Shown here piece after piece: positions 1 through 64,000 of a DNA stretch of 64,000 nucleotides. The notes beneath the pieces are model-generated. The model was not told where the DNA came from. It searched no databases and was given only the letters and a program-made list of their open reading frames with translations. Numbering within the stretch: the stretch's first letter is position 1; the number at the start of each line of letters is the position of its first letter. The translations under genes were made by a program, and so were the position numbers. Source of the DNA: Gari tellinella (lineage: Eukaryota; Mollusca; Bivalvia; Cardiida; Psammobiidae); the NCBI GenBank assembly GCA_922989275.2, contig OV277858.1:104704794-104768793 (forward strand). Reading direction: 5' to 3'.

Positions 1-181
1 ATAACGCTAAAATGTAAAAAATTACCATTTCTGGTTAAATCTGACTATTCATTTTAATCTGAGCGGCAAACAGTTTATAGCCTGATCAGACGCTGCTCTA
101 AACTGTTTGGAAATGAAATATATATATATTTTTTTTATCGTAAACTCGTTTATTGGGAAGAATAACGTTTTCTCCACTGTA
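1..181 (+). mobile_element. MITE A1, cut by the window edge
   Basis: Right part of a family A element ending in TTTTCTCCACTG plus TA. The core palindrome at 66-110 is shortened (inner stem missing). The subterminal stretch TTTATTGGGAAGAATAACG matches the other A copies. Confidence 0.85.
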
Positions 182-341
182 GCAGTCAAGTTGCAATCTA
201 TTGTCAACGGACTCCTTTGTTTGCTCTGCAGCAGACAAACGTTCTGGGAATTGTCTGAAACACGGTTGCCATAAAGGCGTGGGATGGCAACGTGAAAACG
301 GAAACACAATGTTTATCGTACCATGGGTGCTGGAACTGTTG

Positions 342-405
342 TACCATAAAAATATCCCAGATAACAGTTGGTAAACACAATTAAAAAGGACATGTTTCCA
401 TAAAA
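342..405. repeat. Local duplication, copy 1 (empty site)
   Basis: About 64 bp that recur at 653-673 plus 932-976. The second copy is split by MITE A3 at a TA, so this copy shows the pre-insertion site (CCCAGATAACAGTTGG). Confidence 0.85.
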
Positions 406-425
406 CATTAGTTCGTGACAAGTGG

Positions 426-654
426 TACAGTGAAGAAAAAAATGTTATTCTTTTCCGTTTAAACGCGTTCGAAATGCAACTGCAATGCACAAAAATATAG
501 AAAAAATCATTTTCACTCACGAATCACTTTTCATTTATGAGTGGCAAACAGTTTGGAGCCAGATCAGACACCGGGTTACCCGGCGTCTGATCTGACTTCA
601 AACTGTTTGCAATGGAAATGATAGCTGTGAAAGAATGAGGTCTTCTCTACTGTA
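426..654 (+). mobile_element. MITE A2
   Basis: Full-length but diverged A element. Ends CAGTGAAG and TCTCTACTG are bounded by TA on both sides. Core palindrome at 543-610. Confidence 0.85.
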
Positions 655-671
655 CCATAAAATATCCTAGA

Positions 672-931
672 TACAGTGGAGAATCTGTTATTCTTTCCCG
701 TGTAAACGCAAACGTACGCAAACGTACGCAAACGCAAAGCACTAAAACGTAGAAAAGAACAACTTTTGGACAGTTCTGATAATTAATGTTTATCTTGGTG
801 GCAAACAGTTTGGAGCCTGATCAGACGCCGGGTTACCCGGCGTCTGATCTGGCTCCAAACTGTTTGCACTGTAAATAATAGTTTTAGCGTAAACGCGTTT
901 ATTGGGAAAGAATAACAGATTCTCCACTGTA
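672..931 (+). mobile_element. MITE A3, young subfamily
   Basis: TA-CAGTGGAGAATCTGTTATTC at the left and its reverse complement at the right. Core palindrome at 801-867 with inner stem CGCCGGGTTACCCGGCG. About 10 bp longer than the 250-bp copies because ACGTACGCAA is doubled near 713-730. It splits a local duplication at TA. Confidence 0.95.
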
Positions 932-983
932 AGCGTTGGTAAACACAACTAAAAAGGACATGTTTCCATAAAACAATTTTTGT

Positions 984-1005
984 TCACATGTATAAGTACT
1001 TTCTT
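984..1005 (-). CDS. Possible terminal coding exon of the split secreted-protein gene
   Basis: On the minus strand a strong acceptor (TGTTCCACTTTTCAG) precedes one base and then six codons (RKYLYM) and TGA. The phase fits the preceding exon at 1718-1502, which ends with two bases of a codon, and the split codon would be Ala. A 3' UTR would run into MITE A3, whose minus strand carries AATAAA. This is only a candidate: such a short open stretch can arise by chance, and the real next exon may lie off the left edge. Confidence 0.25.
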
Positions 1006-1130
1006 CTGAAAAGTGGAACATAGGGCTTGTATGAGACAAACTGATTTATAAATACCATTTGGTAAGGGTTAGCATTGTAGTCATTTTGCAATATACTGTT
1101 AAAATCTAATCTAAATAAATCAAATCTAAA

Positions 1131-1400
1131 TACAGTGCTCCCTCTCTATAACAACACCCATTGGAAGACAAAGAGTGTATGAGTTGTTCGGAGGGAGTTG
1201 TTATACGGAGGGAAATCGGCTAAAGATTGCAAACAGCTTGAATCCAGATCAGTCGCGCTTAACACAGCGTCTGGTCTGGATTAAAGCTGTTTGTCACTCG
1301 TGATTATGTTGTGTTTGTTCTATCAAACTGTCAAATAAGAAATGAGAAAACAGCAGAAGACAATTTTAAACAGACGATATTGCAGCAATGAAATAATTAC
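1131..1400 (+). mobile_element. MITE B1, right end lost
   Basis: Starts TA-CAGTGCTCCCTCTCTATAAC and carries a variant core (AAACAGCTTGAATCCAGATC) at about 1230-1292. The usual right terminus is not recognisable; the right boundary is approximate. Confidence 0.8.
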
Positions 1401-1501
1401 TGTTGTCTAAAATAAACTTGACCAAACAAGGATGAAAGCAAGCTGTTGGGTATATCCGCCGCTAACATGCAAAGAGTTAACGATGGTCGAATCACACTTA
1501 C

Positions 1502-1718
1502 GCATCTATTTCAAATACATCAACATTCGTTGCAAATCCACCCGGTTCGATCGAGTTCTCAATACCAGTGATTTCGTAGACGAATATAGGACAAGCACAT
1601 CCGGCCTCACTTGGGTACGTCGTCGAGTTGTAGCTTAGTGGACGTCCAGCATTGGCATCATCTTCGTTGATTTCGACTAGCTGATATTTCTGATTGAACT
1701 TTGGTACGTTGTCTTCGA
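1502..1718 (-). CDS. Internal exon 4 of a split gene for a predicted secreted protein (unknown family)
   Basis: 217-bp exon open in a single frame, read right to left. The acceptor is TTTTTTCACTCTGTGCATTCAG just above 1718 and the donor is GTAAGTG just below 1502. It starts with two bases completing a codon whose first base is in exon 3 and ends with two bases of the next codon. The roughly 72-residue segment is acidic, begins EDNVPKFNQKYQLVEINED, has a Cys pair (GCACP) near its middle and ends NVDVFEIDA. The DNxPxF plus VEINED pattern faintly recalls the start of a cadherin repeat, but the Cys pair and the short upstream context do not fit well, so I assign no family. MITE C1 begins 23 bp upstream of the acceptor. 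The frame, both splice sites and phase agreement with exon 3 make this the best-supported exon in the window. Confidence 0.75.
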
Positions 1719-1741
1719 CTGAATGCACAGAGTGAAAAAAG

Positions 1742-2048
1742 TTAACCCTTTCATGATCAAATTTTTTGGGAGATTTTAACCCCTTCACCGCTTTATTGTC
1801 GTGTGCTTCAGTATTGTTGTCTGCAAGACACGTTTCAGGCAGCGTTAGATTTAAGGTTGTATGACTTAATAAATATCGAGAAGAGTGTCAACCAGTTTGG
1901 GTCCTGATCAGACGCCGCGTTACAGGACCCAATCTGTTTGCAAACGCTTTTTGGCGTCATTAGGAGGGAAATGGTTATGCGGCGTCTGATCAGGCCCGAA
2001 ACTGTTTGCAAACGCGTTTTAAAGCGTCATTGAGAGTGAAAAGATTAA
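1742..2048 (+). mobile_element. piggyBac-like MITE C1 with internal duplication
   Basis: TTAA-bounded, left end TTAACCCTTTCATGATC, right end GAGTGAAAAGATTAA. The right half is doubled: a core half at about 1893-1940 and a second from about 1979. The first copy breaks at the palindrome tip (CGCCGCGTTA). Confidence 0.8.
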
Positions 2049-2070
2049 ACGTGTGCTAAGTAGTTATTCT

Positions 2071-2222
2071 TTAACCCATTACTCAATACACATATGCACT
2101 TTAACGCCTTTAACTTATTGCTCCACTGAAGAAAATAGTTGTAGTTTATATAGGTGTACTCTGCTTTACCTTCAACCTGTCTTTAGTGGTCACCTGAATC
2201 CGTAACTGGAAACAAGGGTTCA
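2071..2222 (-). mobile_element. MITE E fragment
   Basis: Starts TTAACCCATTACTC and retains the E flank CTCCACTGAAGAAAATAGTT and CTGCTTTACCTTCAACCTG. The central palindrome is largely deleted and the right end is approximate. Confidence 0.6.
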
Positions 2223-2229
2223 TGACTGT

Positions 2230-2577
2230 TACATGGGATAAAACGTTACTTCTTCCCGTTCAAACGGAATCAAAACGCAAATGTATTGCACAAAGGGTAG
2301 ACAATAAAAAAACTTTTGACAATTTTGAATGTCCATGTCAATCTGAATGGCAAATGGTTTGGAGTCTGATCAGACGCCGGATTACCCGTATAGTGTAGAA
2401 AAATTAAATCTTCTGACAATTTTGAATGTTCATTTTGATCTGAATGGCAAACAGTTTAAAGCCTGATCAGACGCCGGTTTACCCGGCGTCTGATCTGGCT
2501 CCAAATTCTTTGCAATGGAAATACATGTTTTAGTGTAACGGCGTTTATTGGAAAAGAATAATGTATTCTCCACTTTA
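2230..2577 (+). mobile_element. MITE A4 with internal tandem duplication
   Basis: A element with decayed ends (TACATGGGATAAAACG; TTCTCCACTTTA). About 95 bp are doubled: GAATGGCAAA followed by a core half occurs near 2345 and again near 2443. The first copy stops in the palindrome loop (GCCGGATTACCCG). Confidence 0.8.
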
Positions 2578-2625
2578 TGTTTTATTCCCAGAAACGCTGA
2601 ATAATGTGTCGTCAGATAGAGTTCC

Positions 2626-2875
2626 TACAGTGGAGAATCTGTTATTCTTTCCCGTTTAAACGAAACGAAACGCAAACGCAAAACACTAAAACGTAGAAAA
2701 GTGCAACTTTTGGATAATTCTGATAATTCATGTTTATCTTGGTGGCAAACAGTTTGGAGCCTGATCAGACGCCGGGTTACCCGGCGTCTGATCTGGCTCC
2801 AAACTGTTTGCAATTGAAAAATTAGTTTTAGCGTAAACGCGTTTATTGGGAAAGAACAACAGGGTCTCCACTGTA
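2626..2875 (+). mobile_element. MITE A5, young subfamily (250 bp)
   Basis: Exactly 250 bp including a TA at each end. CAGTGGAGAATCTGTTATTC at the left, intact core at 2742-2812. It lies 60 bp downstream of the donor of exon 3 of the minus-strand gene. Confidence 0.95.
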
Positions 2876-2935
2876 ACTGTTAGCCACTAGTTTTTCTTAG
2901 ATTTAAACTCAAATAGAAAACGTTAAACAACATAC

Positions 2936-2997
2936 TTGAATTTTGGCATGATGATCCAGTCTTGCAGGGGTCACACCTACACCCACCATCTTTTCCT
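2936..2997 (-). CDS. Internal exon 3 of the split gene (Cys-rich segment)
   Basis: 62-bp exon with acceptor GACTCATTTCAG and donor GTATGT. In the phase imposed by exons 2 and 4 it encodes one completed Gly and then GKDGGCRCDPCKTGSSCQNS. The Cys spacing C-x-C-x2-C-x5-C resembles the last third of an EGF-like module with one Gly replaced by Cys, but that is only a resemblance. It starts with one base and ends with one base of a codon, which matches exon 2 (ends with two bases) and exon 4 (starts with two bases). A second frame is also open but does not fit the neighbouring phases. Confidence 0.65.
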
Positions 2998-3230
2998 CTG
3001 AAATGAGTCGTAAAAGTATACATGTTTACAATTTTTAAGATAATAATAAAACGTAAACAACCAATATGTTCTTCAAAGTAAGTCAGCTAAGAAGTAACAC
3101 ATCTCAATCAGACGATTATACCGAGTAGTTTCAACATCAATTATACGACTTATATTAATTATAACATATGTTTGCCATATTCTGTGCGAACATGAGGGGT
3201 TTATAAGTTGCAAAACTTAAGCTGTTTGTA

Positions 3231-3550
3231 TACAGTGCTCCCTTTTGTCAACAAAACTCAATGGGAGACAACTATTATGCGTGTTGTTTCAGAGTAAATT
3301 TTCAAACAGTTTGAAACCAGATCAGACACAGCGTCTGATCTGGATTCAAATTGTTAATCACTCGTCATTACGTTTATTCTGTCAAAAATGTCCAATGTAT
3401 AACTTTGAGATACACAGCAGACAACCATTTTAAGCAAACGATATTGCAGCAGTGATAGCGTTAGTCAATATCTAATTTAGGGAACAGCAACAAGCTTTGT
3501 TGTAAGGAGGGAATCGTGGTTCAGAGGGCCGTTGTGTGGAGGAAGCACTA
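3231..3550 (+). mobile_element. MITE B2
   Basis: TA-CAGTGCTCCC at the left; right end carries GGGCCGTTGTGTGGAGGAAGC then ACTA. The core at 3305-3355 has lost its inner stem (GATCAGACACAGCGTCTGATC). Confidence 0.85.
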
Positions 3551-3589
3551 TATATTGTATTATTCAGTACAATTAGAGTTGGGAAGGCA

Positions 3590-3765
3590 TTGGTATTTCG
3601 TCCTCGAACCAACCCGTACGCAAACTTTCTGTGTAGAAAACTAGTTTCTTGAAAATGCTGTCAATTCTTCCGAAAGGACAACAGTTTAGAGTACGGTCAA
3701 AATCAAAATCAAATTACCCAGTGTCAGATTTGACTCCAAATTGTTTGCAATCGACATTAAATTTA
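3590..3765. mobile_element. Decayed A-like palindromic fragment
   Basis: Degenerate arms CAACAGTTTAGAG and GACTCCAAATTGTTTGC with an A-like left flank (GTACGCAAAC). No recognisable termini. Confidence 0.4.
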
Positions 3766-3770
3766 TTGTT

Positions 3771-3977
3771 TTAACCCTTTTGGCGCAAAATTATACGGGA
3801 GAATTTTACCTCTTCACCGCTTTTTTGTCGTCCTCTTCAGCATTGTTCAAAGTAAGCTTTAAGGTTGTTTGACTTAAGAAATATCGATGAGTATGTCATT
3901 TTTTTAAGCGGCGTCAGATCTGGATCCAAACAGTTTGCAAAGTCGACTTCATGCGACGACGGCGCCGAAAGGGTTAC
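3771..3977 (+). mobile_element. piggyBac-like MITE C2, half of core lost
   Basis: Starts TTAACCCTTTTGGCGC and ends GCCGAAAGGGTTA. Only one arm of the core remains (GGCGTCAGATCTGGATCCAAAC). Confidence 0.7.
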
Positions 3978-4121
3978 AACAAATGATACCCTTAACTACA
4001 ATCGCATATATTCTTGCAACCCCTACTATAATTACGGAAATCAGCAAGGTGAGCTGATTTTCCACAATCGGCTTAATGAACGAAGGTTGTAAAACTATGC
4101 TGTTACAATGTATCCGGGCTC

Positions 4122-4348
4122 AAACCGCGGAGAAGACGTTATTACTTCCAGTTTGAACGCAAACGAAATGTATATACATGTACTCGTTGGACATTTTTAT
4201 TATTCTTTTTAATCTGAATGACAAACAGTTAGAAGTCTGATCAGACGCCGGGATACCGGGCGTCTGATCTGGCTCTGTTTGCAATCGGGATATAGTAGAT
4301 TTAGCGTGCACGCGTTTATTGGGAAAGAAGAATGTCGTTTCCATAGCA
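4122..4348 (+). mobile_element. MITE A7 (old)
   Basis: GCGGAGAAGACGTTATTACTTCC at the left and GGGAAAGAAGAATGTCG at the right, with the core at 4222-4290. Both termini have decayed. Confidence 0.7.
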
Positions 4349-4486
4349 TCTGTATTGAAAGACTGCATGTTATTTATTTAACATGGCTGCTAATCCTAAC
4401 CTCCTCTCTCTAAACCCAATCAACCCTAATGACGAATAATCTCGTCATTAACAAACCACATACCTGTGAAATCTACTAAGCCATGT

Positions 4487-4562
4487 CCAATGCAAACAGT
4501 GTATACCTGATCAGAGGGCACATGCAGGAGCCCTCTGATCAGGGTCTACTCTGTTGGTCATG
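4487..4562. repeat. D-type palindrome D1
   Basis: Arms GCAAACAGTGTATACCTGATC and GATCAGGGTCTACTCTGTTG with inner stem AGGGCACATGCAGGAGCCCT. The ends of the host element are not clear. Confidence 0.65.
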
Positions 4563-4802
4563 TTTATACATTTTTGTTAAAACAACCCAATATGGTAAAA
4601 TGTTGACTATGATCAATATGAAATTGGGGATGTCGGTTCGGAATGGGTTGGGTGTTCCGAGTTGTCATTGTACTAGGAATCTTGAAACTGATGTGAGACA
4701 ATCCGTATGTCAATACATTTAATCCTATCTGAGACCGAAGCCGTGCATAGAAAAGGTCACATGTAACATATCGTCTGCTTGTCGCGTGACATAACACACA
4801 TT

Positions 4803-4972
4803 TTGCAAACACTTTGTATCTAGATCAGACTCTGCGAAACGCGGTTTGCAGCCAGTATTCAGACTGCATTTACCCTCGTGTTAAGGTTTGTTATTGTTAA
4901 GTTTAGCTAATATCTAAAAACAATTGCAGACAACTGTGAAGCAGAAGACATTGTCTCGGGTCAATGGTTAAG
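4803..4972 (-). mobile_element. Decayed C-like element
   Basis: Core arm GCAAACACTTTGTATCTAGATC, then a C-type flank with GCAGACAACTGTGAAGCAGAAG, ending GGTCAATGGTTAA. Confidence 0.45.
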
Positions 4973-5012
4973 TGATTATATGGCTCAAGGCAGCGTTTTC
5001 TGGCCTGGAATT

Positions 5013-5227
5013 TACAGTGGGGCAGACGTTACTCTTTCCAGTTTCAACGTAAACTAAACGCAAACGATGTGCAGTGAAAAGTAGAAAATGACAACATTTT
5101 AAATTTTCTAACTATCCATTTTAATTTGAGTGGCAAACAGTTTGAAGCCTGATCTGATTGCACTGGATATATACGTTTTAGCATAAACGCGCTTATTCGG
5201 AACGAATATCGTCTTTTTCCCTATTTA
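5013..5227 (+). mobile_element. MITE A8 flanked by a host duplication
   Basis: Starts TA-CAGTGGGGCAGACGTTA; the core is truncated near 5140-5170. The 35-bp sequence before it (4980-5014) recurs directly after it (5227-5261). Confidence 0.75.
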
Positions 5228-5303
5228 TGGCTGTAGGCAGCGTTTTCAGGTCTGGAATTTACCAGTACTTCCACATGCTTTAGACCAATGAATACTCTTT
5301 AGT

Positions 5304-5380
5304 ACAGTACAGAAAATAGTTTCCCAATAAACACGTTTACGCTTAATTTATTATAATAATGGCAAATGGTTTCTTGCAAT
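5304..5380 (-). mobile_element. A-type terminal fragment
   Basis: TACAGAAAATAGTTTCCCAAT, AAACACGTTTACGC and a remnant GGCAAATGGTTTC match one end of an A element. Confidence 0.5.
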
Positions 5381-5594
5381 AAACCCTGAAAACCAGTTTT
5401 ATTTTCGGGCATGATTCTGACGGTTTTTATGTAAGATAACTTAACTATGGTAAATATAAGAGCCAAAACCTGCCTTATTGCAGTGCAAAATTTTACATAG
5501 CCAGCACTGTTGTCATCCCAGACACTACATATGAGTTTGTTCTACACCGCCAAAAACCGTATACAATACAGCTGCACAAATGTTTCAGATGCAT

Positions 5595-5661
5595 TTAGGT
5601 GTTAAACAGCGTAGATCAAGACCAGCCGCCGCGTCTTTGGCCTTGATCGTCACTGTTTGCA
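5595..5661. repeat. Degenerate core palindrome
   Basis: AAACAGCGTAGATCAAGACCAG pairs with GGCCTTGATCGTCACTGTTT around a GCCGCCGCG centre. Host family not identifiable. Confidence 0.45.
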
Positions 5662-5984
5662 AGGCTCAATTGTACATGTAGACCCAGAGAAACCAAATTT
5701 TTTCTGACTAGATCTACTTATAAGAATTATATGGAAAGAGAACATTCTAAGGGGTAGTCATAACATAGGATTTTGCGGGAACAAATGGAAAAACAACCGA
5801 TTATCGGAAATTCAGTTTGCACGAACTGATAGTGACCCATGTTTGTCTGTAATAACACATATCTAACCAATAACTATATAAAAACGCATTTTCTCTTCTA
5901 TAATTTATTCTTCCACCGAGGAAAATAGTCCCATTTTAAACAGTCATGATTAGGCACAGTAAGAAATATGTTATACATCCTGGC

Positions 5985-7651
5985 CAGACATGGGGTAATT
6001 GAAATTGATAATTTAATTAATTAATAATTAATTAACAAAAGTGAAGTAATTGGAGATAATTGTTAATTGAGCAATATTTCAATTACTTTAATTGTAATTT
6101 AATCATTACTTTTGAAAAAAGTGGGTAATTGTTAATTGAATTTCAATTACTTTTCAATTAACCCTGCACAATATGTACATGATTTGGAACAATAACATTC
6201 TGAACTCATATTGAAAACAAGATAAGCATTTTTATACATTTTCTAAGCATGTTCATGTTAGTTTTTAAGATTGACCTCATCTTAGTAAAAACATTTAATT
6301 CCATAATATTTACAAACTGACATGATTGAAACACATATAATAATGAAAAGGGTTAGATTAAAGGCTTATTTGGATCCTCTCTAATTTGTCAATAACCTGT
6401 CTATGTACAAGTATAAATGATACAAATGTGCTAATGCTTAAACAGTTTTAATTCTCAGGTAAATAAAACATGATTTGTTAAAAAGGTGTTAAAATAAATG
6501 CATGTTGATAATGTAGCTTCATCATGGATGTACATAGATCCTTATTAGCTGCAACAATACATGCACCATGAGGCAATACCCAATATGTTTAGCTACCTCT
6601 TAATTATTCTCAATTCTCAATTTGCAAAATCGAATTGCTTAACCCTTACTGGAGTTGCTCATTGACCAAATAGACTTTGCAAATATACTATGAATTCATT
6701 TCACTTGAAAAGTTAGTTTGAATACAGATCAAGTCACACAAAGATCCCAACAGTTTAAACTTCATTGTATATATTTGAGAAAGTATTAGACAGAAATACA
6801 AGTGTTTTCTTAAAGACAAAGACAACAACTTTGCTGTCAACATTCACTTAAGGTGCATTGGGTTAAAGGTCATTCATCGCCTGTTTAAGAAAGGTGACAT
6901 TAGCATTCTTATAATACACAAAGCTATTTTTCACACATTGGGCACTGGGCAATCCTAGTGATTCATTATGTGTTAATGTTGTCATCTGCTGATAGTGTCA
7001 GGGAACCAGATTAGGGGAATATTTTGAAGACTAAAATCTTTATGCCTGCTCAAAACCCTATGGTGCATAGGAATTTGCATTGGAATTGTTTTATTGAGAT
7101 GATTCTAATGCATAGTCTCACCATTGGGTTTGGTAAACATAAATGGAAAATGTTTGAAATATTTATTTTATACCCCCTTGTGTGTGGCCCTGTCATGATG
7201 TGTCATCTGCTTTGAAAACTAAACACTTAAATTTTGACAATTTCATAACAAACCTTAGCCCGGCATAATACGCTTCGATGCTGATCAGCTTCAAAATAAG
7301 TCTGATCTGTTTCCACACTGGTTTAATAATTCTACATAGTTGTGATTGGCAGCGACATTTTCCAATGCATAGGATTGTGCTAAATAGTACATAGAGCAGA
7401 CTCTTATCAGAGGGCACCTTCAAAATCCTCCGATCTGGATCTATATTGTTTGCAAAGAACTAATAAACTTGCATCATGTAGTGTAACAGTGAAAAGTAAT
7501 TGTTAATTTAATTTAATTGAGGGGTAAAGTAATTTAATTTAATCATTACTTTTGGAAAAACAGAGTAATTTAATTGGTGATTTAATTGCATTTTATCCAA
7601 CTAATTGGTAATTTAATTAATTACTTTGCTAAGTAATTGACCCCATGTCTG
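5985..7651. mobile_element. Non-autonomous hAT-like element, 1667 bp
   Basis: Ends CAGACATGGGGT and ACCCCATGTCTG form terminal inverted repeats, followed inward by long AATTA-rich subterminal repeats. It is bounded by a perfect 8-bp duplication, ATCCTGGC, at 5977-5984 and 7652-7659, which is typical of hAT. No transposase frame is present; the two small open frames near 7024-7423 show no motif. Host sequence on both sides is a MITE E. Confidence 0.9.
6639..6866. mobile_element. TTAA-bounded C-like element inside the hAT
   Basis: Starts TTAACCCTTACTGG and ends GGTGCATTGGGTTAA. The interior keeps only faint core traces. Confidence 0.5.
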
Positions 7652-7692
7652 ATCCTGGCAGATGGTAACTTAAATCAGGCTGAAAGGACAGA

Positions 7693-7781
7693 TTTGATTT
7701 GATTTGTTTTGATTTTACGTCGCTTTCAATAGTATTTCAGTCTAACGCGACGTCCAGTTAATTATAGGCGGAGGAAGACCT
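7693..7781 (-). mobile_element. 5'-truncated tRNA-derived SINE tail
   Basis: TTTTGATTTTACGTCGCTTTC and GCGACGTCCAG match the 3' portions of the SINEs at 25711 and 29449. Flanked by an imperfect 12-bp duplication, TGAAAGGACAGA and TGAAAGAAAAGA. Confidence 0.8.
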
Positions 7782-7911
7782 TGAAAGAAAAGAAGAAATT
7801 ACCTTTAGGCGAATTCTACCTTTGGTTTAAGTGGTCACCTGTCTTCAAAACTAGAAACATGGCATTGTGGTGAAGGATTAGATATACATGTATAGATAAA
7901 GATAAGCTTAC

Positions 7912-7963
7912 CCATGACTGTTTGTTTCCACCACTAGGTCGTCTGTGGCTTCATCCTGGTAGC
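7912..7963 (-). CDS. Internal exon 2 of the split gene
   Basis: 52-bp exon with acceptor ATGTATTTGCAG and donor GTAAGC. Only one frame is open. It completes a Cys codon with exon 1 and then encodes YQDEATDDLVVETNSH, ending with two bases of a Gly codon that exon 3 completes. The segment is acidic and follows the predicted signal peptide, so it is probably the N terminus of the mature protein. It is an island of unique sequence between a MITE E (ending about 7880) and MITE A10 (starting 7992). The sharp splice signals and matching phases on both sides support it despite its small size. Confidence 0.72.
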
Positions 7964-7991
7964 CTGCAAATACATGTACAGAACGATAACT

Positions 7992-8251
7992 TACAGTGGA
8001 GAAAACATTATTCTTTCCCAATAAATGTGTTTACGCTAAAACTATTATTTCCATCGCAAACAGTTTAGAGCCAGATCAGTCGCCGGGTAACCCGGTGTCT
8101 GATCTGGCTCTAAACTGTTTGGCACTCAGATAAAAAGCAATAATTAAAAATGTCAAAAACTGGTAGATTCCGACATTTTAACTATTTGCGTTTGTGTTAC
8201 GTTTGCGTTTAAATGGGAAAGAATGGGAAAGAATAACGTTTCTCCACTGTA
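7992..8251 (-). mobile_element. MITE A10
   Basis: TA-CAGTGGAGAAAACATTATTC to TTTCTCCACTG-TA, intact core at 8055-8121. The end motif GGGAAAGAAT is doubled at about 8215-8234. It lies 26 bp upstream of the exon 2 acceptor. Confidence 0.92.
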
Positions 8252-8260
8252 TCTTACTCT

Positions 8261-8503
8261 TTAACTGCCAAGTTTTATCGCCTGATTTTACCCTCTTACC
8301 ACTAAATAATCGTTTGCATTGTTAGAGTCATCTGCCGCGGAATGTTTTTCAAATCAAATTTCAGACCTTTCAATCTGGAGAAATATTGACATGCGTGTTA
8401 AACAGTTTGGATCATGATTAGACTCCGCGTTACGTGGCGTCTGATCAGAGTCAAAACTGTTTTCAAAGTCGCAGTATGGCGCCAATGGCAGTGAAATAGT
8501 TAA
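8261..8503 (+). mobile_element. piggyBac-like MITE C3
   Basis: TTAACTGCC at the left and GGCAGTGAAATAGTTAA at the right form TTAA-bounded inverted ends. Core at 8398-8464 with GATTAGACTCCGCG. Confidence 0.8.
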
Positions 8504-8629
8504 GTTGGCTGTCCTAACAGGTTTCTAAGTTTGATCGACTTTTATTTTCGAGTTCAGGTTGGTTTGTACCAATAAAAAAGAAAAAGAAATAACGAGTTTT
8601 ATTAATGTTATCTTTTTCTTTGTACATCA

Positions 8630-8870
8630 GACACAATATTAATATTTTTCTTTCCCGTTTGTTCAGACGAGATACAAACGCAATGTACTGAACTTTAGAA
8701 ACACATATTTCTTGAAAATACGGACGCTTATCTTTAATACGAGTGGTAAATCAGTTTTGGTTAGATGTCGTGTGACACGATGTCTGGTCTTGATCGAATC
8801 GCTTTTCAATTGGCATAGATGTTTGTTAAGTAGTTCATGCTTTCCTATTTTTTACTGGGAAAATAAAAGT
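8630..8870 (+). mobile_element. Very old A-like element
   Basis: TTTCTTTCCCGTTTG, the degenerate core GTAAATCAGTTTTGGTTAGA with GATGTCTGGTCTTG, and a TTTTTTACTGGGAAAATAA right end. The open frame here is a shadow of this element. Confidence 0.4.
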
Positions 8871-9170
8871 CGAGTATCACTTGATAACCTCACTGTTTCA
8901 AGCAGTGGGATTATCGCCACAAGGTTAGCCAACATTTGTTTCTACTCTGAGTTTTCTATTAGCAAAGAATCGTAGTCAAGCATATGTTAACGTTTAATGC
9001 CGACATTCCGATTTGTCGAGAACCGCTGAACAGAAGGAAACGAATTCTAGATCGGAAGTAACGGTAAAATGCCGGTGAAATCATGTCTACAAATCAGTGA
9101 CGTCACGGTAGGGCAAAATGTCACGTAAAGGTATTCGATGAGATACAGTACTAACCCATATTAAATTATC
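8870..9170. other. Unassigned stretch
   Basis: About 300 bp with no convincing gene, repeat terminus or palindrome that I can recognise. Confidence 0.3.
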
Positions 9171-9179
9171 AATGTTTGC

Positions 9180-9475
9180 GACTCGATGGCAATTCGCATG
9201 CAATTCGATGGAAATTCGATGGCAATTCGCTTGCGATTCAAAATAGTAACTTTACCCTCGGGTATGTTTGCCTGAATTGTATATCTCACAAGTATTCGCA
9301 AATATGCCTTCGTTAATTTTTCCAACTCCATTTTTGTCACAACGGCTTCGGAAAAATCGCGTAAAAATATTCAAGCGTAAGATTCACCTTTTGAAGCACC
9401 CGATTCGATGGCAATTCGCTGGCGATTATCAATTTAATTTAATAAGGTTCAGAACGGTAAAAGGGCTCCACACGT
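9180..9475. repeat. F repeat with ATTCGATGGCA short units
   Basis: Several copies of an 11-bp unit (ATTCGATGGCA) and an inner block GGCTTCGGAAAAATCGCG that recurs at about 62812. Ends TTTAATTTAATAAGGTTCAG, also as in the 62.8-kb copy. Confidence 0.65.
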
Positions 9476-9632
9476 GGTAAAATTTGTACTTTTGTTTAAA
9501 ATTGACATAAATTCTATTTCAAAAAATCGTTAAAAGCATGAACTAAATAGATTAATTATATTTTTAGTAAAATATGGAAATTAAATCCATTGGTGAGCAT
9601 CAGACTGCTATATTTTTCATTATCTGAAGGCC

Positions 9633-10076
9633 AGAGGACCCGTTTCATAAAAGTTCGTACGACAAATGTTGTCGAAAGTCATATTATAAAAGTCGTAATT
9701 ATTATTCATTTCTCCAACTTATCCTATAAATCTGAATGTTACGAAATTTGTAAACGACAATTTCAAAGGAGGCGATATTATAGCAGGATAAGGGTTAAAA
9801 CTATATGTAATACTTTAATGGAGGGCCTCATGGAGGATTAGTCATTAGACTAAATGGACTACCCTCGGTAAATAAAGTCTTTCATTCATTCATTCATTCA
9901 GTATTTCATTCATTCATTCATTCATCGTGTCTTGTGACATCTATTTGGAATCGTCTTTCCAAAGAGATGTCACAATATAAGAGTAGATGGAGAAATCAGA
10001 AATTACATGTATTTCGAAGTTTTTACTTACGACCGTTTTTGTTGTCGTACGAAGTTTTCTCTAACGGGACCCTGGC
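9633..10076 (+). mobile_element. Palindromic MITE G1 split by a LINE tail
   Basis: GACCCGTTTCATAAA at the left and CGTACGAAGTTTTCTCTAACGGGAC at the right are inverted ends of family G (intact copy at 14388). The middle holds the insertion at about 9727-9925; the uninterrupted copy reads straight through at about 14467. Confidence 0.75.
9727..9925 (+). mobile_element. LINE or SINE 3' end with (TTCA)n tail
   Basis: GAGGGCCTCATGGAGGATTAG, then AATAAAGTC, then a TTCA tetranucleotide tail at 9881-9925. A similar end occurs at about 33177. Inserted in MITE G1. Confidence 0.7.
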
Positions 10077-10123
10077 TCCCATTATGAGAACAGGACATTG
10101 AACTGATTAACAACTACATGTAG

Positions 10124-10579
10124 TACAGTGGCAAAGACGGTTTACTTTCCCAATTAATGCAGTTATGATAAAATCAGTATGTCATTTGCGCCAAATCAGA
10201 CAACAGGTAACCTAAAAAGTGTCTGGTAGTGCTTCGGCTGGAAGCACAATATTTTGTCCTTTTACGAGGGCACTGAAACTTTGGGAACAGAAAGGGTAAA
10301 GACAAATCGGTCAAATAAGCAACCTTGTTACAGAAGGTCCGTTACAAGGACAAACAAACAATTAAATAGGCACACTTGGCTGTTTGCATGTCGATCGCGA
10401 CTTGACTGTTATGTACAAACTATTTGGATCATGATCAAGTGACAAGTGACGTTGCGTGTCACTCTGATTAAAATAATAGTCAGAATTGTCAACATGTGTT
10501 CAGTTTCTACGTTTAATTGCAATGCGTTTTTGTGTTTTGTTTGCGTTTAAACGGGAAAGAATAACTTTTTTCCACTGTA
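10124..10579 (-). mobile_element. Old MITE A12 with about 200 extra bases
   Basis: TA-CAGTGGCAAAGACG left and CGTTTAAACGGGAAAGAATAAC, CCACTG-TA right. The core is disrupted and about 200 bp of unrelated sequence lie inside (about 10225-10425). Confidence 0.7.
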
Positions 10580-10828
10580 TATGTTAGAAAATAGATAGCT
10601 GGGTAAAGGTTTATTTGAACATACGCTATACCAACACTCATGAATAATTAAGAGCAGTAAAAATGTTAAACATATCAACTTTCCTAACTGGAGGGTAGTA
10701 ATTAAAGAGATAAAAGGACAGATGCACGAAAACATTAAATCATTTATTCTATTGATTATAAGAAGGCAAAACACTGTATATGAAGATGGAACACATTTGG
10801 CAAATTTCAATCTTCAATGCGACTCTTA
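10580..10828. other. Unassigned stretch
   Basis: Unique AT-rich sequence between two A elements. The small frames here have no motif or splice context. Confidence 0.3.
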
Positions 10829-11064
10829 TACAGTGGAGAAAATGTTATTCTTTCCAAATAAAAGCGTTTACGCTAAAACTATTATTTCCATGGCAAACAG
10901 TTGGAGCCAGATCAGACACCGGGCAACCCGGCGTCTGATCAGGCTCCAAACTATTTACCACCCAGATTGAAACAAATACTCGGAAATGTCAAAAAAGGTA
11001 ATTTGTACATTTTACCGGTTTGCGTTTGCGTTTCGTTTGCGTTTAAACGGGAAAAAAAACGTTT
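10829..11064 (-). mobile_element. MITE A13, right end lost
   Basis: TA-CAGTGGAGAAAATGTTATTC left and core at 10893-10960. The right side stops after GTTTAAACGGGAAAAAAAACG. Confidence 0.85.
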
Positions 11065-11525
11065 GATAAATTATAATGATTTTTTAGCAAAAGTGACGAA
11101 ATACTTTTAAAAACATCCCGTATTTGGGTTTAAGAATAAACAGTTAAAACTGAAGGAAATGTCGTAAGTATCTTTTGTGTACAAAAATGTTAGCATGTCA
11201 CGTAAGCAAAATGTAGGAGGTTAATCCATTGAACTATATTTATGCAGAGTAAATTTAATGTTTTTGAAATAGCACCCGTTCCCGAAATGTCAACCGGTTT
11301 AGTTGTATGAATTGTTCTGCAAACGGTGTTCCAAAAATTTGCCGAGTTTTAGTCGTGCAATGTTTTTGAAATCGAACAAAACTTTCTTCTTGTGGTGCTC
11401 TGCGGATACATTTATATGTTTTAATAATCAGTAGTCTAGATGGGATAAAATGTAAAAATATAAAGTGTGATTAATTTCAAACCAAGTGGCAAGCGATTTC
11501 AGATCATCTGTAAAGTGTTTACATG
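11065..11525. other. Unassigned stretch
   Basis: AT-rich. It has a donor-like GTAAGTATC near 11166 on the plus strand, but no open exon with a matching acceptor. Confidence 0.3.
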
Positions 11526-11775
11526 TACAGTGGAGAATCTGTTATTCTTTCCCGTTTAAACGCAAACGTACGCAAACGCAAAGCAATAAAACGTAGAAAA
11601 TTACAACTTTTAGACAATTCTGATAATTCATGTTTATCTTGGTGGCAAACAGTTTGGAGCCTGATCAGACGCCGGGTTACCCGGCGTCTGATCTGGCTCC
11701 AAACTGTTTGTATTGTAAATAATAGTTTTAGCGTAAACGCGTTTATTGGGAAATAATAACAGATTCTCCACTGTA
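11526..11775 (+). mobile_element. MITE A14, young subfamily (250 bp)
   Basis: 250 bp including both TAs, with ends AATCTGTTATTC and AACAGATTCTCC. Differs from A5 and A39 at few positions. Core at 11642-11710. Confidence 0.95.
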
Positions 11776-11800
11776 CAGCATGATCGAGTGTTGTGTTAGG

Positions 11801-12138
11801 TACATTACTCCCTATCTACAACGGCCCTCGGTACAACGATTGCTTCCTTACAACAATGCTTACCAATGTTCCCAAAACAAGACACTTTTGTCTAACGTTT
11901 TCACTGCTGAAATATTGTCTGTTTAGAATTGTCGTCTGCTGTTTTTCTCAAAGTAACATATTCGACATTTTGACAAACAAGTCATACTGACTAGAGACAA
12001 ACTGCTTGAATCCGTCTGTTCTGGATTCTCGCTGTTTGCACATGTCAGCCAGTTTCTCTCCCTATAACAACCCCATCAGAACAACACACAAATTGTTTGT
12101 CTTTCCCATTGGGTGATGTTTCGGAGATGTGTTATGTA
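11801..12138 (-). mobile_element. MITE B3
   Basis: Reverse-orientation B: CTCCCTATCTACAACGGCCC at the left and TTCCCATTGGGTGATG at the right. The core is truncated (GCTTGAATCCGTCTGTTCTGG). Confidence 0.8.
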
Positions 12139-12139
12139 A

Positions 12140-12570
12140 AAACAAAGTTGTTTATCAGCAATTAAATCAGCTACAGAAAATAACATAACTATATTAATTT
12201 CAATCAAAATGTTAGTTAATAGAGGCCAAAAGACTAGGTCCTGTGGAATACAATATAGAACTTACATTTCCCATGAACATATTCCCAGCACATATGTTGT
12301 TTTTAAATATCGTCTTCATATACAAGAAAAACCTGAACATGATGCCGGATAAAAAAAGGTTTGCAGAATTTTAATAAGAATGTTGTAATCAACGCAACTA
12401 AACACAACATAAAAGTCAAGAAATATAGTACCAACACATTTTTTGCTGTCAACTGCTGAAATCCACCCAAACCACCACTTTAAAAGAGCAGTAAGACACG
12501 AACGGTGATTTTTAATAACATAATTTATTTTCAATGAATTGTTACACAGTCTTGCTTAAATGCTTCTAAA
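12140..12570 (-). pseudogene. Non-LTR (LINE) reverse transcriptase fragment, broken
   Basis: Read right to left, an open stretch (12534-12316) has SCLTALLKWW, then VGTIFLDF and CVDYNILIKIL, matching the RT blocks usually written xSCxTALL, GxxFLDLSKAFD and VDHxILLxKL. The YADD block is not recognisable. After a stop and about 40 codons, IPQDLVFWPLL at about 12250 matches GVPQGSVLGPLLF in another frame. The spacing agrees with an RT domain. Stops, a frameshift and loss of the catalytic context show that it is dead. I infer a CR1/Jockey-like LINE but cannot fix the clade. Confidence 0.75.
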
Positions 12571-12601
12571 AAAAAAGTGAGATTATTTTTAATATATAGG
12601 A

Positions 12602-12750
12602 TATTACACGAGTGTTCATAATTTATTGGATTTATTAAACGAGTCTTTTAGAAAACGATAAAAACGAGGCTTTGCCGAGTTTTATCGTTTTTTAAAACGA
12701 CGAGTTTGATAAATCCATTAAATTATTAACACGAATGTTATATTCTTTTT
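12602..12750. mobile_element. Palindromic MITE J
   Basis: Near-complete inverted repeat: CACGAGTGTTCATAATTTAT pairs with TAAATTATTAACACGAATG, around a centre CGAGGCTTTGCCGAG. Confidence 0.75.
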
Positions 12751-14387
12751 ATAACATAACCTAGAAATGTTATTTATCGCAGCCTTTGAGGTCAAGTGAA
12801 TGCTAAGCGCGATATGAGTAAATCTATACAAGAAAAATAATGTTCCAAATTAACCCCGTTCACTAGCATAATTTTTATGTTATTATGTGTATTAATAAAC
12901 CATTTAATGTAGTTCTAATATTGATTAATTTCACCAAAAATCTATAAATTGAATCTACATGAAAGAATAAAGACGTTGGAAATTGAGCGCATAGAACACA
13001 TTTTAATGACGTCACAAGTTACGCGACATCGTGTCGTACCTCATTTGCATAGTTATATAACCAGTTATATATGACATTTAAACACCGGGTGTTATTCAAC
13101 GATCACGCCGTCTCTTATGTTATAAACTAAAATACTTGCAGGGTCCGCAAAATGAATGGCCCTCATCAATTTCGGATATAGCATAAAGTTAAAACAAAAT
13201 AACTATGTGACTTTGATATCAATCTTAGGATACAAATTTTATATATGTGTTATTTTTTTACACGGAGCTCCTTTGTTAATTGCAAGCATTCTTGACAGTT
13301 ACTCGGTTTGACCAGTCTCCAAATTGTAAGAATAATATAGTGGCATTTTAAGGGATGTGGTTGGAGTATCTTTCTACTCCAAAATACAGAATAAGAATTC
13401 GTCCGAAAGTCCTTTCACATTTCTTTGTGTCATTTCGTATTTCCGTCCGTCTGTCATTCCGTCTTTTAAAATTGGTTTTCTACAGCATATCTTCGAACTT
13501 TTAAAATGATAACAATAATGACGAGTAGTAGGCATGTACTATAATTCTACCATCGTATAAAATTAATTATTTCTCCATTTAAAGTTTGATATTCAACTTT
13601 TGTGTCTAGTGCATCACTATATTGTCTGAAACATATCCTTTATAGCTAACTACATAATTAAGGTAATATAGTAGACATTTTAACAATTGAACTTTCGTTT
13701 TAGCAAAATAAAAAACCAGTTGTCAAAACATTTTAGAAACGATTTGTGTGCATATAATGGTTGATTTTGTCAACAATTCATGCCGTCTAATACCAAAAAC
13801 GACGACACCCTTAATACACTACGCAAAACGAAGTTCTCCTTCTTAAAGAGGCTATTTGCGAAATAACAACACAAAGAGGAAGAGTTAAACAAGAACAATG
13901 ACTGTGATTAATGTTTTAAATAATTGACGCAATTTAAATTTGATTTTAAAAACTAATGATAATGATTTTCTTCATTATCTTACTGAAAAAAAATTCCCTT
14001 ATTGAGGATTTACTTCCATCAGGTAGGATGATTTTTACTTTATTGTAAATGTGGTTATTTGTCTCCTCTCGCTTTGAAAGTACATGTATATTATTTCATG
14101 TGAATCGCTTTTAAACGCATTACTCCTGAAGAGTGCTATCTGTTCTATAATAATGATAATATATAATTTCACAGAGTGTTCTAAATACAAAGTATTTACT
14201 AAATGTTCGAGAGTCTTTGAGGTCACATCGTCATCCATTCCGTATTGGAAACTTTTCGCAAGCTAGGAAAGTATCTAGCATGAAATATTTCTTAAACCCC
14301 GACACCGCTTTACCCCAAGTACAATGTTTATTTTCAGACAATTTGAATCCTTATTATTTGACATTCGTTATTATATCACTTTAGTCA
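12751..14387. other. 1.6-kb unassigned stretch
   Basis: AT-rich. I see no tandem repeat, terminal inverted repeat or supported exon. Open frames near 14035-14266 overlap each other on both strands and have no coding features. Confidence 0.3.
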
Positions 14388-14597
14388 ACTGGGACCCGTT
14401 TCATAAAATGGTCGTAAGTCAAAACGTTAAATTACATTTAATTTCTTATTTCTCTATCTCTTCCTGTCTTGTGACATCTGTTTGGAATCGTCTTTTCACA
14501 AGCCAGGATTAGATAGAGAAATAGATATAAATTGAGACTTTTATAATCGGAATTACGATAACATTTATCGTACGAAGTTTTATGAAACGGGTCCCAG
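14388..14597. mobile_element. Palindromic MITE G2 (intact)
   Basis: GGGACCCGTTTCATAAAATG at the left and TTTTATGAAACGGGTCCC at the right. Inside, CTTGTGACATCTGTTTGGAA and a partly complementary TCACAAGCCAGG form a second hairpin. It is the uninterrupted reference for G1. Confidence 0.85.
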
Positions 14598-14719
14598 ATC
14601 TAAAATTTAGAGATCTCAAAATCTTGAAGCTTTCGATCTTATCGAAATTGTCTGTATGTATTTCCATTATGTAAGTTTGGAATTATCATAAAACTAAAAT
14701 GCGTTTAAACTAAACTATT

Positions 14720-14798
14720 TGTCCTACATTTAAATTTTTGAAAACAAAACGGAAGACGATATTGTTTAAAGTAGATGACGTCAATGCAGTGAAGAGGT
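14720..14798 (-). mobile_element. C-like end fragment
   Basis: GGAAGACGATATTG, GATGACGTCAATGCAGTGAAG and GGTTAA match the right end of family C. The rest is not recognisable. Confidence 0.45.
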
Positions 14799-15384
14799 TA
14801 ACCCATTATATGACATTTAAACAAGTGCTATTACAATGTCAGTTACATATTTAAAGGAACATTAAACGAGGTCATTCAATCAACCATGTTTAAAATATAG
14901 CCCTTTGACGGGGACTACATTTATAGGGGTGTCAAAAGTTTATGCCTCTCCTCGGCAGCCGAGTTACTTGATATCTGATCCTGATCCAAACTATTTCACA
15001 ACGGCAACGATGTTTCGTCTTTGTAGCGAAAAGTGTTAAGAGTTGAAATTCGATCGGTCCTTGCGCAACAGAAGGTGCGATTTACTTTTCTCATTTAGCT
15101 TCACCATTTGACAATGGCAGTCAACAATAATCAAGAGCGGTACTGAGAGTATACTGTCGTTTATATCCGGTTTACAATTGATCTCAGCTCCAATCGATGG
15201 CGCCGATTGGCGAGAGTCGCTGAAGCAAGGCTTTTGGCGACAAACACGCAGTCACCGGGTTCGGGCAAAGAACTCGTGTTAACGATTATACAAGGAAGAA
15301 ACGAGGTTAAATGTTTCTCACGAGTCAATTATATCCGACACAGTCCCGTGTTTCATTTATCAGCTCAAATGGAGTCGTGTTGTG
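14799..15384. other. Mostly unassigned, with a degenerate palindrome
   Basis: A remnant GATATCTGATCCTGATCCAAAC lies at about 14970-15000. The plus-strand frame from 15207 runs from unique sequence into the A fragment at 15385, and no family is recognised. Confidence 0.3.
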
Positions 15385-15561
15385 TACAGTGGAAACAATA
15401 CGTTTCTGCCCCAATAAACATGATTGTTCTAAAACAATTGTCAACGCAACTCTGCAATACATTAATCGTAAGAAATTTCAAGATGTCATTTACTACATTA
15501 GATTGCAACGCGCTTGCGGTAAGTTTCGTTTAAACGGAAGTTAATAATGGCGTCTTACGAC
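15385..15561 (-). mobile_element. Old A element without core
   Basis: TA-CAGTGGAAACAATACG left, CCAATAAACATG, and GTTTCGTTTAAACGGAAG right. The central palindrome is missing. Confidence 0.55.
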
Positions 15562-15735
15562 TTAACTAATATTTAGCAACAGTTTGGATCCAGATCTGAC
15601 GCTGCGTTACGCGGATCCAAACTGTTTGTCCCTCGTATTCAACATTTCTTTGGATAAAACACATTGAAATTAATTTTTAATTATTTGCAGACAATATGTA
15701 GGAAGAAGACTGCAATTCAGCACGATGAGGGTTAA
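15562..15735 (-). mobile_element. piggyBac-like MITE C4
   Basis: TTAA at both ends (right end GATGAGGGTTAA). Core at 15578-15632 with part of one inner arm deleted (GACGCTGCGTTACGCGGATCC). Confidence 0.7.
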
Positions 15736-15832
15736 TAAATATATGGACCTGTTCAGATCATATGTGCTCCGCTTATATAATGTTATCTTTAATATGCTAT
15801 AATACTGTCGCAAAACTATTTCCATGCACTTT

Positions 15833-15968
15833 CCCGTTTTACCCTATTCAGTGCCATGATTTCATCAATATTAAACAACAGTGACAATCGTCTGCTTTTA
15901 TTTTTTAAATTTAAATTTATGTTTTTAGACAAACAATTAGCGAAATATGTGTCAAACAGTTTCACAGC
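15833..15968 (+). mobile_element. C-like left half
   Basis: TTACCCTATTCAGTGCCATG, ATCGTCTGCTTTTATTT and GTGTCAAACAGTTT, then truncated in the first core arm. Confidence 0.6.
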
Positions 15969-17449
15969 ACTATATATATATTTGTTTTATTCATTTCATT
16001 ATTTATTTTAAGGTTATTAATAAATATGAAAATGTAAATGTAATGCGTTATTTAATATGATATCCAAAAAAGCGGCTTAAACCTTAAACTAACATAAAGT
16101 AAACACTAGATAACTTAAAAAGGTTGATAAACGAATCACCAGGTACTGTATGATAATTGCCTCTTACTGAACGGTGTTTATATTTTTTTTATCTAATTTG
16201 GAAAATAAAAATTATAAGGTACTTATACATGTCCAGCACATAAACGTGCAAAATATACAGTGCAATATAAATCGTAATGCACACTGTGAATATGATATAC
16301 TAATTTGTGCATCACTGGAATACTGAATTACTACGAAGACTTTAAACTTGGATCATCACGAGAGATCGAAACATTTTCGAGTATCCGACTAGTTTTGTCT
16401 TTTTTTTCTCCCGAGCAGTCCAGGCTACGTAGAGCTCTAGTATGAACAATAACTCAGAACAAGACCGATAAAACAACTTGTAGCATGAACAAATCTATAT
16501 TTTAAAATTTCTTACGTTATATCATCGTAACGTCACGTTACAGTAATGACCTACATGCACTTTCGAAAACGAAACTAGATATATGTGTCAAAATTCATGA
16601 TCATTTTTAGTCAAAAAGAAATTTTCTAAATTAAAAATTAATCAAAAAATTTGAATATGTTTTCAGAGAAGTCTTTTCACAACACATCGGTGTTGCTTTT
16701 GTTTTATAAAAAGTTTGAAACTGGTTTTATCTAAAGAGGAATAAAGCTTATTAACAGTTACAAAATGTATAACGAATTGTTTCATAACAGATAGAAAAAA
16801 CGTGAAGGTGAGAACGTTCGGGTATTTGTGTCATTGGTGTTTATGTGATAAATAGAATATTTTATAAGTGTGTTTTCATCATTTAATAGTTTAACTCGTT
16901 GGATGAAATGAAATGTTGCTCCCTAAACTCGTTCAATAATGCCAATACTCAATACAAATTCATTCAATATTATCTATACAAGTTTCCATCCCCAAATGCT
17001 AGAACATGTCACCATGAACTAAAGAGAAATGCATTGTGTTTCAAATCTAACGCAGCTCTATCATTCCTACAAGTTATATATCAGTGTTTGTTTATGTTTA
17101 GTCTTGTGTTTTATTTCCGGGTATAAACATTGAAAATATAAAATTGAAACCCTAGTTAGAGTAAAAGTTTTTATCTTATGAACAGCAATTAGTATCATAA
17201 AACTAACTCGTAGAAATGACAACCCGATTACACTACTTTTACCAGAATGTTTCAAAATTTAACAAATCTAATAGAATCGTCAACCTTTAAAAAACCTGTC
17301 AGTTTCAAATTTTATTGCAGTACTTCTCTTTAGTTCATGTGGTGGAACTTTGGTTTCTTTCCACAGAAATGACCAGAGTCAACACCAATGGAACTGATTT
17401 GTACCAGTTGAAATAGCGTGTTTCATAATCTGTAGAAAGTAGACTATAG
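15969..17449. other. 1.5-kb unassigned stretch
   Basis: AT-rich unique sequence. The two small frames at 16899-17255 overlap in antisense and show no motif or splice signals. Confidence 0.3.
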
Positions 17450-17698
17450 TTAAACCCTTTTATTGCCATTATGGCACCATAACCCGTCGAGCACAGTCAC
17501 TGCCAATATCAACGTCAGCTAAGAATTTTCGTCTGCTTTTTTTTTTTTTTTTTACAAAATTTGGAATTGGATGCAGACTTTTACGAGAGACATTGATATG
17601 AGTGTCAAACCGTTTGGATTAGGCGTTACCCGGTGTCTGATCAGTATCAAACCAGTTTGCAAATGTTAGTGTTGTCAGCTTCTGAGTGAAAGAGGTAA
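17450..17698 (+). mobile_element. piggyBac-like MITE C6
   Basis: TTAAACCCTTTTATTGCC left and CTGAGTGAAAGAGGTAA right. Contains a poly-T run at 17538-17553. The core has lost most of one arm (GTTTGGATTAGGCGTTACCC). Confidence 0.75.
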
Positions 17699-17732
17699 AC
17701 GAGATGTCACAGAAGAACTGCCTGGTTATTCC

Positions 17733-17965
17733 TTAACCCTTGCATGATCAAATTTGTCGTGAGGTTTTTACCCCTTCACTGCCATTCTGTCGTCTGCTTC
17801 AATATTAGTGTCATCAATATCTTTAAGGCAGTATAATCGGCGAAACTTCAAAACAAGTGGCAAACGGGTTTGACCCTGATCAGACGCCGCATTGCGCGGC
17901 GTCTGATCAGGATCAAATGTGTTTGCAAACGCGTTTTAAGACGTCATTGAGAGTTAAAGGGTTAG
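17733..17965 (+). mobile_element. piggyBac-like MITE C7
   Basis: TTAACCCTTGCATGATC left and GAGAGTTAAAGGGTTA right, with core at about 17860-17930. Same subtype as C1 (GCGTTTTAAGACGTCATTG after the core). Confidence 0.85.
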
Positions 17966-18249
17966 AACGGCATGTCTCTGACACTAACATTTACCGTATG
18001 CGTTTATATTGATATAATTTACCTGAAAGTTCACATTGTGCACGTTTAACTGTTGAAATTATATATATTGATTTGTTTAGTTTCAAATCGATAAATATAG
18101 GACATAATATAATACAATTTGATGAACTACCCCAACCTGCAAATATTAAACAATTTTCCTTATCACTTTCTGATCTCAACCATTACTTGCTGAACACTAG
18201 CGACGAGTGAAATCGTTATTTACAAACTCTACATGTAAAGTTTTTCTTA

Positions 18250-18425
18250 TACATATAATGTAGACCATGATCAGGGTCTGCTATAGGAACCCTCTGATCA
18301 GGGTCTGCATTGTTTAACGTTTGTAAAAACACCCCTGAGTAGAAACAAATTGGACTAGACCTTTTTGGAAACTTGAATTTCCAATTAAAGTTTCATGGGA
18401 ATACGAGTTAACTCTTTGAACCATA
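18250..18425. mobile_element. D-family copy 1 of a cluster
   Basis: Palindrome CCATGATCAGGGTCTGC / CCCTCTGATCAGGGTCTGC, then the flank TTGGACTAGAC and TTTCATGGGAATACGAGTTAA. The same flank recurs at 18560, 19030 and, inverted, 46130. Confidence 0.65.
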
Positions 18426-18628
18426 GTCAGGCATACTTGCGTCATTTGCAAACAATGTACATGTGAGAAATACATTTGTCTTTTGCAAACAGTTGAACGC
18501 TCAGGGTCTACACTGTTTGTCATTTCCACATATATTGTAAAATTCAAACCCTAAAAAGTCAAAAATGGACTAGACTTAATAGAAAATTAGAATTGTCCAT
18601 ATGAGGTTTCTGGGAGGAAAGGCTTAAA
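18426..18628. mobile_element. D-family copy 2
   Basis: GCAAACAGTTGAACGCTCAGG with loss of the inner stem, then AATGGACTAGACTTAATAG and TTTCTGGGAGGAAAGGCTTAA. Confidence 0.65.
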
Positions 18629-18899
18629 GCACACATTTCAGTTTGTATTTGCATTATCTGTGCTGTAGCTCATAACCTGTACGCAGTTTGTTTGAAAATG
18701 ATTTTTTTATGAGAAAACAGTAGAATATATCTCGATATTATGATAACTTGATACATGTAGAAGGCTTGGTTCATATATAGGCTTGGTTATGTTGTCAGAA
18801 ATATGACAGTAAAGCAGACAGATCCAGTAGGAAGTGGTTAAGTATTAGTTAGCCAGTTAACACATTTGGCCCTAGCGACGATAGTTTTCTTGTCATTTA

Positions 18900-19106
18900 A
18901 TTTGCTTAACTGTAAGGAATGCATTTGTCATATGCAAACAGTGAAGACATAAATTAGATAGCTCGTAACGGAGTCCTTTGATCAGTTTTTACGCTCTTTG
19001 TCATTTTGCAATATATTGTAGACAACAACCTTTAAAAGTCAGAAATGAGCTAGACTTAACTGGAAATTGAATTGTCCATTAAATGTTTCAGGGGTGAATG
19101 AGCAAA
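18900..19106. mobile_element. D-family copy 3
   Basis: GCAAACAGTGAAGACA and GTCCTTTGATCAG keep traces of the palindrome. The flank GAGCTAGACTTAACTGG and TGTTTCAGGGGTGAATGAGC match copies 1 and 2. Confidence 0.6.
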
Positions 19107-19149
19107 ATAGTCTACTTTCAGTCGCACCACAAATAAGTCTCTGTTTTGA

Positions 19150-19373
19150 TAAGAGTGGGGAAGCCAGTATTCTTCCCTAATAAACGCGTATACCCTAAAA
19201 CTATAATTCCCATTGCAAACAGTTTGGTAACCCGGCGTCTAATCTCGCCCCAAATTGTTTGCCGCTCAAATTTAAATGAGTCATCAACATTTTCAGAAGG
19301 TTATCATTTTCTCCATTTTACAGCAATGTGTTTTTGTGTTTAAACGGGAAACCATAACGTCTTCTTCACTGTG
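19150..19373 (-). mobile_element. MITE A16, one core arm deleted
   Basis: A-type ends (AGTGGGGAAGCCAGTATTC; CATAACGTCTTCTTCACTG). The core reads GCAAACAGTTTGG then directly TAACCCGGCG, so the deletion ends at the palindrome loop. Confidence 0.75.
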
Positions 19374-19873
19374 AATCTCTTTTTTAATTACAATGGTTCG
19401 ATATCAACGCATCAAAACATAACATTTTATAGTCACGGGATCAAAAACGCAGTCATGGTTAATTTGTTATCAAATAATTGTTTCCTTAAACTGCATTTTG
19501 ATGCATTTAAAACTGTTGTGTTGTTTTTGCAATTGTGTAAGATCCTAATGAGACGCTGTGTACCCGTTGCCTCTTCGGGATTCTATTCTAATAATCTAAT
19601 GTACGAAACTACTGAAACCATTGTTGTATTACAGTTTTCTGTAAATGACATTGCTTTCAGGTATAATTTGTGTAGTCAGCTAAAGGTTCGACATGGGTAT
19701 AAAAATGATTTGATATCGCGACATCAAATAAACAGCCTGGGTCGCAGCATTTTAATATTATGCTTCCGTTTTGTTTTTTGTAAAATCAGCAAAGCATGCC
19801 TCGGTACAAATAACAGGAAATCCTCCCTTAAGCAACCCCCACACAAACACACACGAAACATTTCAAGATGCAG
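19374..19873 (+). other. Unassigned stretch holding a 174-codon open frame
   Basis: The frame 19371-19895 is the longest in the window, but it begins in the end of MITE A16 and finishes inside MITE C8. Its composition looks like translated AT-rich DNA and I see no domain or signal peptide. It could be chance, and I do not call it a gene. Confidence 0.2.
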
Positions 19874-20123
19874 TTCACGCTTTCACTCTCAATGACGCTT
19901 AAAAGCGCGTTTGCAAACAGTTTGGATCCTGGTCAGACGCTGCTTAACGCGGCGTCTGATCAGGATTCAAACTGTTTGACAATCGTTTTGAAAATTTCTT
20001 CAGTCATACTGCCTTATATTTTAGCTCTGGAACGACATTGCAGACAACAAAGTTGAAGCAGACGACAATGAAACGGTGAAGGGGTTTAAATCTCACGAAA
20101 ACATTTGGCAGTGAAAGGGTTAA
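19874..20123 (-). mobile_element. piggyBac-like MITE C8
   Basis: Right end GGCAGTGAAAGGGTTAA; left end CACTCTCAATGACGCTTAAAA. Core at 19912-19979 with GGATCCTGGTCAGACGC. The flank GCAGACGACAATGAAAC matches family C. Confidence 0.85.
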
Positions 20124-20376
20124 AGACTTTTGGTAACTTGTATTTATCTGTATAAAAATGAGGAAGGTTTCCTCGGGGGCTGTATGCTTTAATATTAATC
20201 TACTTTAAACAACCATCTTTCGTAGACGTCGAAAAGATTTCAAAGTGAACTGTTTCTATAAAATTGTCATACAGTGTAACACAAATCAGATAAAACAACA
20301 TAAATATATCATTATTATGAAGTGTTTGTATCATTCTGCTATCGTTCTACATGTAATTGCTTCAGAGCTTTGCAAC

Positions 20377-20495
20377 TACAGGTAAGCCTCTCTATTAGGA
20401 CTACTGAATTGCACTTTGCCATTGCATTAAACTTTCACCTGCCTTTCATACAAGCAACTGACCTTCTTTTAGTGGTCTGAATAAAGGGGTTTACA
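20377..20495. mobile_element. Decayed K MITE (pogo/Tigger-like ends)
   Basis: GGTAAGCCTCTCTATTAGGAC pairs with TTAGTGGTCTGAATAAAGGGG, the inverted ends of K copies at 35259 and 50856. Confidence 0.6.
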
Positions 20496-20559
20496 TTGCT
20501 TTATCTTAATGCTAGATCTAGTCACAGAAGGGTTAACACTGTACTGTAAGGCCATAACC

Positions 20560-20770
20560 ATATCTAACCATTGCGTGACATGTTTTAATGCTAAATGCAT
20601 ATCATTTTTTCAATGACCCCAATTTGTATTTGTATCACGTGGCAACGCCCTTTTAGTTAAAGAAATCAATAGATATAAGTGTAAAGCACTTTTGATCTTA
20701 ATCAGATGCAGAGTAAATCGGTGTCTGATCTGGGACAAAACTGTTGAAAATATCAGTACAGTTGTGCTTG
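20560..20770 (+). mobile_element. Decayed C-like element
   Basis: TAACCATTGCGTGACATG start and a core remnant TTGATCTTAATCAGATGCAG / GGTGTCTGATCTGGGAC. Confidence 0.45.
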
Positions 20771-20910
20771 ATAGGATTAGGAACAGAACAGAATAGGATT
20801 AGGATGGAATCTAGTTTAACCTCATTTGAGTTCATATATAAGTATCCTTATAAGTATCACAATTAGATAAGCAGGTATTTTACAATGACGTTATTGTAAG
20901 ATTGCAGCCT

Positions 20911-21404
20911 AAAACAAAATGAGTGTTAGCAGAAAGCCTCTAAATGAGATTTCTGCATTAATGTTATATTGCTTTATGCAGACATCTGCCTTAATCACAG
21001 TTGGTTTATTATTATATTTGCACTATTGGCTGTAGAACGAAATGTATCTTTATGACATTTCTGACGTTGATTCTGATTTTTATTAACCTTGTCGCTGTCT
21101 AACCCAGAGAACAATGAGTATTTGCAAACAGTTTGGATCCTGATCAGACGGCGCGTTAAAACAAAATGAATGTTAGCAGAAAGCCTCTAAATGAGATTTC
21201 TGCATTATCGTCATATTGCGTTAAGCAGACATCTGCCTTAATCACAGTTGGTTTATTTGTATATTTGCACTATTGGCTGTAGATGGAAATGTATCTTTAT
21301 GACATTTCTGACGTTGATTCTGATTTTTATTAACCTTGTCGCTGTCTAACCCAGAGAACGATGAGTATTTGCAAACAGTTTGGATCATGATCAGACGGCG
21401 CGTT
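20911..21404. repeat. Tandem duplication, two 247-bp units
   Basis: Unit 1 at 20911-21157 and unit 2 at 21158-21404 differ at few positions. Unit 1 ends inside the loop of a C-type palindrome (GACGGCGCGTTA); in unit 2 the same palindrome continues to its second arm. Confidence 0.95.
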
Positions 21405-21559
21405 ACAGAGCGTCTAGTCAGGATCCAAATTGTTCCATATTCACTTAGATAAAACAAATATTTATAAGTTTAGTCAATTGACCTAAAAATCAAATTTGAG
21501 AAATGAAAGCAGACGACAACTGTTTCAACTAGATGACGTCACGACAGTGAAGGAGTTAA
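21330..21559 (-). mobile_element. piggyBac-like MITE C10
   Basis: TTAACCTTGTCGCTG left and ATGACGTCACGACAGTGAAGGAGTTAA-type right end. Core at 21369-21435. Its first part is included in the 247-bp duplication. Confidence 0.8.
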
Positions 21560-21708
21560 GTAATGATGCGCTACTAACTACGTGTCGTTCATCGAGACAT
21601 CATTCATGCAATCTCCTGACTCTAATCGGCTGCTATTAAATTGTCGCTTGCATTCCTCAAACTATACAATACAATTAAGCGACACATATATATAATAATA
21701 ACGATTTT

Positions 21709-21785
21709 TCAACCAGTTTGAAACCTGTTTAGAAGCCGAAGTAATCGGCGTCTTTAAAAAGTTCCAAACTGTTTCCAATGCAAGT
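21709..21785. repeat. Degenerate core palindrome
   Basis: CAACCAGTTTGAAACCTG pairs with AGTTCCAAACTGTTTCC around AGCCGAAGTAATCGGCG. Confidence 0.5.
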
Positions 21786-24069
21786 TATCTTTCACGTAGT
21801 AAAATGTTTGATATCAAACTACACGTTACGGACGAAGTATGGTAATTGTTGCAAATATAGACCCAGATGAGACGCGAAATGACTCGGCTGATTAAAGACG
21901 ATGTAGGTGCAATCTAAGAATCGTTAATGTCAGGACGTGTTTTTTCAGACGGTAACTACATGACATGCTAAAGTAAATCACGTGGTTCTGGTTATAAGAA
22001 TCATTAGCGTCCTCCTACCGTCAGTTATAGCCGTCGTTAGCCACGGTTAGTCAGATATCTATCATGTTAAAACAGTACAGTAATAACATGGATAAGAATA
22101 GAGATCATTGATGGAGATATCTGCTTCAACCAAGACGTAATAGAGCAAAACAGCGTCGAATATGTTGTCCTGAATATAGTATACACATATCGTAATATCC
22201 TGTAATGCTTTATCTGTCAGATAAACTCAATTAATTTAATTCTTTGTACCAATTTGAGTTTGAATTGTTCCGCTCAAGAAATATTTATAAAATTGTATTT
22301 AAAAGGGTGAAGAAAGTATCTCAATAATAGTGTGTTTAAAATACACATACTTAAAAAATCAAAAGTTGGAACACTACTCAAATTAGACACCTATTTGGTA
22401 GCTAAAGAAAAGATAGAAAAGTAAAGTAGCATTTCCCAAATGTGTACTATGCTTTTATTAAACAGATCATATTTCATTCAGACTTGCACAGATTCGTAAG
22501 TACATCATCTTATAACATATATATCTACCACATATTACTAGTACATGTAATAGACGCAAGTGATTACTGCTGGTAATATCTGTTATAATAAATATAACGC
22601 GAACGTTACTTAATACGTACAATCTTTTTGAACACATGGCTATAATATTTTCAAGAATAAGGTTTAAACAATATAAGGCATAGAAATCCGTAGCAGAAAG
22701 ACCAATTTCAAGTATTTTGTAAGCATATATAACACATTATTGTTATCCGTTTGAAACAGTTCCAAGAAATTTAGCCATACTTAGCCTTACACAATAGTAT
22801 ATATTTAAATATTTATTTCGTAGCTCCAAATAACATCGGCATTTTACAATAAAATGATATAAATCTTCTATTTCATCTTTTTCTATCTATACGATAAAGA
22901 CAATATTGTTCAGCTCGTTGAATTTAATTCCAATCATATAGTCCAGTTTGAATGTGAGGTGTATGCGACGACAATCTTAATGTCTCCAATTAATGGCAAA
23001 TATCCAATTAGCTTTCATCGACAAACGTGGTTTCTATATTTAACTAATTTAAAACCGCACTACTATCTTTTTTTGTATACCACCTTTGATAATATGTATC
23101 AATTAAACGTTGTTTACGGTCAGTAGCAATCAATAACCAACTATAAATTCATTAATTATTAACAACCACTGGGGGGTTAAACCTGGGTTTAGGGGCGCCC
23201 AAACCTCACACTTATCTCCTATATTCACCTATAAAGACAAACAGTGTACATAAAATATAAACCCTGTTCCACAACCTCACAATCAAAAAGACCGCCAGCA
23301 CAGTCAGTAAATACATGTAAAACATTTAGCAAAAATTCTATGACAAGATCATTAGTTACACGGGAAAGAATTAAACATTCAAGCCCGTGTTAAAAATAAC
23401 CCACTATGGCAACGGTCAAATTGTACTCAAGCGACTAGTCTGTAGTTACGAGTAACTGTAAGACATGGAAGGGTCTAGGGTACGACAGAGAGGGAGAGAA
23501 CCCATTTTGGCATATTCTTGTTTTAATATTTGATAACCTTCATTTACGTCTTGTAAAACATTTTTCAAAATAAAGCTTACAAACATTCTTCAATATATTA
23601 TTATCAGTTTTCAATAATTTAAACCAGTATTTCAGGATACTAATATACCTTTATGATAGGTACCTTCCCGGTTCCCCATATACCTTAACTGTAGCAGTGA
23701 TTGTTCTAACATTTATATAGATTTACAACATTTCAGCAGAACTTATTTAACTTCTTTTGAAGTATCCCATATTTCCGAATAATATCCTTTAATCCACCCT
23801 ACAAATTAGTAAATAGTTAGCAAAGTAATTTCGGCTTTGACTTAAGTTTCTTAGAATATTATTTATTATAAGCATGTGCAAAGCTTTAAGAGCTTACCAG
23901 CCTAATGGTCTTGGTTGTGTACAAACGAACCAGTATGGTTAAACATCCGAATATGGTAGCTCACATAATTTACATCTTCTAATTCACTATTGTTATATAA
24001 CACTATTACGTTATCTAACAGTCTGCCTCTTTTTCTAAACACCGTCACTTTTGTTTTTGTGAGGTTTTA
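21786..24069. other. 2.3-kb unassigned stretch
   Basis: AT-rich unique sequence with no palindrome, tandem repeat or supported exon. A short GC-richer piece (GGGTTTAGGGGCGCCC near 23183) stands out but I cannot identify it. Confidence 0.3.
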
Positions 24070-24137
24070 AATTCAATTCAATTCAATTCAATGTCATTTC
24101 TATAGCGCAGATATTATTAAATATATTCATCTGCGCT
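24070..24137 (-). repeat. (AATTC)n tract and adjoining hairpin
   Basis: Four AATTC units, then CTATAGCGCAGAT and ATCTGCGCTTTACA as an inverted repeat. This layout resembles the 3' end of a retroelement read backwards. Confidence 0.45.
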
Positions 24138-24432
24138 TTACACAGTAAGTTCCTCATTTATTATAACACGTATTTATTAGATTTAGACTGTTCTGTAAAT
24201 TTTCAAGTAAATCCCCAAGAATTATCATATCGTCAGCAAATTACAAGAACATTAATACAATAGCATCTATCTTCAATCCAGAATTCACATTTACTTGTAA
24301 ATACATTCTAAATATTCCTAGTACAGGAAGAACTTGACAGATGGAAGTATCTCCCCTTGTCTCTATCCAATTTAATCAGATATTTGGCTGAACCTTTTCA
24401 TCACCGAAATAGACTAATGCCGACTTTTTTTA

Positions 24433-24486
24433 TTCAAATCAGATGCCACGTAGTTCGGCGTCTGATCAGGATACAAACTGTTTTGT
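24433..24486. repeat. C-type core remnant
   Basis: AAATCAGATGCCACGTAG / CGGCGTCTGATCAGGATAC with AAACTGTTTT. Ends not recognisable. Confidence 0.5.
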
Positions 24487-24892
24487 TCTTTAGCATCATC
24501 AACTTTTTTAAATTGGCATTTGTCAGTTGTGGTTAACTTTGTTTAAAGAAGAAAAATAACCCTTAGTCATTGTATTTACTTTCAATACCGTTTTAGTTGT
24601 GATGGAAATGGAAGTAAAATACTCTCCTTACTTAACAAACTTGAGAAGCGCAAACGAAAATTATTATTCATTATTGTTTATTATCTAGTTTAAATGGGAA
24701 GTAGATCTATAACGTTTTCGCAAATACATACTGTCTGTATTGTTTGGTTTTATTGACCTGTCAAAAATTGAATATTCATACGTCACGGAAAGGATATATT
24801 TAGCTTCGGTATAAAGTCGATACTTTCCGTTTTGATTTTCGGATAGGAACTGAAGCATATTGTGCATTCTGTGTCGAATTAAAATCAATAAT

Positions 24893-24966
24893 CGAGTTAG
24901 AGCAGTTGGTAGCGAATAGGATTCTTGTAAATGAATGAAAGGTTGCGGGTTCGATACCCGTTAGGT
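24893..24966 (+). other. tRNA-like sequence, probable pseudogene or SINE head
   Basis: A-box-like TTAGAGCAGTTGGTAGCG and B-box-like GGGTTCGATACCC are correctly spaced, and the T arm can pair. I could not pair an acceptor stem, so I do not call a functional tRNA. Confidence 0.5.
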
Positions 24967-25218
24967 TTTATTTCTTTTTTTATTACAATTTTTTTTCAAA
25001 CAGTAAGTTTAGTTGAATTGTTCAACATAGTGATCTTTAATACAAAATGTGCCATTTAGATAACCTTGTAAACTATTTAAAGTTTTAAATGTATGTAAAA
25101 TGTGACCCGATGTGTTCTCTCAAACCTAGATAATAAATGCCGTAACTCATTTATCACTAAAACCTTTAATTGACTCTTCCAGGCTGCAATTAATTCTAGT
25201 CAATGTATGATAACTACA

Positions 25219-25290
25219 TGGCAAACAATGTATCTCTGATCAAAGGGCTCAAAGGAACATTCTGATCGTGGTATTCACTGTTTGTATGGG
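25219..25290. repeat. D-type palindrome
   Basis: GGCAAACAATGTATCTCTGATC pairs imperfectly with TTCTGATCGTGGTATTCACTGTTTG around AAAGGGCTC. Confidence 0.55.
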
Positions 25291-25420
25291 ACATGTGTAT
25301 AGGTACTCTCTTCGTGAATGATACATAAATCAGATCCAAAGAGATTTCAATCCATTCCTCTTCTCCTTCTTGCAGACTCGTATACACCAAATAATAAAGA
25401 TAACATTAAAAAAGATTCCT

Positions 25421-25489
25421 CCGCTGGGTATCGAACTCATGACCATACATGTACTAATCATAACACTACTGTACTGCCTCGACCACGAA
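25421..25489 (-). other. tRNA-like sequence
   Basis: On the minus strand, GTGGTCGAGGCAGTACAG (A-box-like) and GAGTTCGATACCCAGCGG (B-box-like). Likely a tRNA-derived repeat head rather than a working gene. Confidence 0.45.
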
Positions 25490-25710
25490 TACATATAGGT
25501 ATCCAAATCTCATTCTAAATATGAACTTTATGTTTCAACCCAGACCTACCCGTAAAACGTAACGGAAATATTCGATATCGACCGAAGCTAAATATAGCGT
25601 GTTCAACCAGCGTGTAATTATTTAAATTTTGACAGGTTAATAAAACACAACAATACATGTTTGTTATTTTCTATAACCAAGTAAAGATTTAATCGCTTCG
25701 TCCTAAATGT

Positions 25711-25988
25711 TGATTTGATTTGTTTTGATTTTACGTCGCTTTCAAAAGTATTTCAGTCATATCGCGACGTCCAGCTAATGACAGGTGGAGGAAGACCCCA
25801 GAAGCCTTTTTATGCACTGTTTCAAGCACAAATCGGCAACTGGGTAGAACCACCGACCTTCCGCAAGCCAGATGGAAGGCTTCCCCACATGAAAAATCCG
25901 AACGACCCTACTGGGATTCGAACTCACAGCGGTGAGGATCTTAGTGATGTAAGTCACAGTGACTATACCACTAGGCCACGGAGGCCCC
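25711..25988 (-). mobile_element. tRNA-derived SINE, full length
   Basis: On the minus strand it starts GGGGCCTCCGTGGCCTAGTG with a B box GAGTTCGAATCCCAG, then a body with GGGGTCTTCCTCCACC and GACGTCGCGATATGACTG, and a TTTTGATT-rich tail. A second copy with the same layout lies at 29449-29730. No clear target duplication. Confidence 0.88.
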
Positions 25989-26110
25989 TACGTTTTTATC
26001 TATGTTTAATGGTGTGCAATTATTATTTCTAACTCGCATTATGTTGTCGATTGTATGCATGTCTTTCTAATTATGCACAGTAAAGAGATTGAATGCATTT
26101 AAGACAAATG

Positions 26111-26335
26111 TAGAGTGGAGAAGATGCTATTCTTTCCCGTTTAAATCAACACTCAACGCAAAAAAGAAAATACAAATGAAATAACAAAAATGTCAGGTTA
26201 TTGATTTTCCAGCTGAATGATTAATGGATTGGTGTCTTATTAGCCGCCGGGTTCAACAGGTGTCTGTTCTGGCCCCAAATTGCTTGCAATGGCAACGCTT
26301 CTATTAGCTCAAACGTGTTTATTAGATTTGAATGA
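26111..26335 (+). mobile_element. Old MITE A17
   Basis: TA-GAGTGGAGAAGATGCTATTC left, core remnant GGATTGGTGTCTTATTAGCC / GGTGTCTGTTCTGGCCCC, right end decayed. Confidence 0.6.
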
Positions 26336-27055
26336 GTAATTGAGGTGGGTTTTACGGCACCGCCGCACATAAAATATTATTTGCGCTGAGAGTAAATTAG
26401 GAATGGAAAACGTCGTCTCAAGTGCATAATACATGAAAAAGAACGTTTGTCTTATATACATTTTACATACAAATTAATCCACTATGAAGACATCTGTAAT
26501 TTTCGGTGAAAGATCTAAATTTAATTCATTCGTGAACATCAGAATATTATCACCACGTGTGAAAATATAACGTCAGATGTACACTCATAGAATCACAATT
26601 CGTTCTTATACCAACAAATACAGTTATCCTCGATATAATTCCTTTATAAGGTTCGCTATAGGTGTTTTATAAACTGGATTTTCAATCATTTATGCCAATT
26701 TATTCAAATGTGTTTTGACAAACAGCGTGTTGTCTGGTCAGGATGTTTGCTGTGAACAGAATTGTTCACACACACTGGGAAATAATGTTTTCTCTCTTAT
26801 TAAACAAGTCCCCGTTCCTGAGGTGGTTCTATCATATTTTTTGTTGTTTATCTGGATATTACATTGTTATCGAACAAGCGACAATGGAGGGTTATTGAAC
26901 GCGTAAATCATTGCACGACACGCGCGTTTTGGAGTTGTATGATGCATGCCACCCGGTAATTGCAATGGGTATCTGATTGATTCCCTATAAAGTTTGTCCT
27001 TAATTGTCAGTTGAACCGTCACAGAACGAACCTATACAGCATAACCCAACACCTA
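26336..27055. other. Unassigned stretch
   Basis: About 720 bp with no repeat termini or supported exon. A plus-strand frame near 26715-26906 has no recognisable motif. Confidence 0.3.
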
Positions 27056-27180
27056 CATATACTGGAAAAATGGTATTCGTTCCAAAACAACGCGTTTGCA
27101 CATAAACTAGTATGTCCGTTGCAAACAGTTTGGAGCCAGATCAGACTTGACAGATTGGTTCTGAATCTTTATTTGAACAG
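27056..27180 (-). mobile_element. A element truncated in the core
   Basis: TA-CTGGAAAAATGGTATTCG left, AACGCGTTTGCAC, GCAAACAGTTTGGAGCCAG, then lost after GATCAGACTT. Confidence 0.65.
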
Positions 27181-27187
27181 TTAGTTA

Positions 27188-27612
27188 TACAGCAGAAAAT
27201 ACTTTTTCCTTTCCAATAAACGCGTTTTAAACCCTAATCTAGTATTTCCATTGCACACAATCCGTAGCCAGGTCAGACGCAAGGTAACCCAGCGTCTGAT
27301 CTGGCTACAAACTGTTTGTCATTCAGATGAAAATGAACATTAAAATTATCAAAAAGTTGTACAGTGAAGCTTATCTATAACGAAGTCGGGGCCGTCTAAT
27401 TTATTTCGTTATATCCTAATTTCGTTATATAATGTCCATTTTACTATACGTTCATTAGACACGGAGTATACATTTATTTTCGTTATATCCAGTATTTCGT
27501 TAAATCCAGTTTCGTTATAAGCGACCTTCACTGTAATTTTCTACATACAATTTCAATGCGTTTGCGTTTAGTTTGCGTTTGAACGGGAAAAACTGACGTC
27601 TTCTCCACTGTA
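27188..27612 (-). mobile_element. MITE A19 carrying a nested M element
   Basis: TA-CAGCAGAAAATACTTTTTCC left and GACGTCTTCTCCACTG-TA right, core at 27251-27318. Split at 27360-27535 by a smaller TA-target element. Confidence 0.85.
27360..27535. mobile_element. Tigger-like MITE M nested in A19
   Basis: TA-CAGTGAAGCTTATCTATAAC at the left and GTTATAAGCGACCTTCACTG-TA at the right, with TTTCGTTATATCC repeats inside. The A19 sequence resumes correctly if one TA copy is removed. Confidence 0.88.
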
Positions 27613-27804
27613 TACATGTATCACGCTATAAGGAAGGATTGGCTTCTGTTAGTTTGTCTATATCATGCAGCGTTGGTCCTGAATCTTTATTTGAACAGTT
27701 GACGCCATATGACCATTTTGTGTCGTGTCGCCGTAAAACCCAGCTCTATCAATCAATTACTTAATCATTTGAACAGCTAAATATAGGAGTTGATGCTTTG
27801 GTTA

Positions 27805-28052
27805 TACAGTGGAGAAGATGTTGGTCTCGTGGAAGATTGTCGTGTTCTCTCAATAAACGCATTAACGCTAGAACTATTAGCAGTTTGGAGCCAGAACAGT
27901 TTGAAATCACACGCTTAACTGTTTGCCGTTCAGATTAAAATGAATATTCGAAACTGTCAAAAAGTTGTTATTTTCTACATTCTGTTACATGTACAATGCG
28001 TTTGCGTTTCGTACGCGTTTGAACGGGCAAGAATAACGTATTCTCCACTGTA
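27805..28052 (-). mobile_element. MITE A20
   Basis: TA-CAGTGGAGAAGATG left and AATAACGTATTCTCCACTG-TA right. The core is reduced to GCAGTTTGGAGCCAGAACAG. Some 30 bp near 27822 resemble a LINE 3' end (GGTCTCGTGGAAGATTG). Confidence 0.75.
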
Positions 28053-28330
28053 GATTCCAATAAAGGCGGTGCAGCTTCTTGGAAATGATTAATTGCTCTT
28101 CATCAGGACATAGTAGAATCATGCAAAGGCATTCGGGCGTGATTCCTCGTTTAAGCGAATGTGTGAACAGCGAAATGGGTTAAAGGTGCTGACAAACAAA
28201 TTTAGCACAAATGAATTTCACTTTTATTGAATTATAAACTATAATTTCTAATTGAAACCTTTTAAGGACATTAATTTGGAAGGAACAAGCGTACATGTAT
28301 CACCAAATCTCAAGACAATAAGTTCGCTCT

Positions 28331-28574
28331 TTAACCCTTTCAATCCTACAGCCCTCTGTATAGATAACTGATGACCTTGATAAGCAAACAGTGTAGACCC
28401 TGATCAGAGGGCTCCTATAGGAGCCCTCTGATCAGCGTCTACAATGTTTGATATGTTCATTGATTTTTGTTGTCATAAAAAATGCAACAGTAGACTGGTA
28501 CAAAATGTATGTACAAGAAGAGTCCAAAAGGATAACAAGTACCCACAAGAGATATTTAGGGTTGAATGGGTTAA
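28331..28574. mobile_element. piggyBac-like MITE D2
   Basis: TTAACCCTTTCAATCC left and GGGTTGAATGGGTTAA right. The central palindrome at 28383-28450 is near perfect, with inner stem AGAGGGCTCCTATAGGAGCC. Confidence 0.88.
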
Positions 28575-28664
28575 ACCACTGTACTAGTACATGTAACTGT
28601 ATGAAATTTGCCAAAGTTCATCTACATGTTTACCCACAACGACAATTGCTGATTATGACTGAAA

Positions 28665-28837
28665 ACTGTAAACGAAGTAAAATAAACACGTTTGTTTATG
28701 TCAACATGTTGTTTGCTATTCAGGATAAAATGAATAGTCAGAATTGTCAAAAAGGTTGCATGTTCCACATTAAATAGCAATTCTTTTGCGTTTCATTTGC
28801 GTTTAAACGGGTGAGAATAACGTTTTTCCCAACTGTA
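28665..28837 (-). mobile_element. A element with the core deleted
   Basis: AATAAACACGTTTG left remnant; right half CAGAATTGTCAAAAAGGTTGC, GTTTAAACGG and AATAACGTTTTTCCCAACTG-TA. Confidence 0.65.
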
Positions 28838-28851
28838 TTTGACTAAACAAG

Positions 28852-29395
28852 ATTCAGTAGAGAAGATGGTATGTTTTTCCTCTCTACAACGACATCCAGT
28901 GGGAGATACAGAGTGTGTGTGTTATTCGGAGGGAGTCGTTACAGAGAGGGAAAATTAAGACTTGGCTTATATGGCAAACAGGTTGAATCCAGACCAGGCG
29001 CCGTGACGCGGCGCCTGATCTGGATTCAAGCTGTTTGTCACTCATGATTATACTTATTTTATCAAAATGTCCACTTATATGTAATTTTAAGAAAAACAGC
29101 AGACGGCAATTTTGAGCAGACGACATTGCAGCAGTAAAATCGTTCGACATAATTGTCCGGTTTAGAGAACTGAGACAAGGGTCATGGTAAGGAGGGAGTC
29201 GTTGTTGGGAGGGCCGTTGTAGGGAGGGAACACTATATTCGCGTTTGTGCTAAAATAAGTGTGCATTTTCCATCGGTTTGGAACCTGAGTACATTCTTAA
29301 CCCAGGGTCTGATAAGGTTCCAAACTATCTGTCTCTGAGATTAATATAAAGTGTTATCTTCTATATATTATTGAACTGCCTTTTCGTTGAGTTGT
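28852..29395 (-). mobile_element. Old A element split near its end by B4
   Basis: Left CAGTAGAGAAGATGG, then B4, then CGCGTTTGTGCTAAAA and the core CATCGGTTTGGAACC / GGTTCCAAACTATCTG. Removing B4 and one TA restores A order. The right end is decayed. Confidence 0.7.
28870..29237 (+). mobile_element. MITE B4 nested in an A element
   Basis: TTTTTCCTCTCTACAACG left and GGGCCGTTGTAGGGAGGGAAC right, TA at both sides. Core at 28972-29040, inner stem GGCGCCGTGACGCGGCGCC. Confidence 0.88.
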
Positions 29396-29448
29396 TAAAT
29401 AGTAATCACCTCCGCATTGTACAAACATTCACTTAGACCCGATTTTGA

Positions 29449-29730
29449 TTTTTGATTTGATTTGTTTTTGATTTTACGTCGCTTTCAACAGTATTTCAGT
29501 CATATCGCGACGTCCAGCTAATTAAAGGTGGAGGAAGACCCCAGAAGTCCTTTATGCACTGTTTCAGACACAAATCGGCAACTGGGTAGAACCACCGACC
29601 TTCCGCAAGCCAGTTGGAAGGCTTCCCCACATGAAAAATCCGAACGACCCTACTGGGATTCGAACTCACAGCGGTGAGGAGCTTAGTGATGTTAGTCACA
29701 GTGACTATACCACTAGGCCACGGAGGCCCC
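29449..29730 (-). mobile_element. tRNA-derived SINE with target duplication
   Basis: Same layout as the copy at 25711. Flanked by CCGATTTTGA at 29439-29448 and again at 29731-29740, a clear retroposition duplication. The open frame across it is a SINE shadow. Confidence 0.92.
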
Positions 29731-29796
29731 CCGATTTTGAAGTTTTAACACTCCTTCAAAACACGACATAGGCTCCCCTCCCCATCCAAACCATCA

Positions 29797-30015
29797 CAAG
29801 TTATTCTTTCCCGTTTAATGCCAACGCAAATAAGTTGTAGAAAATTGACAAGTTTGAATGTTTATTTTAATCTGAAAGGGGAACAGTTTGAAGCCTGATC
29901 AGACACCGGGTAACCCGGTGTCTGATCTGGCTCCAAACTGTTTGTAATGGAAATACAGTGTAATACTTCTAGCGAAACGCATTTATCGGGAAAAAATAAC
30001 GTTTTCTTCAACGTA
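29797..30015 (+). mobile_element. MITE A23, left tip lost
   Basis: GTTATTCTTTCCCGTTTAATG left, core at 29881-29944 with CACCGGGTAACCCGGTG, right end AACGTTTTCTTCAACG-TA. Confidence 0.85.
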
Positions 30016-30148
30016 GACACTCCTCCAGATCAAACCCACCCCATGTTTGTAGCATAATCCTATACAGTCGAACTCGATTTAACTGTCCCATTTTTACTTT
30101 GATATAAGCTCGACTGAAAACGAGCCCGAGTTATCAACATTCAACAAA

Positions 30149-30228
30149 CGAGATAATAATAATAATATTAATAATATCAATAATAATGATAATGATGCTA
30201 ATAATGATAAAGATGATAATAATAAAGA
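30149..30228. repeat. AAT/GAT-rich microsatellite
   Basis: Interrupted ATAATAATAATA with GATAATGATGCT variants. It follows a fragment starting TACAGTCGAACTCGATTTAAC at 30064, which resembles the N family end. Confidence 0.8.
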
Positions 30229-30518
30229 CGGAGCTCATTTGATAAAAAGCAATATTCCATTAGCCCACAAAGATACGGGGAGGTTCGTTTTAAACACGAG
30301 TTAAACTTTATAGTATTTCAACGGAAGAGATACGGAAATATCCGAGGTGGTGTTATGAATATATTTAATAAAATATCATTTTATAATTTACGAAACAAGA
30401 TGTAGATCTCTCGGACATAACATACAGTATACACCCTAATCATATGCCAAGTCCTGATTCTGACATTCATAGTTTGCAATGAGTGAGCGGTCGTTCGTAT
30501 AGAGAGGGTACAGTTATA

Positions 30519-30711
30519 TACAGTCGAACTTCGATATCTCGAACTCGTTTTACTCGAACTATCGATAGCTCTATATATGAACTGATTGATTTCATGCTCG
30601 GTTGAGTCGAACATACCCATATTTCAAAGTTAAAATGTGGCATAGCTACGTTTTAACTTCGAAATACGGGTATGTTCGACTCAACCGACTCGAGATATCG
30701 AAGTTCGGCTA
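30519..30711. mobile_element. Palindromic MITE N (pogo/Tigger-like ends)
   Basis: TA-CAGTCGAACTTCGATATCTC pairs with CGAGATATCGAAGTTCGGC. A second inverted repeat (GTCGAACATACCCATATTTC) lies inside. Confidence 0.85.
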
Positions 30712-30775
30712 CTCCTACATGTATTTCAAGATGTACATGTACGCCCATTTAAGTGCTGTGCCAAGCAGGCACAGA

Positions 30776-31652
30776 TACAATGGAGAAGACGTACTGTCCT
30801 TTTCACTCAGCTCTGTCACTCAATTTTTATCGAGAATTTTTTGGTTTCAAACAATATCAGCTTTGTACCTGAACGAGACAATCGGGTTGTTTTTTACGAA
30901 CTCACATGGAAAGTTTCAGACTTATCCAGGCTGTGAATGAAAAAATATCATGAAAAATGTATTTTTCCCATAGTAAAATAGGCCTCAGCTGTTTACAAAA
31001 TGGCTGACTGAGTGAATAGTGTGTGACGTTGTGGGACAGTCTATTTTACAGAGGTGGAGAAGGCCTATTAAAATAAAATTTAAAAAATCATATTGTCAAT
31101 CCGTCAATGGTAATCTAAACGTGAAATTAAGATAAAAATAGATTTTTACATTGCTATTTTTAAGGTGTTGTAAAAAAGAAAATGAAAACACATGGCGGCC
31201 ATTTGCAAACACAGCTGATCCCAACTTTACTATAGAAAAATACTATATTTTTAGGATATCTCCCTACTCACGGTCCCAATATTACTCAAACTTTGCATGT
31301 GAGTTCGTAAAAAACGATCTGATCGGCTCATGTAGGTACAAAGCTGAAATTGTTTGAAACAAAAAAATATTCGATAAAAACTGAGTGACAGAGCTGAGTG
31401 AAAAGGACAGTAACTCTTTCTTAGTAAATGCGTTTATGCTAAAACTTACACTTCCATTGCAAACAGTTTGGAGCTAGATCAGACGCCGGATAATCCGGCG
31501 TCGGATCAGCTCCAAGCTGATTGTCACTCATACAAAAGTAAATTTTCAAGAAGATATTGTTTTCCATATTCATATTTATAACAATACTTTTACGTGTCGT
31601 TTTCGTTTCGTTTAAGTTAAAGCGGTAAAGGAATAACATCTTCTCCACTGTA
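30776..31652 (-). mobile_element. MITE A24 carrying nested element I
   Basis: TA-CAATGGAGAAGACG left, then element I (30794-31410), then ACTCTTTCTTAGTAAATGCG and the core at 31460-31523. Right end AACATCTTCTCCACTG-TA. Confidence 0.88.
30794..31410. mobile_element. Foldback-like element I, 617 bp, TA target
   Basis: Long terminal inverted repeats of about 115 bp: CTGTCCTTTTCACTCAGCTC at the left and GAGCTGAGTGAAAAGGACAG at the right. Bounded by TA at 30792-30793 and 31411-31412. It sits inside A24. No transposase frame. Confidence 0.9.
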
Positions 31653-31656
31653 TATG

Positions 31657-31913
31657 TACAGTGGAGAAAACGTTATTCTTTCCCGATAAACGCGTTTACG
31701 CTAAAACTATTACATGTATTTCAATTGCAAACAGTTTCGAGCCAGATCAGACGCCGGGTAACCCGGCGTCTGATCAGGCTCCAAACTGTTTACAACTCAG
31801 ATTAAAATAAAGTGTTAGAAATTTCTAACGACTGACATTTTCTACATTTTAGTGATGTGCGTATGCGTTTCGTTTGCATTTAAACGGGAAAGAATAACGT
31901 TTTTTCCACTGTA
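31657..31913 (-). mobile_element. MITE A25
   Basis: TA-CAGTGGAGAAAACGTTATTC left and AACGTTTTTTCCACTG-TA right, intact core at 31727-31796. Ends 20 bp from the donor of exon 1 of the minus-strand gene. Confidence 0.95.
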
Positions 31914-31933
31914 CTTCATTTTTCTATACTCAC

Positions 31934-32009
31934 AATGTATGGTGGCTACAAATAACATAAGACCGGCCAATATCACAGTCACATGTCTATCAACCATGAC
32001 CGTCCCCAT
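31934..32009 (-). CDS. First coding exon of the split gene: signal peptide
   Basis: On the minus strand ATGGGGACGG at 32009 opens 25 codons and one base before a strong donor, GTGAGTAT. The peptide starts MGTVMVDRHVTV and continues ILAGLMLFVATIHC, a short basic-acidic head and a hydrophobic stretch typical of a secretory signal. A second in-frame ATG at 31997 is also well placed; I use the first. An in-frame TGA lies upstream, which supports this as the first exon. It ends in phase 1 and joins exon 2 at 7963 to complete Cys, which implies a 24-kb first intron. The gene then continues through 2997-2936 and 1718-1502. The promoter is not identified; TTTTAAAG near 32042 is only a weak TATA-like candidate. 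Function unknown. Confidence 0.65.
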
Positions 32010-32139
32010 CAGCACCACGTGTGTCCCCTTTTTTCACTACTTTAAAAGTATCAAAAGTGTTCACTAGTATACTCCTGTCGTGTTTTGAAATAAGATATTC
32101 TTCAGCAGTGAATTTCTCGCACCCCGTTGTTAACTTCTG

Positions 32140-32232
32140 CTATACCGTATTGTAACGTTTGCTTGGACCAAAGCTGAACGTACCCGAGTCAGCATCGATT
32201 TCAGATTCCCGTAGTGCATTGTGGTATAGACG
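32140..32232 (-). CDS. Probable last coding exon of a neighbouring minus-strand gene
   Basis: A strong acceptor (AACTATTATTTTAG) just above 32232 is followed by 30 codons and TAG. The peptide starts RLYHNALRESEIDADSG and ends FGPSKRYNTV. It is more GC-rich than its surroundings and open in this frame from the first base, so the exon would start in phase 0. The stop lies only about 130 bp upstream of the first ATG of the split gene on the same strand. I found no upstream exon within the window. An alternative is splicing out at GTACGT inside this segment. The product is not recognised. Confidence 0.45.
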   Translation of the reverse strand, partial: RLYHNALRESEIDADSGTFSFGPSKRYNTV

Positions 32233-32490
32233 CTAAAATAATAGTTATTTATAGCATATTGCTTTTCAAAACGGGCAATATTGTCATAAGGCTTTGGAAT
32301 GGCGACGAACTATAGTTAACACAGCTCGATATATCGTTGAAATTTATGGCTTAGATATATAGAGTTCCTGCAGAGCCCGAAGAGTCATTTTTGAATCTTG
32401 AGGGTTTCCTGGTCTCAATATCATAATTGTTTTAAATCTATATCCACCCAAAATTGCTTGATTATTTCTTTCTTGGTAAATTGCCATTTA

Positions 32491-32742
32491 AGTAAACTCA
32501 TCGCCCATAGATACATTTACGCCTTTGAACGCCTTTGATTCATTCCTCCATTGAAATCCAATAGTTCCGTTCTATACAGTTTTGAAAACAATGTATGTAC
32601 CAGAAGAATTCATTTCTATATCCTAGCTTAAAGCTAGCTGAAAGTAAAGCATAATGCGCCTTAAGGTGCATTCTGCTTTAATTCAACCTGCTTTAAATAG
32701 TTATCTGTTTTCAAAACTAGAAACAGGATATGAGGTAATTGG
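32491..32742 (-). mobile_element. MITE E copy
   Basis: E flank TGATTCATTCCTCCATTG and core AGCTGAAAGTAAAGCATAATG / CATTCTGCTTTAATTCAACC, ending with ACTAGAAACAGGATATGAGG. The TTAA ends are not preserved. Confidence 0.75.
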
Positions 32743-33094
32743 ATAACCAAGTTCCATTAAAATTCGATATTTTCTTTAGATGTTGAGAGGACAGTGCCAC
32801 AAACAAACATATGACACACAACCACACAACAAAATATAATCGGACATGTCTCAGAAATGGCACATAAAAATGCATCTCTATGAATATCTTGGTTGGCTCT
32901 AGTCCATGATAGTTTAACCCTATCCTATACTAACGCTGTCCTGTTAATTTCTGCAATATAAGTTTTGCGGATAAAAACTGAAACAGTGTTTTAGTAAGTT
33001 GTCGGCATATCCAGACGTATTGGGGTTGTTAAATTACTTTTCATATTCATTACAGATGTGGTAAACATGCTACGCTATCATAAAAGTAACAGTT

Positions 33095-33250
33095 GTTTAA
33101 ACCCTTTTTTCTTTTTTCAATTGTTAATTGAAAATATGTTTTGTGTTGATTATGTTGTTCATTGTAAATGTGTTGTGAGGGTCTCATGGAAGATTGGTCA
33201 TTACCAAATGCTGTGTTCCCTCATGAAATAAAGTCTTTATTATTATTACA
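33095..33250 (+). mobile_element. LINE or SINE 3' end with (ATT)n tail
   Basis: GAGGGTCTCATGGAAGATTG and AATAAAGTCTTTATTATTATT match the 3' end found inside MITE G1. The left limit is approximate. Confidence 0.6.
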
Positions 33251-33452
33251 TGTGTATCATTATTATTAATAGTTTACTACCATAAAGGCGTAAATATGCC
33301 GTCTATCATAGTACTTTTCTTAATGCCGTCTGCTTAAAAAATCGTTTTCTGATATTTTAAAATACGAAATTTGGTGCGTTTTTCACTTAAAAACATTTAT
33401 ACATGTATGAGTACCAAACAGTTTAAAACCGTTTTCAAATGTGTTGTCGGGC

Positions 33453-33675
33453 TTAACCATTTCCCTGATAGAAGCGCCTTTTAACGCGTTTAGTTTATTC
33501 CTCCGCTGAAAAAATAGTTCACACTTATAAAGCCACAGGTAGTGCATCATAAGAAATATATTCTATAGTCTAGCAGATGGTAGCTTAAAGCCGACTGAAA
33601 GTGAAGCAGAATGCGCCTTAGGGCGCATTCTGCTTTACTTTTAACCTGCTTTCAGTAGTCGCTATCTTCAAACGA
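33453..33675 (-). mobile_element. MITE E copy
   Basis: TTAACCATTTCCCTGATAG left, then TTTATTCCTCCGCTG and the near-perfect core AAGCAGAATGCGCCTTAGGG / CGCATTCTGCTTTACTTTTA. Confidence 0.8.
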
Positions 33676-33732
33676 TTAATAGATGTTTCGTCTTTCTTTA
33701 TTACTTGTTTTTGAAAATATGTTATTACAAGG

Positions 33733-34564
33733 TACAGTCAGTGGACATAATTATTCGCCACCCTGCGAAAAAGTTGCTTATTTTTATCAGTATTTTTCAA
33801 CTGTTTATTAGAATTAAAACTCTAAACAACATGCGTTGTACTTATGTTTGGTTTTAAGAGTTTGAGCAAAGGACCGTAAAAAGTTTTCTAGTCTCGAATT
33901 AAGCATGTGGTTCTTTGGTTCTTGTTGCTAGGTAATTTTAGAATGTACGTGCAAAATTTGAACCATGTTCACATTGTATGGTTGCCATGGTAACACTAGA
34001 TGAAAATTATGTAAAACTACACCGGATTAACGAACACCTTACATATACGATTAATAGTAAAATAAGAAATTGTCATTCTAAAGCTCTGTAACTTCATGGT
34101 CAGTCACACAGTTCTAAAATTTAATCGGTAAACTTGATTTCCCATAGACTCCCATGTTAATTTTAGCATTTATCGCATGTCAGTAAACTTGAACATTAAA
34201 AATTTCTTTAACTTTCTTTATTTTCCTTTTGAAAGCGCACTATTGTGCGGGAGAATATGTTTTCAAATAAAAACGTTCTTCAGTTCTAGTTATTTGTCCC
34301 GTTTGTTACCATGGCAATCAGTTTAGTGGAACGAATCGACTTTTTTTATTTATATTCTAAAGTTGCCTAGCAACAGATGTACTGGTCCGAACAGCAGAGA
34401 ATAGATCTATATTTGAAAAGTTAACACCCTAACTTTTAAACTGCCCAACACTGTTGTGTAATATTTTGTTCTACAAATGTGTGGCATCACCAGTAATGGA
34501 AAAAATGTGTGGAAAAAATGCCAAAAATTCGTAGGGTGGCGAATAATTATGTCCTATGACTGCA
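33733..34564. mobile_element. Tc1/mariner-like non-autonomous element H
   Basis: TA-CAGTCAGTGGACATAATTATT at the left and AATAATTATGTCCTATGACTG at the right, inverted ends of about 37 bp including TTCGCCACCCT. 832 bp with no transposase. The minus-strand open frame at 34471-34674 spans the right end and adjacent DNA. Confidence 0.88.
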
Positions 34565-34811
34565 CAATGTACAAGGAGTGAAATACCGTTATTTTTCCCC
34601 AAGCGGCGTTTGTCCTCAAAATCTGTTTCCATTGCAAAAGGTATCTGCTCTGAACGGATGGTTAAATTTGGCAAAGAAAAGGCTAAATACTAGTAGATGC
34701 GCGGTCCCAAGGTTATCGAGTTTTTGAGTTGAGTCTAAGATCGTTCTGTTCAAGCATCTGACTGGTCAGATTTGAACTTTTATTCGAACCCCGGTGCTAA
34801 CATGGCAACGT

Positions 34812-35052
34812 TAAATGGAGAAGACGTAATTCTATCCCAGTAAACGCGTTTGTGTTAAAACGATTGTTTCCGTTGCAACATTTTAGAGCAAGATCAGGTA
34901 CGGGGTTATACGTCATCTGATCAGGTTCCCAACTGTTTCTCACCCAGGTTAAAACAAATCGTCAGAAAATTCAAGTTCTTGTAATTGTCTACATACTTTG
35001 CGTTTCGTTTGCGTTTAAAACTGGACAGAATAACGTCTTTCCAAACTGATTA
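34812..35052 (-). mobile_element. MITE A26
   Basis: TA-AATGGAGAAGACGTAATTC left, core AACATTTTAGAGCAAGATCAG / CATCTGATCAGGTTCCCAAC, right end AACGTCTTTCCAAACTG. Confidence 0.75.
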
Positions 35053-35258
35053 CATTAGGTTTTGATTATCAGGAATCTAAATATTCAAGTTGCGGAGAAA
35101 TCCGTCAGTATTCTACATGTTACTTTGGTCGCCATGGCAATTAACCTACTCGATTATCTAGACATTTATTCGTTAAAGATCGTCACATAAATGTACGCCT
35201 CCGCCACCACCGTATTTGTATGGTTTTGGAATCGACTATATCATTTAATTTATCGCTA

Positions 35259-35331
35259 TACAGTAAAACCTCGCTTTTACGACCACTAAAACTAAAAAAT
35301 TTAGTGGTCGTAATAGGGAGGTTTTACTGCA
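35259..35331. mobile_element. Minimal K MITE, 73-bp palindrome
   Basis: TA-CAGTAAAACCTCGCTTTTAC pairs with GTAATAGGGAGGTTTTACTG; the two ends (CGACCACTAAA / TTTAGTGGTCG) are joined with almost no spacer. Confidence 0.92.
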
Positions 35332-35653
35332 CATTTTTGCTATCTCTCTACAACGGCCCTGTGAACAACGATTTCGTCCATACAAAATCGCTTATCACTA
35401 TTTACCAAACAAGACAACTGTGTCTAACATTTTCACGTCTTCAATATCGTCTGTTTTAAATGTGTCTCAAAGTCACACATTTGACATTTTGAGAGAAAAA
35501 ATGACGAGTGACAAACAGCTTGAATCCAGATCATACGCCGTGTCAAGCTGTTTGCAAATCTAAGCCGATTTCCTTCCCGATAACAACTCCCGCCGAACAA
35601 CACACACAATCCTTGTCTCCCATTGAGTTTCGTTGTAGAGAGGGAGCACTGTA
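35331..35653 (-). mobile_element. MITE B5
   Basis: Reverse B, abutting K. CTCTCTACAACGGCCC left and GTTGTAGAGAGGGAGCACTG-TA right. One core arm is largely missing (CATACGCCGTGTCAAGCTG). Confidence 0.85.
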
Positions 35654-35718
35654 CAGTCATGGCAGCGCTAGAAATAGGAAATAAGGGAAGTATGATTTAT
35701 GTACAGCGAATATGACGT

Positions 35719-35914
35719 TTAACCCCTTCACTGCCATGACGTCATCAAATTCTTCTATTTCTATTTTTTTTCAGGTATTTTGACTTCCGAAATATTGAAA
35801 CGAGTGTCAAACAGTTTCGATCCTGATCAGACGCCGCGTAACGCGGCGTCTGACCAGGATCTAAACTGTTTGCAAATAACTACTGTACTCGGGGTAGGGT
35901 AGTGAAGGGGTTAA
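35719..35914 (+). mobile_element. piggyBac-like MITE C11
   Basis: TTAACCCCTTCACTGCCATG left and GGGTAGTGAAGGGGTTAA right. Core at 35809-35876 with inner stem GACGCCGCGTAACGCGGCGTC. Confidence 0.93.
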
Positions 35915-36155
35915 CAGATGCGAAAACGTCATTCTTACCCCTTTGAACGCAAATGAAACGAAAACGTATTTAAAATAAAGGCATGAAATTACAAGTTTTG
36001 ACAATAGTCAGTTTATTCTGACTGGCAATATGTTTAGAACCGGATCAGACGCCGGGTTATCCGGCGTCAGAACTGCCTCTTAAATATTTGCACTAGAAAT
36101 AATAGTTTAAGCGTTAACGCGTTTATTTGGAAAGAATAACGTCTTCTTCACTGTA
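35914..36155 (+). mobile_element. MITE A27
   Basis: Left end ACAGATGCGAAAACGTCATTC directly touches C11. Core at 36024-36092, right end AACGTCTTCTTCACTG-TA. Confidence 0.85.
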
Positions 36156-36192
36156 ACCCATACGGCTTTGACGACAACAAACGCAATCACCG

Positions 36193-36247
36193 TGCAATAA
36201 TGATAATAATAGTAATAATAATAATAATAATAATAATGAAAATAATA
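36193..36247. repeat. (AAT)n microsatellite
   Basis: AATAATAATAATAATAAT with few interruptions. Confidence 0.9.
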
Positions 36248-36410
36248 ATAACTATAACAATTGTTAAGATTTGCTTTAACGAAGGAACTAATTTGACAAT
36301 GTCATTCTTCCATAACATTTATACCAGACAGTAAAATTTACACAGTTACAGAGCACAAGAATCAGTATAGTAAATGATCGATGGTTCAATGCAACACTAA
36401 TATGATTAAG

Positions 36411-36548
36411 AAATAATCTATGTTCTACCGTTGTGAAACGGTATTTTACAACGGTTGGGAGTTGTGGTGCGCAGGAATTGACAACGAAGGCCGAAGGCCT
36501 GATTGGTCAATTCCTGCGCTCCACAACGGTAGAACATAGATTATTTCG
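36411..36548. repeat. Long hairpin O
   Basis: AATAATCTATGTTCTACCG pairs with CGGTAGAACATAGATTATT, and GCGCAGGAATTGAC pairs with GTCAATTCCTGCGC around GGCCGAAGGCC. A wider inverted pair (ATTCTAACATGAC at 36551; GTCATGTTAGAAT at 36960) suggests a larger element to about 36975. Confidence 0.8.
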
Positions 36549-36564
36549 ATTCTAACATGACCAT

Positions 36565-37059
36565 ATTTAAAGAAATTCATTAGAAAGGAAATCAAATGTT
36601 CCATACTTATTTCCTCAGCGGATGAAGTTTTTCGACCGAATAACTTTTTTCGCGGCATTACAAGAATCTAACACCCATAAGCAAATTTACATTTACCGAT
36701 CCACAATCTGGCATAGAACAAACATTACATCAAACGAAACAGAAGAACGAGAAAATTACTGCAACGTTACTAGTTAAAAGTATATGGTCTTTACGGGCTA
36801 TATGAATAACGAAAGAAATTTAAAAAACATAACGTATGAACGCACGAGGTCACGTCATGTCATATAACCGCGGGAGGAGCGGGGTTGGGAAGAGCGTGGT
36901 ATAACGTCTCAGGTATACCACGATAGACCGGCTCTTTGTTTATAGAGACGAATTCACGTGTCATGTTAGAATAGGAATTAGAACACGGTTGCACCGGGTC
37001 ATCAGAGAATTGGACTGTGATACACTGTTTAGTACGCGGTCAAATATATCACTACCCAA
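36565..37059. other. Unassigned stretch
   Basis: Contains a short hairpin CGTGGTATA / TATACCACG near 36894-36921. Otherwise nothing recognised. Confidence 0.3.
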
Positions 37060-37223
37060 ATGCTTGAAAACGATCTCAGATTCAACTCAAACTAAAAACC
37101 TTTGGGCCTGATCAGACAAAGAATTAGTCGGTTTCTGATATGGTTCGACATGTTTCCAAAGGGTTTATGAATAATTCTAGAATAAACCTGTTTATTGTGA
37201 AAATACTAACGACTTCTCTTGTA
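37060..37223 (+). mobile_element. Decayed A element
   Basis: Core remnant ACCTTTGGGCCTGATCAGAC / GGTTTCTGATATGGTTCG, then AATAAACCTGTTTATTGTG and ACGACTTCTCTTG-TA. Confidence 0.55.
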
Positions 37224-37246
37224 TACATTGTCAGTGTATATTAACT

Positions 37247-37501
37247 TAACAATAGCAATTTGGCTTCAAACTGTTCGTCGCTCAGATTAAAACAATTCGT
37301 AAGTCAAATTACAAAAGTCTCAATTATTATTTATTTCTCCCTGTTATCCAGTCTTGTGAATCTTTTTGGAATCGTCTTGGAAAGACGATTCCAAAGAGAT
37401 GTCACAAGACAGAATTAGATAGGGAAATCAGAAATTAAAGGTATTTTAACGTTTGACTTACGACCGTTTTTGTCGTAAGATGTTTTCATAAAATGGGACC
37501 A
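37247..37501. mobile_element. MITE G3 joined to an A fragment
   Basis: 37247-37298 is the half-core and flank of a reverse A element (GGCTTCAAACTGTTCGTCG). From 37299 family G follows: TGGAATCGTCTTGG / CCAAAGAGATGTCACAAG and the right end TTTTCATAAAATGGGACC. Confidence 0.7.
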
Positions 37502-37620
37502 GACCTCTGGTATCTTTTAAACGGATAGAAATAACATAATTTTCACATTATAATAAGTTATAATCGACGTTGACCGCAACTCCGACCTCTTTCTGAACTA
37601 AATCAATGAAGGCCACCTGA

Positions 37621-37871
37621 TACAGTAGAGAAGCTGTTATTCTTTCCCGTTTAAACGCAAACGGAACGCAAATGCATTGCAATGAAATATAGAAAATAAC
37701 AATTTTTAGACAATACTGACTATTCTTTTTAATCTGAGTGGCAAACAGGTTGGAGCCTGATCAGACGCCGGGTTATCCGGCGTCTGATCTGGCTCCAAAC
37801 TGTTTGCAATGGAAATAATAGTTTTAGCGTAAACGTTTTTATTGGGAATTAAAACCGTCTTCTCCTCTGTA
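37621..37871 (+). mobile_element. MITE A29
   Basis: TA-CAGTAGAGAAGCTGTTATTC left and ACCGTCTTCTCCTCTG-TA right, intact core at 37740-37808. Confidence 0.93.
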
Positions 37872-37948
37872 ACTTATAAGTAAACAATAAGCCAGATCGG
37901 CCTGAATCAGTATCGACCCCACCTTTGATGAAAACAGTCAAACCGGTA

Positions 37949-38163
37949 TTAACCCTTATCATGCTAGCACGACTTGGCTTTCGTTTGCAAACAGTTTGGA
38001 GACTGATCAGACGCCGCGTAACGCGGCGTCTGATCAGGCTCCAAACTGTTTGCCACTCAAATAAAACTTTGTTTTCAAATTTAAAAAAAAGAAAATTATT
38101 CTGATGTTCTTTCGCAGACAAATATATTTATAGCAGACGACAGTTCAGTATGGTTAAGGTTAA
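37949..38163 (-). mobile_element. piggyBac-like MITE, C variant (P)
   Basis: TTAACCCTTATCATGC left and GTATGGTTAAGGTTAA right, intact core at 37986-38053 with CGCCGCGTAACGCGGCG. The flank GCAGACGACAG is C-like. Confidence 0.85.
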
Positions 38164-38200
38164 ACGACCATTCATTAAAATGTAAGAAGCAATCTCCGTA

Positions 38201-38452
38201 TACAATGGAGAATACGTTATTCTTTCCCGTTTAAAAGCACACGAAGCGCAAACGCATTGCAATAAAATGTAGAAATTGCCCACGTTTTCGACAATTTAGA
38301 TTGTTCGTTTCAATATGAATGGCAAACAGTTTAGGGGCAGGTCAGACGCCGGGTTACCCGGCGTCTGATATGTCTCCAAACTGTTTGCAAATAAAATAAT
38401 ACATTCAGCGTAAGTGTGTTTATTTTGAAAGAATAATATTTTCTTCACTTAA
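38201..38452 (+). mobile_element. MITE A30
   Basis: TA-CAATGGAGAATACGTTATTC left and AATAATATTTTCTTCACTTA right, core at 38322-38390. Confidence 0.9.
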
Positions 38453-38921
38453 CAACTTGATGCTAAATGCGGAATAAAAATAATGCAGATAAATGTAGCT
38501 CTCATACATGTAGGAGCTTTCTGCATTTTTTTATTCTGCCTTCATTAAGTATACAGGAGCTTTCTGCTTTATATTTATTAAACATGTATCAGTCACAATG
38601 CTTTCATAATTCCAACGCAGTCTGAATAAAATGTCAATTAATACAGGTTTCTCTGTAATGAAAAAAAACGTAAACGGCTTTGTGATTCCTCAGCATTGCA
38701 TTCTTGGAACGATTAAATTGTCTCTGGTGCCAATCAATTGACAATCCAAAGAGAGCCTTGGTCCGTCACCATGGTAATATAGACCCCCGGGTTAAAGCTG
38801 TTTACTCTGTTTGGGACTATAAGCAGTACAAAAATGTAACATCGATTTTCTTTGTACCTGACGGAAAAGCACTTGTGTTATTTTACTGATTGTAACATCG
38901 CCAACGTCAATGGCCTTTATA
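38453..38921. other. Unassigned stretch with a K-like hairpin
   Basis: GAATAAAAATAATGCAG / CTGCATTTTTTTATTC around GTAGGAGCTTTC near 38470-38540 resembles the K/E core style. The remainder is unique. Confidence 0.35.
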
Positions 38922-39135
38922 ATAACCCCTTCATTGCCATGACGTCATCAATTTTAAACGAAAGTCGTCTGCTTTTATTTCTCAAATTAATATTTTTGTC
39001 TTACTTAAGAAATATTGAAATGAGTGTCAAAGAGTTTGGATCCTGATCAGACGCCGCGTTACGCGGCGTCTGATCAGGATCCAAAATGTTTGCAAATAAC
39101 TATTGTACTCGGGGTAAGGCAGTTAAGGCGGCTAA
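38922..39135 (+). mobile_element. piggyBac-like MITE C13
   Basis: TAACCCCTTCATTGCCATG left, ATGACGTCATC, perfect core at 39028-39092, right end GTAAGGCAGTTAAGGCG. Confidence 0.9.
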
Positions 39136-39569
39136 CCAGCGGGAATAGAAGGCCAGATTCAAACTGTATATTAAACTTTATAGCATTCACATCAATCTGA
39201 CCATTGTTAGTCGCCACATGGTTTACAAGTAAAAGTATTGTACTATAGCTGTAAGAAACACATTATTAACTTGTCTGGATCCAATCAGTTAGAAACTATC
39301 CTATACATCAGTGATTTAACATGCTGAGGGTGCATTCAATGCCGGCTTCACTCCTCAGATAATGTAAGTTTGAACAAGGCAAAATATACAAATATATATC
39401 TGTTTGCATTTAAAGTCAGCCATATTATAAATCTATACCCGGCAAGAATAAACAGGTTATCGACTACCGCTCGTTCCAGGAGCTGAAACCAATGGTTTGG
39501 CACGTGACAATGTTTTCCATTTTCTTTAAACCTTTTCATGGCGATTTATTTATAATATTCTTTGTAATG
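39136..39569. other. Unassigned stretch
   Basis: A minus-strand segment LLERAVVDNLFILAG (about 39484-39440) follows a good acceptor (TTGGTTTCAG) but its donor (GTATAG) is weak. I leave it uncalled. Confidence 0.3.
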
Positions 39570-39745
39570 TTAACCCCTTCACCTTCATGACGTAATCAGC
39601 TTTAAACAATTGTCGTCTGCTTTAATTTTCATTTACACTCACATAAGAAATATAAAATTGGTTGTCAAACAGTTTGGATCCTGATCAGGATCTAAACTCT
39701 TTGCAAATAACCATTGTACTCGGAGTAACGCAGTGAAGGGGTTAG
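39570..39745 (+). mobile_element. piggyBac-like MITE C14, palindrome tip lost
   Basis: TTAACCCCTTCACCTTCATG left and CGCAGTGAAGGGGTTA right. The core is collapsed to GGATCCTGATCAGGATC: the inner stem has been removed cleanly. Confidence 0.88.
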
Positions 39746-40724
39746 AACGAAATGACACCTGATCGAAATTGATAGGAATGTAAAACAAATACAGATATGA
39801 ATACTTGAATATGTTGATGTACTTGTTAACCTTCAGCAATTATAAAACCTGAAATATTGTTGGCTAATAAACATTATATAAATACCACATGTCTGACAGG
39901 GCGACAGTAAAATAGTCAACTTTCGGAAAAATACTGTCAACCGAGGCATGTGATATTTACTTCATTATACCGAAATCCTGGGTTCTAACCAGGAAATCTA
40001 GAACTTTTCTAAAGCTGACTGAAATTATTAATGTAACTAGATCTGCATACGATTCATAATGAAATTCACTGTTTATAAAATTATTGGATTTTGAAGGAAT
40101 AAGATCTATACAAACATATTATAAATTAACGTGCATATACTATAATATACCCATCATGCATATCTTTCCCTGTTCGGATCTGACTGTTATTTTGCATCAT
40201 TTAGTCAACTAAAATTTTCAAACTGCTTCAAATTGTAGATCCAAGTTTTTGGCGCGATAACGTGGATTTTACGTCATTTTCGGTTTGACGTCATTTACGA
40301 CATTCCATTACCGTAGATAGTATTTTTAAAATAGTAATTTTTTCCCGCTGAGTCTGACAGTATTTCTATGTCGCGGTGGCCTATGGGAGATTAACATTTT
40401 AAATGAAATGGAGGTATAATAAAGCAAAACGTCAGATTTCGTGGTAAATTTCGACCTAATACTGAATGTGGTGCAGTGTTTTATGCAGAAGGGTCAGAAC
40501 AGAACCTGTTCCAAAACAATGCTGGTGCTAGTAGAGACATGCGAAAACTGGTGACAATGTGCAGTCGCGGTTTTTTGAAATTTTATCTGATGAGTTGAAG
40601 CGTAAAGTATGGCCCATTTGAGTTTAAATGTGTAACTTGTCAAATTCTAATCTACTTACTTTTCCATTTTATTTACATTATTTAATTTGAGCGTTTTTGT
40701 ATTCACTGTATCTGTCGTGTAAGA
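39746..40724. other. Unassigned stretch with one inverted repeat
   Basis: AAATACCACATGTCTGACAG pairs partly with GGCATGTGATATTTAC at 39880-39962. GACGTCATTT occurs near 40290. No supported exon. Confidence 0.3.
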
Positions 40725-40976
40725 TTAACCCATTACTCCATAGTCTGTTTCTAGTTTTGAAAACAGGTGACCACTCAAAGCAGGTTGAAAGTAAAGCAGA
40801 ATGCGCCTTTAGGCGCATTCTGCTTTACTTTAAGCCTGCTTTAAGCTACCATCTGCCAGAAAATAGAAAATATTTCTTATGATGCGTATTTATCATTATA
40901 TAAATTTGAACTATTTTCTTCAATGGAAGAATAAATCAGAGACGTAAAAAGGCGTATTTATGAGGCAATGGGTTAA
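40725..40976 (+). mobile_element. piggyBac-like MITE E, complete
   Basis: TTAACCCATTACTCCATAG left and TGAGGCAATGGGTTAA right. Core AAGCAGAATGCGCC / GGCGCATTCTGCTT at the centre, arms extending to CAGGTTGAAAGTA / CTTTAAGCCTG. Confidence 0.92.
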
Positions 40977-41054
40977 CTACGAAACAACGGGCACTTCGGT
41001 CTGCTCACCAGCGGTTACTTTTAGTATGTCAGAAATTACGCGCAATTGGTCAAA

Positions 41055-41405
41055 TAAAGTGCTCCCTCCATTCAACGGCCTTCCCAATAACAACTACCTC
41101 CTTAAAACGACCCTTGGCGTAATTCCCTAAAGAGGACAATTATGTCTAACCTAGTCACGGCTGCAATGTCGTATGCTTAAACTTGATGTCTGCTGTTTTT
41201 CTCAAAGTTACATAATGGACATTTTGACAGAAAAAAGATAATGGCGAGTGGCAAACAACTTGAATCCAGATCAGACGCCGCGTCTGATCTGGATTCAAGC
41301 TGTTTTCAAATGTAAGCTAATTTACCTCCCTATTACGACTCCCTCCGAACAACGCACACATTCTGTGTCTTCCATTGGGTGTCGTTGTAGAGAGGGAGCG
41401 CTGTA
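41055..41405 (-). mobile_element. MITE B6
   Basis: Reverse B with both ends (TGCTCCCTCCATTCAACGG; GTAGAGAGGGAGCGCTG-TA). The core has lost its tip (GATCAGACGCCGCGTCTGATC). Confidence 0.9.
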
Positions 41406-41477
41406 CGTGCAACTTGTCAAATATGTTTTGAGTATGAATTTGAAAGGTTAAAATCATTTAATGGCGGATTAAATCGA

Positions 41478-41611
41478 ACAATATATCAGTGCATGAAATA
41501 GGACGGATTTGATCTGCTTGAGGAGAAACCAGTGATTGTCCGGCAAGTCTCGCAGTCACTAGTTGCTCCCCTCACAGAATAAACTCGTTCCATCTCATGC
41601 AATGATATATT
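41478..41611. mobile_element. Palindromic element R
   Basis: AATATATCAGTGCATGAAATA pairs with CATCTCATGCAATGATATATT. The interior has CAGTGATTG / CAGTCACTAG. B7 inserts at its right edge. Confidence 0.65.
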
Positions 41612-41969
41612 ACAGTGCTCCCTCTCTACAACGATTCCCAATGGGAGACAACAAGTGTATGCGTTGTTCGGGGGGAGTCGTTACAGGGAGGGAAATCGGA
41701 CGACATTTACAAACAACTTGAATCCAGATCAGACGCCGCGTAACGCGGCGTCTGATCTGGATTCAAGCTGTTTATCACTCGCCAGGAAGTTCATTTCTTT
41801 CAAAATGTCCATTATGTAACTTTGAGAAAAACAGCAGAGGACAATTTTCAGCGGACGATATTACAGTCGTGAACGGGTTAGATATAATTGTACTTGTTAG
41901 GGAACCGTAGCAATGGTTGTAAGGAGGAAGTCGTTGTTGGGAGGTCTGTTGTAGGGAGGGAACACTGGA
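41611..41969 (+). mobile_element. MITE B7, near complete
   Basis: TA-CAGTGCTCCCTCTCTACAAC left; TTGTAGGGAGGGAACACTG right. Intact core at 41709-41771. Confidence 0.92.
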
Positions 41970-42355
41970 TTATCTATATTATAAGTTGAATATGGGTAAG
42001 ATCGACTATTCGACACGTATGCTTTCTTTTTTCTTGTTTGAAAAAAAAACCCGAACAATTTCAAACACTCTGGTCGATCGATCGAATTATTTTAAAGGAG
42101 ACTTTGAAGTAAAACACAGACAATAGATCAAGCAATATATGAGTTTGCTTCTTTAGTTCTAAGCGTAGTATTTTTCCTTTTTGGATATTTAAATTAAAAT
42201 AAGTTTACTCAAGCATTTATCTGAAGTGTTCTTTCGAAAGATCTATTGACTCAAGTCTCCATACCTCAAACTCATTTCAGTCAAACGATATGCAACAAGC
42301 ACAGCTCGTTTTTTCTAAATGGTATTGAAGAAATACGAATTCGACCTCAGCAAGG
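41970..42355. other. Unassigned stretch
   Basis: AT-rich, with no recognised element or exon. Confidence 0.3.
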
Positions 42356-42527
42356 CTCTACTGACAAAAACTATTATATCCTGTGCAAACAGTTTCGACA
42401 CAGTTTGAAGCCTGATCAAACGCCGGGTTACTCGACGTCTGGTCTGGTTTCAAACTGTTTTCAGTGGAAATAATAGTCCGAGCGTAAACGCGTTTATTTG
42501 GGAAAGAATAATTTATTCTTCACTGTA
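42356..42527 (+). mobile_element. MITE A31, right half with core
   Basis: Core ACAGTTTGAAGCCTGATC / GTCTGGTCTGGTTTCAAAC, then AAACGCGTTTATTTGGG and TTTATTCTTCACTG-TA. The left half is lost. Confidence 0.75.
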
Positions 42528-42712
42528 ATATGGCCTTTGTAATAAAGCTTGAATGATATAGGATGCTAGATAAAACAGAATAAAAATAAAGATGCGACAT
42601 TTCTGCTTTTACTTCTACATTGCTTTGTAAGGCTACCACATGCTTTAGACATCGATGAAAGTATTGTCCTGAATAGTGTTAATTATCGGGATCTTTCTAA
42701 ACAAAAATGGCA

Positions 42713-42848
42713 TACAGTGCTCCCGCTCTACAACAACACAAAAAGAAATAAATATTATGTTGTTCGACAGGAGTTTTTATAGAAAGGGAAGTTTAATACC
42801 GGTACATGTAGAGTACATTTGCAAACAGTTTTGAACCCAGACCAGTTA
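42713..42848 (+). mobile_element. MITE B8, truncated in core
   Basis: TA-CAGTGCTCCCGCTCTACAAC left and GCAAACAGTTTTGAACCCAG, then lost. Confidence 0.75.
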
Positions 42849-43940
42849 GGCTACTGGCCAATAATGTGAACCCTTCCCGCATAGGGGGACTTTTGGTCAC
42901 TATGTTTTTCTGAAAGTGCAGGGTCTGTAGGTTTAGATCCTATTTACTGCACTTTGAGCGTTGGGGCTTTGGTAAGAAATCTGACTTTGAAGATTAACCC
43001 CCCACACACACACACACCTCTTGCATCAATCGAGAAATACGTAATTTCATGTGTAGTTGTTGCACTATTATATATTTTTTCATAAACTTATATATCTAAC
43101 AAAAAGTGATTCATTTATGTAACATAACCCAACTGAAAGTAAAAGTGCAAAAAATTGGACATAACTCATCATTTAGTCAAGTTCACAGGTGTCTGTATCA
43201 CTTGGCATTTGATAAAAAACAATTAAAAAAAAAAGAAAAAAAAACGGGCGAAAAATATCCGGTCCCAACTAATATAATCTTCTAACAAGGTGAACAGCCC
43301 TCTATATCTCTATTGTCCGAAGATTGTGGAACATCGGGTACCGTCGTTTTGGCGTATAAACAGATTCCTGGTGGGAAGACGCTACACCGGCGAGTAATTT
43401 ACATAAAAGACATTGAATAGCACAGTTTACCCCGTATTAATATGGACTCTGCACAAGCTAAACTTTTCAAAATCAACAGAAATTCTGCTTGCTGGCCACC
43501 ATTTTGTCTGATTGTTAACCGAATGTAATACGCGCTCTGATTGGACGGCGAACATGGGCTATTCCGGTATTATTTTTAACCAGTGGCTCCCTGCGTACTA
43601 CCATTGTCTTGATAGGTGTGAATTTAACTGTTAAAGTGTGCAGCACATGCTATACCAATATCAATTTACCTGGTGAGGCCCAGATTATACTCATGCTCTA
43701 GTGATTTCCAATGGTTATTTCTAACCAAACTATCAAATATAAAGGTCGGGTCTCACATGAGAAGCTTCAGTGGTTCTTTGCTGCCGACTAGTCCATTAGA
43801 CCAATGATTTTTGCAAGGAAATTGTCAGACAAGGCATTATGATCTAAGGTCGTCAGGAGATGTCTATAAACATGAACATTTAAACCACCATACAATGATC
43901 AATGAATATACATGTATTTAAAGTCTGTTCCAGATATCAT
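42849..43940. other. 1.1-kb unassigned stretch, possible exon remnant
   Basis: Near 43300-43400 both strands are open for 25-38 codons with plausible splice acceptors (minus GTCTTCCCACCAG). I cannot decide between strands. A CA microsatellite lies at 43008-43017. Confidence 0.3.
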
Positions 43941-44161
43941 TTAACCCATTTGCGGCCTGTGGATTCTTCCATGTTTATATATTGGATTAGTCCATTTTCT
44001 TATCAAAGTGATGCCCGGTCAGAATTTTCAACTTCATTTTTGAAACTCCTGCCAACAAAGAGAGTAGACTCTATTCAGACGCCGCATAATGCGGCGTCCG
44101 ATCAGAGTCTACAGTGTTTGCATATGTCCCATATATGGGATCGTGGGCACAAATGGGTTAA
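43941..44161 (+). mobile_element. piggyBac-like MITE L1
   Basis: TTAACCCATTTGCGGCC left and GGGCACAAATGGGTTAA right. Central palindrome GTAGACTCTATTCAGACGCC / GGCGTCCGATCAGAGTCTAC. Confidence 0.9.
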
Positions 44162-44265
44162 ACATAGCATCGCTACGCATTGTACATTTGTATTTCTTAT
44201 ATTTTCATAAACTGTAATGCTTTTACTCTTGTCATGCCAATCGCGACTCGGCTAATTGGTGAATA

Positions 44266-44330
44266 CCGTTTTGACCCAGATAGGACGGCGAGTAGCTCGG
44301 CGTCTGATCTGGATCCAAACTGCCTCACAC
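44266..44330. repeat. Degenerate core palindrome
   Basis: CCGTTTTGACCCAGATAGGAC / CGGCGTCTGATCTGGATCC. Confidence 0.55.
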
Positions 44331-44639
44331 AAATTTTAGATTTGTTCTATAAAGAAAAGCAACAAAAATAAGTTGATTCGTATGCAGAATACCTGTATGC
44401 AGACGCTAATCCAGGATGACAAGTGACAACAAATAATGTACATGTTGTAAAACTAAATGCTTGAATGTAAACGTATATATGAAGTGCTATTGATGATGTA
44501 GTTTTCCTACTTAATTATGTGTCTGGTTGCTACCATATATCTATCAGGGAAACCAAACTTTCGAAATTGCAAAAAATCATTTATTCGAAATGTTTAAGTC
44601 TACCACCTTCCCCCACACTGAAAGTTATTATAACCCATA

Positions 44640-44842
44640 AGAGCTAGTCTGACCCATAGAGGTCCGGAGTTTGACTCTTGCCAAACTCCTGGTCCCTATG
44701 GTTTGACCTTTCAGTGCATTTTCAATAACCATGTTACCACTGCCATATTGAATATATTGTATTTTGATCACATGCTGTTACACTCTGTTGTAAACTGTGA
44801 CTAATAAAAGATATGTTCTGTTCTGTTCTGTTCTGTTCTGAT
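44640..44842 (+). mobile_element. Retroelement 3' end with (TTCTG)n tail
   Basis: AACTGTGACTAATAAAAGATA then TTCTG repeats at 44815-44840. Upstream a small inverted pair, GGAGTTTGACTCTTG / CCAAACTCC. The 5' limit is unclear. Confidence 0.55.
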
Positions 44843-44959
44843 TAGTGGTGTGTCGTACAAGGTACATGTATAAGGTAGGTAACTCCGCAAACTGTTTCAA
44901 TCACGATGTCCGGGAGTTGGTTATCTTTATTGGAACACGCCCCTTGATCTTTAAGGAAT

Positions 44960-45355
44960 GTGCTAAAACTAAACACAAGTTAACGGTATAATAGAAAGCC
45001 CCTAAAGGAGATTTCTCTTTTACCTTCACATTACTTTAACCCTTTACCTTATAGCCTGTTTCTAGTTTTGAAGACAGGTGACCACTTAAAGCAGGTTGAA
45101 AGTAAAGCAGAATGTGCCTTAAGGCACATTCTGCTTTACTTTCAGCCTGCTTTAAGCTAAAATCTGCTAGGCTATATAAAATATTTGGTATGGTAAATGT
45201 TCATGAGGTTATAAACTGGAACTACTTTCTTCAGCGGATGAATAAATTAAATACGCTAAAAGTCGCTTCTATGGGGGAAAGGGTTAAGCAGTCACCTGTC
45301 GTAAACACCTGATGATTAAAATAAAATGTGGTCATAATAGAGCGGTTGAACTGTA
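44960..45355. mobile_element. K element split by MITE E at TTAA
   Basis: AATAGAAAGCCCCTAAAGGAG left of the E insertion and AGCAGTCACCTG then GGTCATAATAGAGCGG and CTG-TA right. Joining at one TTAA gives the order seen in the intact K at 50856. The left end is not visible. Confidence 0.8.
45036..45287 (+). mobile_element. piggyBac-like MITE E nested in K
   Basis: TTAACCCTTTACCTTATAG left and GGGGGAAAGGGTTAA right. Core GCAGAATGTGCC / GGCACATTCTGC. TTAA is duplicated at both ends. Confidence 0.93.
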
Positions 45356-45479
45356 ATACTTGTCAAACGGGTTTGAATGTGGATCTAATGCAGCCAATTC
45401 ATTAGAATTCAAAATGATGCAAGTTATTAGAATTTAAGGACACATCTGTGCACCGTCCCGTGTTTTTATTTTCGATGAT

Positions 45480-45636
45480 ATGTACCGGTTTCAATACGCG
45501 GCGTCTGATCTGTGTTAAATCTGTTTGCAACTGTACTCTAAAGGTATTATTCTTCCCTCCCTAAAACAACTCCCTCCGAACAACACGCACAATCTTTGTT
45601 TTCCATTGGGTGTTGTTGTGGAGAGTGAGCATGGTA
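45480..45636 (-). mobile_element. MITE B9, partial
   Basis: Half core (CGCGGCGTCTGATCTGTG) and the B end CCATTGGGTGTTGTTGTGG, with AGTGAGCATGG-TA. Confidence 0.7.
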
Positions 45637-45753
45637 ATATGTTAAGATACAGTAGACCCTCACTATATCAACTACACAATGAAGTCACATTGAAAATAAA
45701 GATTCTATCTATCTATCTTGGTCGTAAACACATGTGTCATTTCAGGCTTGCTA

Positions 45754-46003
45754 TACAGTGGAGAAAACGTTATTTTTTCCCAATAAACGCGTTTACGCTA
45801 AAACTATTCTTTCCATTGCAAACAGTTTGGAGCCAGATCAGACGCCGGGTAACCCGGCGTCTGATCAGGCTCCAAACTGTTTGCCACTCAGATTAAACCA
45901 AATAATCAAAAATGTCAAAAAATTGTAAGTTTGTACATTTTAGCGGTTTGCGTTTCTTTTGCGTTTTTAAAAAAGGGGAAAGAATAACGTTTTCTCCTCT
46001 GTA
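45754..46003 (-). mobile_element. MITE A32 (250 bp)
   Basis: TA-CAGTGGAGAAAACGTTATT left and AACGTTTTCTCCTCTG-TA right, intact core at 45820-45886. Confidence 0.95.
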
Positions 46004-46105
46004 CATGCCAAATACAACCGCTCCTACAGGAAGCAACGGCCTACATACCTTTAACACACTCAACAAGATTTCTCCTCTGTAGTCATATAGTGGAGAAGAT
46101 GTTAT

Positions 46106-46355
46106 TCTTGCTCTTTCCTCCCTGAAACTTTAAATGGACAATTCCAGTTTCCATTTTAGTCTAGTCCATTTTGACTTTTAAGTGTTGTTTTTGTCAATGT
46201 TTCACATTAGGTCAAACACTGAAGACCCTGATCAGAGGGCTCCTTTCGGAGCCCTCTGATCTGGGTCTTCACTGTTTGCACAGGACAAGTGTACTATTCA
46301 CATGTACACTGTTTGAAGAAGACGCCTATATGCGGGGCTAGGGTTCAAAGGGTTA
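46106..46355. mobile_element. D-family element nested in A
   Basis: CTTTCCTCCCTGAAAC left and GGGTTCAAAGGGTTAA right. Palindrome GAAGACCCTGATCAGAGGGC / GCCCTCTGATCTGGGTCTTC. Confidence 0.8.
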
Positions 46356-46479
46356 AGCGCAATCGAAACGCAAATGCAATGCAATAGAGTACATGTATAT
46401 AGAAAATAGTATTGTTTTGAAATACATAACGACTTATCTTAATCCAGATACCATATAGCTAATATAAATCATTGCTTAA

Positions 46480-47532
46480 GGTGGTTCGCGGGTCAGCTTA
46501 TTCTGTGTCAGAATTCTTTGAAACCTTGATTAAATTGAAATATACCATATGGAGAGTGAAAAATCGTTAAAATAAAACAAAGTTACAGTGCCGTTTCTTT
46601 CTGACAGTACCTTTTGTCGAGAAAATCTCCTTTTTTAATAAACAGGAATATTTTATTTATAGAATGATATAACTCAATAATTTCTGAACAATCAAGTAAA
46701 CTGTACATAGACTATAAGATATTGGGCAGACAAAAGTATTTCATGACATATTTTCTGGAAATATCAATATTTTAAAAAAGTCAAATTCTGAAAATCTCAA
46801 ATTACAAAAAATCTAGCTGTTTAACATACACTAATTTTATTCTTATTAGATAGATATAACTTAATTCTACTAGTGACAAAAATTTAATGAAAATCTACAG
46901 TAGAATTTACATTTTATACATGATTTCCTGAAATTCTGACAAAATGTTAACACAATACGAGTAACCTCCCTTGAGTTAAAATTTAAAATGCCGTCAGCTC
47001 TAAATAATACCATATAAGTCAAACCTGTAATAAGGGACCATTGAATACGGTAGCCTGTAGATCTTTAAAGGCAAGTGACTGCTTAATGCATAACAAAAGT
47101 AATGCATAAAAGCTCCTTTAGGATCTATCTTTTAGCATTACTTTTCTCCTGTGTTAAGCTGCCATCTGTTATATAGGCTATAAATCCTCACAATTTAGCT
47201 GTCGCTTGACTATACTTGCATATGATTTTATTCATTATTACTAGACTAAACATAGCCTGTCCTTTAATCACTGCGTTATGAATTGACTAGTCACTAAAAT
47301 CGGACAATTTGTTAAAAAAAAAGTTTTGAAGCGGGTGGGAATCGAACCTAGAACCTTTGGATTGCAAGTCAATCACCGTACTACATGTAACTGCGCTAAC
47401 AGAGAAGACACTGAAGCAGATCAAACTTTTCTTTATCTACATTTTCTATTATAAGCATGTGCCGCAAAGATCAGGTGAAAGTCATCAGCATTTCCGGAAC
47501 TCGAGATGCGGGCCGCCCGCTGTCGAACCACC
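46480..47532. mobile_element. TTAA-target element T, 1053 bp
   Basis: TTAA-GGTGGTTCGCGGGTC left and GTCGAACCACC-TTAA right. TTAA target, but ends begin GG rather than CC, so piggyBac or Kolobok type is unresolved. Contains an E-like hairpin at 47050-47180 and a tRNA-like piece. No transposase. Confidence 0.75.
47331..47405 (-). other. tRNA-like sequence inside T
   Basis: On the minus strand, GTTAGCGCAGTTACATG (A-box-like) and GGTTCGATTCCCACC (B box), with a possible anticodon stem. Acceptor stem pairing is poor, so probably a pseudogene or SINE head. Confidence 0.5.
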
Positions 47533-47900
47533 TTAATCTGAGTGGCAAACAGTTTGGAGCCTGATCAGACGCCGGAATACCAAACTGTTTGCAATGGACA
47601 TTATTGTGTAAGCATTAACGCATTTATTGGGAAATAATAACATCTCCACTGTACAGAGCAATGTTGCATTTTTGGGGTCGGTTCACCCCTACTGTGATGT
47701 TCACAGTTATTACTGAAGTGTTGGAAACTTATGAGCTGGGATTTATTCTATTTTCGTTTATACGAGGGCTAGTCGGTAAATTCTGTCACTGGTCTTTATT
47801 ATACATCTACACTATCAGTTTGATCAAGGAAATGTCCACAAAACCCTCCACATGCCCTTTGTCCAGAAATATACTTTGAGGTCTAGCTATTCACAACTTA

Positions 47901-48054
47901 TACAGTGGAGAAGACGTTATTCTTCACCGTTTAAAGGCAAACATTGCACTAAATTATTGTAAATTACAACAATTATGATCGTTCATGTTAATCTGAATGG
48001 CAAACAATTTGGAGCCTGATCAGACGTCGGGTTATCCGGCGTCCGAGCTGGCTC
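47901..48054 (+). mobile_element. A element, left part, interrupted in its core
   Basis: TA-CAGTGGAGAAGACGTTATTC and core to GTCCGAGCTGGCTCC. A right-side remnant (AACAGTTTACGGGGG, TTTAGCGTAAACG) appears at about 48907-48965, beyond element U. Confidence 0.75.
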
Positions 48055-48135
48055 CCATGTCCAAGAATGCAGGACATATTTACATAGTTGTCTCCCTTGA
48101 TCAGTCTTGATTTTGATACGTAAACCATAATCTCC

Positions 48136-48894
48136 CTAATAGTGCGCTCACATTTGCTCTACGGCGGCCGTACGGCGGCCGCAGAAACGTGAAATAGAGA
48201 GAATCTTACGGTAGCCGTAGAGATTCTACGGCGGCCGTGCGGCGGCCGTACGGCAGCCGCACGGCGTATCCCAATATTTTACAGGCCCTAGAGCTCGCCG
48301 TAGAATTATAACGCGGAGTTATAACATTTTTTCATTTCTACGGCGGCCGTAGAAACACACGCCGCAGAGTGGTTCTACGGCTGCCGTACGGCAGCCGTAC
48401 GGTCGCCGTGCGGCCGCCGTAACTCAATGGTCAATTTTCCTATTGTGCATTTGTACTTTTGTTCATATATGTAAAACATGTATATTATCTAAAAATGGAT
48501 TTAGATGTTCTCAAATGCTGTCCAAATGTGTCCTTTGAGTTCATGGTGTTGTTGGATTGATATTAGTTGTGTGAACATGTAGCAAAACCAAGTTGTGTAG
48601 CAGGAGCAGCATTTTGGTTGCAGGGTATCTGATGGGACTTCCACGGTGGCCGTACGGCGGCCGTACGGTCGCCGTGCGGTCACCGTACGGCTGCCGCACG
48701 GCGGCCGTACGATTGCCGCAGGTTTTCTACCCCACAAAAATGAAACTCGCCGCGCGGCAGCCGCAGCAAATGTGAGCGCAACACACGGCGGCCGTAGGAA
48801 TTCTGCGGCGGCCGGGGAATTGCTACTCGCCGTAGAAATGACTAGCCGTGCGGCCGCCGTACGGCAGCCGCAGCAAATGTGAGCGAGGCATTAG
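48136..48894. mobile_element. GC-rich palindromic element U
   Basis: Ends CTAATAGTGCGCTCACATTTG and CAAATGTGAGCGAGGCATTAG are inverted repeats. The arms consist of overlapping CGGCGGCCGTACGGC units with CAGCCG variants, very CpG-rich against an AT-rich background. No transposase; the open frames are Arg/Pro-rich shadows. A TCC at both flanks may be a 3-bp target duplication. Confidence 0.8.
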
Positions 48895-48969
48895 TCCGCG
48901 AGATCTAACAGTTTACGGGGGAAATACATGTAATAGGTTTAGCGTAAACGTTAAGAATAACGATTTTAC

Positions 48970-49400
48970 TGGCGCAGGCGGGTCTGTTTTCTCTTTAGAA
49001 CTCTTCTCTTCGAAACAATTTAACCAATCAGGAAGGATCAGAAATCTAGGTACATGTAAATGTCCACTTTCCTGAAATGCAATACTCTCATTGGTCAATA
49101 GGTCGGAATGGCCTAGACTGGTGTTCTGTTGTTTTTCAACATTTATCTTTGAATTTAAACCATTGCAAAACTATGAGATACAGTCTAAATTAATGCTGTT
49201 ACATGTACATGTACGATCATCACGGTCATCATTTCGAAATCTGTAAATTTAAGATGTGGGAAATTCTGTTTATAAAATAAAACAAAACAGATATGTTAAT
49301 AAGTTTATATAACGAATACTGTATCCTGCAATAAAACTTAAACCTGTGACGGGACACTTGTATCTTTTTTTTAAAAAATATATTTTATGTCCCCTCTGTA
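48970..49400 (+). repeat. V repeat, copy 1
   Basis: GGGTCTGTTTTCTCTT, AACAATTTAACCAATCAGGA and GGCCTAGACTGGTGTTCTG recur at 54840-55445. It holds the empty form of the site that carries MITE A40 in copy 2. Confidence 0.75.
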
Positions 49401-49465
49401 TACTCAACAGGAAAGAAGCCAAATAGTAAAGAATGCCGTGATCGCAGCAACTTTGGCATTTTATA

Positions 49466-50791
49466 TTAACTATTTCACTGTCAACGGCGCCAAATGGCGA
49501 CTTTGCACACAGTTTGGATCCTGATCAGACGCCGCGTAACGCGACGTCTAATCAGGATCCAAACTGACTTACAATCGTAATGACGTATCAACATTTCGAT
49601 AGTCAAAGCCACAGGTACTTGACACATACTTTATTATCTATTAACCCCCCCCCCCCCTTTTTTAAAAAAAAATTTTTTTTTTTTTTTTTTTTATTATACT
49701 TCTATTATAGATACAAGGTAAACAGCGCAATTCGACACCTAGTCTTTACTATCCACTTTTACTGATGCTAAAATAGACTCGATCGCCGATATTCTCTTGT
49801 GGTATCCTCGGGAAAGGATTAATTTATCAATATCTACTTTTTATTTCATCAAATTCCGTCAAATAACGCCACAGTACGTGAATTATAACGAAAATAAGCA
49901 TAAAAAAGTTTTCTGTCGTTCTCTTGGTACAGAATTTATTGCCCAAAATAAGGGGTAATCTAGTCGGTTTGCACATTTAACGGCCTTTACGGCTGGAACT
50001 TTCACCTAATTTCATTAGAGCAAACGCGTTTGTGTCGGAACATGACCCTCTTCACTATCAGCTATATGAAATATACATGTAATTTGGCATGAAATTGACA
50101 AGTGAAAGACTCATTTCATTGTGAATGCCATTTTGAATACCGGAATGAATTGAATGAACGGAGCGATCTCATTGGTCAAAATTAAACAGGTAAAGTTTCT
50201 TTTAATTTTGCATTCTATGTAAATTATATAAAACTGATAATATTTCATTTAAAGATGATTTATAATATTTGGTGAAAGTTCCAGTGGCATAGGCCGTTTA
50301 TTGTGGACAAATAACAGATCACCCCTACATGTACATTCGTTGCTATGTACAATTCTGTACCAAGAGAACGACAGAAAACTTTTTTATGCTTATTTTCGTT
50401 ATAATTCACGTACTGTGGCGTTATTTGACGGAATTTGATGAAATAAAAAGTAGATATTGATAAATTAATCCTTTCCCGAGGATACCACTAGAGAATATCG
50501 GCGATCGAGTCTATTTTAGCATCAGTAAAAGTGGATAGTAAAGACTAGGTGTCGAATTGCGCTGTTTACCTTGTATCTATAATAGAAGTATAGTAAAAAA
50601 AAAAAAAAAATTTTTTTTTTTAAAGGGGGGGGGGGGTGTTAATAGATAATAAAGTATGTGTCAAGTACCTGTGGTCAAAGCTGTCCTTACGCTGACTTTT
50701 GTAATATTGCAGACGAAACTACCAAAGCAGACAATATTTTGGCGGTAAGATCGTTAAAGCAGACGATAAAATGTGGCAGTGAAAGAGTTAA
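49466..50791 (-). mobile_element. piggyBac-like MITE C16 split by W
   Basis: TTAACTATTTCACTGTC left and GGCAGTGAAAGAGTTAA right. Core at 49505-49568. Interrupted by W at GTCAAAGC. Confidence 0.88.
49610..50673. mobile_element. Foldback element W, 1064 bp, 8-bp target duplication
   Basis: Outer arms of about 330 bp are near-identical inverted repeats starting CACAGGTACTTGACAC, and weaker pairing continues inwards. Bounded by GTCAAAGC at 49602-49609 and 50674-50681. The arms include a C14 run followed by T/A runs. The 8-bp duplication suggests hAT. No gene. Confidence 0.93.
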
Positions 50792-50855
50792 TACAGTTGA
50801 ATCTCGAGTATTTGAACAAGTATTAAAAGTTAAAACATGGCTGAGTCGATTTCAA

Positions 50856-51065
50856 TACAGTAAAACCTCTCTATTACGACCACTAAATTATGTTAATTTT
50901 TAGGGTGTTTACCATAGGTGACAGCTTAAAGCAATGTGACAGAGAAACAGAAAGCTCCTTTAGGAGCTTTCTGTTTCACTGTCACCTTGCTTTAAGCTGT
51001 CACCTGTATATTAAATAATCAATAAGCTTTCATTTTAGTGGTCGTAATAGCGAGGTTTTACTGTA
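50856..51065. mobile_element. MITE K, intact with central hairpin
   Basis: TA-CAGTAAAACCTCTCTATTAC left and GTAATAGCGAGGTTTTACTG-TA right. Central hairpin GGTGACAGCTTAAAGCAATG / CTTTAAGCTGTCACC with tip GAAAGCTCCTTTAGGAGC. Confidence 0.93.
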
Positions 51066-51079
51066 CATGTATTTGAATA

Positions 51080-51345
51080 CGGGTCTGTTCTAGTAAAAAC
51101 ACTCATTCGAGAAATTGAAATACAATCGTCGAAATACGAAAAATTTATTTCAAATCACAAACTTGAATAGCAAACAGTTTGGATCTCGATTTGACGCCGA
51201 ATATCTCGGCGTCTGATGGACACCAACGTGTTTGAAAGCCAGCGTAACAAATGTCAAATACCGCAAGTTACCATTTTCCATTTTTCATCTCTTTGAGATT
51301 TTGATTGGTTTCGGTTAAGTGTCAAAGAATAATATTTCCTCAAAA
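51080..51345 (+). mobile_element. Decayed A-like element
   Basis: Core GCAAACAGTTTGGATCTCG / CGGCGTCTGATGGACACC and AAAGAATAATATTTCCTC. Confidence 0.5.
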
Positions 51346-51489
51346 TAAATATCGAGGTCAGAACATTAAAAGCCAACAACTTCTATATGTAACAACCTAT
51401 TATAAATTGTTTGAAAATAGTTGAACAGAAAAGGTAAACAAATCTGACCCGTTAATATTTTTGTAGTACATGTGTATTTACCGAGATAG

Positions 51490-51680
51490 ATCTAACACTT
51501 TCACTGCTTCGATATCGTCTCCTTAAAATTGTCGTCTGCTGGTTTTTTTTCTCACAGTTACATATTGAACGTTTTGCCAGAGGAATCCTTAAGACGGGTG
51601 ACAAACAGTTTGAACCCAGATCAGACGCCGCGTTACACTGTTTGCATATGTAAGCCAAATCGTGCTCGGCACTCACAGGG
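51490..51680 (-). mobile_element. B10 fragment
   Basis: TAACACTTTCACTGCTTCG, GTCGTCTGCTGG and the core arm GACAAACAGTTTGAACCCAG then GCGTTACACTG: the second arm is lost. Confidence 0.6.
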
Positions 51681-51689
51681 TTAGGACTA

Positions 51690-51810
51690 GCCTTTCTGTG
51701 CCATTGTGACACCATAACGAGTTCAATACATCAATGTAATATTGTCGTATGTTTGCAAATAAATCGTCTGTTTTTATATTCTTAAGTTAAAAAGTGTTGA
51801 TATTTTGAGT
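51690..51810 (+). mobile_element. C-like left fragment
   Basis: AGCCTTTCTGTGCCATTGTG and AATCGTCTGTTTTTATATTC match the left side of family C. Confidence 0.45.
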
Positions 51811-51996
51811 TAAAAACATTAATAATTTCAAGCAAACGTGATACATTTTGTTTTGATGACGAATATCAGTATTCAAACCGTTGTTACTGAAGAAATAGAA
51901 TCGGACCTTCAGTAAATCATAAATTAATTAACCACTTATTGCAGTGACATAGGTTTCCCTAATATAAGTGCCTGATTAATGCAGGACATATACATG

Positions 51997-52324
51997 TACA
52001 GTGCTCCCTCTCTACAACGACATCCAGTGGGGAAAAATATTGTGTGTGTTGTTCGGAGGGAGTCGTTATAGGGAGGGGAATTTAAGACTTTGCTTACAAA
52101 CAGCTTGAATCCAGACCAGATGCCGCGTAACGCGGCATCTGATCTGGATTCAAGCTGTTTGTCACTCGTCATGATATTTATTCAATCACAATGTCCACTT
52201 AGATAGACTATAGTGCACCACTAAAAGCGTCAGACATAAGTGTCTTGTTTAAGGAATTGCGGCAAGGGTCGTTGTAAGGAGGGAGTCGTTGTTGGGAGGG
52301 CCGTTGTGGGGAGGGCGCGCTGTA
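51997..52324 (+). mobile_element. MITE B11, near complete
   Basis: TA-CAGTGCTCCCTCTCTACAAC left and TTGTGGGGAGGGCGCGCTG-TA right. Perfect core at 52099-52161 with GATGCCGCGTAACGCGGCATC. Confidence 0.93.
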
Positions 52325-52418
52325 ATACAGAAAGCTACTGCAGGTGTTTTATTCTTTGTTAGTATCCTGTATTAAGATTAAAAAATGCGTCACGTGACAG
52401 GAGCCCTAGAAGCATTTT

Positions 52419-52636
52419 ATAACCCTTTACTCCATAGCCTGTTTTCTAATATTGAAGATAGGTGACCACTAAAAGCAGGTTGAAAGTAAAGCAGAATGCG
52501 TACCAAGGCACATTCTGCTTTACTTTCAGCCTGCTTTCGGCTACTATCTAGGATATAGAAAATATATATTTTTGAACATGTTCATTAATGTCTTAACTAA
52601 ATGTGCTAAATTGCACGTCTATCGAGTAAACAGTTA
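52419..52636 (+). mobile_element. MITE E copy, right end decayed
   Basis: AACCCTTTACTCCATAGCCTG left, core AAGCAGAATGCGTACC / GGCACATTCTGCTT, ends CAGTTAA. Confidence 0.75.
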
Positions 52637-52683
52637 AGGTAGCAGAGAGCTGTAACACACATATTCTAGTAAACCTAGCTAAT

Positions 52684-52930
52684 GTTTACCCATTTGTACC
52701 CACGATCCCATATTTTGGACATATGCAAACAGTGAAGACTCTGATCAGACGCCGCATTATGCGGTGTCTGATCAGAGTTTACACTGTTTGCTGATAGGAA
52801 ATAACAAAATGAAAATGAAAAATTTGACCAGGCATCCCTTTGATAAAAATTTGACCAGGCATCCCTTTGATAAAAATGGACTAATCCAATAAAAAACATG
52901 GAAGAATTTACTTGGTGCAAATGGGTTGAA
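52684..52930 (-). mobile_element. piggyBac-like MITE L2 with a short internal duplication
   Basis: TTTACCCATTTGTACCC left and GTGCAAATGGGTTGA right. Palindrome GAAGACTCTGATCAGACGCC / GGTGTCTGATCAGAGTTTAC. About 29 bp containing TTTGACCAGGCATCCC are doubled. Confidence 0.85.
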
Positions 52931-53046
52931 TAAGTAAATATTCTCTAGACGAACAGTCTGAACTTTTCCTTTAACTGATGTCAAAGTTCAAGGTCAATTG
53001 CACAATGACTTATAAGTAGTACGCGATTCTCCGCCATCGAAATATG

Positions 53047-53289
53047 TACAGTAGAGAAGACATTATTCTTTCCCAATAAACACATTTAACCTGAAACTAC
53101 TATATTCATTGCAAACATTTTGAAGCCAGATCATCAGGGTACAAACTGTTTGCCGCTCAGTTTAAAAATGAATACAATGTAGATTCTAGTCAGAATTGAC
53201 AAAAAGGGATAATTTTCTACATTTCAGTGATTTGCGTTTGCGTTTCGTTTTCGTTTAAACGGGTAAAAAATAACGTCTTTTCCTCTGTA
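53047..53289 (-). mobile_element. MITE A36, palindrome tip lost
   Basis: TA-CAGTAGAGAAGACATTATTC left and AACGTCTTTTCCTCTG-TA right. Core collapsed to GAAGCCAGATCATCAGGG. Confidence 0.88.
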
Positions 53290-53362
53290 CTCACAAACTG
53301 AAATTGCTCTCCCTAGCCGATGTAGTATAAGGCATACATGTATGCTGCAAATAACCTACAAA

Positions 53363-53802
53363 TACAGTGGAAAATCCCTAATTATTTCCAAATAAACGCG
53401 TTTGTAAACGCTAAATCTATTATTTCCATTGTAAAAAGTTTGGTGCCAGATAAGACGCAGGGTAGAACTGTACAGTGGAGAATCTGTTATTCTTTCCCAA
53501 TTAACGCGTTTACGCTAAAACTAACATTTCTATTGCAAACAATTTGGAGCCAGATCAGACGCCGGGTAACCCGGCGTCTGATCAGGCTCTAAACTGTTTG
53601 CCACCAAGATAAACATGAATTATCAGAATTGTTCAAAAGTTGTACTTTTCTACGTTTCAGTGTTTTGCGTTTGCGTACTTTTGCGTTTAAACGGGAAAGA
53701 ATAACGTTTTCTCCACTGTAAAAAAAAAGTCTACTGTTTATTGCATTTGCGTTTCGTTTGCGTTTTTAAAACTGGGAAAGAACACAGTCTTCTTCACTGT
53801 TT
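53363..53802 (-). mobile_element. Older A element split by A38
   Basis: TA-CAGTGGAAAATCCCTAATT left to GACGCAGGGTAGAACTG, then A38, then GCATTTGCGTTTCGTTTGCG and CAGTCTTCTTCACTG right. Confidence 0.85.
53471..53720 (-). mobile_element. MITE A38, young subfamily (250 bp), nested
   Basis: Exactly 250 bp with TA at each side: GAGAATCTGTTATTC left and AACGTTTTCTCCACTG right. Intact core at 53534-53602. Confidence 0.95.
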
Positions 53803-53871
53803 ACATGTAATTAAGGTCAACTTCAAGACACATTTTTAATTCAAAACATTGAAGGTGATAAAAACTACTAC

Positions 53872-54121
53872 TACAGTGGATAATCTGTTATTCTTTCCCG
53901 TTTAAACGCAAACGTACGCAAACGCAAAGCACTAAAACGTAGAAAAGAACAACTTTTGGACAATTCTGATAATTCTTGTTTATCTTGGTGGCAAACAGTT
54001 TGGAGCCTGATCAGACGCCGGGTTACCCGGCGTCTGATCTGGCTCCAAACTGTTTGCACTGCAAATAATAGTTTTAGCGTAAACGCGTTTATTGGGAAAG
54101 AATAACAGATTCTCCACTGTA
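53872..54121 (+). mobile_element. MITE A39, young subfamily (250 bp)
   Basis: Exactly 250 bp; TA-CAGTGGATAATCTGTTATTC and AACAGATTCTCCACTG-TA. Core at 53989-54057. Confidence 0.95.
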
Positions 54122-54288
54122 CATATAACAACCTAATACAAACAGTTTTAATAGGTCATCAGAAATGGGTAAATAGATAATATGTATTTAGGCTTTGCCT
54201 ATGGACGGAAAAAAGCAAAAGTGTACTAATGAAAACGGAATAGATCTATCGCCAGTGTGTGATCACTGAGCAGCGCTCTTGTATCAGT

Positions 54289-54352
54289 TCGTTGTGTATT
54301 CCAGATCACACTCGAGGCTACGCCTCTCGTGACTGAGATCTGGATTACACAA
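54289..54352. repeat. Hairpin X
   Basis: GTTGTGTATTCCAGATC pairs with GATCTGGATTACACAAC around CGAGGCTACGCCTCTCG. Confidence 0.8.
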
Positions 54353-54540
54353 CCGACTCGAACTTTTATTATAAACCTAAATTGTTTGGGACAAGATCTA
54401 TATGTTGTTACCCAATAATCAAATAGATATACTAGTATAAGCACCCGTGTATACAATGTTAAAAGTTAAAACTCCTCCGTACAGCTATATTATCAGGGCT
54501 CCATTTCTCCGGATTTTTCCTAAATCTCCGGATTTTCCCC

Positions 54541-54595
54541 CAGGTTATGGTAGCTTAAATTAGGCTCATTCTGCTTTACTTCCAGTCTGCTTTAC
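54541..54595. repeat. E-core fragment
   Basis: GGTTATGGTAGCTTAAATTAG, CTCATTCTGCTTTACTTCC and AGTCTGCTTTAC match the E central region. Confidence 0.5.
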
Positions 54596-54730
54596 AGTAC
54601 TGAACCTTATTAAATTAACAATTTTTGCGATTCGATGGCAATTCGATGGCAATTCGATGGCGATTCGCTTGCGATTCGATTAACGCGATTAATTATAGGC
54701 GATTCGATTCGCTTTGCGCTTCTATAATTT
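54583..54730 (-). repeat. F repeat copy
   Basis: ACAGTACTGAACCTTATTAAA (the F end in reverse), then three ATTCGATGGCA units and GATTCGCTTGCGATTCG. Confidence 0.65.
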
Positions 54731-54839
54731 GCCAAAATCTGATTGGTTGAGAGAATTAGTTTCGTTTAATCTGATAAGCGATAGCTATTATATAGTATAC
54801 CGCTAAATCACATTGTTTAAGCCGCCATTTTTTTCCCGT

Positions 54840-55445
54840 CGCAGACGGGTCTGTTTTGTATTTTGACCTCAACTCTATGAAACAATTTAACCAATCAGGA
54901 ATGATCAGAAATCCTGGTCAATGATCACGTGCTTGAAATGCAGTACTCTTATCGGCCAATGGCCTAGACTGGCGTTCTGTTATTTTTTCACATCAATCTT
55001 GCGAGTGTAAACCTGGCAAAACATTGAGATGCAGTCTATGTCATCATTTCTAAATTTAGCGTGGATAAGCTCTAAATTTAGCTGTTAAGTCAGAATCTCT
55101 CTGGTTAAGTGAAAACTGTACAGTGGAGAATGTGTTATTATTTCCCAATAAACCTGTTTACGCTAAAACTATTATTTGCAGTGCAAACAATTTGGAGCCA
55201 GATCAGACGCCGGGTAACCCGGCGTCTGATCAGGCTCCAAACTGTTTGCCACCAAGATAAACATGAAATATCAGAATTGTCCAAAAGTTGTTCTTTTCTA
55301 CGTTTTAGTGTTTTGCGTTTGCGTACGTTTGCGTTTAAACGGGAAAGAATAACAGATTCTCCACTGTACCCCACACAAAACTTTAACCTGCGACGGAATA
55401 TCTTTTTTAAAGATATTTCTTGTTTTCTCTATCGGACCACGCACA
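54840..55445 (+). repeat. V repeat, copy 2, split by A40
   Basis: Matches 48970-49400: GGGTCTGTTTTGTATT, AACAATTTAACCAATCAGGA, GGCCTAGACTGGCGTTCTG, then A40, then AAAACTTTAACCTGCGACGG. Confidence 0.75.
55119..55368 (-). mobile_element. MITE A40, young subfamily (250 bp)
   Basis: 250 bp with TA at each side; GAGAATGTGTTATTA left and AACAGATTCTCCACTG right. Core at 55183-55250. Confidence 0.95.
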
Positions 55446-55770
55446 AAAATACATAAACTTATTCTGTTTTCAGATGATAATCATATAATAATTTAACTGA
55501 ATGATTAAAACATCAGGAGTATAGATTTCTAGACTAGCAATTTTTAACAGGTTCAATATAGAAAAAGAATCTGATACAATTGAGAGTTGTGCTGCTGACA
55601 CTGGTACAAATCGGAACTCGAATATGTACCGGTATAACTCGTACAAAGCTTCAAACTATGGATATAGATATACAAACAACTTAAATATCAAGTCTACAAT
55701 ATGTCATATAATACTGAACAAAGTTTAGCATATGGTGAAAGAAGATTTACCCTAAAAAATGAAATATAGT
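55446..55770. other. Unassigned stretch
   Basis: AT-rich unique sequence between the V repeat and the satellite. Confidence 0.3.
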
Positions 55771-58700
55771 AACAGCAGAAAATTCCCTTAAAGATGGTAG
55801 GCCGATTCTCGATAAAAATGCATTTAATGATTTATTGGTTAACCGATAACTTATTTGACACAAAATAACACTTTTTCTGAAGGAAATATATAGAAACAGC
55901 ATATATATTCCAAGATGGTAGGCTGAATCTCTATAAAAATGCAATAATCGCAATTTACATTGCAAAAAAAGCTCTATTTTCTGCTCAAATAGGTTTAAAA
56001 CAAAAGCTGACAGACTTGAATATTATCAGGAACATAGATTAGATCTATAATCTACGTTCCTGCATTTGCATTACATGATTTTAAAAAATAGTCAAGCAGC
56101 AAAATATGTCGACATTCAGCTTCTTCGGTCGGAGTAAATTAGCTTTCGCAAAAGCGAAATTTATTTCAAACGCTTTTTTAAACACCGAAAAGTTAACCGA
56201 TCAATTATTTTGATACATAATACCACTTTTCTGAAGGAAATATATAGAAACAGCAGATAATTATTCCAAGATGGTAGGCGTTATCTCTATAAAAATGCAA
56301 TTATTGGCAAATTAAATAGCCAAATCAGCTCTATTTTCTGCTCAAATAGGTTTAAAACAAAAGCTGACAGACTTGAATATTATGATAAACATGCATTAGC
56401 ATTACATGATTTAAAAAAATAGTCAAGCGGCAAATTATGTCGACATTCAGCTTCTTCGGTCGGAGTAAATTAGCTTTCGCAGGAGCGAAATTTATTTCGA
56501 ACGCTTTTTTAAACACCGAAAAGTTAACCGATCAATTATTTTGATACATAATAACACTTTTCTGAAGGAAATATATAGAAACAGCAGATAATTATTCAAA
56601 GATGGTAGGCGTTATCTCTATAAAAATGCAATTATTGGCAAATTAAATAGCCAAATCAGCTCTATTTTCTGCTCAAATAGGTTTAAAACAAAAGCTGACA
56701 GACTTGAATATTATGATAAACATGCATTAGCATTACATGATTTTAAAAAATAGTCAAGGGGCAAATTATGTCGACATTTAGCTTCTTCGGTCAGAATAAA
56801 TTAGCTTTCGCAGAAGCAAAATTTATTTCGAATGCTTTTTTATAAACCGAAAAGTTAACCGATTAATTATTTTGATACATAATAACACTTTTCTGAAGGA
56901 AATATATAGCAACAGCAGATAATTATTCCAAGATGGTAGGCATAATCTCTAAAAAAATGCAATTACATGTATTGGCAAATTAAATAGCCAAATCAGCTCA
57001 ATTTTCTGCTCAAATAGGTTTAAAACAAAAGCTGACACAGTGACAGACTTGAATATTATGGAATACATGAATTAGCATTACATGATTTTAAAAAATAGTC
57101 AAGCAGCAAAATATGTCGACATTCAGCTTCTTCGGTCGGAGTAAATTAGCTATCGCAGAAGCAAAATTTATTTCGAACGCTTTTTTATAAACCGAAAAGT
57201 TAACCAATCAATTATTTTGATACATAATAACACTTTTCTGTAGGAAATATATATAGAAACAGCAGATAATTATTCCAAGATGGTAGGCTGAATCTCTATA
57301 AAAATGCAATAATCGCAATTTACATTGCAAAAAAAGCTCTATTTTCTGCTCAAATAGGTTTAAAACAAAAGCTGACAGATTTGAATATTATCAGGAACGT
57401 AGATTAGATCTATAATCTACGTTCATGCATTTGCATTATATGATTTTAAAAAATAGTCAAGCAGCAAAATATGTCGACATTCAGCTTCTTCGGTCGGAGT
57501 AAATTAGCTTTCGCAGGAGCGAAATTTTTTTCTAACGCTTTTTTAAACACCGTAAAGTTAACCGATCAATTAATTTGATACATAATAACACTTTTCTGAA
57601 GGAAATATATAGAAACAGCAGATAATTATTCAAAGATGGTAGGCGTTATCTCTATAAAAATGCAATTATTGGCAAATTAAATAGCCAAATCAGCTCAATT
57701 TTCTGCTCAAATAGGTTTAAAAAAAAGCTGACAGACTTGAATATTATGATAAACATGCATTAACATTACATGATTTTAAAAAATAGTCAAGCGGCAAAAT
57801 ATGTCGACATTCAGCTTCTTCGGTCGGAGTAAATTAGCTTTCGCAGGAGCGAAATTTATTTCGAACGCTTTTTTATAAACCGAAAAGTTAACCGATCAAT
57901 TATTTTGATACATAATAACACTTTTCTGAAGGAAATATATAGCAACAGCAGATAATTATTCCAAGATGGTAGGCGTAATCTCTATAAAAACGCAATTATT
58001 GGCAAATGAAATAGCCAAATCAGCTCAATTTTCTGCTCAAATAGGTTTAAAACAAAAGCTGACACAGTGACAGACTTGAATATTATGGAATACATGAATT
58101 AGCATTACATGATTTTAAAAAATAGTCAAGCGGCAAAATATGTCGACATTCAGCTTCTTCGGTCGGAGTAAATTAGCTATCGCAGAAGCAAAATTTATTT
58201 CGAACGCTTTTTTATAAACCGAAAAGTTAACCGATCAATTATTTTGATACATAATAACACTTTTCTGAAGGAAATATATATAGAAACAGCAGATAATAAT
58301 TCCAAGATGGTAGGCGTAATCTCTATAAAAATGCAATTATTGTCAATTTACATTGCAAAAAAAGCTCTATTTTCTGCTCAAATAGGTTTAAAACAAAAGC
58401 TGACCGACTTGAATATGATCAGGAACATAGATTAGATCTATAATCTACGTTCCTGCATTTCCATTACATGATTTTAAAAAATAGTCAAGCAGCAAAATAT
58501 GTCGATATTCAGATTCTTCGGTCGGAGTAAATTAGTTTTCGCAGGAGCGAAATTTATTTCGAACGCTTTTTTAAACACCCAAAAGTTAACCGATCAATTA
58601 TTTTGATACATAATAACACTTTTCTGAAGGAAATATATATAGAAACAGCAGATAATTATTCCAAGATGGTAGGCGTAATCTCTATAAAAATGCAATTATT

Positions 58701-60450
58701 GTCAATTTACATTGCAAAAAAAGCTCTATTTTCTGCTCAAATAGGTTTAAAACAAAAGCTGACAGACTTGAATATGATCAGGAACATAGATTAGATCTAT
58801 AATCTACGTTCCTGCATTTGCATTACATGATTTTAAAAAATAGTCAAGCAGCAAAATATGTCGATATTCAGCTTCTTCGGTCGGAGTAAATTAGTTTTCG
58901 CAGGAGCGAAATTTATTTCGAACGCTTTTTTAAACACCGAAAATGTAACCGATCAATTATTTTGATACATAATAACACTTTTCTGAAGGAAATATATAGA
59001 AACAGCAGATAATTATTCCAAGATGGTAGGCGTTATCTCTATAAAAATGCAATTATTGGCAAATTAAATAGCCAAATCAGCTCTATTTTCTGCTCAAATA
59101 GGTTTAAAACAAAAGCTGACAGACTTGAATATTATGATAAACATGCATTAGCATTACATGATTTTAAAAAATAGTCAAGCGGCAAAATATGTCGACATTC
59201 AGCTTCTTCGGTTGGAATAAATTAGCTTTCACAAAAGCGAAATTTATTTCGAACGCTTTTTTAAACACCGAAAAGTTAACCGATCAATTATTTTGATACA
59301 TAATAACACTTTTCTGAAGGAAATATATAGCAACAGCAGATAATTATTCCAAGATGGTAGGCGTAATCTCTAAAAAAATGCAATTATTGGCAAATTAAAT
59401 AGCCAAATCAGCTCAATTTTCTGCTCAAATAGGTTTAAAACAAAAGCTGACACAGTGACAGACTTGAATATTATGGAATACATGAATTAGCATTACATGA
59501 TTTTAAAAAATAGTCAAGCAGCAAAATATGTCGACATTCAGCTTCTTCGGTCGGAGTAAATTAGCTTTCGCAGAAGCAAAATTTATTTCGAATGCTTTTT
59601 TATAAACCGAAAAGTTAACCGATCAATTATTTTGATACATAATAACACTTTTCTGAAGGAAATATATAGAAACAGCAGATAATTATTCCAAGATGGTAGG
59701 CATTATCTCTATAAAAATGCAATTATTGGCAAATTAAATAGCCAAATCAGCTCAATTTTCTGCTCAAATAGGTTTAAAACAAAAGCTGACACAGTGACAG
59801 ACTTGAATATTATGGAATACATGAATTAGCATTACATGATTTTAAAAAATAGTCAAGCGGCAAAATATGTCGACATTCAGCTTCTTCGGTCAGAATAAAT
59901 TAGCTTTCGCAGAAGCAAAATTTAATTCGAACGCTTTTTTATAAACCGAAAAGTTAACCGATCAATTATTTTGATACATAATAACACTTTTCTGAAGCAA
60001 ATATATTGAAACAGCAGATAATTATTCCAAGATGGTAGGCGTAATCTCTATAAAAATGCCATTATTGGCAAATTTAAAAGCCAAATCAGCTCTATTTTCT
60101 GCTCAAATAGGTTTAAAACAAAAGCTGACAGACTTGAATATGATGGAATACATGCATTAGCATTACATGATTTTAAAAAATAGTCAAGCGGCAAAATATG
60201 TCGGCATTCAGCTTCTTCGGTCGGAGTAAATTAGCTTTCGCAGAAGCGAAATTTATTTCGAACGCTTTTTTATAAACCGAAAAGTTAACCAATCAATTAT
60301 TTTGATACATAATAACACTTTTCTGAAGGAAATATATAGAAGCAGCAGATATATTCCAAGATGGTAGAATGAATCTATATAAAAAAAGAAGTTGTTGGCA
60401 ATTTATAGTCTAATTGGCTTTATTTTCTGCTAAAATAGGTTGGAAACAAA
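55771..60450. repeat. AT-rich satellite with higher-order structure
   Basis: Tandem monomers of 329-359 bp. The mark GATGGTAG recurs at 55914, 56270, 56601, 56932, 57279, 57635, 57965, 58306, 58665, 59022, 59353, 59692, 60031 and 60360. Long monomers (a, 356-359 bp) carry a palindrome GGAACATAGATTAGATC / GATCTATAATCTACGTTCC. Type b has ATAAACATGCATTAGC. Type c has GACACAGTGACAG. The order is a b b c a b c a a b c c and a b/c mixture. All share TTAGCTTTCGCAGAAGCGAAA. The small repeated open frame is a monomer shadow. Confidence 0.97.
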
Positions 60451-60458
60451 AGCTGACA

Positions 60459-60935
60459 GTGGAAGTAGTGACAGTTGTTGTAGTGGTAGCAGCAGCAATG
60501 GTAGTAGCGAAGATGGTTGTGGTAGTAGCAGTGATAGTAGTAGTTTTAGTAGTAGTACTAGTAGTAGTTGTTGTTGTAGAAGCAGTTGTTGTAGTAATTG
60601 TTGTTGTAGTAGTAGTAGAAGTAGTAGTAGTAGTAGTAGTGGTAGTAGTTGTAGAAGAAATCAGCAGTCATATCAGTAGCAGTAGTACTAAGTAGCAGCA
60701 TTCTTAATAGTAGCATTCATAGTAGTGGTAGTAGTAGTTATCGTTGTGGTTGTAGTTATTTTATCAGAAATTTGAGAATATATTTGTCGTGTAGGTGGTG
60801 GTAGTAGTTGTAGTAGCATTACTAGTAGTATCATTAGAAAAAGTAGTAGTAGTAGTAGTAGTAGTATCAGTAGTAGTAGTAGTAGTAATAGTAGTAATAA
60901 TAGAAATAGTAGTAGTAATAGTTGTAGTTGTAAGT
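60459..60935. repeat. (AGT/GTT)n triplet array
   Basis: AGT and GTT triplets with interruptions; a less regular part lies at 60690-60830. Poly-Val, poly-Ser and poly-Leu frames are artefacts. Confidence 0.95.
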
Positions 60936-61004
60936 TTATTTCAACAGCACATGGCACAGTCTTTTAAGTTATAATCGTGCAGATCGACTCCTGACTAAGG
61001 TTTT

Positions 61005-61065
61005 TAGACAGTGTGGATCCTTGATTACGTACTTTTCATCTGATCAGGATTTTGCAAACAGCAAG
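61005..61065. repeat. Degenerate core palindrome
   Basis: GACAGTGTGGATCCTTGATTA and CATCTGATCAGGATTTTGC. Confidence 0.4.
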
Positions 61066-61515
61066 AAATAACTGATATACCGATACATTAGAATGTTTGT
61101 AGTTTCCTTTACATGGCTTTTATTCTTTGAAACCAACCAAATCCAAGTGGGCCAATGTGATTAAAACTATTTGTGTATTGTGACAAAGAAAATGATTTTT
61201 TTAAATTCGTGGTTCTATGCAAAATTCACTAAATTCGGAGGATTTACATCCGCTTATGACTCCATTTAAGTCGTATTTGGGTATGTGTAATAAACATTCA
61301 ATCCGGAATGTCAACTCAGACCACAAGACACAGCGGGCGACCGTGTCTGTTTAAGGTTTTATGACCGTTTAAAGAACACTCTTCTGATTGCAGTATAAAA
61401 CGTACATTGCTAAAAATTCCTTATTACAATAGAATAGAAGAGAATGGATGAATCCACTTTTCATTCAAAGAGTGCTGTTCTATGTTTTATATTTTTGTTT
61501 TAGATTGATAGAAAA
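61066..61515. other. Unassigned stretch between the triplet arrays
   Basis: AT-rich, no supported exon or repeat end. Confidence 0.3.
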
Positions 61516-61519
61516 TGCT

Positions 61520-61830
61520 GTTAGAAAACAGTGTAGACTCAGACCAGACGCGGCATTATACTGCATAATTATGATATGAGTCTGCACTGCTGGATTGTGT
61601 CCCATTTATTAAACGTTTGTACATCGTAATAATATGTCAAACAGTGATTGATCTGACCTGACGTAGAATCGTCATTACAACTTAAATTAACCCTAGCTGT
61701 GACCCATAGTGACGCGTAAAATTCAATGTATTTTGTACAGTGAACCTGTCAAGTTTACACTCATCATGTAGAAACACTATAGACCCAGAGCAGATGTCTC
61801 ATAGAGGATCCGTGTGTTCAGAGTATTTTG
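61520..61830. repeat. L/D-type remnants
   Basis: ACAGTGTAGACTCAGACCAGACGC with TGAGTCTGCACTGC at about 61530-61600, and a second remnant near 61680-61820 (TTAACCCTAGCTGTGACCC). Confidence 0.45.
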
Positions 61831-61925
61831 TTTAATCTATTGTAAACTATTAATGTCATATTTAATTCGAAACTTGAATTGTTCACTTGAATTTTCAGGA
61901 TTAATAAGCTATAATAAACTAGACG

Positions 61926-62004
61926 ATGGATTTTACTACTACTTCTACTACTACATGTACTCATGGAGAAAGGACATCCTTTCTCCATGATGTACTACAT
62001 GTAT

Positions 62005-62045
<41 letters not shown>

Positions 62046-62280
62046 TTACTACTACTACATGTACTACTAATACAACTACTACAACAACTACTACTACTAC
62101 TACTACTTCTACTACTACTACCACTACTACTACTACCACTACTTCTACTACTATAACTACTACTACGACCACCACCACTACTACTACTACGTCTACCACT
62201 TCTACTACTTCAATAATAAAACTATTACTTATAACTATTTCTGTTACTACTGTTACTATTACCGCCTCCACTTTTTCCGC
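61926..62280. repeat. (ACT)n triplet array
   Basis: ACT triplets with CCA, TTC and ATT variants, opposite in sense to the array at 60459. Contains a palindrome GGAGAAAGGAC / GTCCTTTCTCC-like near 61965-61990. Confidence 0.95.
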
Positions 62281-62482
62281 TACTGCTACTACCGTCATCA
62301 AGATGATTTTGAAAAGTCGCATCATAGAGAATTCAGTCACATGATTTAAAGAGACTCGCAACCAGATTTAGCTTAAAAATAGTAATTTTTAAATATATAT
62401 CGAACTCTTAGACGGGTAAGAATAAGTCTAGAACAAAAAATTCTGTTTAAAAATGCATTTCAATAATAAAAATATTTTGAGC

Positions 62483-62566
62483 TCTGGTGGGATTAGAACT
62501 CGGGACCCGGCGGGGACAGAGAGAGCAAAACACAACCCGTTAGCCCACTGGGCTATGCCGGACTGT
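62483..62566 (-). other. tRNA-like sequence
   Basis: On the minus strand, GGCATAGCCCAGTGGGCTAACGG (A box with paired arm) and GAGTTCTAATCCCACC (B box), with a long variable region. Probably a SINE head. Confidence 0.55.
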
Positions 62567-62719
62567 ACCAAAGGCGGTATCAATTTAACATATTTGTCTT
62601 CATAGCGCGGGAGAATACCTAAATAGGTTCGCGTTTATTTCTAACCCCGTGATCGATATATGTAACATTTTCTCTTCTGGGGAAATTTAAATGAATATAT
62701 ATATTACAATTTTGTAAGT

Positions 62720-62950
62720 TAGCACTCGGTCAATTATGTCTGTTGATGCTGATTGCATATTTTCGCTAATATTTTTCGTTAAATTTTATCGATTCCTTTT
62801 TTGTTACAACCGCTTCGGAAAAATCGCTTGAAACGATTTTTTAGCTTAATCGATTTTCAAAGCGCCCGATTCGATGGCAATTCGATGGCAATTCGATGGC
62901 AATTCGATGGCGATTATCAATTTAATTTAATAAGGTTCAGTACTGTAAGT
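62720..62950 (+). repeat. F repeat copy
   Basis: CCGCTTCGGAAAAATCGC, then four ATTCGATGGCA-type units, then TTTAATTTAATAAGGTTCAG and TACTG-TA. Confidence 0.75.
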
Positions 62951-63567
62951 AGTCACATGCCAACAAAACTAGAAATCGGCTATGGGGTAAAGGTACGATT
63001 CGTAAAATCGCGCTTGAAAATGCATATTTGGAAATCTTAGGATTTTTCATTTCAACTTATGGAAGCCCTGTATTATAATGCAATCTGAAACTATTTTTGG
63101 AAGTCATATGACCACCAATAATGACGTCATTATTTATATAGATGACGTATTGGTAATCCGTTATTTTTATCGGTTCGATTGAGAAGTAGCTTTTTGCAAA
63201 TAACGTTCATATTTAGCGTTAAAGGGTATGAATTGAACTGTTTGAAATTTTGTCATTTGGAGGAAATCATTACAAGTAAGTGTTGTGGGTTATTCATTCT
63301 TAAAATGGTTTAAAAATATCACCGAAATCGGAAATTCCGAAACATCACGCACAACTCTTCGTAAAAACCGTGACGTCATCATCCAAGATGTCAGCCCCCA
63401 TGTTTTGTAGTTGCCTAGTTTTGAGGAAATTATTCACGCGCAAATCAAACACTTTTCAAAGGCTGTCAGTGATTGAATAGAATTGAAATACCTTTGATTT
63501 TATCATGCATTACTTAAGAACGGAAAAAGGCAAGCCTTTTTTCCGTATGACCCATTGGTGTTTCTTG
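62951..63567. other. Unassigned stretch
   Basis: Contains TGACGTCAT-type sites near 63123 and 63371, but no supported exon or element end. Confidence 0.3.
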
Positions 63568-63807
63568 TACCGTGGAGAAGACGTTATTCTTTCCAATTAA
63601 ACGCGCTTATGCTAAATCTAATATTTCCATTACAATCAGTTTGGAGCATGATCAGACACCGCAAAACCTGGCGTCTGATCAGGCATCAATCTGTTTGCCA
63701 CTCATATTAAAATAAATCGTGAGAAATGTCAACAAATTGTTATTTTCTACATTTTAGTGCATTGTGTTTGCATTCGCTTGGGAAAGAATAATATCTTCTC
63801 CGCAATC
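63568..63807 (-). mobile_element. MITE A41
   Basis: TA-CCGTGGAGAAGACGTTATTC left, core at 63635-63699, right end AATATCTTCTCCGCAATCC (decayed). Confidence 0.85.
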
Positions 63808-63811
63808 CATG

Positions 63812-64000
63812 TACAGTGGAGAATCTGTTATTCTTTCCCAATAAACGCGTTTACGCTAACACTATTATTTACAATTTACAAACAGTTTGGAGCCAGATCA
63901 GACGCCGGGTAACCCGGCGTCTGATCAGGCTCCAAACTGTTTGCCACCAAGATAAACATGAATTATCAGAATTGTCTAAAAGTTGTTCTTTTCTACGTTT
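63812..64000 (-). mobile_element. MITE A42, cut by the window edge
   Basis: TA-CAGTGGAGAATCTGTTATTC left and intact core at 63879-63944. Young subfamily; continues past 64000. Confidence 0.93.

Follow-up and report, generated by a model that had tools for sequence, protein, structure and literature searches.

A palindromic core common to TTAA-target and TA-target miniature transposons of Gari tellinella, probably carried between classes by nested insertion

The window analysed here, 64,000 nucleotides of contig OV277858.1 from Gari tellinella, holds many miniature transposons with an interior in common. A 65-nt oriented palindrome, hereafter the core, lies inside TTAA-target elements with about 6 kinds of ends and inside 2 families, A and B, that target TA. 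The arm CAAACAGTTTGGA, with up to 2 mismatches, has 118 matches in the window where 3.1 are expected, and the arm GATCAGACGCCG has 99 against 1.2; 4 core queries at E 0.05 return 87 core loci in its 64 kb. An earlier note had claimed one core for A, B, and the TTAA-target types C and P, and this is confirmed, the named ends and the TA or TTAA flanks being present in the window. Across the genome of 1.6 billion bases there are 431,262 exact core arms, against 67 for a reversed control, and the number of cores is estimated at 1.0-1.6 million. Matches to the A, B, and C profiles, with core matches from other families counted in, make up about 20% of a sampled 200 kb. Viral contigs and prokaryote genome contigs gave no match to the core patterns, nor did plasmids searched with the family A element at 11520-11780.

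In general, piggyBac-type and Tc1/mariner-pogo-type MITEs are noncoding, have a TTAA or TA target and short TIRs, and occur in many copies. Families A and B have the TA target with CAGTG-type TIRs that is found in MITEs of the second kind; the pogo label is our assumption, taken from TA and the CAGTG ends only. One A element lies at 53872..54121 on the plus strand (TA-flanked, ends CAGTGGATAA and CAGTGGAGAA, core 53992-54056; profile A 1-250, E 1.4e-89), with further copies at 11526..11775 (+; core 11646-11710), 672..931 (+; core 802-866), and 2626-2875, the last also with the named ends and TA flanks. An older type, with GAGTGG before the core, is found at 37621..37871 (+; core 37742-37806). 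The A-type core carries the marker GGCTCCAAACTGTTTGCA. A long A-type copy at 10124..10579 (−) has a decayed core and, after it, a short flank that resembles P (AAGTCGCGATCGACATG), as judged by eye against 37949-38163 and 44222-44420.

The TTAA-target elements comprise types C, P, D, L, and D2, among others. Exact TTAA stands on both sides of a C element at 35719..35914 (+; ends CCCCTTCACTGCC and CCCCTTCACTACC, core 35808-35872), a D element at 28331..28574 (−; core about 28384-28448), and an L element at 43941..44161 (+; core 44057-44120), and is degenerate in other copies. A second C element occupies 19874..20123 (−; core 19914-19978), and a P element 37949..38163 (−), with CCCTTATCATGC at one end, the other end degenerate, and a core (37988-38052) that groups with A cores. 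The boundary of the D2 element was assigned by eye from the alignment. The ends are not wholly unrelated, as had been claimed earlier: C, P, D, and L have a CCC(T/A)T-type start in common, and A and B both begin CAGTG. C (CCCTTTCACTGCC) and P (CCCTTATCATGC) fit a terminal CC(C/T)T-type motif with TIRs of 12-19 nt; L and D, which begin CCCATT, and D2, which begins CTCTTT, fit it more loosely. Of the inner stems said to be changed in D and L, that of D is indeed wholly changed (GAGGGCTCC) yet palindromic. The elements labelled L here (44057-44120 and 52721-52795) retain the inner GACGCCGC stem and differ in the middle arms, the second having ACACCGC in one arm; the label is our own and may not match the copies that the earlier note meant.

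The genome has 86 matches to the piggyBac-type domain PF13843. Among the 12 such loci examined, 8 have a TTAA-CC end pair (weak in L035) and none has ends fitting C, P, D, or L. The ends around the transposase of locus L030 match those (CCCTTTTGGCGC and CCCTTTCGGCGCC) of a TTAA-type element with half a core at 3771..3976 (+). An origin of the core in an autonomous element was considered and, on these loci, not favoured: the bracketed regions of L030, L031, L034, L037, and L038 lack a core match at E 1e-3. Those of L029, L032, and L035 have partial or diverged core matches.

Family B combines two elements: a TA-type MITE, and a TTAA element that went into it at an internal TTAA. Both this composite structure and the uninserted parent can be seen. 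At 41611..41969 (+) the TA-type ends CAGTGCTCCC, the right TA mutated, enclose a TTAA-type insert with its core at 41710-41774 and a remnant inner TTAA-type end within 41864-41891. The copy at 28877..29236 (+) has a longer short-side junction, GGGAAAA-TTAA-GACTTGGC (AAAATTAAGACTTGGCTTA within 28951-28969), and a long-side remnant at 29128-29157. The copy at 51997..52324 (+; core 52097-52161) has the junction GGAATTTAAGACTTTGCTTA at 52077-52096, and that at 41055..41405 (−; core 41252-41306) has lost 10 nt at the palindrome tip. The longer junction occurs in 5 of 24 B copies, with an exact TTAA before GACTT(G/T)GC in 2. In 11 hand-picked alignments, the B profile extends beyond the core into C/P-type window elements, starting at profile positions 85-96 and ending at 267-275 (10) or 251 (1); the match ends at the element’s own TTAA-type end in 7 of the 11 and about 35 nt inside it in 3. 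Nearest to the insert is a C-type element at 51488..51684 (+; profile B 85-273, E 3e-34), and the long flank of B, stripped of its core, still matches 51488-51585 (E 8e-18) and, in the C element at 19874..20123, positions 19993-20086 (E 7e-8), where the whole profile aligns over its positions 94-267. The empty parent predicted from the junctions was sought with the pattern AGGGAGGGAAN{0,25}ACATAATTGTC, which has 12 genome matches against 0 for a control; one is the predicted sequence AGGGAGGGAAAATTAAACATAATTGTC exactly, and exact TTAA is present in only 4 of the 12. Of the 9 matches examined, 6 agree with B in its two outer parts, and in every case the junction lacks the insert. One match outside these 9, C6, may be a shortened B, and locus L049 has a local duplication and lacks TTAA. 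Thus, B carries the core because one transposon jumped into another.

For family A, the core-only tree places its cores among the TTAA cores, adjoining type P, and we infer that A acquired the core from a P-like element by the same general route as B. A search for the empty A parent with one strict genome pattern gave 5 matches, all different and none repeated, most of them readable as deletions. On the core-only tree, in which no branch is starred and clustering is inflated by near-identical copies, the A/B/C label changes 5 times, against a shuffled mean of 22.5 and a lowest value of 17 in 200 shuffles. The C cores are scattered, with 9 changes against 14.0 shuffled, and 3 oddly placed cores (A_L026_5139, B_L040_1996, and C_W_1889) share one mixed group. 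Moreover, core haplotypes track the flank family: 42 of 48 A cores have GC at pairs 14 and 30, and 12 of 16 C and 6 of 12 B cores have their own commonest type. Since the cores follow the ends, the core is not hopping freely. The earlier suggestion that the hairpin moves as a module therefore holds for crossing between element classes, as the B junctions and empty parents attest, and fails for free movement, the haplotypes and core tree fitting capture followed by descent. The origin of the shared core is, in our judgement, largely explained.

Rates of change were compared in 68 A, 24 B, and 69 C copies. Private substitutions in A run at 0.0153 in the core and 0.0097-0.0119 in the flanks, and in B at 0.034 and 0.034-0.040. 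Cells whose variants are shared between copies, counted with no adjustment for kinship, are scarcer in the core by a factor of 1.5 to 4, and this is so for TTAA as well as TA families. The long flank of A aligned poorly because of repeats; against its well-aligned short flank, the core has 0.042 shared-variant cells to 0.070, and distinct shared alleles number 57 in 65 core columns versus 46 in 31 short-flank columns (p 0.001). Per column, shared alleles in the core do not differ clearly from those in the TIRs (A, p 0.046 and 0.065; B, p 0.28 and 0.72) or in the left TA-type flank of B (p 0.37). These figures suggest that the core changed more slowly than its surroundings in the lineages that spread, and not in resident copies.

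The pairing is itself maintained to a degree beyond chance. Inner pairs are complementary in 86% of cases over 111 cores, against 23-24% when the arms are slid. Within A, compensated types number 11, against 3.2 after shuffling and 3-5 in the slid controls, and single A copies contain 15 compensated double cells, spread over 14 of the 68 copies, where shuffling gives 3.5; figures for B were left out, its profile lacking one core column. The hairpins have stabilities of −32 to −41 kcal/mol (z −14 to −19), and changed inner stems, in type D and at L025 4811, are palindromic anew. Symmetric centre deletions, considered as a sign of cruciform cutting, were rejected: the midpoints of 73 deletions, chance matches among them, lie farther off the axis than the null (6.9 vs 5.5 nt, p 0.9998), and of 30 clean deletions 4 are symmetric against 4.6 expected. 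In a post hoc test, 19 of these 30 break on one side no more than 5 nt from the axis, where 14.0 would be expected (p 0.038).

The account that we consider probable is that the core forms the palindromic centre of a TTAA-target (piggyBac-type) miniature lineage, both old and very abundant, whose ends would have turned over to give C, P, L, D, D2, and others, and that TA-target miniature elements later gained it through nested insertion. In the case of B, a C/P-type element entered a TTAA within a TA-type MITE, some 18-20 nt were lost at the short end, and the composite then multiplied. Source lineages would keep the hairpin sequence and its pairing while resting copies decay neutrally. The fewer shared variants in the core, together with the compensated arms, are read as signs of a hairpin that acts in cis and is preserved in source elements, and of templating from arm to arm. 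Such a structure may aid propagation under any transposase, for example if a cruciform drew the two ends close to each other, and mutations may be copied between arms by quasipalindrome correction. The earlier alternative of a function selected in each family is supported indirectly: most interior flanks of A, B, and C have more shared variants than the core does, and the arms are compensated, while the function itself is conjectural. A further extension, which we offer only tentatively, would make the hairpin a portable signal for propagation under either a TTAA- or a TA-specific transposase: small elements carrying it would spread better, and families with different machinery would each fix it and preserve its sequence and pairing in their source copies.

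One competing possibility is that the core is a passenger, captured by accident and without a role, its apparent constraint arising from flank turnover by subfamily and poor alignment. Private substitution rates equal in core and flanks, a B capture resembling chance nested insertion, and a per-column allele deficit against the TIRs that is weak or absent would all suit it; nevertheless, no other part of A, B, or C, not even the well-aligned A short flank, has shared-variant cells as rarely as the core, and the 5 core-deleted A forms from the one strict pattern never repeat, and we think this reading rather unlikely. A minority possibility that deserves somewhat more weight is that mutation alone, through arm-to-arm templating, makes the arms perfect, with no selection on structure. 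It accommodates the new palindromic stems of D and L025 4811 and the compensated doubles in single A copies, which show no sign of selection on the copy itself, and it accounts for pairing, but it does not explain why, within lineages, the arm sequence is more constant than the flanks.

Free exchange of the hairpin, by gene conversion or template switching at the palindrome, could deliver one core to about 8 end types and leave a few cores oddly placed, but it sits so poorly with haplotypes that track the flank family and with 5 label changes against 22.5 that we disfavour it as very improbable. Hairpins can act as small-RNA precursors, and similar palindromes number about a million, so that a binding site, insulator, or small-RNA source retained by the host might be imagined; the private changes of resident copies, no fewer in the core than in the flanks, and a window holding no Rfam family at gathering score make this the least credible of the readings. 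Under the preferred account of nested capture, this set of elements offers a worked case of a conserved interior crossing between transposon classes with a parent still extant, and slow change in source lineages but not resident copies, in both TTAA and TA settings, would make the role of internal MITE sequence in mobility directly testable.

Literature searches on MITEs of bivalves or clams, on palindromes, and on piggyBac/TTAA elements did not turn up the core, and among the matches listed for its letters none concerns transposons by title. Quasipalindrome correction, in which changes in one arm are copied into the other, is familiar from single loci; here it would have operated across a transposon clan. 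The internal regions of MITEs usually differ from family to family (PMC2872659); against that norm, the families here have one core in common. The earlier note knew of no described system of this kind, but a precedent exists in the Acropora CMITE group, TTAA-target MITE families with different TIRs and an interior of about 75 nt more conserved than the TIRs, tied to piggyBac-type transposons and including CMITE-IN, which arose by insertion of one element into another (PMC2872659). The printed 60-nt consensus of the coral interior, compared with 337 kb from here, gave a best match of E 0.29, which does not indicate homology. CMITEs all target TTAA, whereas the present core also entered TA-target families; the coral description, as far as it was available to us, mentions no palindrome with compensated arms, and the copy number estimated here exceeds the 1,600 of A. 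millepora (PMC2872659) by a factor of several hundred to a thousand. A parallel for the crossing itself is the V domain of MER6 MITEs, a conserved interior captured from another element class between Tc1/mariner-type ends and then amplified (PMC6887750). Its source was a SINE domain and, in the part of that report at hand, no hairpin is mentioned (PMC6887750), whereas here the source is a TTAA element and the captured interior is a hairpin; like the CMITE interior, it is conserved across families with different TIRs.

In the Gari tellinella genome (1.598 Gb in 80 contigs), CAAACAGTTTGGA from the palindromic core has 215,333 exact matches on the forward strand and 215,929 on the reverse; the reversed control has 31 and 36. 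Twenty 10-kb stretches at chosen round positions (200 kb) contain 197 matches to the core with a cutoff of E 1e-4 (0 to 21 per stretch), and 125 of these score at least 60 bits; the reversed control gave none in the same sample. Scaled up from these 200 kb, the genome would hold 1.0 to 1.6 million cores; a bootstrap over stretches with the 197-match set gives 1.19-1.96 million. Matches to the alignment profiles of families A, B, and C occupy 19.5% of the sample. For the structure of the core, 337 kb (the window and further stretches L009-L040) were searched for both 7-nt outer arms with at most 1 mismatch and a total length of 55-75 nt, which yielded 221 stretches, 111 of exactly 65 nt, the modal length. 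The 24 inner pairs of each core lie outside this selection criterion, and in the 111 cores 86% of their cells are complementary, dropping to 23-24% in controls with one arm shifted by 1 to 3. Pairs 8, 11, 14, 17, 21, and 30, among others, are each found in three or four complementary forms, and predicted single-stranded DNA folding gives -32 to -41 kcal/mol for four family cores. What the families share also has an orientation and extends a little beyond the palindrome, since the core has GAGTG before it on its long-flank side in 10 of 12 B (at most 1 mismatch), 15 of 16 C, and 13 of 48 A copies, the last mostly older ones, and the mirrored motif on the other side has zero instances in the same A, B, and C set (T rows, which had been oriented by this motif, are left out of the counts). 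At L025 4811-4886, a core of TTAA-type appearance keeps the outer arms around an inner stem that is wholly another palindrome (GGTCCCAC/GTGGGACC), and at L027 3032-3605 an A core is interrupted by a foreign element of ~330 nt with inverted ends of its own (TACAGTACTGAACC).

The core lies between ends of several kinds. A and B have TA flanks, and there are ~6 TTAA end types, counting P and the half-core element at 3771-3976. Exact TTAA stands on both sides of a C element (35719-35914), a D element (28331-28574), and an L element (43941-44161). For a D2 group, an alignment of 46 stretches suggests the end TTAA-CTCTTT, with the boundary placed by eye. Core-free flank profiles placed 107 of 302 core loci in A, 45 in C, 28 in B, and 122 in no family, across 288 kb (the window and L001-L028, with some mutual overlap among L001-L008). 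Of the unassigned loci, 120 have full flanks, and in 72 of these a TTAA-type end lies within 75 nt; the same holds for 418 of 2000 random positions. Genome-wide, the piggyBac-type domain (PF13843) has 86 matches; among 12 piggyBac-type loci read, one (L030) has ends CCCTTTCGGCGCCA, the same as those of the element at 3771-3976. For A and B, no transposase was encountered. The window also holds an inverted repeat at 49651-50636, the longest among those listed, whose 286-nt arms are 95% complementary and separated by 414 nt. Palindromes at 50916-51005 and 30598-30688, each with arms of 44 nt (95% and 91%) around a loop of 2-3 nt, look unlike the core. On the minus strand, a mostly-valine open frame at 61951-62361 is a simple repeat and probably no gene, and about 1500-1740, judged by eye, resembles a cadherin exon.

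The earlier note had offered, as one of two readings, that the hairpin moves between families as a module; the core does not move freely in this way. On a core-only tree (111 rows of 65 columns, none of its branches starred), the A, B, and C labels of 76 rows require 5 changes against a shuffled mean of 22.5 (minimum 17 of 200 shuffles), and 16 against 48.2 with unassigned rows as a fourth group, although near-identical copies inflate this clustering. One group of 51 (SH-aLRT 89) takes in 47 of the 48 A cores, together with the P-type core at 37988, copy 545 (whose ends make it an A), L010_8564, and L027_7782, and 10 of the 12 B cores fall in one group (SH-aLRT 94). C is looser, with 9 changes against 14.0 shuffled.

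Family B is a composite element. Its profile of 359 positions has the core at about 100-163 and covers C- and P-type elements of the window well past the core: in 11 hand-picked alignments, the matched part of the profile starts at 85-96 and finishes at 267-275 in 10 cases and at 251 in the other, and the match ends at the element's own TTAA-type end in 7 and ~35 nt inside it in 3. Near 252-269, the B consensus reads GCAGCAGTGAAAGGGTTAG, a C-type end facing inward. Without the core, the B long flank matches 51488-51585 (E 8e-18), 19993-20086 (E 7e-8), and two further, weaker stretches at E 0.002. Of 24 B copies, ~20 extend as far as the short-side junction, and 5 keep a longer form of it; 2 of the 5 read TTAA-GACTT(G/T)GC where the P element at 37949 has TTAA-CCCTTATCATGCTAGCAC-GACTTGGC. 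From the B junctions, an uninserted parent, AGGGAGGGAA..TTAA..ACATAATTGTC, was predicted and set down before the genome was searched. The pattern AGGGAGGGAAN{0,25}ACATAATTGTC has 12 genome matches and its control 0; TTAA is present in 4 of the 12, and one is exactly AGGGAGGGAAAATTAAACATAATTGTC. None of the 9 matches read has the insert at the junction, and profile B fits both outer parts in 6 (L041, L043, L044, L046, L047, and L049, the last with a local duplication and lacking TTAA), only the left in L048, mainly the right in L045, and hardly anything past the pattern in L042. One of the 3 other matches, C6, may be a shortened B.

For family A, we infer derivation from a P-like element. No clear end of any other element was found inside A, and its core haplotype is its own, with pairs 14, 17, and 30 being GC, TT, and GC in 37 of 48 copies and GC, AT, and GC in 5. 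The long copy at 10124-10579, 456 nt in all, has ~200 nt of extra interior and, after its core, a short flank that is P-like to the eye; it may be an intermediate in how A arose. A pattern of closely spaced A flanks (ATTCATTTTAAN{0,28}AGTTTTAGCG) has 5 genome matches, control 0; all 5 differ, and most are readable as deletions. An A-like element without the core at 15385-15553 may be either an empty parent or a deletion.

Private changes, found in a single copy, and shared ones, minor bases common to several, give different pictures of the core, in tests that are not corrected for relatedness. In the core of 68 A copies, private substitutions run at 0.0153, compared with 0.0097-0.0119 for their flanks and TIRs (p 0.08-0.33, uncorrected); in 24 B copies, the core rate is 0.034 against 0.034-0.040 elsewhere; and in a mixed set of 69 C-profile copies, the core is higher, 0.011 against 0.004-0.006 (for the long side, p 9e-6). 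Shared minor bases occupy 0.042 of A core cells, 0.070 of the short flank, 0.153 of the long flank, and 0.097-0.102 of the TIRs, with 0.056 against 0.087-0.141 in B and 0.107 against 0.30-0.44 in C. The same pattern of private and shared changes had appeared in an initial set of 19 A copies from the window. Distinct shared alleles per column, again uncorrected, are fewer in the core than in the interior flanks of A (long flank, p 1e-8; short flank, p 0.001) and of C (p 2e-13 and 9e-6), and in B fewer than in the C-derived long flank (p 0.003) and the right TA-type flank (p 0.004), with p 0.37 for the left TA-type flank; against the TIRs, they are hardly or not lower (A, p 0.046 and 0.065; B, p 0.28 and 0.72). 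As for the pairing itself, the 68 A copies show complementary changes on both sides in 15 cells (14 copies, 11 distinct types), where shuffles give 3.5 cells and 3.2 types, reaching 11 types in 1 of 1000, and slid arms give 3-5 types; 190 other changed cells are uncompensated. In C the counts are 84 cells and 20 types, where shuffles give 30.4 and 10.4 and slid controls 3-6 types. Copying from arm to arm, not selection, is probably the source of part of the pairing, because the double changes sit in individual copies that otherwise decay neutrally.

In the literature searched, no palindromic interior with compensated arms was found to be common to families of both the TTAA and the TA type. A transposon survey of bivalves reports many MITEs, and "palindrom" is absent from its main text (PMC10294476). 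The nearest likenesses are in other elements: in MER6, a conserved domain was captured by Tc1/mariner-type ends (PMC6887750), and coral CMITEs are described as TTAA families whose TIRs differ and whose interior is conserved, among which a new element arose by insertion (PMC2872659).
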